A stretch of 64,000 nucleotides of DNA. Origin: Saccoglossus kowalevskii (Eukaryota > Hemichordata > Enteropneusta > Harrimaniidae). The stretch covers positions 69,760 through 133,759 of the forward strand of contig NW_003107106.1 in the NCBI RefSeq assembly GCF_000003605.2. Reading direction: 5' to 3'. The notes below the pieces were generated by a model. The model made no database searches. It worked only from the letters and a program-made list of their open reading frames with translations, and was not told the DNA's origin. The stretch's first letter is position 1, and each line of letters starts with the position of its first letter. The translations under genes were made by a program, and so were the position numbers. Positions 1 through 64,000 of this stretch are shown here, one piece after another.

Positions 1-459
1 TCTTTAGATAAAAATCTATATAAAAAACGAAAAAAATTATTTTTGATTGAAATTCACAAATAAAGTGCATCTCTACCTTAATTAGCCCTGCAGATGTATT
101 AATTAGAAAGGGAAGCCATGCATTTGATCCTGGTACGCACGCTAAGTATCAAGGTCAGCACTATAGATTGAACCAAGGGTATATACCGAAATATACATGT
201 ATACAAGAGAAAGTGACTATGGCTTAATATGAATGGGTGTCCAGTACATCCTGAAGTCAAACCCTTCAAACTTGTGTATCTGGTTTTGAATAAACCATAT
301 GACAATGTCACCTTGGCGGTATCTGAAGATGTTTCAAGGTGGTGATTTCCAGAGAGCTCAGCTTGCCACCAAATAATGATACAAAAACAACAAACGATTT
401 ATATGTGTACGTGCAAAGCGACTGTGATTCATTTTACAATCTTATGTACCGTCAGTTAA
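1..459. other. left edge, no gene recognised
   Basis: AT-rich sequence downstream of the last visible Kelch exon (minus strand), so probably intron of the Kelch-like gene. On the minus strand near 350-385 there is a short Phe-Gly-Gly reading that faintly resembles a Kelch blade. It has no acceptor before it and a stop follows soon after, so I do not call it an exon. Confidence 0.4.
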
Positions 460-840
460 ACAAGCAGCCTGTCAGCTGAGATAGCTCCGCTGTTAGCAAT
501 GCACATGGCAATTAAAGAGCAGAAGATATCATTAGAAAATGAACAAATCTGAGAGAGGTCCACATGTAGTACCTATATATGTATTATCAAAGCAATTGGA
601 AAATATCACTTTTTACCAAAAATATTCACCAAAATTAGAGAATTGAAGATATCATCATGAAATGAACAAATCTGAGAGAGGTCTACCAAAGGTACATATA
701 CACCAAGTATGAAAGCATTCAGGCTTGTAGTTTTCAAGAAGAAGTCGAAAAAGTAAAACATTGACACAGACGACGACGACGGAGACGGACAATCACTCAT
801 ATGATAAGCACCGCTCGACAAAGTCGACAGCGGAGCTAAA
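460..840. mobile_element. non-autonomous element with internal tandem repeats, copy A
   Basis: The sequence is closely similar to 6803-7492 in the same orientation. Both copies begin with a shared segment leading into TAGCTCCGCTGT (482 here) and end in the reverse complement ACAGCGGAGCTA (about 838). The right end also forms a short hairpin between two AGC-rich arms. The interior is built from an AT-rich unit of roughly 157 bp, recognisable by GATATCAT and CACATGTAGTACC. This copy holds about two units, the other about four. There is no coding capacity. The superfamily is not established, because I could not fix target-site duplications. Confidence 0.6.
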
Positions 841-1884
841 AAGCTCTCATCAAATTACGCTCAGAATACCAATCCTATGCCTTTCCCATTAGGTCAACTG
901 TATGTCAAGTACATGAATCTAGATATGTACAAGTTTCAAGCACATAACAGTGATTTACATTTTTAGTGTAGCTTGCAAATAAACAAAACACGATGGTGTT
1001 GAAATTGTCAATATGTGCAATGTGTGACAGTGTCAGGTTTAGTGAGGATGTTCGTTTGGTCAAAATTTACTTTTTCTACTTTTCCAAATATACATTCAGT
1101 TCTCTTTATTGTGTACAATTAGCGATATACAATCTCACATTATAAAATTAGAAACCTAATTTATACATTTGCATACCATTTGCATAATTAATGATGTTAT
1201 CCATCATTACACAATACCTTGTGGAATACCCCACACATCTGTCTGTACATTTAACTTTTTTCAGAACATTAATCTATCGATTCCATTGTTTTTAATTGCT
1301 ATCAAAACAGACCAAGCGTAATGAATGACATAAACAGATTGGTTATGTAAATATGTAAATCAGCATTTTCTGACCTTTCTGATCGTCAAAAGTCAGAAAT
1401 TTTTTCACATGTTTCTTATACATATATAGCTAATATGGAGTGTTTCAGATATTGGATATTGTTTTTAGATGGAAAGTAATTTGCTTCAATGACAAAAATT
1501 AGTAATTTATTTAACAAATTTGAAATCGATACTATCGATGTATGATTATTATTGAAAAAGACAAAAAAAATATTCGGAGAAAATACTGAATTGTTGATTT
1601 CAATAAACGACACTCAGTTAATATTCTTTTATGTGAATAATCCAAAATTAACTTTTTTGGAACAAAACAAATAAAAACATAGTTTTATGCAAATATAAAT
1701 ATAATGTAAAAGGTAAAATGTGATTTTCAAAAAGAAACATACTTTAGTATGTTCGTTTATTCTGAGTCTTTGGCGAAGAGCAAATAAAAACAAATATGGT
1801 ACTACAAAAGTTTAAAAAATCTAATATCTTAGGGTGATGAATTGGATATTTTATTTATTATATTTATATTTTATTTTGGTAACA
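841..1884. other. no gene recognised (intron or flank of Kelch-like gene)
   Basis: AT-rich DNA with only short chance reading frames and no splice-bounded coding segment that I could see. It probably lies inside the next intron of the minus-strand Kelch-like gene. Confidence 0.4.
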
Positions 1885-1886
1885 TA

Positions 1887-2050
1887 CTGTGGAATACTTT
1901 ATTTTCGCTTGAATTAATTTTCGCTGAAAAGGCTTTTTGAGCGTTTTGTATGGAATTTATTTTCACTGATTTTTGATGAGTTTAATTTAAATATAGGAAA
2001 AAAAGTATATTCGCTGGATCATCCTTCAGCAAAAATAAAGTATTCTACAG
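1887..2050. mobile_element. TA-flanked MITE (Tc1/mariner-like), copy 1
   Basis: The element has terminal inverted repeats of about 20 bp (CTGTRGAATACTTTATTTT type), each followed by a GCTG/GCTT motif, and is flanked by TA at 1885-1886 and 2051-2052. It is about 75-80% similar to 5250-5449, and a right-end piece of the same family lies at 3229-3289. It has no coding capacity. TA duplication and the inverted-repeat layout fit a Tc1/mariner-mobilised MITE. It sits downstream of the last visible Kelch exon, probably in an intron. Confidence 0.7.
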
Positions 2051-2052
2051 TA

Positions 2053-2620
2053 ATCACTAATTTGTGGAGTCAATTCAAACCGTGTCCTTTTCATAGTCTG
2101 TGAAAATTTGCCACTACACATAGGTAATACAAAGTTCTGTGCATGGAGAAGTTGATGTTGAGAAAAATTGAATGGACAACTATAATTTAGTGTGACGTTT
2201 TTGGGACTACTTTATTGCATGCGTCAGAATACATACTTTTGTAATGGTGTTATATGTCAACTGATCATCCAAGTGTATTGATATGAAAAAAGGTCGTGCC
2301 GTTGGTGTAACCGAAAATGGTGGAATAAACAAGAAGTTAAACTTGAAGCTCTCTGATTTCTTTGATGTTTTGTGTGTCCCTGAGTCAACACATCACATAT
2401 ACAAATAATTGTATATCACACATAAATTTTACCTGACACCTAAAACTACCAGAAATATTCAAATTAATATAATTCTTTATAATAATTCAAGAAATATTGT
2501 TCAGAAACACCAACATACTAAGACATTGGCAAATTTTGTGATAGTCAGCCATGATATCAAAAGTACAATCTAAACTGTTACATTGAACTGGCATATTTGG
2601 GACAAACAGAGTTAACCTAC
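2053..2620 (-). other. start of Kelch-like intron 3
   Basis: This non-coding stretch begins with a consensus donor (GTAGGT reading on the minus strand from 2620). No acceptor plus Kelch-like coding segment could be found between here and the left edge, so the next exon probably lies outside the window. Confidence 0.5.
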
Positions 2621-2752
2621 CCAGTTCTGATCTTGGAACATTCATTGGTGCCATTTCTAACCAATGGTCAAACGATGGGTCATATCTCCAGACATCCTTA
2701 CTGGCAGAACCATCAGGGAATTCACCACCAGACATGTACATGAAATTATTTC
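2621..2752 (-). CDS. Kelch-like protein, exon 3 (second Kelch repeat), gene continues off left edge
   Basis: This 132-nt exon codes for the second blade of a Kelch beta-propeller. It holds the double glycine (MSGGEFPDG) followed by the conserved DVWRYDP ... HWLEMAPM pattern, that is, the Tyr and Trp spacing typical of Kelch repeats. It is bounded on the minus strand by a TTATAG acceptor (2754-2753) and a GTAGGT donor from 2620. Entry and exit are both phase 1, so it joins exon 2 through a split glycine codon and keeps frame. The propeller normally has five to six blades; the rest must be encoded to the left of the window. In the family this domain binds the substrate of a Cullin-3 ubiquitin ligase. 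Confidence 0.85.
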
Positions 2753-3228
2753 CTATAAGCAAAAAAATAAATAAATAAGAACTTTGAATAAGCACTACTG
2801 AATAGAGTGAGAATCCACAGTGAGGCGTGAAAACATTAGGTGCTTATGTTTTTATTGTGGTTTGAAAATAATAATGTGGATAATATTTCAATAATAATTT
2901 TAATAACTTAGGCTATGATGTTATGGTAATCTACCTGACAGGCCAGTACCATTTTCCCACATTTTTGTGCACTTTTCTATAATTTTTGTTCATTTTGAAA
3001 CAATATACAAAAAGTACCAGTAATCCATAAAATTAATGGATGTATATTTTTTCTTTATAATTAATGTAATTGTGAAATAATTCATAAAAAAGTAACTTAT
3101 ATTAAAAGCCATTCAAAAGTTGCACCCCCCACCAAAAAACATGCATGTACAGACATCTAGCAAATTGCATTGTGCTTAAGCAATTGTGTAATTTGATAAT
3201 AATAAACAAAATGGCGATTTTCACTGAA

Positions 3229-3289
3229 TCATTCCTTTTGCGAAAATAGTAAAAATTATTTCCAAGCGAAAATTAAGCATTTTACAGTA
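3229..3289. mobile_element. TA-flanked MITE, right-end fragment (copy 3)
   Basis: This stretch matches the right end of the element at 5250-5449, including the AGCGAAAAT motif and the terminal ACAGTA. The left half is absent or too diverged to see. It lies in intron 2 of the Kelch-like gene, just downstream of exon 2. Confidence 0.5.
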
Positions 3290-3332
3290 TATGAATGTAC
3301 ACATAATAAGTTGTCAAATATAAGCTGTTTAC

Positions 3333-3479
3333 CAGAGACAACAAGTCCATGTTTACTGACTGCAAATGGTAAGCAGGCCAAGGTTTTCCACTGGTCTTTC
3401 TGCGGATCATAACTTTCAACACTCCTCAACACTACTTTGTCATCTTCACCGCCAACAGCCACTATCACTTCTATTGTTC
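3333..3479 (-). CDS. Kelch-like protein, exon 2 (first Kelch repeat)
   Basis: This 147-nt (49-codon) exon opens with TIEVIVAVGG, follows with a SYDP motif and ends in a conserved VVSG. On the minus strand it is bounded by a TTATTCAG acceptor (3481-3480) after a T-rich tract and a GTAAAC donor from 3332. It is phase 1 at both ends, so joining to exon 1 gives the run RRSTG-TIEVIVAVGG. That junction closely resembles the linker between BACK and the first Kelch blade of vertebrate KLHL24 and KLHL35, from memory of those proteins. Intron 2 is only about 580 nt. Confidence 0.88.
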
Positions 3480-5038
3480 CTGAATAAAAAAAAATAAAAA
3501 AACCCTCATGAAATACATAAAGCCCAGGTCAGGGTTCTCCACGATTTGACAACTAAACATGATTTGACACGACATTTGGCAGGGCATCTGTCAATGAGTG
3601 TGGTTATTGATATTGTAACATGGTTGTGGATCTTTGGCATGATGTTGAAATACTGAAAATCAAGAAATCTATTGTCTAATTACATAAGCATATTACATAT
3701 TTATTATTATCTCGTAATACAGTCATCACTGTAAATACAGTTGATATAATTTTTATAAATTAAATTTCTCATTTACAATAGTTATAATTGTTATTATTGT
3801 TTCAGCCTTGGACTTTTAATGTGCTCATGCAAGTGGTTGCCTTTGTTTTCACTGATGATGTTGCTTGGTTTTAACGAATGGTTTTACTGATACCACTTTT
3901 ATATATTTGACTCCACAGTGACAGTGAAAATACAGGTAATACACTTTTCTTGACAATGTGTTAATTTGTAATTGTGTAAAAACTTTGCAACTACTTTTTG
4001 TCTGGTGGTGTCATCACCTGCTACAATAACAATGTTGGAATTTTCACAGTTATACCTTAAAACAATGAACCAGATACAGTACCCATCATTTCCTGTGGCA
4101 TGTGTGAAGTCATACTTAGCATGTCATCGAGGAACACAATGCGTGATGGTCTGTATTGTCATAGAGATAGCTCCATGGTATTGTATTGTTAACAATTTTT
4201 GTCTGGGACCAGTATGCACAGGAAATATAACAGGGTGCTGACGATTTAAACAAGGTGCTAATTTCAGATAATAGGGCGATGCATCCTGTTATAACCCCTT
4301 GTAGAAAACACCATAGATTTTCAGAGACTTTACTTGACTGGAACATCACTATCAAACATAGCATCTATGAACTATCCAAGGTCTCAAAGATCCCTTCAAT
4401 AAATGCATAGCAATACAATGTAGATGGTTGTTTATTATAACCTATAAAGCAGAAGAAAGTTAAAATCCTATCTACGCCCACACCTTAGTTTCATGCTCAA
4501 ATGCAAAAAAATTAACAGATACTATAGTGTGAATATTCACTAGAAATGAAACAGCACTTAACAAGCATTGAAGACAAATTTTTATCAAGAAAAATAAACA
4601 GCGATGAGCCTCTCAGTACCATCATTCTAAAACAGAAGCAGATTAGTTATTTCGTTCACAATGTAATTTTACTAATAATGACTATTCAAGCCAAAACTTC
4701 TAAATATGGGTCTTGTCACTGTAATTTATGTATTTATGTATGGTATGTTTGAAAAGAAGTTGGGCTAGAGTGCAACCATGTCAGTCAGTGGAAAAATGTA
4801 GTTCAAATAATTTTTCTGGTTTTACAATTTATTGTTTTGTACACATAAATAACAAGAATTCAGCATAAACAAAATTTGCATATGAAATCAGATTGCTGAT
4901 TGCAGGAGTAATATACAAGGTGTTTAGCAGTATCTGTAGTACTTGCATGATCAGGCAGCTCAAAAGATTATTCAGACTGATTATCTGAATTACTTCTGTT
5001 TTCTCATTGATTAATCATCACAAGACTTCAAAAGGTTG

Positions 5039-5198
5039 CACATCCTGGTACCTATTCATGACCCTGATAGGTCACACATCCTGGTACCTATTCATGACCC
5101 TGATAGGTCACACATCCTGGTACTTATTCATGACCCTGATAGGTCACTAATCCTGGTACTAATTCATGACCCTGATAGATCACACATCCTGGTACTTT
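5039..5198. repeat. 36-bp minisatellite, about 4.4 copies
   Basis: The unit begins CACATCCTGGTACC and contains CATGACCCTGATAGG. Copies start at 5039, 5075, 5111 and 5147, and a partial one at 5183. The first two are almost identical and later ones carry a few substitutions. Because 36 is a multiple of three it gives an open frame of a repeated 12-residue unit, which is a by-product and not a gene. It lies in intron 1 of the Kelch-like gene. Confidence 0.9.
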
Positions 5199-5249
5199 CT
5201 AAGGGCACAATTCACTCTGTACATATATGATACATTGTATTATATATTA

Positions 5250-5449
5250 CTGTAAAATACTTTATTTTAGCTGGAATTAATTTTTGCTGAAAAAGCTTTT
5301 GGGTTTTTTGTATGGAATTTATTTTCACTGATTGTTGATGAGTTGAATGCGAGACATAGGAAAAAAAGTATATTCGCTGGATTCTATTTTGACTAAGCAT
5401 TCCCAAAATAGCGAAAATAAATTTCAAGCGAAAATAAAGTATTCTACAG
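5250..5449. mobile_element. TA-flanked MITE (Tc1/mariner-like), copy 2
   Basis: The element has inverted terminal repeats of the CTGTAAAATACTTTATTTT type and is flanked by TA at 5248-5249 and 5450-5451. It is clearly related to 1887-2050, and the near-identical core phrase AAAAAAAGTATATTCGCTGG is shared. It is inserted in intron 1 of the Kelch-like gene, about 55 nt from the exon 1 donor, so the intron tolerates it close to the splice site. Confidence 0.75.
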
Positions 5450-5505
5450 TATGCACATTTAGTCAAGGGATATTGTATGTATGGTACATAGGACAGAAAA
5501 GTTAC

Positions 5506-6394
5506 CTGTTGACCTTCGGGGTCTTGTCCTAGGACTGTAAAGCTGACCTCGTCTGTCTTGAAGTAACTGGTAATTTTTCGCCTCATCCACAAGCTTTCTG
5601 CAGACTTCAGACTGTCTGACAGCAGACTGCACCTCCACAAAATCATGCAGAAAGTAGGCACTTACTAATGGAAGACGAATATGAGTGAAAACTTCTTCAA
5701 AATACTGTCTACGATTCTCAGGATTTGCATTGAACCAGGCCATGATGGCATCGAACACACATTCCTCCTGTTTGATATTCAACTCATCGTTGCTAATGAA
5801 CTCTACGAGTTTGCTGTGCGAAAGTTTTACAAATTCCTCATGCTTTATCACATCAGTGAAATTTTCCAGCACGTGAACCTTGGATTTCTCTTGAAGTTCG
5901 GTACAAGAGTGAGCCTCGGCAAAGCAATGGATGCCGATACTGTTAGAGGCGTCCATGTGTTTCTCCATGAAACGACAGCAAGCATCTCTAACGGGAAGTA
6001 TCTCTAAGAGATTCGCAGCTGACAACAATGACTGCACGTTTGTTTTTGTGATCCAAATCTCAGATGTATACGCATACTTGATAAGCATCTCAATCATGGA
6101 TGCCTCCACGCCATTGATTGAAACTTTTTCTTGTTTACTCTCAGCCAACTCTCCAGAAAACATTGCCTTGAAGTAAGGACTGAAGGAAGCCAAGACTACT
6201 CTGTGACACAGGAACTCCTGGCCATCCACACAGAGAGTGACATCACAAAACGCATACTCTGTCCTTAAGTTATTCAGGCCCATCAACAAGAGAATGGAAT
6301 GTGAGCACTCTCGGAATAAAAACTCATCCGAGTCTATAGATGTCTCTAAGCTGCAATCAGAATTTTCACTGTTTCTTCGATTCCTTGTTGCCAT
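5506..6394 (-). CDS. Kelch-like protein, exon 1 coding part (BTB and BACK domains)
   Basis: The first 296 codons belong to a BTB-BACK-Kelch adaptor, the substrate-receptor subunit of Cullin-3 RING ubiquitin ligases. After a Ser/Asp/Glu-rich N-terminus (residues 1-40), BTB spans about 42-147, with CDVTL, the CHRVVLAS and YFKAMFS core motifs, and the YAYT strand. BACK spans about 150-255, with the DELNI...CVFDAIMAW and HIRLPL signatures. The exon ends in the basic linker SPRTRPRRST and a donor GTAAC read from 5505. The start at 6394 is the first ATG in frame and precedes BTB at normal family spacing. The linker and junction most resemble KLHL24/KLHL35, but only two Kelch blades are visible, so I leave the symbol blank. 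Confidence 0.92.
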
Positions 6395-6452
6395 GACGAT
6401 GTGTGCCTCAGAGATGCAGTTGCATTTAGTAAGTAAGTAAGTACAAATTCAT
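6395..6452 (-). other. 5' leader part of Kelch-like exon 1
   Basis: On the minus strand a strong pyrimidine tract followed by CCTTTAG ends at 6453, a good 3' splice site 58 nt before the ATG. This implies that the 5' leader is spliced to an upstream exon, best matched by the donor at 8632/8631. The leader includes a short ATG reading frame out of frame with the protein. Confidence 0.6.
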
Positions 6453-6802
6453 CTAAAGGATAAAAAGAAAAAAAAAAATAGTGGACTCTGTTGGTGTAAA
6501 ATGCTAAACATCAATTACCATTTGCATGGATGAAAACATAAAACATTTGCTGATCATAAAGACATGATTGTTTAATACCATTAGGGGCTGCAAGCCTCAT
6601 AACAAAATTATATAACCCAAGAAAAACAAACCCATTCCCTTCATTTTTATAAATATTTATAAATTTTGATGGTAGCTTTGGTAAATCCAACAAGCCAGTC
6701 AACAAGGGAAATGATGTAATTTAAAATTGTCCAATGTTATTCCTTCGACCAAAACAAGACCTCTCGTTTCAGTTAAAATTGTAAAATTTATAAATATTTA
6801 TA

Positions 6803-7492
6803 ACAAACAGCCTCTCGGCTGAGATAGCTCCGCTGTTAGCAATGCACATTTCAATTAAAGAACTGAAGATATCATTAGAAAATGAACAATATGTATAATA
6901 TCAAAACGATCAGACTTGCGGTTTTCAACAAGATGTGGAAAATATCACTTTTTACCAAAAATTACAAAAATATTCATCAAAATTAGAGAATTAAAGATAT
7001 CATCATGAAATGATCAAATCTGAGTTAGAACCACATGTAGTACCTATTTATGTAATATCAAAGCAATTGGACTTGAGGTTTTTAACAAGAAGTCGAAAAT
7101 ATCACTTTTTACCAAAAATGACAAAAACATTCACCAAAATTAGAGAATTAAAGATATCATTACAAAATGAACAAATCTGAAAGAGGTCCACATGTAGTAC
7201 CTATATATGTAATATCAAAGCAATTGGACTTGCGGTTTTCAACGAGAAGTCGAAAATATCACTTTTTACCAAAAATGACAAAAATATTCACCAAAATTAG
7301 AGAATTGAAGATATCATCATGAAATGAACAAATCTGAGAGAAGTCTACATAGGTACATATACACCAAGTATCAAAGCATTCAGGCTTGTAGTTTTCAAGA
7401 AGAAGTCGAAAAAGTAAAACATTGACACGGACGACGACGGACAATCACTCATATGATAAGCTCCGCTTGACCAAGTCGACAGCGGAGCTAAA
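6803..7492. mobile_element. non-autonomous element with internal tandem repeats, copy B
   Basis: This is the same family as 460-840, in the same orientation. The terminal motifs are TAGCTCCGCTGT at 6825 and ACAGCGGAGCTA ending about 7490. About four copies of a unit of roughly 157 bp are present, so the extra length over copy A is tandem expansion. The right end forms a hairpin (AGCTCCGCT paired with AGCGGAGCT). It lies in the leader intron of the Kelch-like gene. No protein is encoded. Confidence 0.65.
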
Positions 7493-7559
7493 AATGCAAC
7501 CAAGGGAGTTGTTGCATCAATATTGGTGACTGAAAACTTGGTTCAATAAACATTGACTT

Positions 7560-7760
7560 TATCAAATATGGGCTACTGTATCACTCTGAAAACAATACTG
7601 GACAAACTATTAGAAAATATGCTTCAGCCTCTATTGCATTTTTACACAATGGACAAATTATACAGTATCGTCTATAATTTGTATTCAATGATCCAGATAT
7701 TGTAACTAGTCTCTGTAAGTGAACGCAAGATTTCAGACCCTCCTCCAAACCCGTTAAATT
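7560..7760 (-). mobile_element. LINE 3' fragment (C-terminal zinc-knuckle region of ORF2)
   Basis: A minus-strand frame contains YCIICPLCKNAIEAEAYF followed by an ICP-like Val-Cys-Pro. This is the CPLC ... E-x-(H)-F ... CP signature found just after the reverse transcriptase in CR1/L2/Jockey-group LINEs; a Tyr-like position replaces the usual His. Only this C-terminal piece is recognisable, and the frame ends before the usual tail. A more complete relative is at 53740-55170. The ORF extends to 7964 but I see no family match above about 7760. It is inserted in the Kelch-like leader intron. Confidence 0.5.
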
Positions 7761-8631
7761 ATAGTAAATAATACACAAATTACTACACATGTGTTTTTTT
7801 GGCATGTTCACATTTTTTAGTACATATAGCAGTAACATAATTTTGAGATCAAATCTGTCATTTTCAGTATTAGTCAACTGTGTGTTGACTTTTTTTTTTA
7901 CTGACAATCTGTTTTTTGAGAAAAAACTCAAATAATACGCATACAAGTTTGCAGCAGTTCCCATAGACCACTATGAAAACACCTTTTATTATTTAAAAAA
8001 AAAAAAAATTAATGTACATTTGTCAATACTTCTAGATGTGAACAAATACATTATCACAGTCCCTCTATATAGAAACACTTATATCATTTTTTCCCATGTC
8101 ATTTTGAGATAAAGCCTTGCAATAGCAAACAATGGTGAAATGTCCAAAAGCATTTTGTACATCGATTCTCTCCGAGCAGAGTACGTGACCACAAATTTTT
8201 ATTTCATTTCCTTCATTCTTCTAAGTTCTAACAGCCAAGAAAATGTAAATAAAATTACATTATTTTTACTTTTCAGTTTTGAAATAAATGAAAACAAAAA
8301 ATCAACTAGGACAAGCGGGTTTTATTTCTACACAGACAGTCACTCGTTTGTAGAAACACAGTTGATTACACATCTCTATTCAACTACGGCATGATTCAAC
8401 GACCGGGTTGGACTATTTACATTGTGTCAGTGGCATTTTACTTTACATCAAAACAAGGACCGGACATGCTGAATGTCGGTTCTGATCGCGACAGCTACTC
8501 GTACAAATACAAGTAGATGTATTACCAGGCATATGTGGGTCATATCGGACACAATAAATTTAAGTTTTACTGGGAGTGTCCATATAAAAGCACCGGTGGA
8601 ATTTACTGGAACAAAACAGGAAGAAACTTAC

Positions 8632-8700
8632 CTGTGCAACGCCATCTTGGAATGAAATTCCCTTTCCCACAATGCCAACGTGCTCTTCCGGTTCATGTTT
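8632..8700 (-). other. probable 5' leader exon of the Kelch-like gene
   Basis: On the minus strand the sequence ends in a perfect donor, CACAG|GTAAGT, at 8632/8631. The nearest matching 3' splice site is at 6453, which opens the BTB exon, giving a leader intron of about 2.2 kb. The 5' end is set roughly from the promoter motifs. The exon carries an ATG in strong context (AAGATGG, 8645-8643). Spliced as proposed, it gives a five-codon upstream ORF (Met-Ala-Leu-His-Arg, then TGA at 6451-6449) ending 54 nt before the main ATG. The donor is seen; the link to exon 1 is inferred. Confidence 0.5.
8664..8692 (-). promoter_or_regulatory. promoter-type motifs (ZNF143/Staf-like and ETS) of the Kelch-like gene
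   Basis: TTCCCACAATGC at 8664-8675 fits the TWCCCANMATGC core of ZNF143/Staf. CTTCCGGT at 8685-8692 fits an ETS/GABP site (ACCGGAAG on the other strand). Both motifs are typical of TATA-less promoters of broadly expressed genes and often overlap the start site. Their position directly beside the leader exon with a consensus donor supports a promoter reading on the minus strand. Motif identity is established knowledge; the function here is inferred. Confidence 0.45.
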
Positions 8701-8971
8701 TGAGTGGTGTGACCTCACATTGACAAGTTTTCTTCAAGTGGAAGTAGTGACAGTAAACAGTTCGCTCTACAGTGCCGGTCCATAATAAGTATCCACACCA
8801 AAAAAAAGAGAAAACATTGAACGTTTTCCATTCTCGAAGCTTTATTTTGAACGGTAAGTTGCAAGTTATTTTTTCTTTGAAGCAATAATGATATTCGGTT
8901 TTTAAAAAATGTTGTCGTCTGCTACGGTCGCGTACGAAGCACGTTGGTGAAATATTAACTGTTCGTGAAAT

Positions 8972-9024
8972 CACCGTCCCTCAATGAGGGACGGTGGTGA
9001 AATAAAGTTTTGTTGTTGTTGTCT
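8972..9024 (+). mobile_element. LINE/SINE-like 3' tail: hairpin, AATAAA and TTG repeats
   Basis: A perfect 11-bp stem (CACCGTCCCTC / GAGGGACGGTG) with a 3-nt loop spans 8972-8996. It is followed within a few bases by AATAAAG and four GTT/TTG units. Hairpin plus short simple-repeat tail is the usual 3' end of CR1/L2-type LINEs and of SINEs that borrow their tails. No body of the element is recognisable upstream, so this may be a severely 5'-truncated copy. Confidence 0.4.
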
Positions 9025-9029
9025 TTGCC

Positions 9030-12000
9030 GGGCTCTCCGGGGACAGGATGTCCCGTTGCACAATGAGTCTGTTCACAATACTCCAAAAAACATCGTTTTA
9101 AAAAGAAAACAATAACTCGAATCCTCAATTCAAAGCAATACTGTGTAAAAGGAGAATATTCATTGTGTCATAGTTTAGTACGATAGATTAGATGTTCACC
9201 GGGCTTTTAATGCACTGGTTTGCGGTAGAAACAATACATTCCGATGTTAATTTTGTATATCCACTGGATTGCAATTTAGCTGTCAGCGAAAATGGAAAAT
9301 AAAACCCACCTGATAACGAAGCCGTATGCAGTAGTACATGGGGGTCGGTTGAATAAAAAATAAAATAGAATAGAAATAACTCGCATAATTCGCATAAACG
9401 TTGTTATAATGAATTTATTATCAAAACGAGAATAACTATATATAATATAATATCACCTGAGATACAACAAATCGACCTATCACAACAACAAACTGATTTA
9501 TCCACTATGGATCATTCCTTCGGAAAGTGTTCACAACAATCAATTTATACCACAATAGCCTGTACACAATTACTAGTACCTCGTGATATACTATCGTAAT
9601 ACGTACGTCTTCTTTACGCCTTCTTATTTTGTTTGCTTGATTTATGTTCTAAGTTCGGCGTTTTTATTTAGAAAGTTATGTTAATCGAAACATAGTCTAC
9701 GTTTTAAAGAAGGAGAGAAAGGGCGGCGACAACTCAGATTGTCACCTCGTTTCATCACCTCGCAGACGAAATGTTAATACTAATTACTATCACTGTGTGA
9801 TTCCGTGTGGTCGAAGTTCGGATACAGCATTTTAGATGGTTCGTTAAATATTGCAAAGCTCCTTGTTGCGAAAGGGCAATTTCACGGATTTTGTAAATGT
9901 TTGAATTGAAAGCCGGGAGCTCAGGCTGACATGCCATGGGTAGCCCTTCCCTGTTTTCTTGATCGCTGGTGGTCCGGTTTTTAGCTAGCTATATGTAATT
10001 ATCGCATCCCCATGTGGATAACATTGAGTTAAAGTAGTATCATGTAGTTAAGATCGTGACGGAACAATAACACATTTCATTCGTACCGCCGCTACAACGT
10101 TTTTCAATTTACGTCCCGCAACTTACGACTGTGTCTAAAACGCCACCCAAAATACCGTACGTGGGGAACACGTGGTAACGTCAATGGATATTAGAAAACT
10201 GTATTGAATTCCAAACACAATGTAAGATTTCTCTATGCTGTTTTTCAGTGTGGGTGGAACAAATTGGATTCTATATTACAATAAAATCTCACTTTATGCA
10301 TTATAAACTACACGTAGTAACATTACGAAGTATCACCATGGATAGTTATTCGGGCAGTCACTGAGTGTGTCGGGGCATGGAGGTAAAATGGTAGGGGGAC
10401 CAGAGCCGTTTTGCTATAGCGCCATCTAGCGACGTAATGTGAATTTTGCGTTCTGTATATTTATGAAAGAAATACAAATCATACTTTAAAGTAGTATGAT
10501 AGAAAGAAAACGAGCAACTACACTTGATATCGGACGATATGCACGAGTATGGATTAGTGTGCAGTAGAAACAAGGGCATACGTATCAAAGTTGATAGCGT
10601 GTAACTTTGATCTTGGTGTCGCCAAGTTTCAGCCGATCTATTTGCTCAGTTATGTAGTTTATGCGTTTCCTACGTGTGGCATGTGTAAATACTGGAACGA
10701 TACAATGTTGTATTTTCATTTCTTGTGTTTTCTTTTTCTTCTTAATGACCCTCCCTTGCATAATTGTCCATATGTCGGTACGATCTTTTTTAATTTCAGC
10801 ACGATTGTCAACCAAGATTTTTTAATGATCGACATAACAGACTGTCCATTAAGTCAATACGGTATGACTGGTTTCTCGATCAAATACGGCCCTGTTTTCT
10901 CTGAAGCCTGATGCCAGCATACGTGAAGATATGTGTTTTTCCATGGTCAATATCCATGGTATCTATGCGTGAAATTAACATCTCGTGTCGTTGTCAAGGA
11001 GAAATGCCCCCGCGAGATCAAGAAATAACAAGCGAATTTGCACCACTGAGTTGAACATACGTTATTTCCAGTGTTGGTCGCCGAGATACTTCCTTCGAAC
11101 ATATGCTCAGTGTCTTTCCAAAGTTAGAAATTCAATAACAGAGGTATTCAGTCAGGAACAATGTTTGCGGTTACCTTGCTTCACAGTCTAGGCCATGGGT
11201 CCTTTGATAAAGAGTTGTGGTCACGGTCAAATTCCCAGTAACATTTCGAGGCCATTCAACTCAACAGTCAGGCAGAAGTAACACGCATTGAGGTTGCCTA
11301 TATTGGGAGTGTTTTTAAGAATGTTCTTCATGCAAAATTACTTCCGACTGGGGCATGATTTAGTTTTGAAAAAAGAAAGTAGTTATGGTACAGTTGAATG
11401 CCTTTCACCCATTGTAGCACTGTAAGAGTGTTGAAATACTTACGCAGTACCTCAATCATTATACGGAAAATAACATAGTAACCGGGTTCGGATGTCCAAA
11501 TGCTATCATTAGCCGCTGATTTAAGATCACATCTGCCAAATATTTGAGCCACGACGTCGCGACACTGTAATTCCAAAGAACTTGCAAGATCACGCCCTCT
11601 AAAAAGTCCCGGCGCTTCTTTTATTGTCTTTCGATCTCCATATATTTTACCTGGCGACTAGCGACAGTACACGTCTACATAATTTGAGACTACTAAGAAT
11701 CCGAACGGTGCTCGGGCCTAAGGCAGGTTATTTAAAAACAAGTACTAAAGGCAATGCAAACTTTGGTGGGTAAATAGACTCGGAACATTAGTACATCCGA
11801 TTTTACACCACTGTGAACAACAAAAACAAAGTCTCACTGTTTCTCTCAGTGGCAACGAAGCAAACTTAAGATGCATACTGATATCTCAGTTGTTCTGTTT
11901 CTATAGAGACTACCAATTAACCTGGCGTACCCCTTGATTTGAGCGCATGCATGCGTCTTTCGTGTGGTTGACCTTCCCAATGATTCAAGTTACTGGTGTA

Positions 12001-12998
12001 ACACTGATCAGGAATAATTGGCGAGTTTAATTTGTCTTTTACACAAATAACATTTTTAGTAAAACTTCTCCTCAACTTTGAACAAGGCCGTACGCGTACG
12101 GCGGCGTTTCCGATATGACACACCATTAAATCGGTCAGTCTTCTGCTATTTCCGCCTCCAATTTCACTGATAATTGTGGGTAATACAAATAAAACTCGAC
12201 ATAACAGATTTTCCGTTCCCGACGAATGTTAACTAAACTATATTGACGAGGATGGAGACAAACGTTGAGCACGGCGGTGAAAAACCATACTAATCAAAGG
12301 CATCTGCGCTGCGTAATAGTACGGTAGATATTCAATCAGTCAATCCCACCTACCACAAGCATACTTAGCAGTTCGGCGCCGTTGGAGTAGCTTCGGTTGT
12401 CTCACCACCTGTTGATATCGGAATCCCAGTCTTCTCTCTGTTTAATGTGCCACCGCAAAGTTTTAACTGATATCACGACTCTTTGAGACATGTAATCGTT
12501 TCGCGACAAGACTAATTCATTGTGTTTTAAAAGACAGCCACTCTGAGAAACATGTTAGAATCGTTATGCCCATATTTGCATCACGGTTACTTCAAGTCCC
12601 AGGAACCGTGCTGGCATCAATTTTGTAAGATTCCACTGACTATGGGTGAATGCACATAAATAGGTTGGAAAGGTTCGTGAAATTTCAAGTTAGTGGTTTG
12701 GTTGAAAACCGAGTTCCATTGCACATATGTGCGAGTTTCAGCTTACTCATAAACAAAATCATGTTAGATGTTTTGAGTTCGGGCAGCTGACAGGCACTTG
12801 GATTTATTTCGAGTACTCAGGGTCAGCACGGCAATCGAACTTCTCCTAGCAGCAGCGTGTAAAACGTCGTACTATGGCCACAATATCTCATATAAGAGGA
12901 TTATATTCACGCCAATACGTCAAAGTTGCAATAAATGTCTACTTTCTTCTCATTAACAGTACGTTAAGTATATTTTTATCAGCTAAATGTAATGTTGT
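9030..12998. other. intergenic, no gene recognised
   Basis: This region lies between the Kelch-like promoter and the hAT-like relic. Reading frames of 60-106 codons occur but none shows a family motif or paired splice sites. A CTCF/BORIS-like core on the minus strand (CGCTAGATGGCGC) lies at 10419-10431, with two mismatches to CCASYAGRKGGCR. Confidence 0.4.
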
Positions 12999-13006
12999 AT
13001 ATCGTT

Positions 13007-13465
13007 CAGTGGCGGATCCAGCAAAATGTATTGGGTGGGGGGCGGGGGGGGGGGGCAAGCTNNNNNNNNNNNNNNNNNNNNNNNNNNNNNNNNNNNNNNN
13101 NNNNNNNNNNNNNNNNNNNNNNNNNNNNNNNNNNNNNNNNNNNNNNNNNNNNNNNNNNNNNNNNNNNNNNNNNNNNNNNNNNNNNNNNNNNNNNNNNNNN
13201 NNNNNNNNNNNNNNNNNNNNNNNNNNNNNNNNNNNNNNNNNNNNNNNNNNNNNNNNNNNNNNNNNNNNNNNNNNNNNNNNNNNNNNNNNNNNNNNNNNNN
13301 NNNNNNNNNNNNNNNNNNNNNNNNNNNNNNNNNNNNNNNNNNNNNNNNNNNNNNNNNNNNNNNNNNNNNNNNNNNNNNNNNNNNNNNNNNNNNNNNNNNN
13401 NNNNNNNNNNNNNNNNNNNNNNNNNNNNNNNNNNNNNNNNNNNNCCCCCTCTGGATCCGCCACTT
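13007..13465. mobile_element. hAT-like non-autonomous element, interior lost to assembly gap
   Basis: The ends are inverted repeats: CAGTGGCGGATCCA at 13007-13020 and its complement TGGATCCGCCACT at 13452-13464. They are flanked by an 8-bp direct duplication, ATATCGTT, at 12999-13006 and 13466-13473. An 8-bp duplication and CAGTG-type termini are hallmarks of the hAT superfamily. Next to the left end is a long G-tract, and next to the right end a C-tract, which probably caused the assembly gap. The interior (13062-13444) is unknown, so coding capacity cannot be judged, but the gap length leaves no room for a transposase. Confidence 0.7.
13062..13444. other. assembly gap
   Basis: 383 unresolved bases. 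Open frames running across it are artefacts. Confidence 1.
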
Positions 13466-13473
13466 ATATCGTT

Positions 13474-16400
13474 ATGTATATTTGGAAGCTATGTTGACGA
13501 CATTTTAAGAAAAACAAAATGACGTAATATTTTGGTGTCAAATCTTTTTTAAATCATGACTCTTCAGTCGCTCAATGCTATTATTTATTTCAGCCGTCAT
13601 GGCAAGTTGGCGACTTGTATATGATTCATCGACCTTGTAATGAATGTAATTCCACGAATATTTGAAGAGAATTTTTTTTGAAAACGTATCAGTGAAGTAG
13701 AAAATTAGAAATCAGAAATATGCGCAGGACATGTAGGACGGTTGCGAAGAATGACCTTGCACGATTGTGTGACTGTCTGAGAAGCCGAAGACAACAAGTT
13801 GCCCGAGTTTTATATTGGAGCCGCTGTATTTTATGTCTTATGTACTTAATAAAAAGGGGGTGTTCATTGTGATGTAAAACCGCCGTCTTCATCTTACAAT
13901 TACCGACGAATCCAGTGATGCGGAACTACTGTATCATGATTGGGTGTCCAAACAAGAGCCCATGCGGAACAGTTGAAAAAACTCAAACGTTTTATGTGAT
14001 AATTGCCCTGATCAGAGTTGTTTTGAAATAACTAATCTTATTGCATCGAATAGACTGCCCCGTTTCTTTATAAACATTTTCTCTGCTTGTCTGACTTCAT
14101 AAAGCGTCTTATCAGTTGATCTAGGATATTTACTTAGTTTATTCAATGGTCTACACAACAGTGCTTCTCTTATATGTCATCTCATACAATCTGGTATAGA
14201 CGGCTACACCTAATACCTTACTTGATCCCCCTACTTTAGAAATCTTGTTTCATTAGGTATTCCATATTTTATTATTAAACTAAACGTTGCTTAATTTTTC
14301 TCGATGAAATCACTGGTGTGACTGTTATTTTTTGTTCCATCACTTGCAATACTTTCTAATGTAGGCGCAAATCTAAAATATACAATAGTGGTTTCGATGG
14401 AAAGTATTAAAAACGCAAGCATCTGAAATATTACTAAAAGTCAAGGAAGTATGGTTCGATGGTTCTTTTCTTAATAATTGTGTAACTTTTTATTGTGTAA
14501 AATGCGGTCAAAAAGGAGAAAAAAAACAAGATATGGAATTGGTAACTGAACTAGATTACACGTAATTGTATTTATTAGAATTATCACACGTTTTGTTTTT
14601 GTGAAGCTCCGTCGATTGATCGATGACTCTCAATTTCTCCCAAGTGTTGCTAAATCTAATACAAATCTTGTATCTTGTCGTGAATTCGAGTATTGCTCTT
14701 CCTTAAGCTCGAATCAACTTAACGACATTATTCGAATTTTTCGGCGAATTGAACAATCACACACCCCATGTTTTCATTGAATTCGGAGATAATGGATCAC
14801 ATTTTTGTGGTGAAGGCCGCAAATTGAACTACTTCATGGGGCTGTCTCGCATTTGTCCTTTGCCTTTGACGAAATACAAGGTGATGTATCCATTTAATAA
14901 GAAAGAATTTGAGTCGTTGCCATTTTTGTTCGGTATTGCATGTTGGGATACGATGTTAGGTGAAGTCAGAGACCAGTTTAGGTTGTGCCCGAAACAGTAA
15001 TGAATTGTATATCTAAATAATCAACCAAGACCATGAGCATGCGTCCTTAATTACTAGTACGAACTATTAATTTACAGTGTATCTGTATTTAGCAAAATAT
15101 ATGTTTTCATAATTTGAAATTTCTTTCACATGAACAGAAAAGTTTTGTTTTTTTAAAAGTTTATATATCAGGCATACAATGAGAATACTGGCGAATTTTG
15201 GTTATACACATCACGACTTATACTGTAATACTGTTATAGCAGATGTATTTGTTTTTCAAAAAACTTGACAGAAATAATTTGGTATGCTTCATTATTCGAT
15301 GATATTTCCAAGACAAAAGAAATCATAAAATGACTACATTTTCAATTTGAAATAAGACTTTCTTCTAAAAACAGTACTAATTTAACTAATTTGTGAAATA
15401 TCACTTCATCTCACCGCAGCCAACAAGATAAAGTTTTGGAAAATCAAATGATTTACATGTGCGTTTATAGTTTCTAAATATCATTTTTTCAACCAAATTA
15501 CATTATTCCAAAGTTGTTATATTTACAACTCTGTAATATATATGGGAGGTTTCTCTTTCCCTACACTGTTTTTATAGATTTGCTATTAAGCAATGGCGTC
15601 GTCATCATTCAACAACTTGAAATAAATTGATCTATGAGGACAAGTATGCCCTTTGACGAGAGACATTCACAATCCATTCGAATACACAACTGTGGCTAAA
15701 ATACCAAGTTACAACTGTGATTTATCATTATTTTTAGTCTCAGCTAGCGAGAAAACAATTACAGGGACCCGCAATACAACATAGGCAACACAATTCAAAG
15801 TGAAATGCATACATTTAAAACAGTATTTAATGTGCACACCACGAAATTGAAACACATCTAAACATTATGACATTTGACAAAACCAATCATCATAGTTTAT
15901 TTTTTCAGCGTATCTAGAGTATAGACAATGACGTTTCTTGGTAAATCTGCAAATTTAGTTCCAGTGCCGATAAACTGTTTAATGAAGTGTTGTAATTCAT
16001 TAATAACCTTTGCATTACACTAGTAGTACTAATAATGCTAATTTCGGATAAACAGTTGTTTAAAACAAAAACTGCATTTATAATGCCGGTGTTTTTAATT
16101 CTCGATATGACATATTGGTGGGCGAATTTATCAAATATCGATATTCGGCTCAATATACGGAGATTGTATCGTTAATATTATACTTCATAGTTACTGATTA
16201 CATGCCCTTGCCTGCCAAGGCTTAGGATATATGAGTCGGTAAATATGACAAATCTTCGGTAAATCCCCGGGGTCGAAAATGTGTTCACACCATGACCGTT
16301 TTATTGACTTGTAGAAGTTGACGTGTGTGTTTTTTTCGGTATTAGCCGGAATGTTGACGCGTCTCTTCAGAAGCCCCGTTAAGTACGATGTTTAGCCTAT

Positions 16401-16842
16401 TATCTCGAGTGGTTCAGATAAGTCACAAAACCATTAAGTTATATTGTTTGTAATGCAGCGTCTTTCTGGCTCGACGACTACCACGATTTTATTGGGGTAC
16501 ATGGCAGGAATTCGTCCGGTGCACCCTTTCCTTTGTTTCTACAAATTTGCTTTGCTATTATCAATTTATTTCGATGAATGAATAATCGGTTTCTATGTTC
16601 GTTGCGCGACATCGCCCCTAGTGTTATATGATTATATATTCAAAAATAATAATTAATAAGGTAGTCTCTTCTAGTGGAACTCGTGTGCGCTAATGAAATG
16701 CTTGTGCGCCACCACGTAAAAGCGTAACGCCGAGACAGTAGAAAGCATGCTCCAAGTGGCATGGTTCACTGGAAGAGGGCAAGGGGGCGGTAGTAGGTCG
16801 CCGAGGCTCCATCTTTCTGGCTTTGAAAGCGTATCCAAAAGA
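13474..16842. other. intergenic, no gene recognised
   Basis: The longest plausible frame is 83 codons at 14749-15000 (+). It has no signal peptide, recognised domain or splice sites. Its composition is more protein-like than its neighbours, but I do not claim a gene. The rest is AT-rich with no repeats that I can pair. Confidence 0.4.
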
Positions 16843-16849
16843 TATAAAG
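16843..16849 (+). promoter_or_regulatory. candidate TATA box upstream of noggin
   Basis: TATAAAG lies about 480 nt upstream of the candidate first coding exon of noggin and would predict a start near 16875. In an AT-rich window such a match is common, so this is weak. Confidence 0.15.
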
Positions 16850-17108
16850 CTGGTGTTTTTGTTGATTTTCATTAGTACAGTGTCTCTGTGGTCATCAAAC
16901 TAAATAAAACGATGCATCTGCGGCAGATCACAATGAATGAATGATGTTAGATCATTCAGTGGTACACAGTGTTGTGGTATACACAGATGCGACTGTGACG
17001 TATGCTGCCCAGAAGAATGTATGCGTGTAACGTCCGCCCTTAGTGTCCGGCTCCCACGCCGGTCCACTGCCACCGTCTAGACACAGTGTCGCTACATTTA
17101 TTCATATT

Positions 17109-17122
17109 GTTGCTATGGCTAC
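17109..17122 (-). promoter_or_regulatory. RFX X-box-like motif upstream of noggin
   Basis: The minus strand reads GTAGCCATAGCAAC, a full match to the X-box consensus GTNRCC-N(0-3)-RGYAAC with a 2-nt spacer. It lies about 205 nt before the candidate noggin start. RFX factors bind such palindromes and drive ciliary and neural genes. Function here is inferred from position only. Confidence 0.35.
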
Positions 17123-17327
17123 CGGAATGAAATTTCATTTAAATTGGAGTGGATGTTTAATTAGCTGGAAAGTTTTCCAACTCATTCATTCTGAAGTTGG
17201 ACTGCGAACTGAAAACACGGTACCTAACTAAATGTGCGCCTTCAACGGGAATTCATGTTGGCGTCCTGTTTGACTTAACATAACCACAATACTTGACAGC
17301 AGTGCACATAGACGCTACTTGTAAACC

Positions 17328-17340
17328 ATGTCACCGGGAG
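17328..17340 (+). other. candidate first coding exon of noggin
   Basis: An ATG with A at -3 (17328) is followed after 13 nt by a strong donor GGGAG|GTGAGC at 17340/17341. The acceptor TCTGTTTCAG ends at 17451. Splicing out this 111-nt intron joins the 13 nt to eight leader bases and puts ATG 17328 exactly in frame with the noggin ATG at 17460, adding Met-Ser-Pro-Gly-Gly-Gly-Arg. The Noggin-like gene at 45182 also starts Met-Ser-Pro. The alternative is that the acceptor only joins an untranslated leader exon. Confidence 0.45.
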
Positions 17341-17459
17341 GTGAGCGTATTTTTTACTTATCCCATCCTCCCTAGACTTTCTTTAATCTTTACTATTATC
17401 TTTCTTCATGATGAATGTTTTAGTGTAAACGCTTATTTCTGTCTGTTTCAGGTGGAAGG

Positions 17460-18137
17460 ATGTCGACCTCTACGAAACCGGTGCTCGTATTTTTAATGCT
17501 GCTGGGATGGAGCTACTGTCAACCAAGCTTGTTTTTGCACGATTCTCCGTCGGACAGTTCAAAAAAATGCCGATACATGGATCTGCCGCTTCTGGATTTA
17601 GAACTTGATCAAGGGAGCTCATATAACCCACCTCAACACGAACTACAAAATACATCTCGTCTTTTGCAGTTGTTGGGTGAACGCAATTTTGATTTTGAGT
17701 ATATGAGGATTACGCGGCCGAAGAAGAAGAGGCTTCCTGTTGACTTGAAATTAAGAGGGGAGATACCAGAGGACATTCAAAGCCAAAACCTCAGGCGTAT
17801 GCCCGACGGCACGAATACCAGAGTGGGACCCCACTCACGAAAAAGATTCCGTAGATGGTTGTGGGCAAGAACCCATTGTCCTGTGAGACAATCATGGAAG
17901 AACCTGGGCAAACGTTTTTGGCCGAGGTGGTTGAAAGTTGGAGACTGTTATCAGGGTCAGAACTCATGCTCCATTCCTTCGGGTTTAACGTGTTTGCCAA
18001 GTGAGTCGACGACAAAAAATGTACTTTTTTGGGCTTGTATCGAAGATAGGTTAGACCGCAAAATGCTCTGCCGTTGGATTTACGTACCTTACCCAATAAT
18101 AACGGAGTGCAGCTGTGGCGGCAACTGTGCCAAGTAA
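17460..18137 (+). CDS. noggin: Noggin, secreted BMP antagonist
   Basis: This 225-residue secreted protein binds BMP ligands outside the cell and blocks their receptor-binding faces. A hydrophobic signal (about 7-19) ends near Cys20. The N-terminal clip follows: LPLLDLELD at 42-50, then LLQLLGERNFDFEYM, which aligns with the LPLVDL and GG-x-DP-x-FM parts of vertebrate Noggin. Asn64 (Asn-Thr-Ser) matches the vertebrate glycosylation site. A basic helix (RKRFRRWLWAR, 127-137) corresponds to the heparin-binding stretch. The cysteine domain has all nine cysteines (140, 163, 170, 178, 193, 204, 217, 219, 223) and FWPRWLKVGDC, and ends near the YPII-x-EC motif. The end is CSCGGNC rather than the usual CxCxC, two residues longer. 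An acceptor (TTTCAG) lies 8 nt before the ATG; the domain itself is on one exon, as in vertebrates. Confidence 0.95.
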   Translation: MSTSTKPVLVFLMLLGWSYCQPSLFLHDSPSDSSKKCRYMDLPLLDLELDQGSSYNPPQHELQNTSRLLQLLGERNFDFEYMRITRPKKKRLPVDLKLRGEIPEDIQSQNLRRMPDGTNTRVGPHSRKRFRRWLWARTHCPVRQSWKNLGKRFWPRWLKVGDCYQGQNSCSIPSGLTCLPSESTTKNVLFWACIEDRLDRKMLCRWIYVPYPIITECSCGGNCAK

Positions 18138-19470
18138 AGTAACTATAACTCTTTGAAGTCTGTACAGACATTTGATAGCTTTGGTTCAGTGTACAGAAGT
18201 TAATGAGCCTGTATTCACGTAACTCATGATCGCGTACTTTTAAAACGAGTCGTGTGTATCCATTCAAACGGCGCATGCAGATTTGATCACCCAACACCAA
18301 CGTTAAACTTATGTCAAGTTTATGAACATTCTTCTGTATATAGAGAAACGGGCGGTGTAGATATATAATTATTAAGAGTTTTGTACATTTTGTAAGAGAA
18401 AGACATACGAGTTTTCGACAAAATATATACTCTTTTCAGTGTTTCTGTTATTGTAAGACAGGGTGGTTAGCTATATAGTCGAACTATTTAGATAAGTGAC
18501 CTAGTTGGAAACCCACGCCGACGTGTGGTGGTCCAGCAGCCGTGTTAAATGGTGCGTTCTGTGGAATATGTTATGTTGATAAAAAGAATCCAAACAAACA
18601 GACTGCAACAAATAGCCTCCTATTGATACCATACTATGTCAGCAGTTCATTATATCTAGCATTTCACTACTCAATACAACCACACTCCAAGTCAGCATTT
18701 AGACAATTTCATTGGAAAGTCAGTTCAGCATCTGAAACATGTTTTGTTGATTCCACGGAATATATCTGTTTCATTGTCCGTGTCGAAAATAATATTACAG
18801 TTTATTATGTAACAATTTGGTAAATATTGACACAGAGAGGATAAAGCTAGCCAACAGAGAGTTGCTTGCGATCGAGGCCCTTAGACAAATTGAAAATCAG
18901 TGAAAAAAAAACATAGGGCAGGAACAATTTAACAATCCAACAAGTGAAAGCTCATTAGAACATTCCAAACAAAGTTGGAAAATTTGGACGCATGATGACA
19001 TGAATAGTAACGGACTGAGTGGCACCATTTAAATCAACACTAAGCTTATAAGGCCCTAACGAGGTCCTAGGGGTTATCAACTACATCTTATCCGTCTACC
19101 TGTTTTTCAAGCATTTACAATCAGCATACAAGTAATTGTAGTATGCTTGAGCGCTTTAATCTATATGGACGCACTTCTCCTTATGCATGGGAGCATTTAA
19201 GTACGCCTGCTCAACAAATACACATACACAAAGGTTTCATGCACTGATTGCCATGCATAAAGTGTGGTGGTATCATACACAAGACACTTTTCTTACATCT
19301 TTTGAAACCAGTCCATTGAAGTTTCTGTAACACCGAATTTTGGAGTTATAATTTTATTAAATGCACCAGTAATCCCCGTTAACTTTGACGATTAATGTAT
19401 AAGAGTTAAAGCCATGTACAGTGTAATTTTTTTTGGAGAAAAGTCAATAAACCTTATTTATTTATCAAGT
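18138..19470 (+). other. presumed noggin 3' region, no other gene recognised
   Basis: No AATAAA is seen in the first kilobase after the stop. The first clear one is AATAAA at 19446-19451, which would give a 3' untranslated region of about 1.3 kb. A weaker signal could be used earlier. A 93-codon frame at 18542-18823 has no recognisable motif. Confidence 0.3.
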
Positions 19471-21319
19471 ATACATATTGGGTAAATGTTTCTTTTTAGG
19501 TTTGCTTTCTTGTCCTTAAATTATTATATGGTACACGAGAGACATTCACAGTACTGTACTGTCAAATGATGAATAGCAACCCAGCCAAAAAACGCCATTA
19601 TCCTCAAAAGGGTTGTTAGTAGTAAGTAGCCCCGGGGGCATACCACTTTTTGTTGCAGGGACCACAAGGGGTGCTGCCATTTGATCTTGAGATATTTTCC
19701 TCTTTCTAGCTCACAGTCCCAACGCCTAATTCAGTCTTCAATCGCATGTTGCACTAGGAATTCTCAACAGATGTAGGACACACCTATCACCTAAGGCGTC
19801 ATGCGTCTTCAGGTAAAGTGCACTCTCGAAACTTTGACGACTATTTCGATTACACATTTACTTTACCGCCTCTCCGCAAATGGAGGTCCAAGTACTATGT
19901 GGAACGTGCGTGTACGTTTTATAAACAGGAAAAGAGTACTTGTGAAAAGTGATTGACCGCTATCATACGAGAATGTCGGCGCTGATATCCGAGTCAGTTG
20001 AACTAATTGAGGCTGACGGCTAATTAGCTCATCAATCGCATGTCAGAGGAAATTACATGTACACCGATATAATAGCCCATGCCACATAAACCACTGTCGT
20101 TTTCAATAGCATCCTTAGCGGCGGCCAACCACTGATCTTTTGTATAGTGTAAACCGAGAGCTCACGATGCGGTCACCTGCTTTCAGTACAGCGTCAATTT
20201 CGACTTCACTGGGATTATTTTTTTACAACCCACATAATTGAGAGTTGAGGGGCCGCAAGGTTACGCGTAAAACATGCATTTCATGCTATAACTTTATTAA
20301 TATGTACATTAAATGACGGAAACGATGCCAACTTGTCCAACGTTTAAAGTGAATGCATGTGTGTCTTTATGTTTATCCGAAATGCAAACCATACATCAAT
20401 ATTCAGACACATAGTACTTAATGTATATGAACTAATATCGGGAAGTGTGAATTGGCTTCAATATCTCAAACACTTTATTTATTTGAAAGACCTTACGTCT
20501 ATTCTTAGTGGATTGTGTAGAATTGATTGTTAATATAACGTTGTAAAAATAGTGATACCATGCGTGCATAGCATTCTTTTACAAGTCGTGTTGACTTTCA
20601 AGACACGTACAACAGTAAAAACGATTTTCGTGTTCTAATGATTACTTGATCTGGGAGTCCCGTCTCCGACACGAGTCTAGCGTCTGCATATGGTGTCCGC
20701 TGATCAGTAAAACATGATCGCACAAATAGGATGTATTTGGTTGTAATTCTATCTTTACATTAGAGAAACACCGTGCGATGCCAAAGTAGTACACAAACAG
20801 AAAGGGCATGTCACAGATACAAAATTATACTTTGTGATGACAGACTTGGCGACTTCAGGCCTATTGATGTGAGGGGGCAAGCCTCACAGACGCAAATATA
20901 TGATGTTGTTGCGTAGTAAAGAAAACCACACTGCTATTATCTTATTTAAACAGTGTAACAATCCGGGCAAATTACAATTCTCAAATGTTAAGTCTTTTAT
21001 CCTCGTCTTACAGTAGTAGATTCCTGCGGGGTCATTAAAACTTGAATAGTATCACACGAATAGCATGGTTCTAATTTTTTCAGGCCATTTTCGACCAGAC
21101 TTAGACTGGCACCGGACAATCTCAGATATGTCTCTTCGTTCTAGTATAGTCTCTAGTTGAGTGGTTAGGTCTGGCTTTGTTCGAGGGTTACTTCAAACAT
21201 TCAGATGTTGGTCCTTTGAAACCGTCTTACTCTAGCACTCTATGCGAATTTCAATTGACCCAGCCACAAAGTTTCTCACTGTGGACATTGAGTCGTTTAT
21301 GCAGTGCTCCTTTGATAAA
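19471..21319. other. intergenic between the Noggin genes, no gene recognised
   Basis: Only short frames occur and no repeat family is identified. It belongs to the roughly 26-kb gene-free interval between noggin and the Noggin-like gene, where shared regulatory DNA would be expected. Confidence 0.4.
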
Positions 21320-21468
21320 AATATAATATAATATAATATAATATAATATAATATAATATAATATAATATAATATAATATAATATAATATAATATAATATA
21401 ATATAATATAATATAATATAATATAATATAATATAATATAATATAATATAATATAATATAATATAATT
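21320..21468. repeat. (ATAAT)n microsatellite, about 30 units
   Basis: A nearly uninterrupted pentanucleotide array of about 149 bp. The open frames through it (Tyr-Ile-Ile-Leu repeats on the minus strand) are by-products. High purity suggests recent expansion and likely length polymorphism. Confidence 0.97.
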
Positions 21469-24400
21469 AATTGTTAACATTTCCCTCTCATAGTCATGGT
21501 CATGTATATAGGTGTGTATAGTGACATACATGTCAAGTAGTTGCTGTATTTGCTGTTATCCTAATCGGTTGAGGGCCTCTTGAATGTTGCTTGGTGCCAG
21601 TAAGTGCTCGCCAAGATCCTTTAAAATCGGATTTTATGTTTATTCAGTGTGGACGACCAGAGGACCCTTAAGACGAGAACTGGAGACAGGCTTTGAACTC
21701 GATCGACGTAGTCGTCGGGATGAAGGGTGGCGCAAGTAGTAGATAACAACGTGAATATTTGACTTCACACATATGCTTGTCTCGTTTAGACCGCTCCAAT
21801 AAACCGATACATAATAACAGATAGATAATACTTGTGCTAACTCAATCTATTCAGTACTTGGTACGAATACGAATCTATTTTGCGATTGTGTGTATACGGT
21901 ACTGGCGAATCTTGCATCGCCTCAGCTTTTGTGTATAGTCTTTGATAGGTTTATTTCAAAAGCTATCTCACTAGCATGATAAAAGAAATACTGTTTATGC
22001 CTAGGAATGCCTCTACGGAGTGAATAATGTAGACTATCGGGGCTCTTTGCTGTATATAGTTTTGTATATTACTTCGCACTGTTTATTTGGGCATGTTTTT
22101 GTTGTACAGGCGGTTTGGGACTTGGGAATAAGGATCCGTTTTCAATCAGTGAAGACTTGGGATTTGCTATAGGGCAAACATCAGTTAGGGTTATCCAAAA
22201 AAACGAGTTTCGAAATTGTGGTTAATGGTTAGCCAATGACCACGGATGACGAAGCCATGGTTGTATGAGGGAATGTGATAAAATGAATAAAAGAGCTGTT
22301 GGCAAACTTGTCAGTGTTAGAAATAAATTAACTGGAACTCGCCGGGCTCTCTATATACATACGATGCAAGGGGCCGCTTGAGGGAACAAGAAAGGGCAAC
22401 ATTTAAAGTGAAGGAAGACACCCCGATATAACGAACTGTCTGTATAATCAAGTATAAGAAACATCATTCCTTCAACATTGGTATTCTAACTGGTTAATGA
22501 CTCGGCATAGGAGAAAAACAACACTGCCATGGAATGGTAAATGAGAGTGGAAATCTTTGTCAAAACAAGCCGACATAAAGTCGCCTAGCATCCCAGGAAA
22601 AGAAAGCAAACATCCCAGTGTTGTTGTATCATAATGTTACACTGGTAGTAAGACCATACGTTGTTTATTTAGCCATTAACAGTGAGGGCGTTCAAGGTTC
22701 CAATGAGAGGTATCGTATGTTGATCGGATGAAATAAATATTGATAATACATTGTACAAATACATAATTGATCTTTTTATAATATTGCTAGACATATTTTG
22801 CACAATGTTTCGACAATGTTACCATCACGATAATAGTACATTGTGAATCATATATATTTTGGCAATTTTTAATATCATTGTTAGACTCTTAAATGTGTCG
22901 CGCATCGTCCATGACTTTCGGCCTCTTTGAGAAACCTCCGCAGGTGTCCGTGTTCGACCTGGCCTGATTAATGCTGGGGTACTGATACCGTATAAACTTG
23001 CCATAATGCCATTATTATTGGAAGATGATTAGATATCAATCCTATCACAGAGTCTCAAAAATGGAATACGGTTAATATAACAACATGCACTAGATGCATC
23101 GTACTCACATGCACTTGACATTTGTACATAAAAAGGTCAGGAGAGACAAAGTTGACGTCTAATGTGTGCAATTGTCTGACCACAGCATACATTTAAACAA
23201 AATCGTCGGACAACGTGTCGTATTGTGGTTAGGTCACATTCATTCATTCATTTTTCTCATACGTGAGGTAAACGCTTCCTCAACTACGAATCATGAGTTC
23301 ATGATATAAACATCCACTTCAAGTACGCTACTGACAAGTTTGCGGTTTGGAGCGTTCGAAAATGTTAACAAGAATGGCTAACCGCCGTTTGAGCAAATAT
23401 GGACGGTTGCAGACACCCAACGTAAATTAAAGAGCGGCGAACAAATTTTGAATTTTTAGTTCCAAAACTGAAAGACGTTTATTCATCAACTGTGTTTTCC
23501 AGTACGATCAAACTGGGAACGTTGGTTAACATTGCATCATTATGATACAAAATAAATACCAATCTTCATAACTCTATAATAATTCATGACGAACATACTC
23601 ATTTTGTAAATACTAACATATCATAACTAATGATTTCTTTCACCCTATGGTAATTGATACCGAACTTTGAACCCAACTTTTAGATATAATGGCGAAATGG
23701 GAATCTAGCAATACGGCATTAACCGCATATGTATACTTAGTAGAATACGGAATAACAATAATACCACTTGGCATAAATCAAGCAAATCTGATGATCTATT
23801 TTAATCAACTTCCACCAACTAACAAAGGTCGGTTCATTAATCCATATGAGTACGCGTGCCAGTCACATGGTGTGCCAAACGCATGTACGAGGTTGTTTTG
23901 GTTGGGCCAATAACAGTTCAATAAAACTTATCGTAAAGTTGTTTTCTTTCGTTCTTCGAGTCCATTTTAATATTTCGTACATTTTCATAATCCGTATTTT
24001 ATTTTTAATTGGTAATTATTATACAAATTTTGATTTTGAGTACATGTGTTTTGCCGCAGTGAATTCGAGTCGATACTCATGTTCTACATCAGCTGAAATC
24101 ATTTAGTAGAGTTCACCACCTACTGGGCGTTCCCGTACTGAGATAAACTAATATACTCATGTTACTCATGCTACATCGTTGGTGTTCACATCTCATTAGT
24201 AATAAACTTAACTAAGTTTTAAAACGTGTGATCGAAATGAGTAACTGCATGCATGACAAAATATGTCTTGATCACGTGACCATCAATGGGATGGTTAAAT
24301 AACACGTGGTGTATATTATCCCGAATATACGAGGAAAACTGACTACGGTAAAGCACATTGAGAAATAAACAATAACATTGCTTTCCAGGAGAATATCTAT

Positions 24401-25580
24401 CGACGTTGGTGGCAAGCCGGATCTGTAACGACTTTGCACCATATTGACCCCGTAGCCTCTGGTACACAACACTCCGAGTTGTTTACGGTTCTGCCCTATC
24501 AAAAGGAATTGTCCTCCAAGTTACCCGCACGCGACAGCCTTCAACTACACCTTCTGAGTCGCCTGCCGGACGTGCTGAATCGAACGTAGCGGCGTGATGG
24601 ACTTTGAAACCCTAGCACATGAAAACAATACAGAATTTGACCATGGCCTATCACGGGGCCATGGAATCGTATACATTCAAGTTTGTTTTATTATTATTTC
24701 TGATCGCAATATCGGAGACAACGGATAATACATTTTAATAACGACCAAAAAGGCGCCAATCCTGAGAGTGATTATACATGAGTCCAAGCGAGGAATCAGC
24801 GTACAATAGGGGTACAGGCAATTCGAATACCATAAACAAAACACTTGTAAATGTATTATACTAAAGGTTGTTGCACAGGTATATTTTACCCGTTCACACG
24901 GTGCTAATTTTTACTGGATCACCCTAGAATATCGGATCGACCCCCTGGCCTGCCGTCAGCGCGTGGCAAATGTAACGGAATCGGCTGAGAACCGCCCGGC
25001 ACTCGCTGACGAAGTGAAGTGATTGTGCTTTTATTTGAAGTGCTTTTGGAAGCAGTACAAGAGGTTCTCACGGGGTAGATTTTCAATTTAGACTTTTCGA
25101 TGCAAGTTTAGTGTACGTTTCTCGAAGGAAGTGCGAATTAAGTGGCAAGCGGGTGGCAGCATGCCCAAGCGTCCTCCGCACCAAGTACCCTTACGTCAAT
25201 CGGGCCGTGGCGGGGGGTACTTACTGGCACACAGCGGATACCTGCCCCTCCGCTGATCAATATACACATATGTTCCATTCGAGGACGTGTTTTACATGCA
25301 ATTAACAGAAAACAACCTTCTTTCCAATAATTGAAAACATATTTATTTTTTTGCCTGAAATAGTTCATGTTTATGATTGTTTTACGTTGATTGGCGTATA
25401 CAAGTTGTGTAGAACACATACATTTTTCAACGAAGTGTCCGTTCTCATACCCAACATAATACATGTGTATTGTGTAAAGAAAAGAGGCGTGTGTCATCAC
25501 TTAAAAAACTTATTCATAAACTTGTGCGACAAAAAGTTAGCTGCTTATGCTGAGTGGAATGACTGTGTCCAGCGGATAAA
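21469..25580. other. intergenic, no gene recognised
   Basis: A GC-richer patch at 25100-25260 carries frames on both strands but no recognisable domain. A TCACGTGA E-box lies at 24272-24279, and a TTAA-AGAGCGG motif like the end of the fold-back MITE below lies near 23427. Confidence 0.35.
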
Positions 25581-25583
25581 ATC

Positions 25584-25704
25584 TTAAAGGTCGGGGGTCG
25601 TCGCGCCGCGTCCTGTTCGATATGGAACGTACATTTCACGTGTAAAGAACATTGTTTACACGAAATTTGAACACGCGCTGCGTGACGACCACCGCCCTTT
25701 AAGA
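25584..25704. mobile_element. fold-back MITE with TTAA ends (Kolobok- or piggyBac-like)
   Basis: TTAA at both edges encloses inverted ends of about 25-30 bp: AGGTCGGGGGTCGTCGCGC on the left, and AGGGCGGTGGTCGTCACGC read inward on the right. The middle is also nearly self-complementary (TTTCACGTGTAAA versus TTTACACGAAA), so almost the whole 120 bp can fold on itself. TTAA duplication with RRR-starting ends points to Kolobok; piggyBac also uses TTAA. Related single ends are at 34285-34308 (right-type end) and 59333-59358. Confidence 0.6.
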
Positions 25705-28700
25705 GTCGTTAGTCCCGCCAGGCAAGAGATGGGTAAAACAGTTACTTTTACGGCCTGGGACATCTCTAATAATCATTGGAGTTCATTTTTGTTTGATTGT
25801 CCCTTATTTCCATCTATTTCGGCAATTTTCTTTGATCACACAAGGTAAGTTAATGACGGCTACGCTGTAAATTTCGTGAAATGGGCGGAACATGGCGTGA
25901 TCTGTACCCTTGTTGGATTCCCATGTTTTTCTCTCTTTGCCAACAACGCTTTTAATCGGCCCAAATGGGAATATTGGAGCCAGACATGCCGATTACCACC
26001 CCATTGACATTTCCGCTGCAATAATAACTTTTATACTCCAATAACCACACATAGTTGCAAAGTCAATGGGGCAGTATATGGATAAAAGGGGAAAGCAAAG
26101 CAAAATAAGTTGACTGATTAAGTATAAAGTAGACGCGGATCGCACAGTAAGCAATGATGTGTACACCACCACCGTCTTTCAATGAACATATCAGCTGGTT
26201 CTGTGCATTATGTTATGAGTAATGACAATATGATGAACTGGCTTCTTATCTCTCTCAGAGGTCACTAACTATTTATTTTTTCGATTAAATAGATACAATT
26301 AAGGAGAATTATTCATTCAGCTCATTTGTAATTATTTAATATTCTCCGGGTTCCGAGGCGGCGCTCAGCCTACGATTATAGATTTGTTCATAACAACGGC
26401 CCTGGAATCTAAAGACCTGGTGTTACCTGGTGCCCTAAATTCTTATAGTAATGCTATCAGAGATCAAACAGCTTGAGACTTAATATCGTTGCATACAGTG
26501 TTGAGATCATGACTGTATTTAACTGTTTTCAGTCTCAGTTATAATATAATACGTTACTTATGAATTCATATTACTTTTTTTTTTGGAATCTTGAAAAAAA
26601 ACACTGACAATCGATTGACAATCGTTGTCACACTTTTCCACCAGTCATGTATCTGAAATGGAAAGCTCCAGAATATCACTAGAAACGACGATTTACGATT
26701 GACACAGACAGGCTTTGATATGTCATAAACATGAATTGTTATTTCAAACTTTTAGAGTTTTAGAGTTTTTAGATTATTGTTATTCGTGTGTTTATATCAT
26801 AATCAGCCTATCTCTCGAACTGTGATAAAGTAGATTCTTTGCAGTCAAAATCATGTTTGTTTGAACGTAATAACAAATGAAAAGAGAAGAAGATATATTT
26901 GCTGCACACATAGTACTATAGCACCTGTGAGAATTGTGACAACCCACTTTGTGTAATAATACCATGCTTATTTAAAGCAACAAAAGTAAGTTGGCGCGTA
27001 TCGCGTTTGAATTTGTTTGTAAACAATCAATGTATTTACAGGTGTTGTGTACGTCGCATGGGACCCATACCGAAGTCGACGCGGTGCGACGATTGTACAG
27101 CTTCATAGTGACGTTGGCCTCACTTTTCTCGCCATCCGAAATATGAGATATCATCAAAATTGTGAGTCAAAAGAAAACAAATTACAGAAACTTGCTTTGC
27201 TGTCATAGTAACACAAAATCTGAAATTACTTATAAATAGTATTATTTAGTTATAATATAATAACATAACAAATTCTTATTCCTTTCTTTTTCTTGTGTTA
27301 ACAAATCACGTTTTGATTATGAAAAAGAGTTGCTATCTCATTATTGGCAACATTTTAAAACTGGGGTAACAGCAAATCAATCATGGTATTTTCTTTTGAA
27401 AATTTCCGAGTATAAGCTGCACGAATTAAATAAAATTGAACTGAATTTAACTATTATCTAATATAAAGATCGCTGCATGATGAAATATCGCCCTCCTCGA
27501 TGAAGGTAGTTTATTTCTAAGACACTACTTACTTATCAGAGTATGTTTTACGTCAACCGATTCTAGATCTGTTCATACTCATGTAATGCAAACTTTAAGT
27601 CAATGTATTGTTTCGCAAAGATGCAAGTTGATTTTTGCTGTGAACCTATTCAAGATAAGAGACTGGCTGTGTAAATCGGATTTTATTTTGTACATTCTGT
27701 TTATGTGTCATTGATACACAGACAATTATATATGACAAACGAAAGTAAATTTCTGTCGCCATCCAATCCAAAATGGCTAACTGGCAGGCATTTTGTTTTA
27801 CATGTTGTCAACATATAGACATTATAAACATACATACTAGTATTGAGGTGCCTTGCAGTCTAATACATTTGGTTCGCAGTACAGACCGGAACACAAACTT
27901 GTAAAAAAAAAGTATATAAAAGCTGCCGTGCATTTGTTATATATGGACAAGAGAGAGGTGGTGTGAAATTCTGAACGACTTTTGTCCTGTGTGTTTTATC
28001 TGTTTACTTTATTTACGGTTATTGACTGTAGATATTAGCGCATTTTTTTATTTTTATTTTAAAATATTCTATAAATGATACTCCGAATGAAGAGTATATA
28101 CCTCGTAAGAAAAATCTTAGAACGTGAGAAAAACAGTGTAGAGGATTGTTAAAACCTATCATGCGTCACTTTCTATACTATGTCTAATTACTATATCTTT
28201 TTACGTTAATGTTTAGTTCGTAAATCACTCACAGATGGTGAACTAGAAAAACACAACCTCGGGTTTGCTTAATGATCAATGTTCTTGTTTCAGTAAAACA
28301 TTCCCTGAACGAACATGCGTTGTACAAGACGAAACACCAACAATAGAGGGCGCTTGATGTTTTGCTGAATTGAGCTCAACAAGGAATGAGAATGATTAAG
28401 ACGTGATAATTAATATTGATAAAGTTTGCTTTTGATTAGATTTCCTTTCCAAATTTGTCTTTAGCTCTGCCAATTAAAAAAAATCTAATGTGTGCCAAAT
28501 GTTATAGACTGCACATGTCGTCTGCGGCGGACGCCCGGTCAAGAACCCAATTACTGCTGTGTAACGATGATACTCGTCTATGCTAACGAGAGTTTCTTCT
28601 CTGTTAACGATGTAACACTAGCAGCAGGCAAAATGTCACAACATCGAATTGACATGTTTTTCGAATATGATCTTCTGGGGAGACTATTATACCATGTCCA

Positions 28701-31399
28701 CATCGCAATTGGGTGGCGTAATGCTCGATTTCGAATCTCTGAATAGTGGCGACATTCAACTAGTCAGTTTAAATATGTGTATTAAACAAAAATAGGATTT
28801 TAAAAAAAAATAAGGCGATTTAAATCGGATTGAAAATTGAATACTGACATGGGCTGAAAAACTTCTATTTTGTTATTGATATGAATCTGACCCTTAAATT
28901 TGCCCTCATTGACTCCCGGCCTGACATGGACTGAAAAACTCGTACATGTATATTATTAGTAATATATATCTGGTCCATATATTCGCCATATATTGACACA
29001 AGACAATAATACAAAGGCCTGTTATATACACAGTGTGTTTTAATGCATCTTTATGCATAGCTATACGTCTCAAACATTGAGTTCATTTCAAAACGTGGCA
29101 CCCTCGACTGTTGTTGGTACACCGATTACTACCTGAGATAATACTACAGGTAGAAATGACATTACCTCAACATCACCATACAACAAATTTAAACAAACAC
29201 CTAGATGTCTACATCTAAAAACAATTTATTTATTTGTAATATCCAAGATGAACAACAGGTAAATCAGTAAATTCAATAGCTTTTTTTGATCCCATCGTCT
29301 ACATAAACAAGTTATTTACCCGTCACCGTCAAAGAGGACATCCATGCCAATCATAACTATCGTCGCCACCGCTTATGGCGCCGTCTGAGCCGATGATACT
29401 ACGAATGCGTGACGTCACATCTTCTATCGTTGTGATGACTGACATATACTGGAGTAAATCAGACTGTAACACTGTGTAGGATATTTTCGTTGAACACTGG
29501 ACGTATTTTCAAATTTATTATACAACTATTTAATATGCACAGACGATTATTAAGACATTAGAAACCCTTATAACCACACCACCAACACAAAAACTCGAAA
29601 CAATTTCATTGTGAGTAACGATAATTGGTTCAAGGGGATGTGCATTGTTTATATGTTCTGTTTTTAGTTTTGAGAAAACAAAACCAAAAAAGCGTTGATA
29701 GTCAGCTGAAATTATCAGGTTCACTGAGTAAAATTATGAGGTAAATCTTTCTCACATGAGTAAAATTTTATAAAATTAAAATTATAAATATAAAACAATT
29801 CTTCGAAAATGAGAAAAAAATACAAATAAATAAATAAAAATTCAGGCGAAGATAGTACAGTATTAGTATCAATTTCATTTTCATATTATATTGAAATCGA
29901 CAGTTTTATAAATTATCGCCACATTCTCTGACATACGAACTGTGTGTAAGCTTATTAGTAGTCGTTGTTGGTTAGTCAGACCTGCATATGCGATTCATCA
30001 ATGGGTATGAAATTTTAGAAAACACACATACATACCAAAAGGTGGTCGCTCTCGGGCGCCATCAGTGGTTGAAACACAGAACTCGTGATCGACGAAGAGG
30101 ACGCTGTTATATACAATCATTTACCGTTAGAATTGAACGTAACTGCGAACTAGCCAAAGTCGGTAACGGCAACATTACCGACAATCCTAATTCACATATC
30201 ATCCTGAGTAAATCAGAGGAAATGATTTTGTTATCATACCTCCCACTCGAGGACTGTTTTGACTTCTGAGAAACATTATACACATTCTTTTTGCGACCTC
30301 TCCCCATCACCCCTGTGGATCAACCGATGGCACTCCCTGTGGGTCGAAAATGGAAATATGCCGACATACTGAAGTAATTCTTGTGTCGACACACAAGCGG
30401 CAGGCAGCAGAATGCAAATAATAAACGACTCGGACCCACCACGTTGTCCGTACCAATTGAATAACCACTTTTGACAGTTGTATTCACGTGGGCATCATCA
30501 ACTATTTCACATAGCCGTTATTGTGATACTTAGGAGAATGACTATTTTGGGGATAATATTGTGTTTTTATTTTTGTATTTTTAAAATTTATTATCATTTT
30601 GTCACAATTTTGTATTGTTTTTGTTACGTACATCTAATGTTGTATTATTTAACCTTCACGATTACCTTCAAGTAAATAATAAATAATAAATAAAATATAT
30701 AAAAAAATAGAAATAGATAATTAAAAATAAAAACGGAATTGAACAATACAGTCGGAGATTTAGGAGATGTTTTCAATGCCTTTTTGAACTCCATGTGACT
30801 GAAACAAATGTATACACACGAGGTAAAAATGTGTCTATGTTATGCTTATGTATATACCTGTATTCGAAGAATTATTCATTCGTTAATCATGTTATTACAA
30901 TATATTCTGCCACATGTTTTTTTTTATTATTTGAAGGCACATGAGTTGTTTCATTTGGTACTACAAAAGAATTTGTTTTCCTGTTAGAACTACATGAATT
31001 AAGACTACCCTTTTAATATGTATCTTGTCAAAATGACAGCTATTAGTTAAATGAATCGATAACCCCATCATTGAACTCAACGAGCACAATCATACGCATT
31101 CCTCAGCAGTATTTTCAGAGTATTATTTATACCAATCTGATTGAAGTTTGATGCATTGCCCAGTATGTATTTTATTTAATATATATATATATATATTTAT
31201 TATTTTGTAAATTACTATCATTCACGGTTAGCAAAACTATCAGTAAATAAATAAAACATTAAAAGTAAATCAAATATATGAAAAAGTAATAACTAAATAC
31301 ATAAATAAAAAAGGCCAAACGAGGATCTTATTTGAATCAGATTCTCTTTCGCGGAAAAGCACGTGCTATCCACCCGAAAACAATGCCTTTCAGATGACG
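25705..31399. other. intergenic, no gene recognised
   Basis: AT-rich DNA with frames of up to 93 codons but no family motif. TGACGTCA occurs near 29411. A weak CTCF-like core lies at 28341-28353. A low-complexity A/T stretch lies around 30660-30740. Confidence 0.4.
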
Positions 31400-31412
31400 C
31401 CAGTAGAGGGCG
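31400..31412 (+). promoter_or_regulatory. CTCF-like core motif
   Basis: CCAGTAGAGGGCG is a full match to the CTCF core CCASYAGRKGGCR, which is conserved across bilaterians. It sits near the middle of the interval between the two Noggin genes, where an insulator or loop anchor could separate or join their regulatory domains. The motif match is seen; binding is inferred. Confidence 0.35.
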
Positions 31413-34400
31413 ATATACCATAAATGCATAAATAAAGTATTTGCTGTAAAACAAAATAACACCTGTACGGACGTGGTGGTGGCAGTATTATTTTTATTTG
31501 AAAGAAGATGAAACGAATAGAACTTGCTGAGCCACGATTATTGGTTGATTTTGTGAAAATAACTTGGTACAAGAGTGTTATTGTGATTCCTGAAGGCATT
31601 CATAATTTATGTATTATCGAACATATGTATAAGTACATGTATATGTAATTCCACTTTTGTATTTGAAACTGTGTTAGTAAATATGATACCAGTGTAGTAT
31701 TTGTCTGGGTATATAGTGTGTATTGTATTATATAAAATCTTTCAAAATGTTTACAGTTGTAAATACAGACATAACTGAGCTTATGTGTAAACTAGTCATA
31801 CTTTTACAGTGTCGGATGTGGAGACTGAGCTCAGAACATTATACAGCTCACGGCGCCATCAAGCTGAAGCGACGGACACCGGAGGGCGCTGTCCTATTTC
31901 CCCAACTCCTGAATCAAAACTAATAATTGTCACAGATATTATTTTTATTTTCGATTTCCATATTAATCTATATATATGATATCAATTCATGCATATAGAT
32001 ATCTTCCAGTTCGGCTTTCGTGTTCTTTGACAATGTTTAATGTCTTAATTTTTCCTGTACAAATTTGTGTGCCAAACAGTTTTACACACTTTTATGATTA
32101 TTTTTCTATGCTTTTTGACGCGCGCAATAACCATTAGTACATTAAGTTGTTAATTACGTATGCCAAGTAATTTTAGGAGGGTATAAGAGGTGAATCTTTT
32201 GTCATGATGTGATGACTATTCTGTGTGTTTTTTCTGACAGAATACTGGGTCAACATGTCAACCCTATACACTTTTGTGTGTAGAAATTATATACCTCGCT
32301 TCTGAGATATTTTTACTTTATTTTTTTCTCGACTAATGTGCAAATAATATAATTCTAGCCACCCCCCTTCTGCAGCAAAATTATTTACTGCGCTTGTAAT
32401 TTGCGCTGCTTTTCATAGAGTACGCGTTATATTTAGCCTTTCCCTGTGTCTGAGGTCATTGGTGTCCCATCCCTATATAGGGGAAAGTGCAAACACGTTT
32501 AGCGTAAGAACGGTTTTATCTAGACACTATATGCGCATTTCTCTTAATACAGTCCTGATGCTGCCTGGTGGTGCCCTATCGCTAGGTAACGATTGACCTA
32601 CGATCTGGTGGCGGACCTACCACGTAGTCAATGACTTCAACTCCTATCGTGTTTTCGTTCAGTTGATTTAAACAAGCTATTGACAATGACAGAATTCTCA
32701 TTATTATTATTTATTGTATAGAATGAATGAAAGTGTTATTTTTGTTGTTACCTGATTTATCACAAAATATCTACTTTAACAGAGTTGATGAACTGGGAAT
32801 AAAATTGACGTGCTCAATTATTAGTGTGTTTAGGTAAATGTTTATGTTTGTATGTTTGTCGTCCTTAAGTGTGAATATGAGTATTTGGCACAACATGTAT
32901 CACCCATTTGTCCCTCGAAGTGTTAATTGAATCGCGATTGGCCAATCTTGAATTCTACTAAGTTTGATTTAATTTGTTTAGGCTGTACAATAACTATTCT
33001 TTCTTTCTGACGTCAGTGAGTGCCTAGAATTTGTAGAAAACCAACAATTATGATATCTTGAACATTACGTTATGATTTGCATGTTTTGGAATATTTAATG
33101 AGCTTGTTTTGCACAGCCCCGCCATGTTGCATACATCGCGTTGGCATCGATTCAACGAAGTTGGAATCTCTGTCAATGAGATTTTTACCACTGCTGTTAA
33201 AAAACAGACATCTCATATTCACGATGTACGATTTAAGAAATGGTCTTAGGAATGAACCATTATATTTGAGGGGGGTTATACATTTTTTTCACTTACTGAG
33301 TATAATGTCGCGTTTTCCAATTAGGTATAACCATAGTCAAGGTCAAGCTTTCTATTACGTGTTTTACTCGGCAAAAGATTGTCTGCGCGATACTAGCCTA
33401 GCCACCCCAGTAGAAATAATGGCCCACCCCTCAATAATAGTGTGTTCAACACTTGTTTAAATAATATTGTAAAATCACCTACACAGAAATTGTCATATGA
33501 TATCAACTCATGGGGGGGGGGGCACTGCATTTGCTGTATGTTTATCCTAAATACCTGAAATCACTAATACCGCATATTATAGCAATATCTTAAATTCTCA
33601 CAGAGTGCAATATTTGCATTTCCTAATTTACTATGTCTATCTCACGGCGACGAGACTACTAACATATAGGTTTAGTTGGCAATTACTTTCCAGACGACTG
33701 GAACTCCTTTCACGGCTGAAAGCACTTCATTTATATTCTTTGGATTGTATAATATTATTGAAAAATTGCCAGATATGTTGATGAAAAACTTTTCTGCTAA
33801 ACTGCAAAACATGCCAAATAGGCGTCGAATATCCTCGACTCGTTTCAAGAAGGTCACACCAATTAAAACGCGTATGTTCTTATTTTATGAAAGTCGATCA
33901 GTCATATTTTTCATAGCACCAGCCGACTGTCTCCAATCATATTGCGGCAGACAGTCTGCACTGCGATTATAACTGTGTCCCGATCTGGAGATCCAATTCA
34001 CAGATCAATCAGCAAATTACGCTGCGACAATTTTGGGGAATTATTAGCGAAACGATGACAACTTACCACGTACCAGTAATTGGCAAACACATATCAACTG
34101 ATCAGTGGAGATGCTAATTGATCTGCAACGCGCTCATCCATCATATACGTGTATCAACAGCGCCGCCACCGTCGGGCTGCGATGGTCGACAGTCGTCGCG
34201 CAGCCCACGGTTGAGTCTCGTGTAAACGAACAATATATATATATACACACGTTGCACCATGGGACCATAGCGAACACGACACGTCGCGACGACCACTTCC
34301 CTTTAACTTATATGAAACAGTTCCGTGAGTACGAACGAGAAATTCTGAAGCGCCGTTATGTTGCGACCCTAGCAACGTCAACGCCAACACATAGCTTAAT

Positions 34401-36504
34401 CGCGTAGTAATAAATCCGAAATGGCTTTATGCAATCTATTTTAAATATAGTTTACGTTTCGTCAAATTCCCCCGGTAAATATTTTTTTCACCGCTCTTCG
34501 GCTTTGATGTGCCCTTTAAAACTTTAAAACGGAATAATAAAAACTTACTACAAAATACTAAATTATGAACATTTTATTTCGAGGTTTAGTTTTTGTGCAT
34601 GTGAACAACACAGACAATTCAATTCTCACGCAGATTGTGTCGTTTAAACATGCCTCACGGAATGTAGGCCCGTCGCCAAAATGTACACGTCCACGGTGTA
34701 TGCATGTAGACTACACACAGGTTTATAGCATGACTCAGCGGATACAATTATATAGTGATATTTTCGAAAAATAAAATAAAAAACAAAACGCACGGTTTCG
34801 CGAACTCGATGTAAACATTCTCTTCCACGATGGCTGAGCAAACGGGCCTTAGCTTGCGAAGGTGATGCAGCCCCATTAAGCCTCTCCAACAATTGAAAAT
34901 AGTAAAGAAGCAACAAAACAACACCGAATCTGACACAAATTCACGATCAGTAGGGAGATATATAGAACTTGGATGATATGAGAATTAGAGCCCTGGTGAT
35001 AATTCAGATGACGTCACGTGATCTGTATACCACAGCGACATCTTTCGACCAATAACATTTTGCAAAGTTAATTATGATATTGTGATTATGATGTTTACTT
35101 CAATCGAGTACACATGTAATACTAGTCAGTTGGTGGGTACATGTTACTAACAAAACCATCATTTCTATCACGCAAACCAGCAAGCTTTTTTCCAGACTAA
35201 CTTTGGCCGCAATTTATCTCTTAGAATCGACACGAAGTACTGATAGTGAATTCTGCCCAACAGGTGGACTTTGTTTTGAATGAATTCCGATCACTTGTGC
35301 GTACGACATCAATATTTATAACAAGTTGACAGATTTTCTAGACACTAACACTGACAGTATATGAATATGATGAAGTCTACAGATACGTCTGCAAACCATT
35401 TTACGCCTTCTCACTATGATCCGTACAACGTCCAGTTGTGACAGACCTGAGTTACACTGTTGTATTATGTTTGTTCTGAGCAGGCACATGATTCTTCTAC
35501 ATGAAATACGCCAAGGAAATTTGACATTTGCATGAACCAGAAAAGGTCACACATTGTGGTGCTTTCTGGGAGTAACAGTTGTCATTAAAAATCAAGAACA
35601 GTTTTCGAACACAAACCATGTGGTTTGATATTAGGAATTATTGCTTCTTTCAGTTAACTATGTTTTTTTGGAAAATCCATATTTGAATTGTAAATAGGAC
35701 AATTTATGCACGTCTACATCAATTTTGGTAATGATGTATAAACAACGATCTAGAGTACAAAAACAAACCAAAATTACGCCACAAAAACAAAGAGCAACAT
35801 AAAACAAAACATACAAATTTGATAGGATTGCAACACATTTCACTAACAATAACGCGAATGAAGGAGTCAATGTATTTGCGCAGCGATTTTTCCATTTGAT
35901 TATGCAAATCCGATGTAATTCGATAAGGCATACACATCAATTCGGAAAAAAATAAAACATGTCTCCAAATAAATATCATTTAATAACACTTTTGCATCGG
36001 ATCTTACATAGTATGATTATATTGCCCAAATAATAGTACAACATGGATACAATTTACAAACAATATTGTAAATAATACGGAAAAGTGTATTGCATAAATG
36101 ACGACACAGATGAAGCTGCCATTGTCGTTAGTTACTTACTTTCCGATATGTGCTCTCAAAAATGTCCCCAGTAATATAGTTCTTAGGTTTTAAGTATTGT
36201 CGGACTTCAATATCAAATAATTAGATCAAGTAATTCTTAATTAATTGTTTTCAGAAGGTGCATCGTCCGCCTGCACGGTGATGCTCCGTTCGAACATTCC
36301 TCCCTCCACAACACCGTGCGGTAATTCTATTCATAACCGTGTATGTCACGTGGTTGCGCGATAGAAAGTTTACCGACCAATAGAAAGCTTTGTTACAATG
36401 ACTACCAAAAAGCGCTTGGGGCTTTGCATTTCTGATGTCTTCATCTTCGGCTAGTCTGGTTCCCTGCCCCATTTCAACGCTGAGGTGAAAACTTGGGCAG
36501 GGAA
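31413..36504. other. intergenic, no gene recognised
   Basis: The longest frame here is 127 codons at 33077-33460 (+), without signal, domain or splice support. A 98-codon frame at 33676-33972 (+) overlaps a 61-codon frame on the other strand; neither is recognised. A short coding-like start with donor occurs at 34830-34859 (+). TCACGTGA lies at 35014-35021, overlapping a TGACGTCA. At 34285-34308 there is a right-type end of the TTAA MITE family. Confidence 0.35.
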
Positions 36505-37009
36505 NNNNNNNNNNNNNNNNNNNNNNNNNNNNNNNNNNNNNNNNNNNNNNNNNNNNNNNNNNNNNNNNNNNNNNNNNNNNNNNNNNNNNNNNNNNNNNNN
36601 NNNNNNNNNNNNNNNNNNNNNNNNNNNNNNNNNNNNNNNNNNNNNNNNNNNNNNNNNNNNNNNNNNNNNNNNNNNNNNNNNNNNNNNNNNNNNNNNNNNN
36701 NNNNNNNNNNNNNNNNNNNNNNNNNNNNNNNNNNNNNNNNNNNNNNNNNNNNNNNNNNNNNNNNNNNNNNNNNNNNNNNNNNNNNNNNNNNNNNNNNNNN
36801 NNNNNNNNNNNNNNNNNNNNNNNNNNNNNNNNNNNNNNNNNNNNNNNNNNNNNNNNNNNNNNNNNNNNNNNNNNNNNNNNNNNNNNNNNNNNNNNNNNNN
36901 NNNNNNNNNNNNNNNNNNNNNNNNNNNNNNNNNNNNNNNNNNNNNNNNNNNNNNNNNNNNNNNNNNNNNNNNNNNNNNNNNNNNNNNNNNNNNNNNNNNN
37001 NNNNNNNNN
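36505..37009. other. assembly gap
   Basis: 505 unresolved bases. The bases before the gap (GGTTCCCTGCCCC ... GGGCAGGGAA, about 36459-36504) form an inverted pair, so a repeat end probably caused the break. Frames running across it are artefacts. Confidence 1.
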
Positions 37010-39088
37010 TAGTGGAGTGCTTCGCCGGAACATTCACCTTGAAAATTCAAGATGAGAAGGTGACACAAAACACCATTTAGGAGTGACACTTGCAATTTAC
37101 ATCCAGGGGTGAAACTGAGAATCATTTTCAAAGTTGGGGACCCACGTTCAAGTTTTACCAAAGTGTCCGGGGGGTTGGATTAATAAGTCATACTACGTGC
37201 AAAGGCACACATGTATTTAAATTTGATATCAGGTACATATTTTTTTTTTTAACAAACAAGTTTGTTTTTTCGATGCATTTGTACGCATTCTAAAAATACA
37301 CACTGACGTAACGCTGGCATAATGTATGTCTACTTCTGCTGTCTGGAATTTCAGACACAACCAAAATCATGCAGTATAAGATCGAAGAAGAAATATTATG
37401 TATAGCAAGGATGATATAGGCTTCGCTCCACAATTATATTTTGTATCAAGGCGCGGGTTCACAAATGTAATTCTACCATTTTGAAAAAAAAACTTGTTGT
37501 AAGGAATATTATGCTTGCTTGTATATAACTGTTATATATAATATATATCTTTTAAGAAAATAAACAAGTCTTAGATTTGTGCGTGAAATTTCAGTGAAAT
37601 GTTATCTTCTTATATGATCTGATCCATACGACTGTTTTGTGAATTCAGAATAATAATCCATTAAATTTAACAAATAACCTTGTTTATCTATGGTATGCGT
37701 TTGTTTGCGTTTAACTACAGTTAAGAACGTGATGACACTGTGAACCACAGTTCATCATTGCAAACAAAATTAATACAGTCACTGAGTGTTGGTGATGGCC
37801 CAGGCTTGCTTAGTTTCAGAATTAATGGGATTTGACAAATTGTATACCTTGAAATAAAAAAACAAACAAACAACATTGTGTTATATAATGCTTTTCGTTT
37901 CTGTGCCAATTATTAATTAAACGTGTGTTTAATTATTGCACATTGAACTACAAGCCTATTACACTCATAATGTTGTTGTTTTTTTTCTCCAGAAAGCTGG
38001 TCCTAAAACGCATAACAATATTCATTGATTTATTATGTGCAATGAAGCATTATGTTATGTGCTATGACACTGTGTCGAATTTCTGCTAAATATCTTTATT
38101 CATAATTACTTATCTTTCTTAGGAATGTTCCATAGAACACACTGACAAAGAAAACTTGTCCTTTTTATCAAAAATCGTTATCTTTGAAATATGTAATGAA
38201 ATGTATTCACCCTATATCGCCAGCCAATAATTTCATGTATGGCCTAACATCTTCACCATAGGATATGGCGATATTTCAATAAAATACAAACACCAGTTCT
38301 TTAATAATAGGCTGTACATTGTAAAATAAACAAAACCTGGGTCTGTCCAATAATGACTAGACTTCTTCATTTTCAAATACGTGGATTCTGATAACGTGCA
38401 TATATATTTAACGAGACACGGTCATAAATGTCACGAATAACTAAATAAACGCGGAAACTTTTGATTGTATTGTATCGCTGAAAAGTAAGAGTTATTATTT
38501 AGAAGCTGCCAGGTCAACATGTAGGCCTGGTTGTGAATGCGTGAAACGTGTAGAACGCACAAATGTTGAATCAAATTGCAAAAATAAATGATCAGTAATC
38601 CACCACGGGTACAGACAACAACACATTTGAATTAAAGCGATCAAAACACGTCCGCGAAATGGTTAAGACAACATGAGATTTAAAACCAACATGAACAACC
38701 AGACGGTCGTTTTAAATACTAGTAAAAAAAAGTTTTGGCCAAGACATACCCGAGAAACGGTTGTTGACATATTTTAGTGCTTAGCGTTTGGGACTAAAAA
38801 AAAAGAACAATTGCATAAGTGTTTTGTCTTTAAAACTGCTTTGAACTAAATCGAACGAAGCATGTCCAAAAAATAGATAAAGAAAAATGCATAGCCACCA
38901 GTCGGCCATTTGAATCAAATAACAAATTTATGTGCATCAGTAATCATCATATGTGACATTCAAGCCAAGTTTTAATTAATTATGTCCAGGAATGCCTGAA
39001 GAAACGGTTAATGAAAATCGCCGCCACTCAATTACCAGTAAATTGTATGGAAATAAAAAATACCGTCGGTCATTTTTATTCGAATCGC
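37010..39088. other. intergenic, no gene recognised
   Basis: AT-rich with many short stops in all frames. A G-rich phrase near 37170 (GTCCGGGGGGTTGG) looks like the edge of a dispersed repeat but has no second copy in this window. Confidence 0.35.
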
Positions 39089-39421
39089 GCCCCCCCCCAC
39101 TCTCTATATTTAGGGGGGCCTATGCTTGTTCCCTCATTTTTTTGACCCCCCCCCCATCTAGGGAAAAGAAGAAAATTTAACACCCCCCCTAGGAACTTTT
39201 CATTCTAATAAACCCCCCTTTTTTGTATATCTCGGGAAGTGTTTTGAAATACACCCCCTATTTTGAGAATCTCGGGAAAACAAGCAAAAAATACCCCCTT
39301 TTCTACGATTTTCTCGGGAAAATGTTCCCGAGACAGATCGTCAAAAAGTATCCCCTTTCCCGAGAAAATGGGAACGCGCATGCGGCCCCCTATGGATCCT
39401 GAGTGGGGGGGGGGGGGTCGC
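39089..39421. mobile_element. C-tract-ended MITE with internal TCTCGGGAA repeats
   Basis: The left end (CGCGCCCCCCCCCACTC, then TATATTTAGGGGGGCC) is an imperfect inverted copy of the right end, which read inward gives CGACCCCCCCCC...ACTC, then GATCCATAGGGGGCC and CGCATGCG. The interior repeats a TCTCGGGAA plus A-rich plus ACCCCCT unit about four times. The GGATCC near the right terminus recalls the hAT-like relic at 13007-13465, although the core differs. Non-coding; the small frames here are chance. Confidence 0.5.
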
Positions 39422-39756
39422 GACACAAAAAACGTGCATATGTAACCCATTATGAGTGACGAAATACAATGTTTGAATGAAATTGGCCAAGCCATGCCAG
39501 AAAAAAACAGTTGTCATGTCAACATTTGTTCGGGATAAAACTGATCGCCAATCGGTCAAAGGTCAAAGAAACAAAAAACAAATTGATAAGCATATGTACT
39601 CAATTATGACTTCAATTCGAACAAAATCAGTACGGAACTAAAAATATAACAACTGCACGAGTTCACAAATATATACAACCACAAATTATACAAACGTGAA
39701 TCGGGACCCCCCCCCCAAACAAACCCACCAATTTGTATAACCAAAAAGTATGCCAC

Positions 39757-39827
39757 CATTCATTCATTCATTTATTTATTTATTTATTCATTCATTCATT
39801 CATTCATTCATTCATTCATTCATTCAC
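39757..39827. repeat. (CATT/TTAT)n tetranucleotide microsatellite
   Basis: An array of CATT units with a central block of TTAT units, about 70 bp. The poly-Phe/Ile/His-like frame through it is a by-product. Confidence 0.95.
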
Positions 39828-42800
39828 TCAGCCACAGTACATTTTAGGTCATAATATGGGAGGAGACAGTCTAAAGTGCATTCACGTTTCAAATGTTAAG
39901 CATTGGTTAGTATTGGAATATAATCCAGTAAAAAATAACTGTGTGGTAACAACCAAAACAACGTGATAACTGTACAATTACAACTTAAAGGGCCCCTTTG
40001 ATTGAAACGTAATCACTAACGTTGTGTAACTGTTTAACTATGTCACTGATTGCATACTTGTGAAACCTACCCAAGACGGATACTGATAATTTGTAGATTT
40101 CTCGTCACACTGGCGCCTGGTTGCATTATCACCCCTCGTGTTCAAGGATTTTCCCAGACAATAAACACCGTTTACATGATAGCACGTAGCATTCAGGGGC
40201 CGTGTTATGAATATCTAAGCGCGATGATATTCGCAGTAATACCACGGTCTGCTGAGTACCACGACGCTTTGTATGATTGGACACGCTGTATTCCCATGTC
40301 ATGGCCTTAGTCTGCTATAATACAACATGTACAGTAGATGGCATCCGTCATTATCACCCATCCTGTCACAGAATTCATGAGAACGCGTAGAAATTTCATA
40401 ATCTATTCTGGCCTATTCAAGATTTCTGTTTGACTGCCACGTCGTACTTACCAGACGACTAATGACGTATCGTGTATTTTCAAGTGGAGAAGACCGTTGC
40501 TCTTGGTGAGGATAAAGAACAGATTGACATATGCATATCAGGACGACACTGAACTCAAAAAGTACAATTGCCTATATGTATCACTTACTCATATCAGTGT
40601 ATATTCCAAATTAAATTGAAAATATCGTATTTGTGACAAAAACTCGCACATGGTTCAATTGCAGTATTACAGAGGGATGCGTTTTAGTGATGACGAATGC
40701 GGCAAAAATGTGTTTACATTCAGCACCTGAAAAAGAGAGCCGAATAGCAAATACAATGTCGCCCACATGCATACATGCACGTGTATTTGGTCATTTCATC
40801 GCGCAATAATAAATAACAGGGACATCTGCAACGCCCTCAATGACCTCTCATGCTTAACCTTGCCACATGGCAACCAGACATCGCTCACATGGCAACCAGA
40901 CATTGCACACATGTCATAGATTCAAAATTCTGCCAGTACAGTACCCGATTAACGGTGAAACCCGTGGTTTGCGTGGGTTTTGGGCGCAGCGAACACAAAA
41001 CACGAAGCAGCTCTACTAACCAACACCCGAGGGATTCGATAGTGCTGCAGAATGTGATAAGAGAGTTGTTCGTTAAGTCAGTATACTCTCAGCGCAACAA
41101 AAACATTCCCCTCATCTTTATAAATATTCATTAATTTCACAATTCGAATTGAATCGAGGGCTTTATATTGGCCGAATGAATAACATTAGAACGTTTTCAA
41201 ATGACGTCGTTGCGCACTGTGCTAGTTGATTGGCTGGTTGGATTTAACTGCAATGAAATTTATAAAGATGAATGGAATGCCTTTCTCGCGCTGAGACTAC
41301 CGAGTACGCGCAAATGAACCATTTAGTAGTTTTTCAACTTGAAATATATTTTTAATTAAAATGACAAAAGATAACTACTTATAATGACGTCAACAAAAAT
41401 CATACAAAGAACAACAAATCAATCATGTCAGCAGCGATAGTAGTTCAGACCAAAATTCACATGTTTGCCAACAATATCACAACGTCATACAATCACAAAA
41501 CCAAGTTCCACAAAAGACACTGCAAAAAAAGATGAAAATAATCTGAATCTAAGTTCTCAAAAGGACATTTTTTGTTTTAATTTCTGAAAAGTTGACGCAA
41601 GGAGACGAACATCGACGGCTCATCCATCATACTATACCCGAACATCGGTAGCTGACAGCGGAACTAGAACATAGTTAAAACGCCTTGAAACAGTGAAGCT
41701 TAATATCGAAACGACTAGACATGAAAAATGAACGGTAATGAAATACAGGAATAGTTGAGTGACGACAAGTGTATTAAGTAATAACCGAAAGGTATTATTT
41801 ACCGGAACTATAAATATAAATGAAGACGAAATATCGATCAGGGAGATTTATTTATAATTTCCAAAGTAAATCAAATTGGATAAAGTAATGCATTTACGTG
41901 AGTCTCGCCCAGTATAGCAATCAATCTGATTACTCAGCTGGTGGCCAACCGTGGATTTAGAATTCCCATTAATAGCATCACGTCGAAGACACCACTCATG
42001 CTCAGCATTGCGGGTTTTTTTTTCTGTTCTTCTCGGTATGTTGAGGTGGGAGAAGTCAGAGGTCAGAGCGCAAGGCTGGCAGCGCGTAAACATGGCATAT
42101 ATTAACGGTCATCGGAAATATCGGAGACCATACGTAACACCAGACTTCTTATTTCATCGAGATATTAATCATTGCGTAATATATAAAAACAAATTTGACG
42201 TATTTCCCGCCAAATTATTGCATTAATTTAACGACATTTCTTGTAAATTTGAATGTTAAATTAAGACGAGACACTGCAACCATACAGCAAATTAACTTTG
42301 ATAACTAGTTTCTGAGTTATGATTATTGTTATAATTATTGCCATCGTTAAAAATATCATTCAATGCGATTATTTTGCGTATTGGGACAACCTTTGATGAC
42401 CAAAGAGTTAAATACTACACTAACATCAAAAGGTCGTTATTAATACTTAGAGCACAATGTGTACATTAGATCCACGGTTAGTCACTTATTTATAAGTAGT
42501 AGGCTGTGGTGACAACATTCACTGTATAGTACTAGACAATGATATGTCTTAATTCTTCTCTGTTTACACAACATTCGCAGTAATCCCGTAGACGGGAGGT
42601 GACAGTGCTGCACGGAAACAAATTATTCGCAGCCAACACGTGAGGAATGTTCACGTAAAACAAATATTCAACCGAATAATACGGTAACATGATGGACAAA
42701 ATACGGGACGACAGTCTGCTTCACCGGTGGCAAGACAAAAATATAATACAATACAACCATGGCATCCCCAGTGATAACAATATCTTAAATAGTTCTCTTC

Positions 42801-43974
42801 TTCGAGCCTGATAACCGCCAAATTATATGTATTTAATAGTATTCACCTTTTTTTTAAATTAGGTAATGCCAGTTCGTGCATGTCACTGCCACCATGTAGT
42901 TGCGAGAATAATTAGGTCAGAGCAACTCTTGCCCCGAGTATAACAGATACTGGAAACATTTCTGTCAACATTCGGGTCACCGCGAGTTAAAGTAAGACGT
43001 CATTACGAACAACACACCGCTGTAAGTCGTGTACGATTGCCGAGTTGCTTTCCTAATGCTTTCCATTAAACACAAGACGAGCACGATCGTTCGATAACCT
43101 CGTATTTCGAACCACGTCGCTGAACTCAATTAAGCGTTTAAAATCAGTCCCTTGTGTGCCCAACAACACGCCTGTGGGCGATTGGAATCACTGCTTTCGT
43201 CTGGCCGATATCTCTTTTGAGAAAAGGCATCAGAACTATACCCTGTTTCGTACGAGGATGGTGTACGCCACCACCAAGAATGACGTAATAGTCTAGAACA
43301 AAGATTCCTATTTCAGCTGCTACTGAAACAGGTCCTAATATCCCTTAAAATATCTCCGGAAAATATTACTCTAACATAACATTTGTTATTTGTGTTGGAC
43401 GATTACGTACATTTGAAATAATAAAACGTGCTACAATTGGAGACGGTTCTGAATATAGCGTATTTTACTGATAAAGCACAACACTTTGAATTATATCTGT
43501 ATGCACAACTTATGGAAAATATTCTTGTAAATAGTGTTTATAAAGTACAAGGAATGCAAAACGTGACTAGCGATTCCACGCGTGTCTATATAAAATTCTT
43601 CTACTCGCGAGGCTTCAACAAGCGACACTTATCATTATGTTAAAATAAGCTTCTTCCAACCTTTTACTTGACAACTCATGGTACAATTGATTATACTCGC
43701 CGCCAGCCGAAATGCAAAAAGCGAAAAATGACAATCTGTTAAATTCGTTGTAAAGGTCAAAAGTTCAAAGCCAATTTACTAGTACGATATAAACATTAAT
43801 ATATAATCCACATCATAGTATACTGCTTTCTTCCATCCTACTGACGCAAGCACATATGTAATCAGTCATAACATAACATTTGTGACAGTGTTTGCACTCT
43901 TGAAGACTACAACATAAACATTGCACTGGATTTAATCAAACTCAGGGGAAACGAATTGGTCTATGAAACTTGAA
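39828..43974. other. intergenic, no gene recognised
   Basis: Frames of up to 94 codons occur without motifs. A short direct repeat of ACATGGCAACCAGACAT lies near 40865-40900. A TGACGTCA occurs near 41384. Confidence 0.35.
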
Positions 43975-43980
43975 TTTATT
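43975..43980 (-). terminator. candidate poly(A) signal of the Noggin-like gene
   Basis: AATAAA on the minus strand, about 425 nt after the stop of the Noggin-like gene. An ATTAAA variant lies closer, at 44050-44055. Either could serve; the choice cannot be made from sequence alone. Confidence 0.3.
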
Positions 43981-44405
43981 GGCTAGTCCTGTTTAGAAGT
44001 AGTGCATAATGCATGGACTATTATTAGTACTCTCTTACTGTTATAAGCTTTTAATGTTACCTATTTTCACATAGGACGGCGTAAGTTTTGTCACAGATAA
44101 GTTTCTCAATAGATCGAAATATTTCTGAAGTGTTACCTAATTGTCACTGTTTCAAGTTAGAATTTCCTTTGAACCACAGCACCATTTCCATTGCAAATAC
44201 ATGCGAGGTTGTTAGAAGGCCATCCACACGTAAAATAGCGACGTACTCTTTAACTACATTGATATTAAGAAGGAGATGTAATCATCGAAAATAGATACAC
44301 TTTGCATGCATACTCTCATACAAGCCAGCGAAGTTCGATTTGAGGGGAAATAATAGGAAAATAGCCTAACCCAAGTTACGCTACGTCAGCTGTTACTAAG
44401 TTGAA

Positions 44406-45182
44406 TCAGTTTTTCCCTGCACACTGGCACACACATTCAGCGGCTATTGGGTACGGAACTTTGATCCATTTGCACTTCATCTTATTCGATTTGGATTTTT
44501 TTTTCGCTTCCCTGGTAATACGACCACTTGGTTGAATAGGAGGATCTTGAGAACGCTTGCTCTTCTTTCCACGGCAGTACCAGCGAAGGAGTTGGATATA
44601 GGTGGCTGGTCCCGGTTCGCATGACATTCCGTGTGGCCAGGAACAGTCTTGTTGTACACACTCACCATGTTTGATCCAGCGGGGCCAGAAGAGCAATCCG
44701 ACGTCCAACCACTCGTGTCTGACAGAACACGATGCTTGTTGAACGAGCCAGTGTTGCAAGCGTTCTGTCGTTTGTCCATCCATGGTAACGGTTTCCCCAT
44801 TCTCGTTGGTATACGTAAAGTCTAAACCAGTAGCCTGGTTTTGTAAAGTGTTTTGCACAGATGTTGTCATTGGGGCGACCTTTTCGTCTGGTTCTTCAAC
44901 AGACATATAATTTGGGTCGAAGTCTTTACCTAGTTTCTTTTTAAGCTTTTTGGCACGGAGGTCCCTTGCTTTTGGTTGTAGGCTCTCCTCTATCGTATCA
45001 CCAGGTATTGCCTGTGCAGTGCCATTACTAACCTTCAAATATGGTGGAGATCCGTACAATTGTCTGAGACTAGAGAGAGTACCGTCGTCGTCGGCGGCGG
45101 CGTTCGCCCCCGTGCTTAAACAAGAGATTATCACGATAACCTCTAACAGTAAACTTGAAATACAGATTCTTCTAGGAGACAT
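44406..45182 (-). CDS. Noggin-like protein, secreted BMP-antagonist family
   Basis: 258 residues on one exon. A signal (about 8-28) ends in the TGANA region. Residues 71-94 (KARDLR...LGKDFDPNYM) match the LL-x-GG-x-x-DP-x-FM clip segment of Noggin, but the LPL-x-DL motif is absent. The cysteine domain keeps nine cysteines (152, 175, 180, 188, 203, 237, 250, 252, 254), FWPRWIKHGEC, VPYPIAAEC and a regular CVCQC end. Between Cys203 and Cys237 are 33 residues, against 10 in the other gene, and they are strongly basic (KKSKR, REAKKKSK). The basic helix before the first cysteine is lost (TERLQHWLVQQ). Asn53 is a likely glycosylation site. The start is supported by an in-frame TAA at 45242-45240 with no other in-frame ATG between. 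Noggin-like genes with insertions in the domain are known from flatworms; whether this is orthologous is not shown. Confidence 0.93.
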   Translation of the reverse strand: MSPRRICISSLLLEVIVIISCLSTGANAAADDDGTLSSLRQLYGSPPYLKVSNGTAQAIPGDTIEESLQPKARDLRAKKLKKKLGKDFDPNYMSVEEPDEKVAPMTTSVQNTLQNQATGLDFTYTNENGETVTMDGQTTERLQHWLVQQASCSVRHEWLDVGLLFWPRWIKHGECVQQDCSWPHGMSCEPGPATYIQLLRWYCRGKKSKRSQDPPIQPSGRITREAKKKSKSNKMKCKWIKVPYPIAAECVCQCAGKN

Positions 45183-45440
45183 GATGTTGTAACGAATGCC
45201 GACACTGTACTCACTGTGGCTGTCGGCACCAGTTAATGATTAGCCAGCGTGGTTGGTGCGGAGCAAACAAAGTCGTTTAGCAGATGATGTCCGAAGCACC
45301 GGCAGATGAGTAACAGCTAGTAACAGTACACCATCTAACAACGCATAATGGCACCGTGCACGCGTGATGCTCACTTCGTCTTCGAATACCACTTCCCACT
45401 TTTCACATTGATATATTCTATCTGCAGTGGCACGATTCAC
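45183..45440 (-). other. upstream region of the Noggin-like gene, with a 66-codon upstream frame
   Basis: A minus-strand frame of 66 codons (45440-45240) ends in TAA 57 nt before the Noggin-like ATG and is in the same frame. No domain is recognised. If transcribed as leader it would be an upstream ORF that could lower translation. If the transcript starts downstream of it, it is meaningless. Confidence 0.25.
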
Positions 45441-46742
45441 ATATATGCAAAGCAGTGTTCAATGTTCGGGAGACAGTCTAGCATAACTTAAATCTGCTAT
45501 AGAGATGAATTCCCCGATAACCTCAAGCGCAGACTCTTTAGTCAACCGAACAAACAGGAATCAAGAACTATGCACACCCAGTATTGACTTGTCGATTGGT
45601 GAATTCCTAGACGTTTTGGTGGGGGAGGGGAACTTCAAGAATCTCACACGCCCACGGTGTTCATTTACCACTCACGTTTCCAGCAGACAACTCTACGTGG
45701 AACGCTGAAGCGAAGTTGAGGCACGTACGTTGCACGGCGCCTTACGCAAATGAGCATGCTTGACTATATCAACCAAATTGCGTTTAACCACACCGCATTC
45801 GATATACCAGGAAAGGGAGAGTTCGTACGAAAGGTCGTCCTAGTGATCAACTGCCCCTGGCATCACTATAATGGCGAGACGTAGCACTGTTGTGAATAAA
45901 TAAAACGGTATAAAACAAACAGCCTAAACCAGACATGAAACTCGTAGACAGCTACAAGCAAGTCGAATGAAGAGTGTTCCTAATGTCACACTGCTAGTCA
46001 TCATGTGATTAATACCGGGATATATCTTATGTTGCTTTTAACAAATCTCAGCTATCCATTATAAATGCCATACTTCATGATATAATATTTAAAAATGTCA
46101 CCAGGGCCTCGAAAATTAATTACACCTTGTCGCCAATTTTGTGAAGGCATATACAATAAATAAAAAAAATAATGAATGAACATTCCTTCAAGCGATGAGT
46201 AGCCATACGCATAAAATATTGTGTTTGTATAGAAACAGACTACATACAACGCATTGAGACATACCACGTTTAATTTATGTAATAAGTGCGATAGTGCGAT
46301 GGCCTAGTATTTCGATCTGGGAAACTATAAAATAAATGGAACTTCAAGCTGATTCTAACTGAGTTAACCACAGGTTTGTAAAGATTAAATGAGAATATAT
46401 ATGTAAAATAAAATAAAATGTAATGTAATGTATCGTGAAACGTGAAATAAATGTATAGTTTTCCAGTATGATTCATACAAATGCTAAGACTCCTAGAATA
46501 CGGTTACATGTCAGATTGATGGACCATGTCAATACCACACAGGTAATGTCTTGACATTAACCATATACTCTACATTCATCTCATGTTAACCCCACTGTAG
46601 CAAACCATTACAAATATACCGACAGTTTCGATAGTAGCCGATTTTAAGTTGTGTTTTGTTTTGAAGTGTTCTGTTTTTCAGAATAACTCATTATTTTTTT
46701 ATTTTAAAGTACTAAACTCTTTCAGTACAAATTAAGAAACAT
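45441..46742. other. upstream flank of Noggin-like gene, no gene recognised
   Basis: No frame with a family motif. A G-rich stretch occurs near 45620, and an octamer-like ACGCAAATGAG near 45744. Short AAATAA/AATGT simple repeats lie near 46410-46430. Confidence 0.35.
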
Positions 46743-47440
46743 TGGATAATCATCTAAATTCCCACCGCCTCTAACTCTTGAGAGCAAAAACAAAATGGCG
46801 TTATTTCGTGGGAACTGAAGATCATCGAACTGTGATTTTGGAGTCAACCACGTCATTACTATAATTGTGCATATTTAGTAATTTAGTTGAAATGACGCAA
46901 TTCAAAGGTTCAATATTAGACCATGTTGTTGTAGGGCATAACTTATGTTTCACCCGTGTTGTCCAACTAGACCGGGACACCTGTAATTCGACAGTCACGA
47001 TATACTGTACACACTCGCCGTGTGATAGATAGAACTCATGACGTATTACTCGCTGGATTGCTGTATCGTGTAGTGTAACTGGTTAATCATCCAAATTTCC
47101 ACCGTCTCTAACCCTTGATTGAATCAAACAAAATGGCGTTATTTCGCGGGAACTAAAGATCATCGAACTGCGATTTTGGAGTCAACCACGTCATAATTAT
47201 GTTGACATTTAACGAATAAATGCAGTTGTGCATATTTGATAATATAGTTGAACTGACGTAATTCAAAGTTTCAATATTATATCATGTTGTTGTAGGGCAT
47301 AACTTATGTTTCACCCGTGTTGTTCAACTAGACCGGGACACCTGTAATTCGACAGTCAGAATACACTATACACACTCGGCGTGTGATAGACAGAAATCGT
47401 GACGTATCACTCGCTGGATTGCGGTATCGTGTAGTGTAAC
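46743..47440. repeat. tandem duplication, two units of about 338 and 360 bp
   Basis: Unit 1 is 46743-47080 and unit 2 is 47081-47440. They match along their whole length at roughly 90%. Shared phrases include AACAAAATGGCGTTATTTCG, GATCATCGAACTG, TTGTAGGGCATAACTTATG and ACTCGCTGGATTGC. Unit 2 carries an extra segment of about 22 bp around 47178-47205. There is no open frame across both, so this is non-coding. Each unit holds a CCACGTCAT half-CRE and an AAATGGCGTT motif. Confidence 0.9.
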
Positions 47441-49548
47441 ACACACCCTTTGACGGCTGGATAATTGAACCAACCAGTCGTGCTGTGAGACAGACGTGAA
47501 TGGAACGATATCGATTTACCTCACGGATAATTCCTCGCCATGATAAAAAGGTGTGTGTGCCAGCCGACATTGAAGTGTGGGTGTGATTAAACACGTTTAC
47601 CTTTATCGCTAGCTCAGCAGGCACTTTAAAACGTCGATTATAAGGTCATTATTTGAATGCTTATGGGTAGAATAAATAAACATTAAATATTCTATCCCAG
47701 TTTTTTTTTCAACAAGCAATATGTCAGAGGGTAAACCTCTCACGCCCACACATAGGTAATCATGATATACCCTTAAGCGTGACTATGACAACTGACACGG
47801 ACACAGCATTTAGCGAACCTTACAGATATTGCTATTAAAATGTTATAAAACGGGTAAATAATTTAAAGGTTGACATTATTCGGAAACTGTGACATTTCTA
47901 CTGCACCAGAGTTTTAATAGGAAGCTACCGAGAATATTCGAGAATGCTGGGCGTCGCATAATCATACGACCGCTTGACAAATTTGTTTTTGAGCAAATCA
48001 TTGACTTTTCAGCAAAAATGTATAACAAAATCGTTGTTATATTAGGTCCAGAACAAAGAAATTTCTAGTGAATTTATTTCCAAAATTGATGTATCAATAA
48101 AATTGTTCTTTTATTTTTTTATATTTTTGCTTTTAAAATCCTGTCACGCACATAGTTGTAACTTACACAGACGATGACCAGAATCATATCACAACGACTT
48201 TGACATTTACAATCCATCAATCATTCATTCATTTTTGTTTTAACATAACTGTGGTGCTATGTTAGTAAATCAAAAAAAAAACATAACTAAGAGTTTCTAC
48301 ATAGATGTATTATTATCTGTAAACATTTTTGTTTTGTAATGACACCCCTAATAAAATTTGTCAAGTAGTGTCTATTTGTTTTCTTGTAATGTCAAAGTCT
48401 TCAGAATCCCAAAATCACTAGTAGCAATAAACCTATCAAACTAGTGTTGTTTCTCATTCCATAATTGTAATAAACAATTCTATCTTCCTTGCATACCAAG
48501 AACAATATTTTATATTTATATTTTAAGGTTTTATATCTGTCTGTGTGAAATGTGTGAACTTACAAATTCTTTAAATTAGGCCTAACCTAGTTTGTTTCAA
48601 AATATTACCTCAATATTATTTTTCACATTAGCCCATCTGAAACAACCCTAATGTGTACCAATCATTTATCATCGACCATCATTGGCCACACGCATACACT
48701 TTTGTTTCTCACAAAATATCTTATAATTTCTGATCTCGTTATATTAATTTCAAGTATGTCTTTGCTACGTACATAATGTTGAAAGTTCCCCAAAATAGAA
48801 CTGCATGTATATTTCGTATTGATAACCCAAACAAAGCTATATCCCCCTCAACCCCCACCCCATCCTAGTAAACACCCGCAGCAACATCCAAACTCATTAT
48901 AACAATGCAGTGATATAGTCCAGACTAAATAGGACGAAATCGGACCACTATACGAACACCTGTGGAGGCAATCATGCTATGATGTTTAAGCACAACACCT
49001 GCAAATCATACAGTCTGCGTTTCTACGGGATCTCTAATTTCATCTCCCACTGTTTTTGTTTAGTCTATAATCAGCTCCATAGATGTGGCGAAAGATAACG
49101 ATTCTCCATGTATAGTCTGGCGTTCGGCTGAAGTGCCATCGCAATTATGTAAGTAGTTTATCGTGATGTATGTAGATTCCATATAGCAATACTGTTAATG
49201 CAAATTATTTAGGTACGATCCACGGTGCCGATTATGCAAATTAAAATAATATGAGATAATGCAAATTACCCCCCCCCCGTTTACAGTTTTACTTCTTTGG
49301 TTATTCGGCCACGTGACATTTACAAAATGCTGACCATAAACGTGGGTGAAATGATACCGACTACTCGTGCAACTAACTAAACTCACATCAGATATGTGAG
49401 TGACAGGACGACCAACTCAAACGCGAAACTACATGATTGGTAGCTGTGCACTGTACCATCCATACAATATATTTAGAAAAGTCACATGTATCTAATTTTT
49501 CTGAAAATTATATTGTTCAAAAGGGAAGTCAGTGTCGTCATTTAGTGA
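47441..49548. other. intergenic, no gene recognised
   Basis: AT-rich; the longest frames are under 100 codons and overlap the duplicated unit. A C-tract of about 11 lies at 49268-49278. Confidence 0.35.
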
Positions 49549-49600
49549 ACTTTTGACATAGATTGCAAATGCGTATTCAGTTGCAATCTATGTCAAAAGT
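49549..49600. repeat. perfect 20-bp inverted repeat (hairpin)
   Basis: The left arm is 49549-49568 (ACTTTTGACATAGATTGCAA) and the right arm 49581-49600 is its exact complement, with a 12-nt loop. There is no pairing of note outside the arms. It could be a very small fold-back element, a cruciform-forming site or a hairpin RNA. It is shorter than a normal animal pre-miRNA and lacks the bulges and lower stem expected of one. Confidence 0.8.
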
Positions 49601-51472
49601 AAATAAAATAAACATTTTCAGACTGAATCTTTCCTACCTGTTGGTGTCATATTCCACAAATATTGCACCAACGATGGGTGCTCGCAACATTGATAAATTA
49701 GCATTACAAGTTAAATTGTCAGGTAATTAAAAAGTACATCGACAAACCATGTTTTCTAAAGATGAAATATAAGATTGTGTTTGTATTTCCAAGTTTCATA
49801 AAAATGCCTCAAAACAGTATTAGCAAATATAAATGCCCACGCTTTTAAAATTGAGAAAGCGAAAACAAAATTTATACCAGCTGTCTACATAATTCAACGA
49901 GTACTAAGGGCATGCACTCAATAAACTGTCGGTAATTGTGCCTATTTGTAACTGATTAACGTATTATAATTAATGGAAGCGGATCTCATAATATACGTGG
50001 GTGGACACACAGTGAAGGTAAGTGCTTCCATTTCCTATTCAGATATATCAATGCGTAATTTCCGCTAAACAATTTAAAAATGTATCTACAGAAATATTGT
50101 TTGATGGAAGTACAGAATTAGCTTGTTCCTACTTCCTTCCCACACGCAGAAATGTTATAAGAATGTAGATTTTTCTGTTCCTTTTATTTTTATGATGGCA
50201 TTTTCATAACTACAATCAGAATACCCGTGTAATTACAACGACTCGATGTCTGATGTGTCCAACCATCAAATAACTAATATTTGTTTTCTTGTGTACAATT
50301 TGTCAATAGTAAACTATTTCGCATTTTTTTCTTCTCTGTCTTTGCCAGTTAAGGAACTAAACGATCACTATCTGTGTCCTAAACAAGAATGTGTCTATGG
50401 TTGATTTTCACAATGTGATCGTTTATGTTTTATTATGAAGTAGAAACACCTAGTATTATATATTTATTTCACCAAAGTTACATCAGACCTATTTGTCAGA
50501 TGTATTCCCATTAATCCCATCAAGTACCATTTAGATTTGATGCCGTAACTTACATTTGGTTTTTGTAACTATAATGTGGCCTTTTTCGAACATTTGGACA
50601 TTTTTTCCGTATTCGAGTACATTCACACGTCTACAAAATCTCCTATATCTATCTGAGATCAAAGATATATCATGCGTTTAAACTTTGAATATTCTGCTGT
50701 GAGGTTTGAAAGGACGTGTAAATTCATGTAAGATTATATATATATATTACTCAATTACAATTACCAATGAATATATTCTGAGATATTTCAATGATTCTAC
50801 GACATCACTGATTCCTTACACATTCTTCACCATGTCAATTATCCCTATAATTCATCAATGCCAAGGTATTTAACAGTTTGGGAATTTTATTGCGATATAC
50901 ATTAAAATATCAAAGATGATATTGGACAAATGTAAATCATTAAGCTGCTATAACCGCATCACTGTAAAAGTGAGGCTGAATATATTTCTACAAAAACGTA
51001 GTAACTACGGAAATATAATTAAACTCAAGTTCGCTACAAGGACAACATGCTTACACGTGATATTCATTGCGCAATAAAGAGTAGTTGTTTTCGTAAAAAA
51101 ATCACCTTGACTAGTTGTGTCAATTAACATTTTTTGTATAGACGTGAGTATGGGGGAACCACATCCCAGCAACATCCTGAATATATCAGCATGAGCGCTT
51201 CTATTGATGTGGTGTATATTGCTGCTGTTAATGAAATGAACTCAACCAACTAATGTGAAACAGTTGCTAAATAGATACAATATTGACGCAGTGTGCACAA
51301 ATTTGTAATTTCGATCTCAGACCAAGGCATAATTTAAAACACCTGGATGCCAGATGGTGAGTGATGTCAGGTATTACGGCAGTTGGCTACAATTAAAACA
51401 GATGCTCGTATTTCCTTGATATTTACAATATGTTTTTATTTTATGCTCCATGATGTAGGATTACTGAACTAC
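49601..51472. other. intergenic, no gene recognised
   Basis: AT-rich with no recognised coding, RNA or repeat feature. If 51473-51537 is a real minus-strand first exon, this stretch would be its intron. Confidence 0.35.
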
Positions 51473-51537
51473 CTCGGCAAGCAAATTATTTTCTCCGCAT
51501 TGTAATCCACAACATACCAAACTGCACCACGGGCCAT
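51473..51537 (-). CDS. candidate first coding exon of an unrecognised gene
   Basis: On the minus strand a well-placed ATG (AAGATGGCC, G at +4) opens MARGAVWYVVDYNAEK, which runs to Leu-Pro-Arg at a possible donor GAG|GTAGTT (51473/51472). The pattern (aromatic, VVDY, then a charged turn, then a hydrophobic stretch ending near Pro) is like the starts of some invertebrate proteins that open with a short VV-E/D-F strand, but this is only a resemblance. No downstream exon was found, so it may be chance. Confidence 0.2.
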
Positions 51538-52209
51538 CTTCGTTATCAGCTTGGTGAATGTATTCGGGTGCTGAGAGCTAAATCTCAGCTTTCCCGCGTT
51601 TTGGAATTGTGGAATAAATTAGTTCTCATCACAAGGAATATATTCCTACAGGTTGGCCATGAAAGATTTTCTTGTGAGGCGCTTCCGGTATGATTGCCAA
51701 GCCCATAACTCTCAGTCTACAGTTCGTATAAAACGACAGAACCAGCACAAGACTGTTTTGGAGAATATTAATCCAAAAACAAAATGTTCTAAAATAAAAA
51801 AGAATCAACATTCATAACTGAAACCATTTATTATTTGAAAGAAAATTTCATGAGATATAATTTCGCTCAGGATACTACATTCACTAGAAAAAAAAACACA
51901 ATAAATATTTTTACACTTTATACCATAATTAAAACTTAGCATCACAAAATGTGTCATAGTAGTTTTCGATATTTTCATGAAACTATTATTTTTTGGGTAG
52001 ATGAACCAACATTTAATTATTATCTTTATCATGAAAACTGAACCTTACAACTTAAATAAAAAGATATAACTATTCAAAAGTCTTCTATTTCCTACCACAC
52101 TAGTGCAATTTAGCTGGGGTACAAAGATAATCTTTCGGTGAGTGGCGTTAATTATGTATGATATAATGAATTAGATCGCGTGATGATTACAATGTGTTCA
52201 CCGTTGCTG
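51538..52209. other. intergenic, no gene recognised
   Basis: AT-rich, with only short frames on either strand. Confidence 0.35.
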
Positions 52210-52217
52210 TCACGTGA
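52210..52217. promoter_or_regulatory. TCACGTGA E-box
   Basis: A palindromic USF/MITF-type site about 110 nt before the CRE cluster. It is one of six copies of this octamer in the window. Confidence 0.3.
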
Positions 52218-52324
52218 CCAAGAAATGAATATGCGGGGTGCACATCACGGACATTTCAAACAACAAATTCTAGACGCAGGCGTGATGTGACACTTTAGTC
52301 TAATACACCCAGTGTCAACCAGTT

Positions 52325-52443
52325 TACGTCATATATAAACTAAAGACAGCCGTAAGGGAAATTTAGGTTGGTATTTTACGACGCCACTCGGTACATGACG
52401 TTAATTACGAATGACGTCACTTACGTCATTGCATTCACGTCAT
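52325..52443. promoter_or_regulatory. cluster of five CRE/ATF-type motifs with a TATA-like box
   Basis: Five CREB/ATF-type sites lie within 119 bp: TACGTCAT 52325-52332, TGACGT 52396-52401, the full palindrome TGACGTCA 52412-52419, TACGTCAT 52422-52429 and CACGTCAT 52436-52443. The first runs straight into TATATAAAC (about 52333-52341), a CRE-TATA arrangement known from cAMP-responsive promoters. No gene is recognised immediately downstream on either strand, so it may be an enhancer or the promoter of a non-coding or far-spliced transcript. Confidence 0.4.
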
Positions 52444-53739
52444 TGAGTTTTCATGAGATCGTTCGATGACAAACAGAGATTAAACACTTGCAATAAAAGA
52501 TTGATGTCGCATTATATTGAAAGTGGCGTTGAAATATCTTTCCCCTGTGTGAAATAAAGTTAGTGTCAATTGAAGGAACTGTGCGCCAGTGCGCCGTCAA
52601 TTGCACCCCAATACCTCTAAGCCCCAACCTGCCACACAAAAATGCACTATGTGTCACCACTAGCAATAACACTTTCAATTTCCACGTAAAAAAAAAAGAC
52701 TTGTATTATTTATATATGGGTATGCGAGGCACCAATTTTTAGTGAAAATTACGACTCGGGACGTTAAACCCATCGCTCGAAACAACATTTCCAGGGGAAA
52801 AAACACTTTTTAAAGTGGTTTAAACATGTTTTGCAGCAGTAGACACCATGGTAAAATGAACCTATCATTGTCATATCACCATTAAATGCATTACTAGTAT
52901 ATCAACACAGCTTTTTATTCCTGCAGTCGACATTTCAAAACAGAGATCCCTTTAAAACCTCTTTGAAAATGTCAAAAAGGAGGGGTATATGAAAAAAAAA
53001 ATACAAGAATTACTGTTCCAGTGACCTGGGGTTTGCTCGTCTCAGGTTTGTGACTGGGTCGCGGTTTTGCAATTGAGTGGTGCATGATTGGGGGTCAACG
53101 TACTATTTCATCAAGATCTAAGCACCACACGAGTGACAGACATCCATGGTACAGAGGAACAACTTTCCAATAGGTAGCTCCCTCTAGCGGCGTAAAAAAG
53201 ACGTAGCTGAGCGAAAGCAGTTTTGTTCAACACCGGATAGATTTGGCGTTTAGAATATGACACATCTCTAGATAATACAATTCCTTTATATTGGCGACAA
53301 CTAAATTTCAAAACATTGTCAACCCTCACAGAAGCGCTTAAATGCTAGAATGCGCTACATATCGAAGGTCTAGCCATATCATACATTACATATTTAGTCT
53401 AAATGAATTGAATGTCGCCCGTTCGTATACATATAATATAACATATTTGGTATAGTAAGCCGGATATTGAAGTTCGGAATGTGTAATAATCAAATAACAA
53501 AACATATATATATAATCAACTCACGAATGTCATGTATTTTAAATAGGACAGGATATTTTATTTGGAACGTACACAAAAACAATATCTGATTCTGAGTAAA
53601 GTCTAATATAAGAATCATACAATAACACAACTAATCTAGATTTATTTTCGAATCCGAAATACAAAAATAGCGTAAATACTATAAACATATATTAATAAAC
53701 AATGTTTCATTTGGCAATATTTGGTAATCAGATGAGTAC
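52444..53739. other. intergenic, no gene recognised
   Basis: Frames of up to 75 codons, no motifs. The right part probably grades into the 3' end of the LINE below. Confidence 0.35.
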
Positions 53740-55170
53740 ATACATAGTTCATAGAGAAAACTGTTATGTTCACAGTGAAAAAATGTAATGTTTTTCATCA
53801 CCTACGTCATTAGAGTCACACTTGTTACATACCCTGTCAATTTTATTTATTCCCTTGTGACGGCCTGTTTCAATTGTCAAGAAATGAACGGAATTTGGAG
53901 TAATGTGTTTTCTTGTTCATCCAGCTATTTTTCGAATTTATAATTATTTTTTTATTATTTTTTGACCAGTTTTGTTCAACTGACTTTCCACGTTTGTTGA
54001 GTACAGTTGAGTTACAGATTGCAAAAAATTGCCTGATTAGTATCCGTGAATGTCATATTTGTAATTTGTAGAAGTTTTTGGAAAAAATTATACCAAGCAT
54101 CGTATTTATACCCACTACTTTCTTTAAAAGCAGCTTCGATAATTATGTTGTTTGTTTTCTTACATGACAACCGTTGATAACATTTTATGACAGTAGTACA
54201 ATTACAAGTGGGAAACGACCAAGTTCACTTCTACAAGCAATTTGATGCCTTCCTGTGTACTCCCCAAACTCACTCACTCTGGCATTATTTTATTAAAGAT
54301 AGCTTTGATACAGAAATAGTATTATCAATCTCTGATTTGCTATTGCCAGTTCCGCTAAATAGATTAGTCAGAAAACTACCCCAAACCTCTGACCCATAGA
54401 GAATAAGAGAATCAAACAGTTTACAGACTAGACTCAGGGCACTGAATGGCATTCATTTGAATCCCAGAGCATTTTATACATTTTAAATGATGCTTTGTGA
54501 GCTTTTCATACAATCTTGCTGTGGCTGCACTAATTTTTTTGATTGAAAAGTGATGCCAAGGTAGTTATAAAAAATCGTGTTCGTGTTGTGTTCCATTACT
54601 GTAGAATTGAAGGTTTTTACCAGTGCTGTTGAAAACTATAATTTTAGATTTGTTTATGTTAACTTTAATTTCCATTTCTGGCAGTAATTTTGAATGGCAT
54701 CAATGCCCTTCTATAGACCATCATGACCTAGTTGATAGCAACAGAAGATCATCTGCATATAAAATACAGTTAAATTTCACACCATTCAGGTCCACTGGGT
54801 CAAAATTGTTAACTACATCACAAATACCATTGACATATATATTAAACAACTGGGGACTTAAATTGCAGCCTTGTTTTACACCTCTATTAGAATCCAAGTA
54901 TGGTGTATTTCCCCTATTCATTTGTTTTTATTATTCAAATGCTTTGGAGAAGTCAATAAAGCATGAAAAAATAATTTTCTGTCTTTTTGCGTTTTTGTTT
55001 AGATATTTTGTAATCAATGATCTCAAAATATAGATGTTATCTGTTGTCCTATGATATTTCTTAAAGCCAAACTGGTTATCCCTGTTTTGATTATTTTCAT
55101 ACAGATAGTTTGTTAACCTGCTATTTAATATCATGGTATAAAGTTTGGATAAACAACTGGAGATTTCGAA
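53740..55170 (-). mobile_element. decayed LINE, reverse transcriptase to C-terminus (CR1/L2/Daphne-type)
   Basis: Read on the minus strand: fingers/palm motifs near 55134-54931 (NQFGFKKYHRTTDNIYIL, then CFIDFSKAFE), then GVKQGCNLSPQLFN, then the catalytic box LYADDLLLLS (about 54745). Further on are LYGSEVWG near 54400, ELGRFPL near 54205, and the tail TETGRHKGINKI with CNKCDSNDVGDEKHY near 53810. About 60 residues that normally lie between FSKAFD and GVKQG are missing, and frames shift and stop in several places, so the copy is dead. The 5' part (endonuclease, ORF1) is absent: a 5'-truncated insertion. The clade is judged from these motifs only. Confidence 0.85.
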
Positions 55171-58050
55171 ATATAGGTTTCATACTATTTCTCTCCCTGA
55201 TAATGTTCTTGCAAAAACGTACATATGTATAACATTATGTTGTTTTGAAGAAGAATCTAGAAAACAGTATAGCCGTCTTCATTGCTTGGCATGAAATTAC
55301 CATATGCATTCCGTCATACCATTATCGAAAAATACACCCACATAAACAACCGCTCTTTGACACGAATAAAATCGTAAAAATAAGAAAGACAAAAGGTGTT
55401 GGTTACGATTGGCGGCAACCAGAGACCGTCTCGGATGCAAGGTTAGTGGCACACCTTTACAATGACGTCATTACCGGCGCATTTTTGATTTGGGAGATAG
55501 ATATACGTGTATGGGCAACCGAAACCGCCCTTCCTGGCCTGTGCAATGTGACTGAATGCGACACAATCAACTAGGAGGTGGTTAGCCGGCGGCAACTGCG
55601 CATTGTTGGTATGTCACGTGATCAAAACCTTTACTGTATACATGTACTGTAAATCGCGTCATTCTGAATTTCCGTGGTATTTTTTTTTGCGAGTCAGCGA
55701 AATTTTGTAACATAGAAAATTACTCCGGGTTCCTCAGTGACTTTCGCACTAGTTTGTCTCCGCAAATGCCATAAATTCCTGAAGTCAAACATATCTGGCA
55801 ATGAAAATAAAACTGTTCATAGTATGTGTTCGTACGAGTGCGTAAATTGTATTATTCCAGAGATAAATACTACTAGGTTGTTTAAATTATTGCAATTTTG
55901 TGGCGATATCTTTACTGTTGCTATGGGCCCTGTTTCAAAAATATCCATATTTAATATTCGCATTTGTGTCGTCTCTCCGCGTGAAACGTGCAGTATATAA
56001 GCGTTGTATACATTCTCCGAGCATGGACTGCTAATTGCCGTTGGTGGCGTGCATGGATACTACGTTAAACCGTATTGAAAACGTACAAATATGTACGAGG
56101 CGAAGATGATAACAAAAGCAAAGTTCCTAGATGAAGAAGCTTCACAAATGCAGAATAATGCAATTTACAGTTTTTTTTAATATTACATTTCATTTTCTAG
56201 GCATTCGACGTTTCATGAGTATTATTCTCCAGCAAAGGACTATTTGGAACACATACAAAATGTATTTGACTAATATTCACACAATATTTAGTTTTAATTT
56301 TCTTCTCATACTAAATAATAATCTATTAGTTTTCTGATTTGTCTTGCATTCAGAACTTTCAAAATAGTACACTGGTGTAAAAGGGGGTACCTGAAATTTT
56401 CTAATATTAGATTAGGGGTCCTTGACATTTTCATGACCAAACAAGAACATTTTTAGGCGATATTAGTAAAAAAAAACAGTCCTCGTAATTTTTTCTATTG
56501 AATGCTCCCATAGTTTAAAAGGATATGACGTAATCTGTTGCAAAGCCTGTACTTGTTCGATAGCACACCATAGTAGTAAAACCATTTATGATAAAGAGGT
56601 TGCTGCACGGCAATCACGTGATACGACCACGTGAATTTTAATCGTCAATGTTGAAGATTATTTTATTTATTATTATTATTTAAAAATAGTCGAAATATCA
56701 GATTTATAACTACTGGGCTTAATCGTCAATGTTGGACTTTATTGAAAATATCTCTTTCCATTTCCGTAATGTCGCGCGTCTCATTCCGGTTTCTTACTCG
56801 TTTTGTAATGTGCTATCAATATTGTGGTGTGATCCCTACAAATATATGCACTACGCCAACAACGGCAACCTGTATTCACCACCGCGGTCTAGGCAAAGCG
56901 CGGTTGCAGGGAAAAAAAAACGTTCGTACGTTCAAGAAAAATAAAAAAATTAGACAACGTGACAAAAAATTTAACCGGTCACTCTCTTCCAGCCACCCCC
57001 ATGATTTGAAATGTTCGACTCCAAACATTGAGTATTCGAATGTCAAAATTGGAACACATACATGTGTGTTGTTTACATTTTTTATAAAAGATGTTGTCTG
57101 AAATTTTAGCGTAAATATCATCACTAACATTTCGTTGCATAGTTGTTCCATGGGTGCCGGGTTGCCCTGCGTAGAGAATACAGGAGAAGTGGTCCAGTTT
57201 CTAAGTTGACCTATACTGTATATCCACAAATACACTTTGTTACAGTGATAGTGACAGGAATCTGACAGTCTAGCCGGTTAGTTTATCGTCGGTGCATTTT
57301 ACTGTTTGTGTTTCACCTCAGACCACTAAAAGAACTTCAAACCACCAAATAATCCTGGATCAATAACACACAAAATATCTGCACGCCTATTTCTTAGGAA
57401 GAAATACGACTAGACGAGACGAACCAATCTCAATGAATCTTATTAAATTAAGATCCTAGTTTTGGCTTTTTTTTTCATTTTTTTTTTGTATATATTTTTT
57501 TTAATTTATTTTATTTTGATCATGTATTTACTTTTTTTGAAGTTTTGGTAATTGCGAAAGCCAACAAATATGTGGCGATAGTTAAAAATATATCAAATCA
57601 CAAGTACGTAACACAAAACATACAAAAGTACAAAATAATTTTTAAAAAACAGTAAAAGTAAAGTAAATATATAAAATAAAATACACGCCGTACAATCTTA
57701 ATCAGATTGGAGACGAACCAACTCGATGTGGCCACTGTAACGGGTAGTATAATTGTAAGAACAGATTTTGTATTTTTTCAAAATGATGTGCAATATAAAA
57801 TCATGAGCTCAACGGAATGAATTGTTATGTGACACAAGTCACTAGCTTTGCTTACAAATACGCCACATAGTACATATAGGCAGTGACTATCAACAAATCA
57901 TGTATCTTTTTCACACGATTTGTCAATATGCATGTATCGTTGTCAGATTTTTCCAAAGAAAACTAGACGTACATGAGTGCATGTTTCATGAATTGCCAAG
58001 TAAGTATTTATCAATTAGTAGCACAACTCTATTATATTGATTCATTGTAT
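55171..58050. other. intergenic, no gene recognised
   Basis: The longest frames are 109-119 codons (55245-55574 +; 56742-57101 + and its antisense 56876-57235) without domains. TCACGTGA occurs at 55614-55621 and 56614-56621. Long T-tracts lie at 57463-57540. Confidence 0.35.
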
Positions 58051-58374
58051 CCTCGGAGGTGGACATCCGGGCATTTTCTACCGCCTGGCATCCCTCGCGG
58101 TGAAAACAAAGGCCCAAACCTTGCAGAAAACGGTACTTTGGGGTGATTGTTGAGACTCCTCTGAACAGTGCAACAAGATTATCCCTACGTGTGTAACATA
58201 TATAAATTTGATTGTTCAGGAATACTTCAAAGTTGAGTTTGTGTTGTTTTCTCGAATTTTCACCGGCTCGACCGGCGTTCCACAGCAGCGCGCTCAGAGC
58301 CCATAGAAATGCATGTACAGTGGTGCGCGTCTTAGCAACATGGAACGTCTTGTGACGTAGCTCCGCCGCCGAGG
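58051..58374 (+). repeat. 325-bp dispersed repeat, copy A
   Basis: This repeat is about 75% similar to 61275-61603 in the opposite orientation. Its ends are short inverted repeats: ATCCTCGGAGGTGGA on the left and ATCCTCGGCGGCGGA read inward on the right, so it is a MITE-like element. The middle reads SEQCNKI, YINLI and VEFVLFSRI in one frame, and the same peptide pattern persists in copy B despite nucleotide divergence. The phrase GTTGAGTTTGTGTTGTTTTC is identical in both. Confidence 0.75.
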
Positions 58375-60525
58375 ATACATTGATGCTTAGTTGTTCTCAA
58401 ATGCACCTGTAATTTGTGTAAGTGCATGTGGCGGGGTTTAGGAAATGCATTTTTTTTTAATATTAGAGGAAATATGATAATACTTATATTCTTACAATAT
58501 GACCAAATATTGATTGTTTCCCTCTCCAATTTATGTGTATAATTTAGTGCCCAATCTATATATAATGGGGACTACAAACAACTATTAACAAATACAAATG
58601 TCTCTTAATACTCGAAAATATACATTGTAGTATTGTTCAAGATTATATGTGATTTTCACTCTTTAATACAGAACGGTTAAAGTCATTAAGATACCGAATA
58701 TGATAACAATACGGGGTCATCGGACTATTATTGGGGAAACGTGAGTCCAATTTGCATGTTGAAATTATTTCTATATATTTCAAAATTGTGACGCATGCTG
58801 AAAAAGTCGTACATTATTATTGATATGAATCCTAACCTTGTAGCAAATTTACCAAGAAATTACATGTATCGTGTTTCCATGGCGATAATGCATTGCATAT
58901 ATATGTATCACGCGCTCATTAGTGCAGCATTTGAATACTGTGCTCCAACTACCTCAAATTGAACTTGAATTGGGATTCGTAGTGAAGTACACAACGCGAG
59001 TAAATACATTATTTGCTTTATAACAAAATTGGCACACGCGCGACGACGACCGCCACAGTTTATGCTCAGTTACGTCTTCGCCAGCCAAGGTTCGTTTATC
59101 CGGCCATCGCCTCACCACTCCACCTTGGCAGACTGTATACAGCAAACGTGTATTTAATTGCGCCCTCTCAGGCAATACAAAATTTCTTTGAATGCATTGT
59201 CCAGCCAAATTGCTCGTTGTAGCATCACGGATAAAATTGTACATTAAAAGTTTTCTTCCCAGCCAGATTGATCTGACATGTCAATAACTGTTACAGGGGG
59301 GCTAAAATTCCAACTGATTCGATCAATTCATTTTATTAAAGAGCGGTAATCGTCGCGCCGCGCACGTGCGACATTTGTGTTGATCAACATTGATTTCCCC
59401 CACACTCCAATGCGCTCTTCTAATGGAAATCACAAGTATAAGGTTTGACCTGGGCACGACTTGCACTAATTACCGCCGGTTACTCCTTCGATACATTCCA
59501 ATCACCTAAAAAATATCTAATTAAATTAATTACTTGTTGATCTGCACAACATCCAAAGTCGCCATCCTTGTTTATATGAGACCATATATCTCGCGCATGC
59601 CCTTTAATTTGCTGCACTGCACTACTAAAGAAACATAGCTACGGCATACGGCCAGCATGAAATGCACGGTAATATTCGTGTGCATGATGGAAGCTATATG
59701 CTCTCCTTATAATATGAACATAGATTTTCAACCGTCGCACGTTGGAAAACATAGCAACTGTGATGATACATACCGAAGATAATCCTGGCAAGTGGAAACT
59801 GTGGAAAGGCCGCTAAAAATTACATTTTCGAATGCGCATGCGTGTTGCATGGCATAATTAATCAATAATTAAACAAGTGGTTTGTCAGACGATTGAATCC
59901 TGGAAAAACATTGAGATTTTTAAAAAAAATTATTGTTGTATCAGGCGCCAGGCAATGATGTCTCTCTTGACTTTTCGTATTAGGTGCTGATTGTAATGTA
60001 ATCTCCCAAACCTAATGCATCGCAGACTGTATTCGGATTTAAACTGCTGAGTGAACAGTCGGTTCTGGAAATCGATCCCATCGCCAAGGTGGTGATATGT
60101 GATGCACTTTGAAGTTTTTAGTTTCTACATTTAGTTCTCAGTAGTCTTTGTTTTATGTACCGTGTTTGGCAAAACAGTCTAGCGATCTATCGATCTTTAT
60201 TTGTAGCATAACACGAGCGTGTCACGTGATTTTAACACAACTTATGCAAATTGGAAAGCCGATTTGCAGCTGTATTTATTGGTATACCCAGTTATGTTAT
60301 TTATTTATGAGAGTTTGAGCAAATAATCAATTCAAAATAGTTTTTGAAGAAAAAGTGAATATAGACTGTGTTGTCGGGATTTATGACATACAAAAAAACA
60401 GTCAAAACAGCCCGAGGCTTCATGTAGCATCATCTATGTAACTTGCTGCCTGTTTTTATAAAATTCGTCGATGAAAAGGTCATACATCCGGGCATATTAA
60501 GTTTTTCATCATTTTCCGCCATTTT
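58375..60525. other. intergenic, no gene recognised
   Basis: AT-rich. A TTAA-AGAGCGG...CGTCGCGCCGCG end of the fold-back MITE family occurs at 59333-59358 without a clear partner end. TCACGTGA lies at 60222-60229. No coding frame is recognised. Confidence 0.35.
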
Positions 60526-60720
60526 TGCTGGTCCATACACAACAAATATACAGCTTATATATTTGCTTCACTAGTAACAAGCACACTCTCTCTGGATCCA
60601 CGTTCACCTGTAAGTTTTTTTCACATTCATACAATCTAGTTGTTATTTGGAGCAAGGTTTAGGTCAAGAAGTTGATTTTTGTAAGTTGTCTACAAAATGT
60701 TTTCAACATAGATAATATAT
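60526..60720 (+). repeat. diverged direct duplication, copy 1
   Basis: The order of shared phrases matches 62715-62970: a CTGGT-ACACAACAAA-ATATA block, then GATCCA-TTC-TGTAAGTT, then TTATTTGGAG, then GTCTACAAAAT and TGTTT. Similarity is patchy, about 60-70% by eye, and copy 2 has an extra segment in the middle. The shared TGTAAGTT looks like a splice donor. Confidence 0.45.
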
Positions 60721-61274
60721 TATGTACATGGACAACATTATTAATAATGGCTGGACTGCCTCATTCATCTTCATTCCGCGTGGAATTCGTCCACTCTCGG
60801 CAATGCTTATTCCTATTTGTACTAATAGCTAATAAGTCAATTAAGGATATGGTAGTGACAAACGTAACAAAGTGGACTTGTAGCAGTTAATACCACAATT
60901 TCTATTTAACCGAAGAGAAGTGATATTCATTAACCTTGATTTTAACCTTGATTAACAAATTTAGTAAACATGCTGGACTTATACTACAACGAACGGGCTT
61001 TTACTGGGCAGATGTTGATGTCCCTTGGTCTACTGAGCTAATTAAATCACAAATCACCCAGTATTGAACATTACAACAAAAATAGTTGGCTGAAAAAATG
61101 AAAAAAAAAATAACAACCTTTTCCCCAAGGTTGACAACGTATGATGGTCTGTGGGAAAGTTCCAATTCTCAATTTCAGTTTAACTAAAAAAGCTAGACAC
61201 CACCAGTTTTATGGAATAGGGAAAAACACACCAAATTTAAACAAATGTTCTGACAGCTTATTATAAGACAGTAT

Positions 61275-61603
61275 TCTCGGGGACGGAGCTACGTCACAAG
61301 GCGTACTACGCTGCTAAGACGCTAACCACCGCACCGTGTATTTCTATGGGCTCTGCGCGAGCTGCTGTGGAACGCCGGTCGAGGAGCCGGTAAAAATAGC
61401 TAAATTCGAGAAAACAACACAAACTCAACTTCGACGTAATCCTGATCAACCAAATTTATATATGCTGCACGCACAGGGCTAATCTTGTTACACTGTTCAG
61501 GAGAGTCTAAATAACAATCCCAAAGTAGAGTTTTCGGCCTTTGTTGAAATCGTGTTGGTTGCCAGGCGGTGAAAATGCCCGGATGTCCGCCCCCCCCGTG
61601 AAT
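61275..61603 (-). repeat. 325-bp dispersed repeat, copy B (inverted)
   Basis: This is the inverted partner of 58051-58374, about 3 kb away. On the minus strand it keeps a longer open frame (to 61400) that includes SPEQCNKISP and VEFVLFSRI. The ends read CTCGGGGACGGAGCTACGTCAC and, inward from the right, a G-tract then CGGACATCCGGGC. The pair can form a long stem in DNA or RNA. Confidence 0.75.
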
Positions 61604-62714
61604 ATCTATGATTGACATGGTATATAAAAACGTATTCCATCTTCCCCCACATTGGTTATTGACATTGCAGATCTAAATATATTTATGCAATGTATTACGC
61701 ACATGTCGAGCATCAGTGCCGAGTCATTGTGCGGGAAAGCAAAAGCAGCACCTAATGACGTAATTACTCGGCTAAAGAAGAAATTAGTTGGTGATCTGAT
61801 GTTGAAAATTCAATCCAACATTGTCTGTATGGGTGATATTATCAATGATTATACGTGGCTCTCTCTAATAGGCTATCAACATCGTGACTATCAACATTTA
61901 AATATTTCACATAGCCACGAAACTATTTTTCAAAATATTGAGAAATGTCGTTAAATATTCCGTTACTACTATTAATCTATAGCATGTGCTCTCTGGAGAA
62001 AATCTAAGGCAATAGAAACTAAAAGGATTGATTGCAAAATCGATCTCCTAGTTTCCCGCATCTATTACATGACACAAATGAATACATTATTTATTGACAA
62101 CATCTCCCCTGGGATCAAATATACGATTACGAATCTGTAATAAAGGAAAGTATTACACCTTGATCGATTACAAGGAACGGAATCGTATTTCTCGGGGTCC
62201 CCCCTCTCCAAAGTACGAAGCAATAACCCCTTCAAATTAGTGACACGTCGCCGGTCCGTAGCCGCCATATGATATTTTCATTGTTCTTGGGTTTGGATAT
62301 GCAAATGGGTTTATGATCTCTGTTTAATTACTCTTGTATGGTCACGTTGTACCTTAGGAGATGCACAGTAATAACAGTATTTCAGGAGTTTTGATAAGAC
62401 TGTATGTGACTGTATTGTTTATTACTGTTTATTTAAAGCAGGAGGGTCACCTGCGCACGCGCAGGAATTGAGTCCCAAACGACGATAACAACACACGATA
62501 AAAACGCAAAGGCTCATGGGTATACACTTGTTTGTTGCAAAAAGGAAGTTTTCATACTGAATGTTCATTATTTGTTAGGCTTTGTTGATAGTATGAGACA
62601 CTAAATTATATACTGTGTAAACAATATGAGGTATGACTAGCATTATACACTATGATATATTTAGAATGAATCAGGTTGTCTGTGGTTACCAATTCGAATA
62701 CCCACATTTCTTAT
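61604..62714. other. no gene recognised
   Basis: Contains a NRF1-type palindrome TGCGCACGCGCA at 62452-62463 and otherwise AT-rich DNA with frames of up to 100 codons and no motif. Confidence 0.35.
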
Positions 62715-62970
62715 TTCTACTGGTACACACAACAAAAATATAGGCTTAATTTGTAGCGTCACAAATCATATTGTCCTCCATATTTATCACTGTCTACCAT
62801 ACGAATACCGAAGAAGCACTTTCTAGATCCAGATTCTCATGTAAGTTAGCTATTTTATACATTATATTGGTTATTTGGAGTACTGTATCAGTAGAAAGCT
62901 GATTTACGAGGTGGTCTACAAAATATGTTTCTTTCCCCATGACATAACATGTCTGTAAAATGAAGTTTTT
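62715..62970 (+). repeat. diverged direct duplication, copy 2
   Basis: Partner of 60526-60720, about 2.2 kb downstream and in the same orientation. It has roughly 60 extra bases between the ATATA block and the GATCCA block. It too carries TGTAAGTT. Confidence 0.45.
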
Positions 62971-64000
62971 TTTTAGAATAAATATGAATTACTACTTAAC
63001 TGGAAATAATTTGTACAACCGTAGATCGTTGAACACAATTCATATTGGTAAATTTACAATTCCAGGAACACAAAAACAGAACAATTAACTGACGAGTACA
63101 TTACACAACATAGTAGTCAAATCATTTAGATAAAGATATATAGACCAAATGTTTGCGACATTGTGCACTCCTACTAATGTGTGTGACATGACTGAAACAT
63201 TTCCGATGAAAATCATCATTTTAAAACTAGTTCAAGACTAGACATGTTTCAGACTAGTCTTGAAAAAGTCCCAGATATCCTCAGTAAATTTTCAAACCTT
63301 GCTCTGAATTTTTTTTAAACTACAAAGATAGATATGGTCGTTTTTCAGACTAGTCTTAAAATGTCTTTAAATTTTTTAGAATATGCACTCTGAGGAATAA
63401 TTTTACGACGTCTCACAATATCTCACGAGATTTAGTGAGATCTAGAGTCGGCCATGTTGGATTTTTAGGTGAACATGATGATGTAGCATTGGCACAGTGG
63501 CGCTCAGAAATGATATAATTCTGCCACTCATCATACCAAATTGTCGACAGCCAATCCCTGGCGTCATCTGAAACTTTAGAAGCTACAGTTATTTATTGGG
63601 CAGTTGTTTTTATTGAAATCACTGTGACAGGCAATGGAGTTCTGTTGATGAACCCATGCTTTTTAACATTTTGGAGAGCTGTTCACTTTGGTGTTCGAAT
63701 TATCTGATTTACTTAATGAATGCACTTTATATGCATTATACTACCGGTATGCATGAATATGATATTTATTTTTTTATTCATTGGGTTTTGGCTTTTGTCA
63801 CATGATTTAATTGGTCAATTTTGTTGAATCTGCATAAGACAATAGTGTCTAATTGTATTTATTTGTATCCATTAATTATCACCACTAATTGTATTATATT
63901 TGTGATATGTTTCACATATGCTCTGTGTGTGTTAGAACGGCCATGGCCATGTGAAACATTTTTATAACTCATCTAAATTATGTCTCAGGGACAATGTTTC
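62971..64000. other. right edge, no gene recognised
   Basis: AT-rich. A short direct repeat TTTCAGACTAGTCTT occurs at about 63248 and 63343. No coding frame is recognised. Confidence 0.35.

Follow-up and report, generated by a model that had tools for sequence, protein, structure and literature searches.

Why do two genes of the Noggin family stand tail to tail in one locus of a non-vertebrate animal, and how long have they stood there? The first-pass annotation of the window (the whole 64,000-nucleotide stretch of DNA analysed here) described a canonical Noggin gene on the plus strand facing a divergent Noggin-like gene on the minus strand, with no recognisable gene between, and proposed an old tandem or inverted duplication kept together, perhaps by shared enhancers. 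Our check of the open reading frames (ORFs) agreed with the reported coordinates and orientation, the two genes lying about 26 kb apart, and the tail-to-tail ORF pair is confirmed as real in the sequence as given. The features that define the locus are the following.

17460..18137, plus strand: noggin ORF of 225 amino acids, with a hydrophobic N-terminus, a basic RKRFRR stretch and a nine-cysteine knot (ORF, Pfam, PDB match, alignment)
44406..45182, minus strand: noggin-like ORF of 258 amino acids, with a hydrophobic N-terminus and a nine-cysteine knot and with no clip motif that can be read (ORF, Pfam, PDB match, alignment)
18138..44405, no strand: interval without a Pfam-recognisable gene (Pfam six-frame scans and a control scan)
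36505..37009, no strand: assembly gap of 505 N between the genes (sequence)

The window has a GC content of 36.5% and a CpG o/e of 0.96, values that argue against a vertebrate source. In 60 windows simulated under a Markov-1 model the longest ATG-initiated ORF was 174 amino acids (mean 122), so ORFs of 225 and 258 amino acids are beyond chance. Membership of both proteins in the Noggin family, with its nine-cysteine domain, was upheld by Pfam and by the cysteine spacing. Against PF05806 (Noggin; cut-off 24.1) the plus-strand protein scored 163.3 bits (E 9e-48) and the minus-strand protein 151.8 bits (E 3.1e-44). In phmmer searches of the PDB the sole match of each was human Noggin, 1m4u/7ag0 at E 4.6e-27 for the plus-strand protein (E limit 0.01) and E 3.9e-22 for its neighbour (E limit 1), and when the two proteins are aligned with each other 47 of 168 columns match (E 4e-23). 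The spacing of the last nine cysteines is 22-6-7-14-10-12-1-3 in the plus-strand protein, 22-4-7-14-33-12-1-1 in the minus-strand protein and 22-5-7-14-7-12-1-1 in human Noggin, a common spacing of 22-(4 to 6)-7-14-n-12-1-(1 or 3) in which n is 10, 33 and 7, respectively. Our reading of the locus, including the roles proposed below for the two proteins, is that of linked old Noggin-family paralogues, one Noggin and one Noggin-like, with converging ORFs, and we consider it reasonably probable as a whole.

The word canonical suits the cystine knot of the plus-strand protein and does not suit its clip, which appears degenerate, with Pro35 and Glu48 replaced in the hand alignment. The description of the second gene as divergent and Noggin-like in type was borne out by a 33-residue loop, the lack of a readable clip and the Pfam Noggin match. 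Two further features are needed for this comparison.

17544..17606, plus strand: putative counterpart of the BMP-binding clip of human Noggin, Gln28-Glu48 (ungapped hand reading)
44475..44573, minus strand: enlarged basic loop between knot cysteines 5 and 6, of 33 residues compared with 10 in the plus-strand protein and 7 in human Noggin (cysteine spacing)

The clip was aligned by hand, by counting back without gaps from the common stretch after it. Read in this tentative way, Leu46 and the LPLxDL core are kept, Pro35 is replaced by Lys and Glu48 by Leu; a phmmer search of the PDB with the 111 N-terminal residues of the plus-strand protein did not find Noggin at E <= 10. The human clip grips BMP, and Pro35, Leu46 and Glu48 matter in it (PMC9071555, in excerpt). 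Beside human NOG (1m4u; PF05806), the plus-strand gene has the same nine-cysteine spacing bar small loops, with 44 of 86 knot columns identical, and differs in a clip without Pro35 and Glu48 (ungapped, by hand), in a last cysteine shifted by two residues and in a probable intron directly upstream of the ORF. BMP antagonism by this protein is likely, judging from family membership. Since both proteins start with a hydrophobic stretch, secretion is likely for both, and as family members they would most likely be dimeric. The Noggin would bind BMP-type ligands and keep them off their receptors, perhaps weakly or through surfaces other than the clip, because not all of the human contact residues are conserved in its clip. 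Removal of the clip from the aphid protein ApNL1 left it able to dorsalise embryos, with an effect that was apparently weaker (PMC9071555, in excerpt). An AlphaFold2 model of the Noggin, built from a two-sequence alignment, had a mean pLDDT of 31.2 and was too poor for use.

The upstream intron is predicted from the ranking of splice sites, as follows.

17328..17340, plus strand: probable part of an upstream exon, whose ATG at 17328 would be read in frame after splicing as another start (predicted)
17341..17451, plus strand: probable 111-nt intron directly upstream of the noggin ORF (donor/acceptor ranking)

With approximate weight matrices, the donor at 17341 ranks fifth among 3776 GT sites and the acceptor ending at 17451 second among 2987 AG sites of the plus strand, and splicing of 17341-17451 would probably add seven residues to the Noggin from the ATG at 17328. 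At 8854, well upstream, there is a stronger donor that might pair with this acceptor as well, which would produce a non-coding leader exon instead. Translation may also begin at 17460, at an ATG preceded by a stop in the same frame at 17421, and the noggin ORF is intact without introns. A coding intron, if true, would be unusual among Noggin genes, since the known ones, vertebrate and invertebrate, have intronless coding sequences (PMC7483449, in excerpt).

In the minus-strand protein no clip motif was readable by eye, and the one stretch of human Noggin that phmmer matched to its 111 N-terminal residues lies downstream of the clip, with an E of 0.31 that is not significant. Planarian nlg proteins carry an insertion of 50-60 residues in the Noggin domain. 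An insertion is present in the minus-strand protein as well, although at 33 residues it is shorter than in nlg; the gene resembles planarian nlg and arthropod nog-like genes both in this enlarged loop and in having no readable clip. Absence of the clip has been described as a feature of Noggin-like proteins (PMC9071555, in excerpt). Because no clip is readable and the basic loop is long, a role other than that of the Noggin is more likely for this protein. It may promote BMP signalling like planarian nlg8, which facilitates it (PMC10545109, in excerpt), or act on Wnt like Noggin4, which binds Wnt8 and not BMP (PMC4789793, in excerpt), or alternatively bind heparan sulphate or a receptor kinase. 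Vertebrate Noggin4 is likewise a divergent paralogue with changed BMP-contact residues (PMC4789793, in excerpt), but unlike the pair described here it is not syntenic with the other vertebrate Noggins and is thought to be of early-vertebrate origin (PMC7483449, in excerpt). In one basal gnathostome group ankfn1 lies near noggin4, as it does near noggin1/2 (PMC10869764).

A different identity has to be weighed here, that of a ligand of the Trunk/PTTH type acting on a Torso-like receptor kinase, in which case the second gene would not encode a BMP modulator. No clip is readable in it, as is the case in Trunk and PTTH, the aphid protein ApNL2 activates Torso/MAPK signalling (PMC9071555, in excerpt), and trunk has been reported outside arthropods, including in corals and a ctenophore (PMC6660194, in excerpt). 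The cysteine spacing, however, is that of Noggin, and the search in which human Noggin was found at E 3.9e-22 returned no PTTH at E <= 1; a two-sequence profile of both genes matched Noggin at 6.6e-31 and PTTH (5aoq) at only 0.054. We consider a Trunk/PTTH identity very improbable, and the assignment as a Noggin-like protein is preferred.

The absence of a recognisable gene between the two holds at the level of Pfam, as the six frames of 18138-44405 minus the N gap (18 translated frames) gave 0 families at E <= 0.1. A control scan of the minus strand of 1-6452 recovered KLHL domains in all three frames, BTB and BACK in one frame and one Kelch exon apiece in the other two. Of these two Kelch exons the weaker scored 19.6 bits and fell just below the Pfam cut-off of 20.1, so that a gene made of short exons with little conservation could escape the scan. 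The KLHL-type gene itself, on the minus strand at about 2640-6394, comprises one exon with BTB and BACK and two or more Kelch exons; it lies upstream of noggin and is divergent from it. In the 12 frames of 45183-64000 the one family found was reverse transcriptase (RVT_1, 4.1e-16, minus strand, about 54637-55161). ARAGORN (bacterial code) found no tRNA, and no Rfam family reached its gathering score. The translated-frame Pfam scans covered both strands of 18138-64000 outside the gap and the minus strand of 1-6452. From the KLHL gene to the end of the window, a distance of roughly 57 kb, there are two recognised host genes, 6.4-17.5 kb being judged by the ORF listing alone.

Because the 505-N gap sits between the genes, their linkage rests on a scaffold join. 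If that join were wrong and the genes belonged to different chromosomes, the pair would be an artefact of the assembly, and both the position of the gap and an inverted repeat directly to its left would fit such an error. Set against this, there is no dinucleotide jump at the gap: with the first 12 kb set aside, distances across it are 24.3 to 32.3 and those within one side 21.8 and 29.9. The two sides also have a repeat family in common (6682-6803 and 41118-41246). The common profile and repeat family point to a single genome and say nothing of adjacency. In Nematostella, noggin2 and noggin1 carry successive gene numbers (PMC11846459, in excerpt), which also counts against an artefact. We give a wrong join little credence and treat the genes as probably linked. 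The first 12 kb differ more from the other four blocks, at dinucleotide distances of 53.6 to 68.9. The window has a second N gap of 383 bases at 13062-13444, bordered by inverted GTGGCGGATCCAG-type ends, as of an unassembled repeat. Other repeats are a 157-bp tandem repeat at 6889-7412 with related copies about 6 kb away (about 459-842), two tandem copies of about 360 bp (84%) at 46743-47440 and two inverted copies of about 330 bp (79%; 58055-58378 with 61271-61594).

If the two genes are linked paralogues, the next question is when they separated. Had the duplication been recent, the two neighbours should be the closest pair, and they are not. An old duplication is favoured, since the Noggin resembles human Noggin no less than it resembles its neighbour: in the 86 knot columns identities are 44 for Noggin and human, 39 for Noggin and neighbour and 38 for neighbour and human, and over all 152 ungapped columns they are 60, 52 and 54. 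Bootstrap support for the difference between 44 and 39 was 0.87, which is weak in a comparison of three sequences where human Noggin is the sole outside one. The duplication probably preceded the split from the vertebrate lineage, weak as this evidence is, and the copies would then have stayed linked.

The age proposed by the first-pass annotation was in this respect favoured; of the tandem or inverted event that it also proposed, no convincing inverted trace was found in the non-coding DNA. Between the two neighbourhoods tblastx and blastn recovered the match of the coding sequences together with two families of repeats and a few weak hits, and no mirrored non-coding DNA that was convincing. 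Short blastn matches join 27.0, 28.9 and 30.6 kb with 57.6-59.0 kb at E 0.001-0.016. When the halves of the interval were compared, the top match on the minus strand (25584-25625 with 34265-34306) scored 41.0 bits, where the best of 60 simulated pairs reached 37.4 bits, and it was rejected as a trace of the duplication for being part of a self-inverted-repeat element. This element (25584-25702) is palindromic with TTAA at both ends, has a diverged second copy at 34265-34306 and finds further weak matches near 27.1 and 59.3 kb (E 0.03-0.09). From such features we take it to be piggyBac-like; it is probably a MITE and not a shared enhancer.

A fast-evolving recent copy could mimic an old duplication. 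On this account a local inverted duplication took place within the lineage, after which the copy lost the clip and evolved fast. The pair is indeed local and inverted, and at 1.32 the noggin-like branch exceeds the other two (0.82 and 0.75). The identities with human Noggin argue the other way, as do the failure to find convincing non-coding similarity between the neighbourhoods and the occurrence of Noggin-like genes in several phyla (PMC13121700 and PMC9071555, both in excerpt). A lineage-specific origin is in our judgement unlikely, and we retain the old duplication.

How far back the linkage itself may reach is suggested by the sea anemone Nematostella vectensis, in which noggin2 is NV2.7393 and noggin1 is NV2.7394 in a 20-gene pathway list that holds two pairs with consecutive numbers (PMC11846459, in excerpt). 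The other pair consists of smad1/5 (NV2.2977) and admp (NV2.2978), possible BMP-pathway neighbours (same excerpt). Given 24,525 gene models in this animal (PMC10719294, in excerpt), random numbering of 20 genes would by our own arithmetic give about 0.016 consecutive pairs, so the numbers very likely follow position. Nematostella noggin1 and noggin2 may thus be neighbours, as read from gene numbers in the excerpt of one paper and not from a map, and they are likened by these numbers alone to the pair described here, which also consists of two Noggin-family genes; as support for conserved linkage they are independent only if the window comes from another species. In the Lingula genome paper, noggin-like is always on ALG H- and Q-associated chromosomes in the species compared, is missing in Lingula and was not found in bryozoans (PMC13121700, in excerpt). 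Among the matches listed in our search of the literature on noggin gene linkage, as far as their excerpts go, there was no linked Noggin/Noggin-like pair. It is possible, although we put it forward only as a tentative and rather doubtful proposal, that the Noggin and the Noggin-like gene arose by one local duplication before the split of Cnidaria and Bilateria and have been neighbours in one gene-poor regulatory domain since.

Shared enhancers for the pair are a guess. The two genes may instead be old paralogues that have remained neighbours by inertia, each with its own control regions and with no shared regulation. This account fits our preferred explanation of the locus and opposes only its shared-enhancer part. 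We found no convincing non-coding element common to the two halves of the interval, as inertia would have it. The motif GRCGNCNNNNNGTCT, which we take to be of the SMAD silencer type, had 0 matches in the window where 0.16 were expected, which says little. If the genes were shown to have been neighbours since before the split of Cnidaria and Bilateria, on the other hand, this would be unusual without some constraint. We regard inertia as a serious contender that falls somewhat short of an even chance.

The linked old paralogues described here are a further case of the known Noggin/Noggin-like kind, and their possible ancient linkage is the interesting part. The origin of Noggin-like genes is disputed; independent origins of Noggin4 and the flatworm noggin-like genes have been favoured, and invertebrate deuterostomes with sequenced genomes have been reported to have one Noggin (PMC7483449, in excerpt). 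Adjoining Noggin and Noggin-like genes, perhaps in a sea anemone as well, make an early local duplication checkable by synteny in existing genomes. If such a duplication did precede the split of Cnidaria and Bilateria, the animals reported with one Noggin would have lost the partner, and if enhancers are shared, the same regulation would govern both a BMP antagonist and its divergent counterpart.
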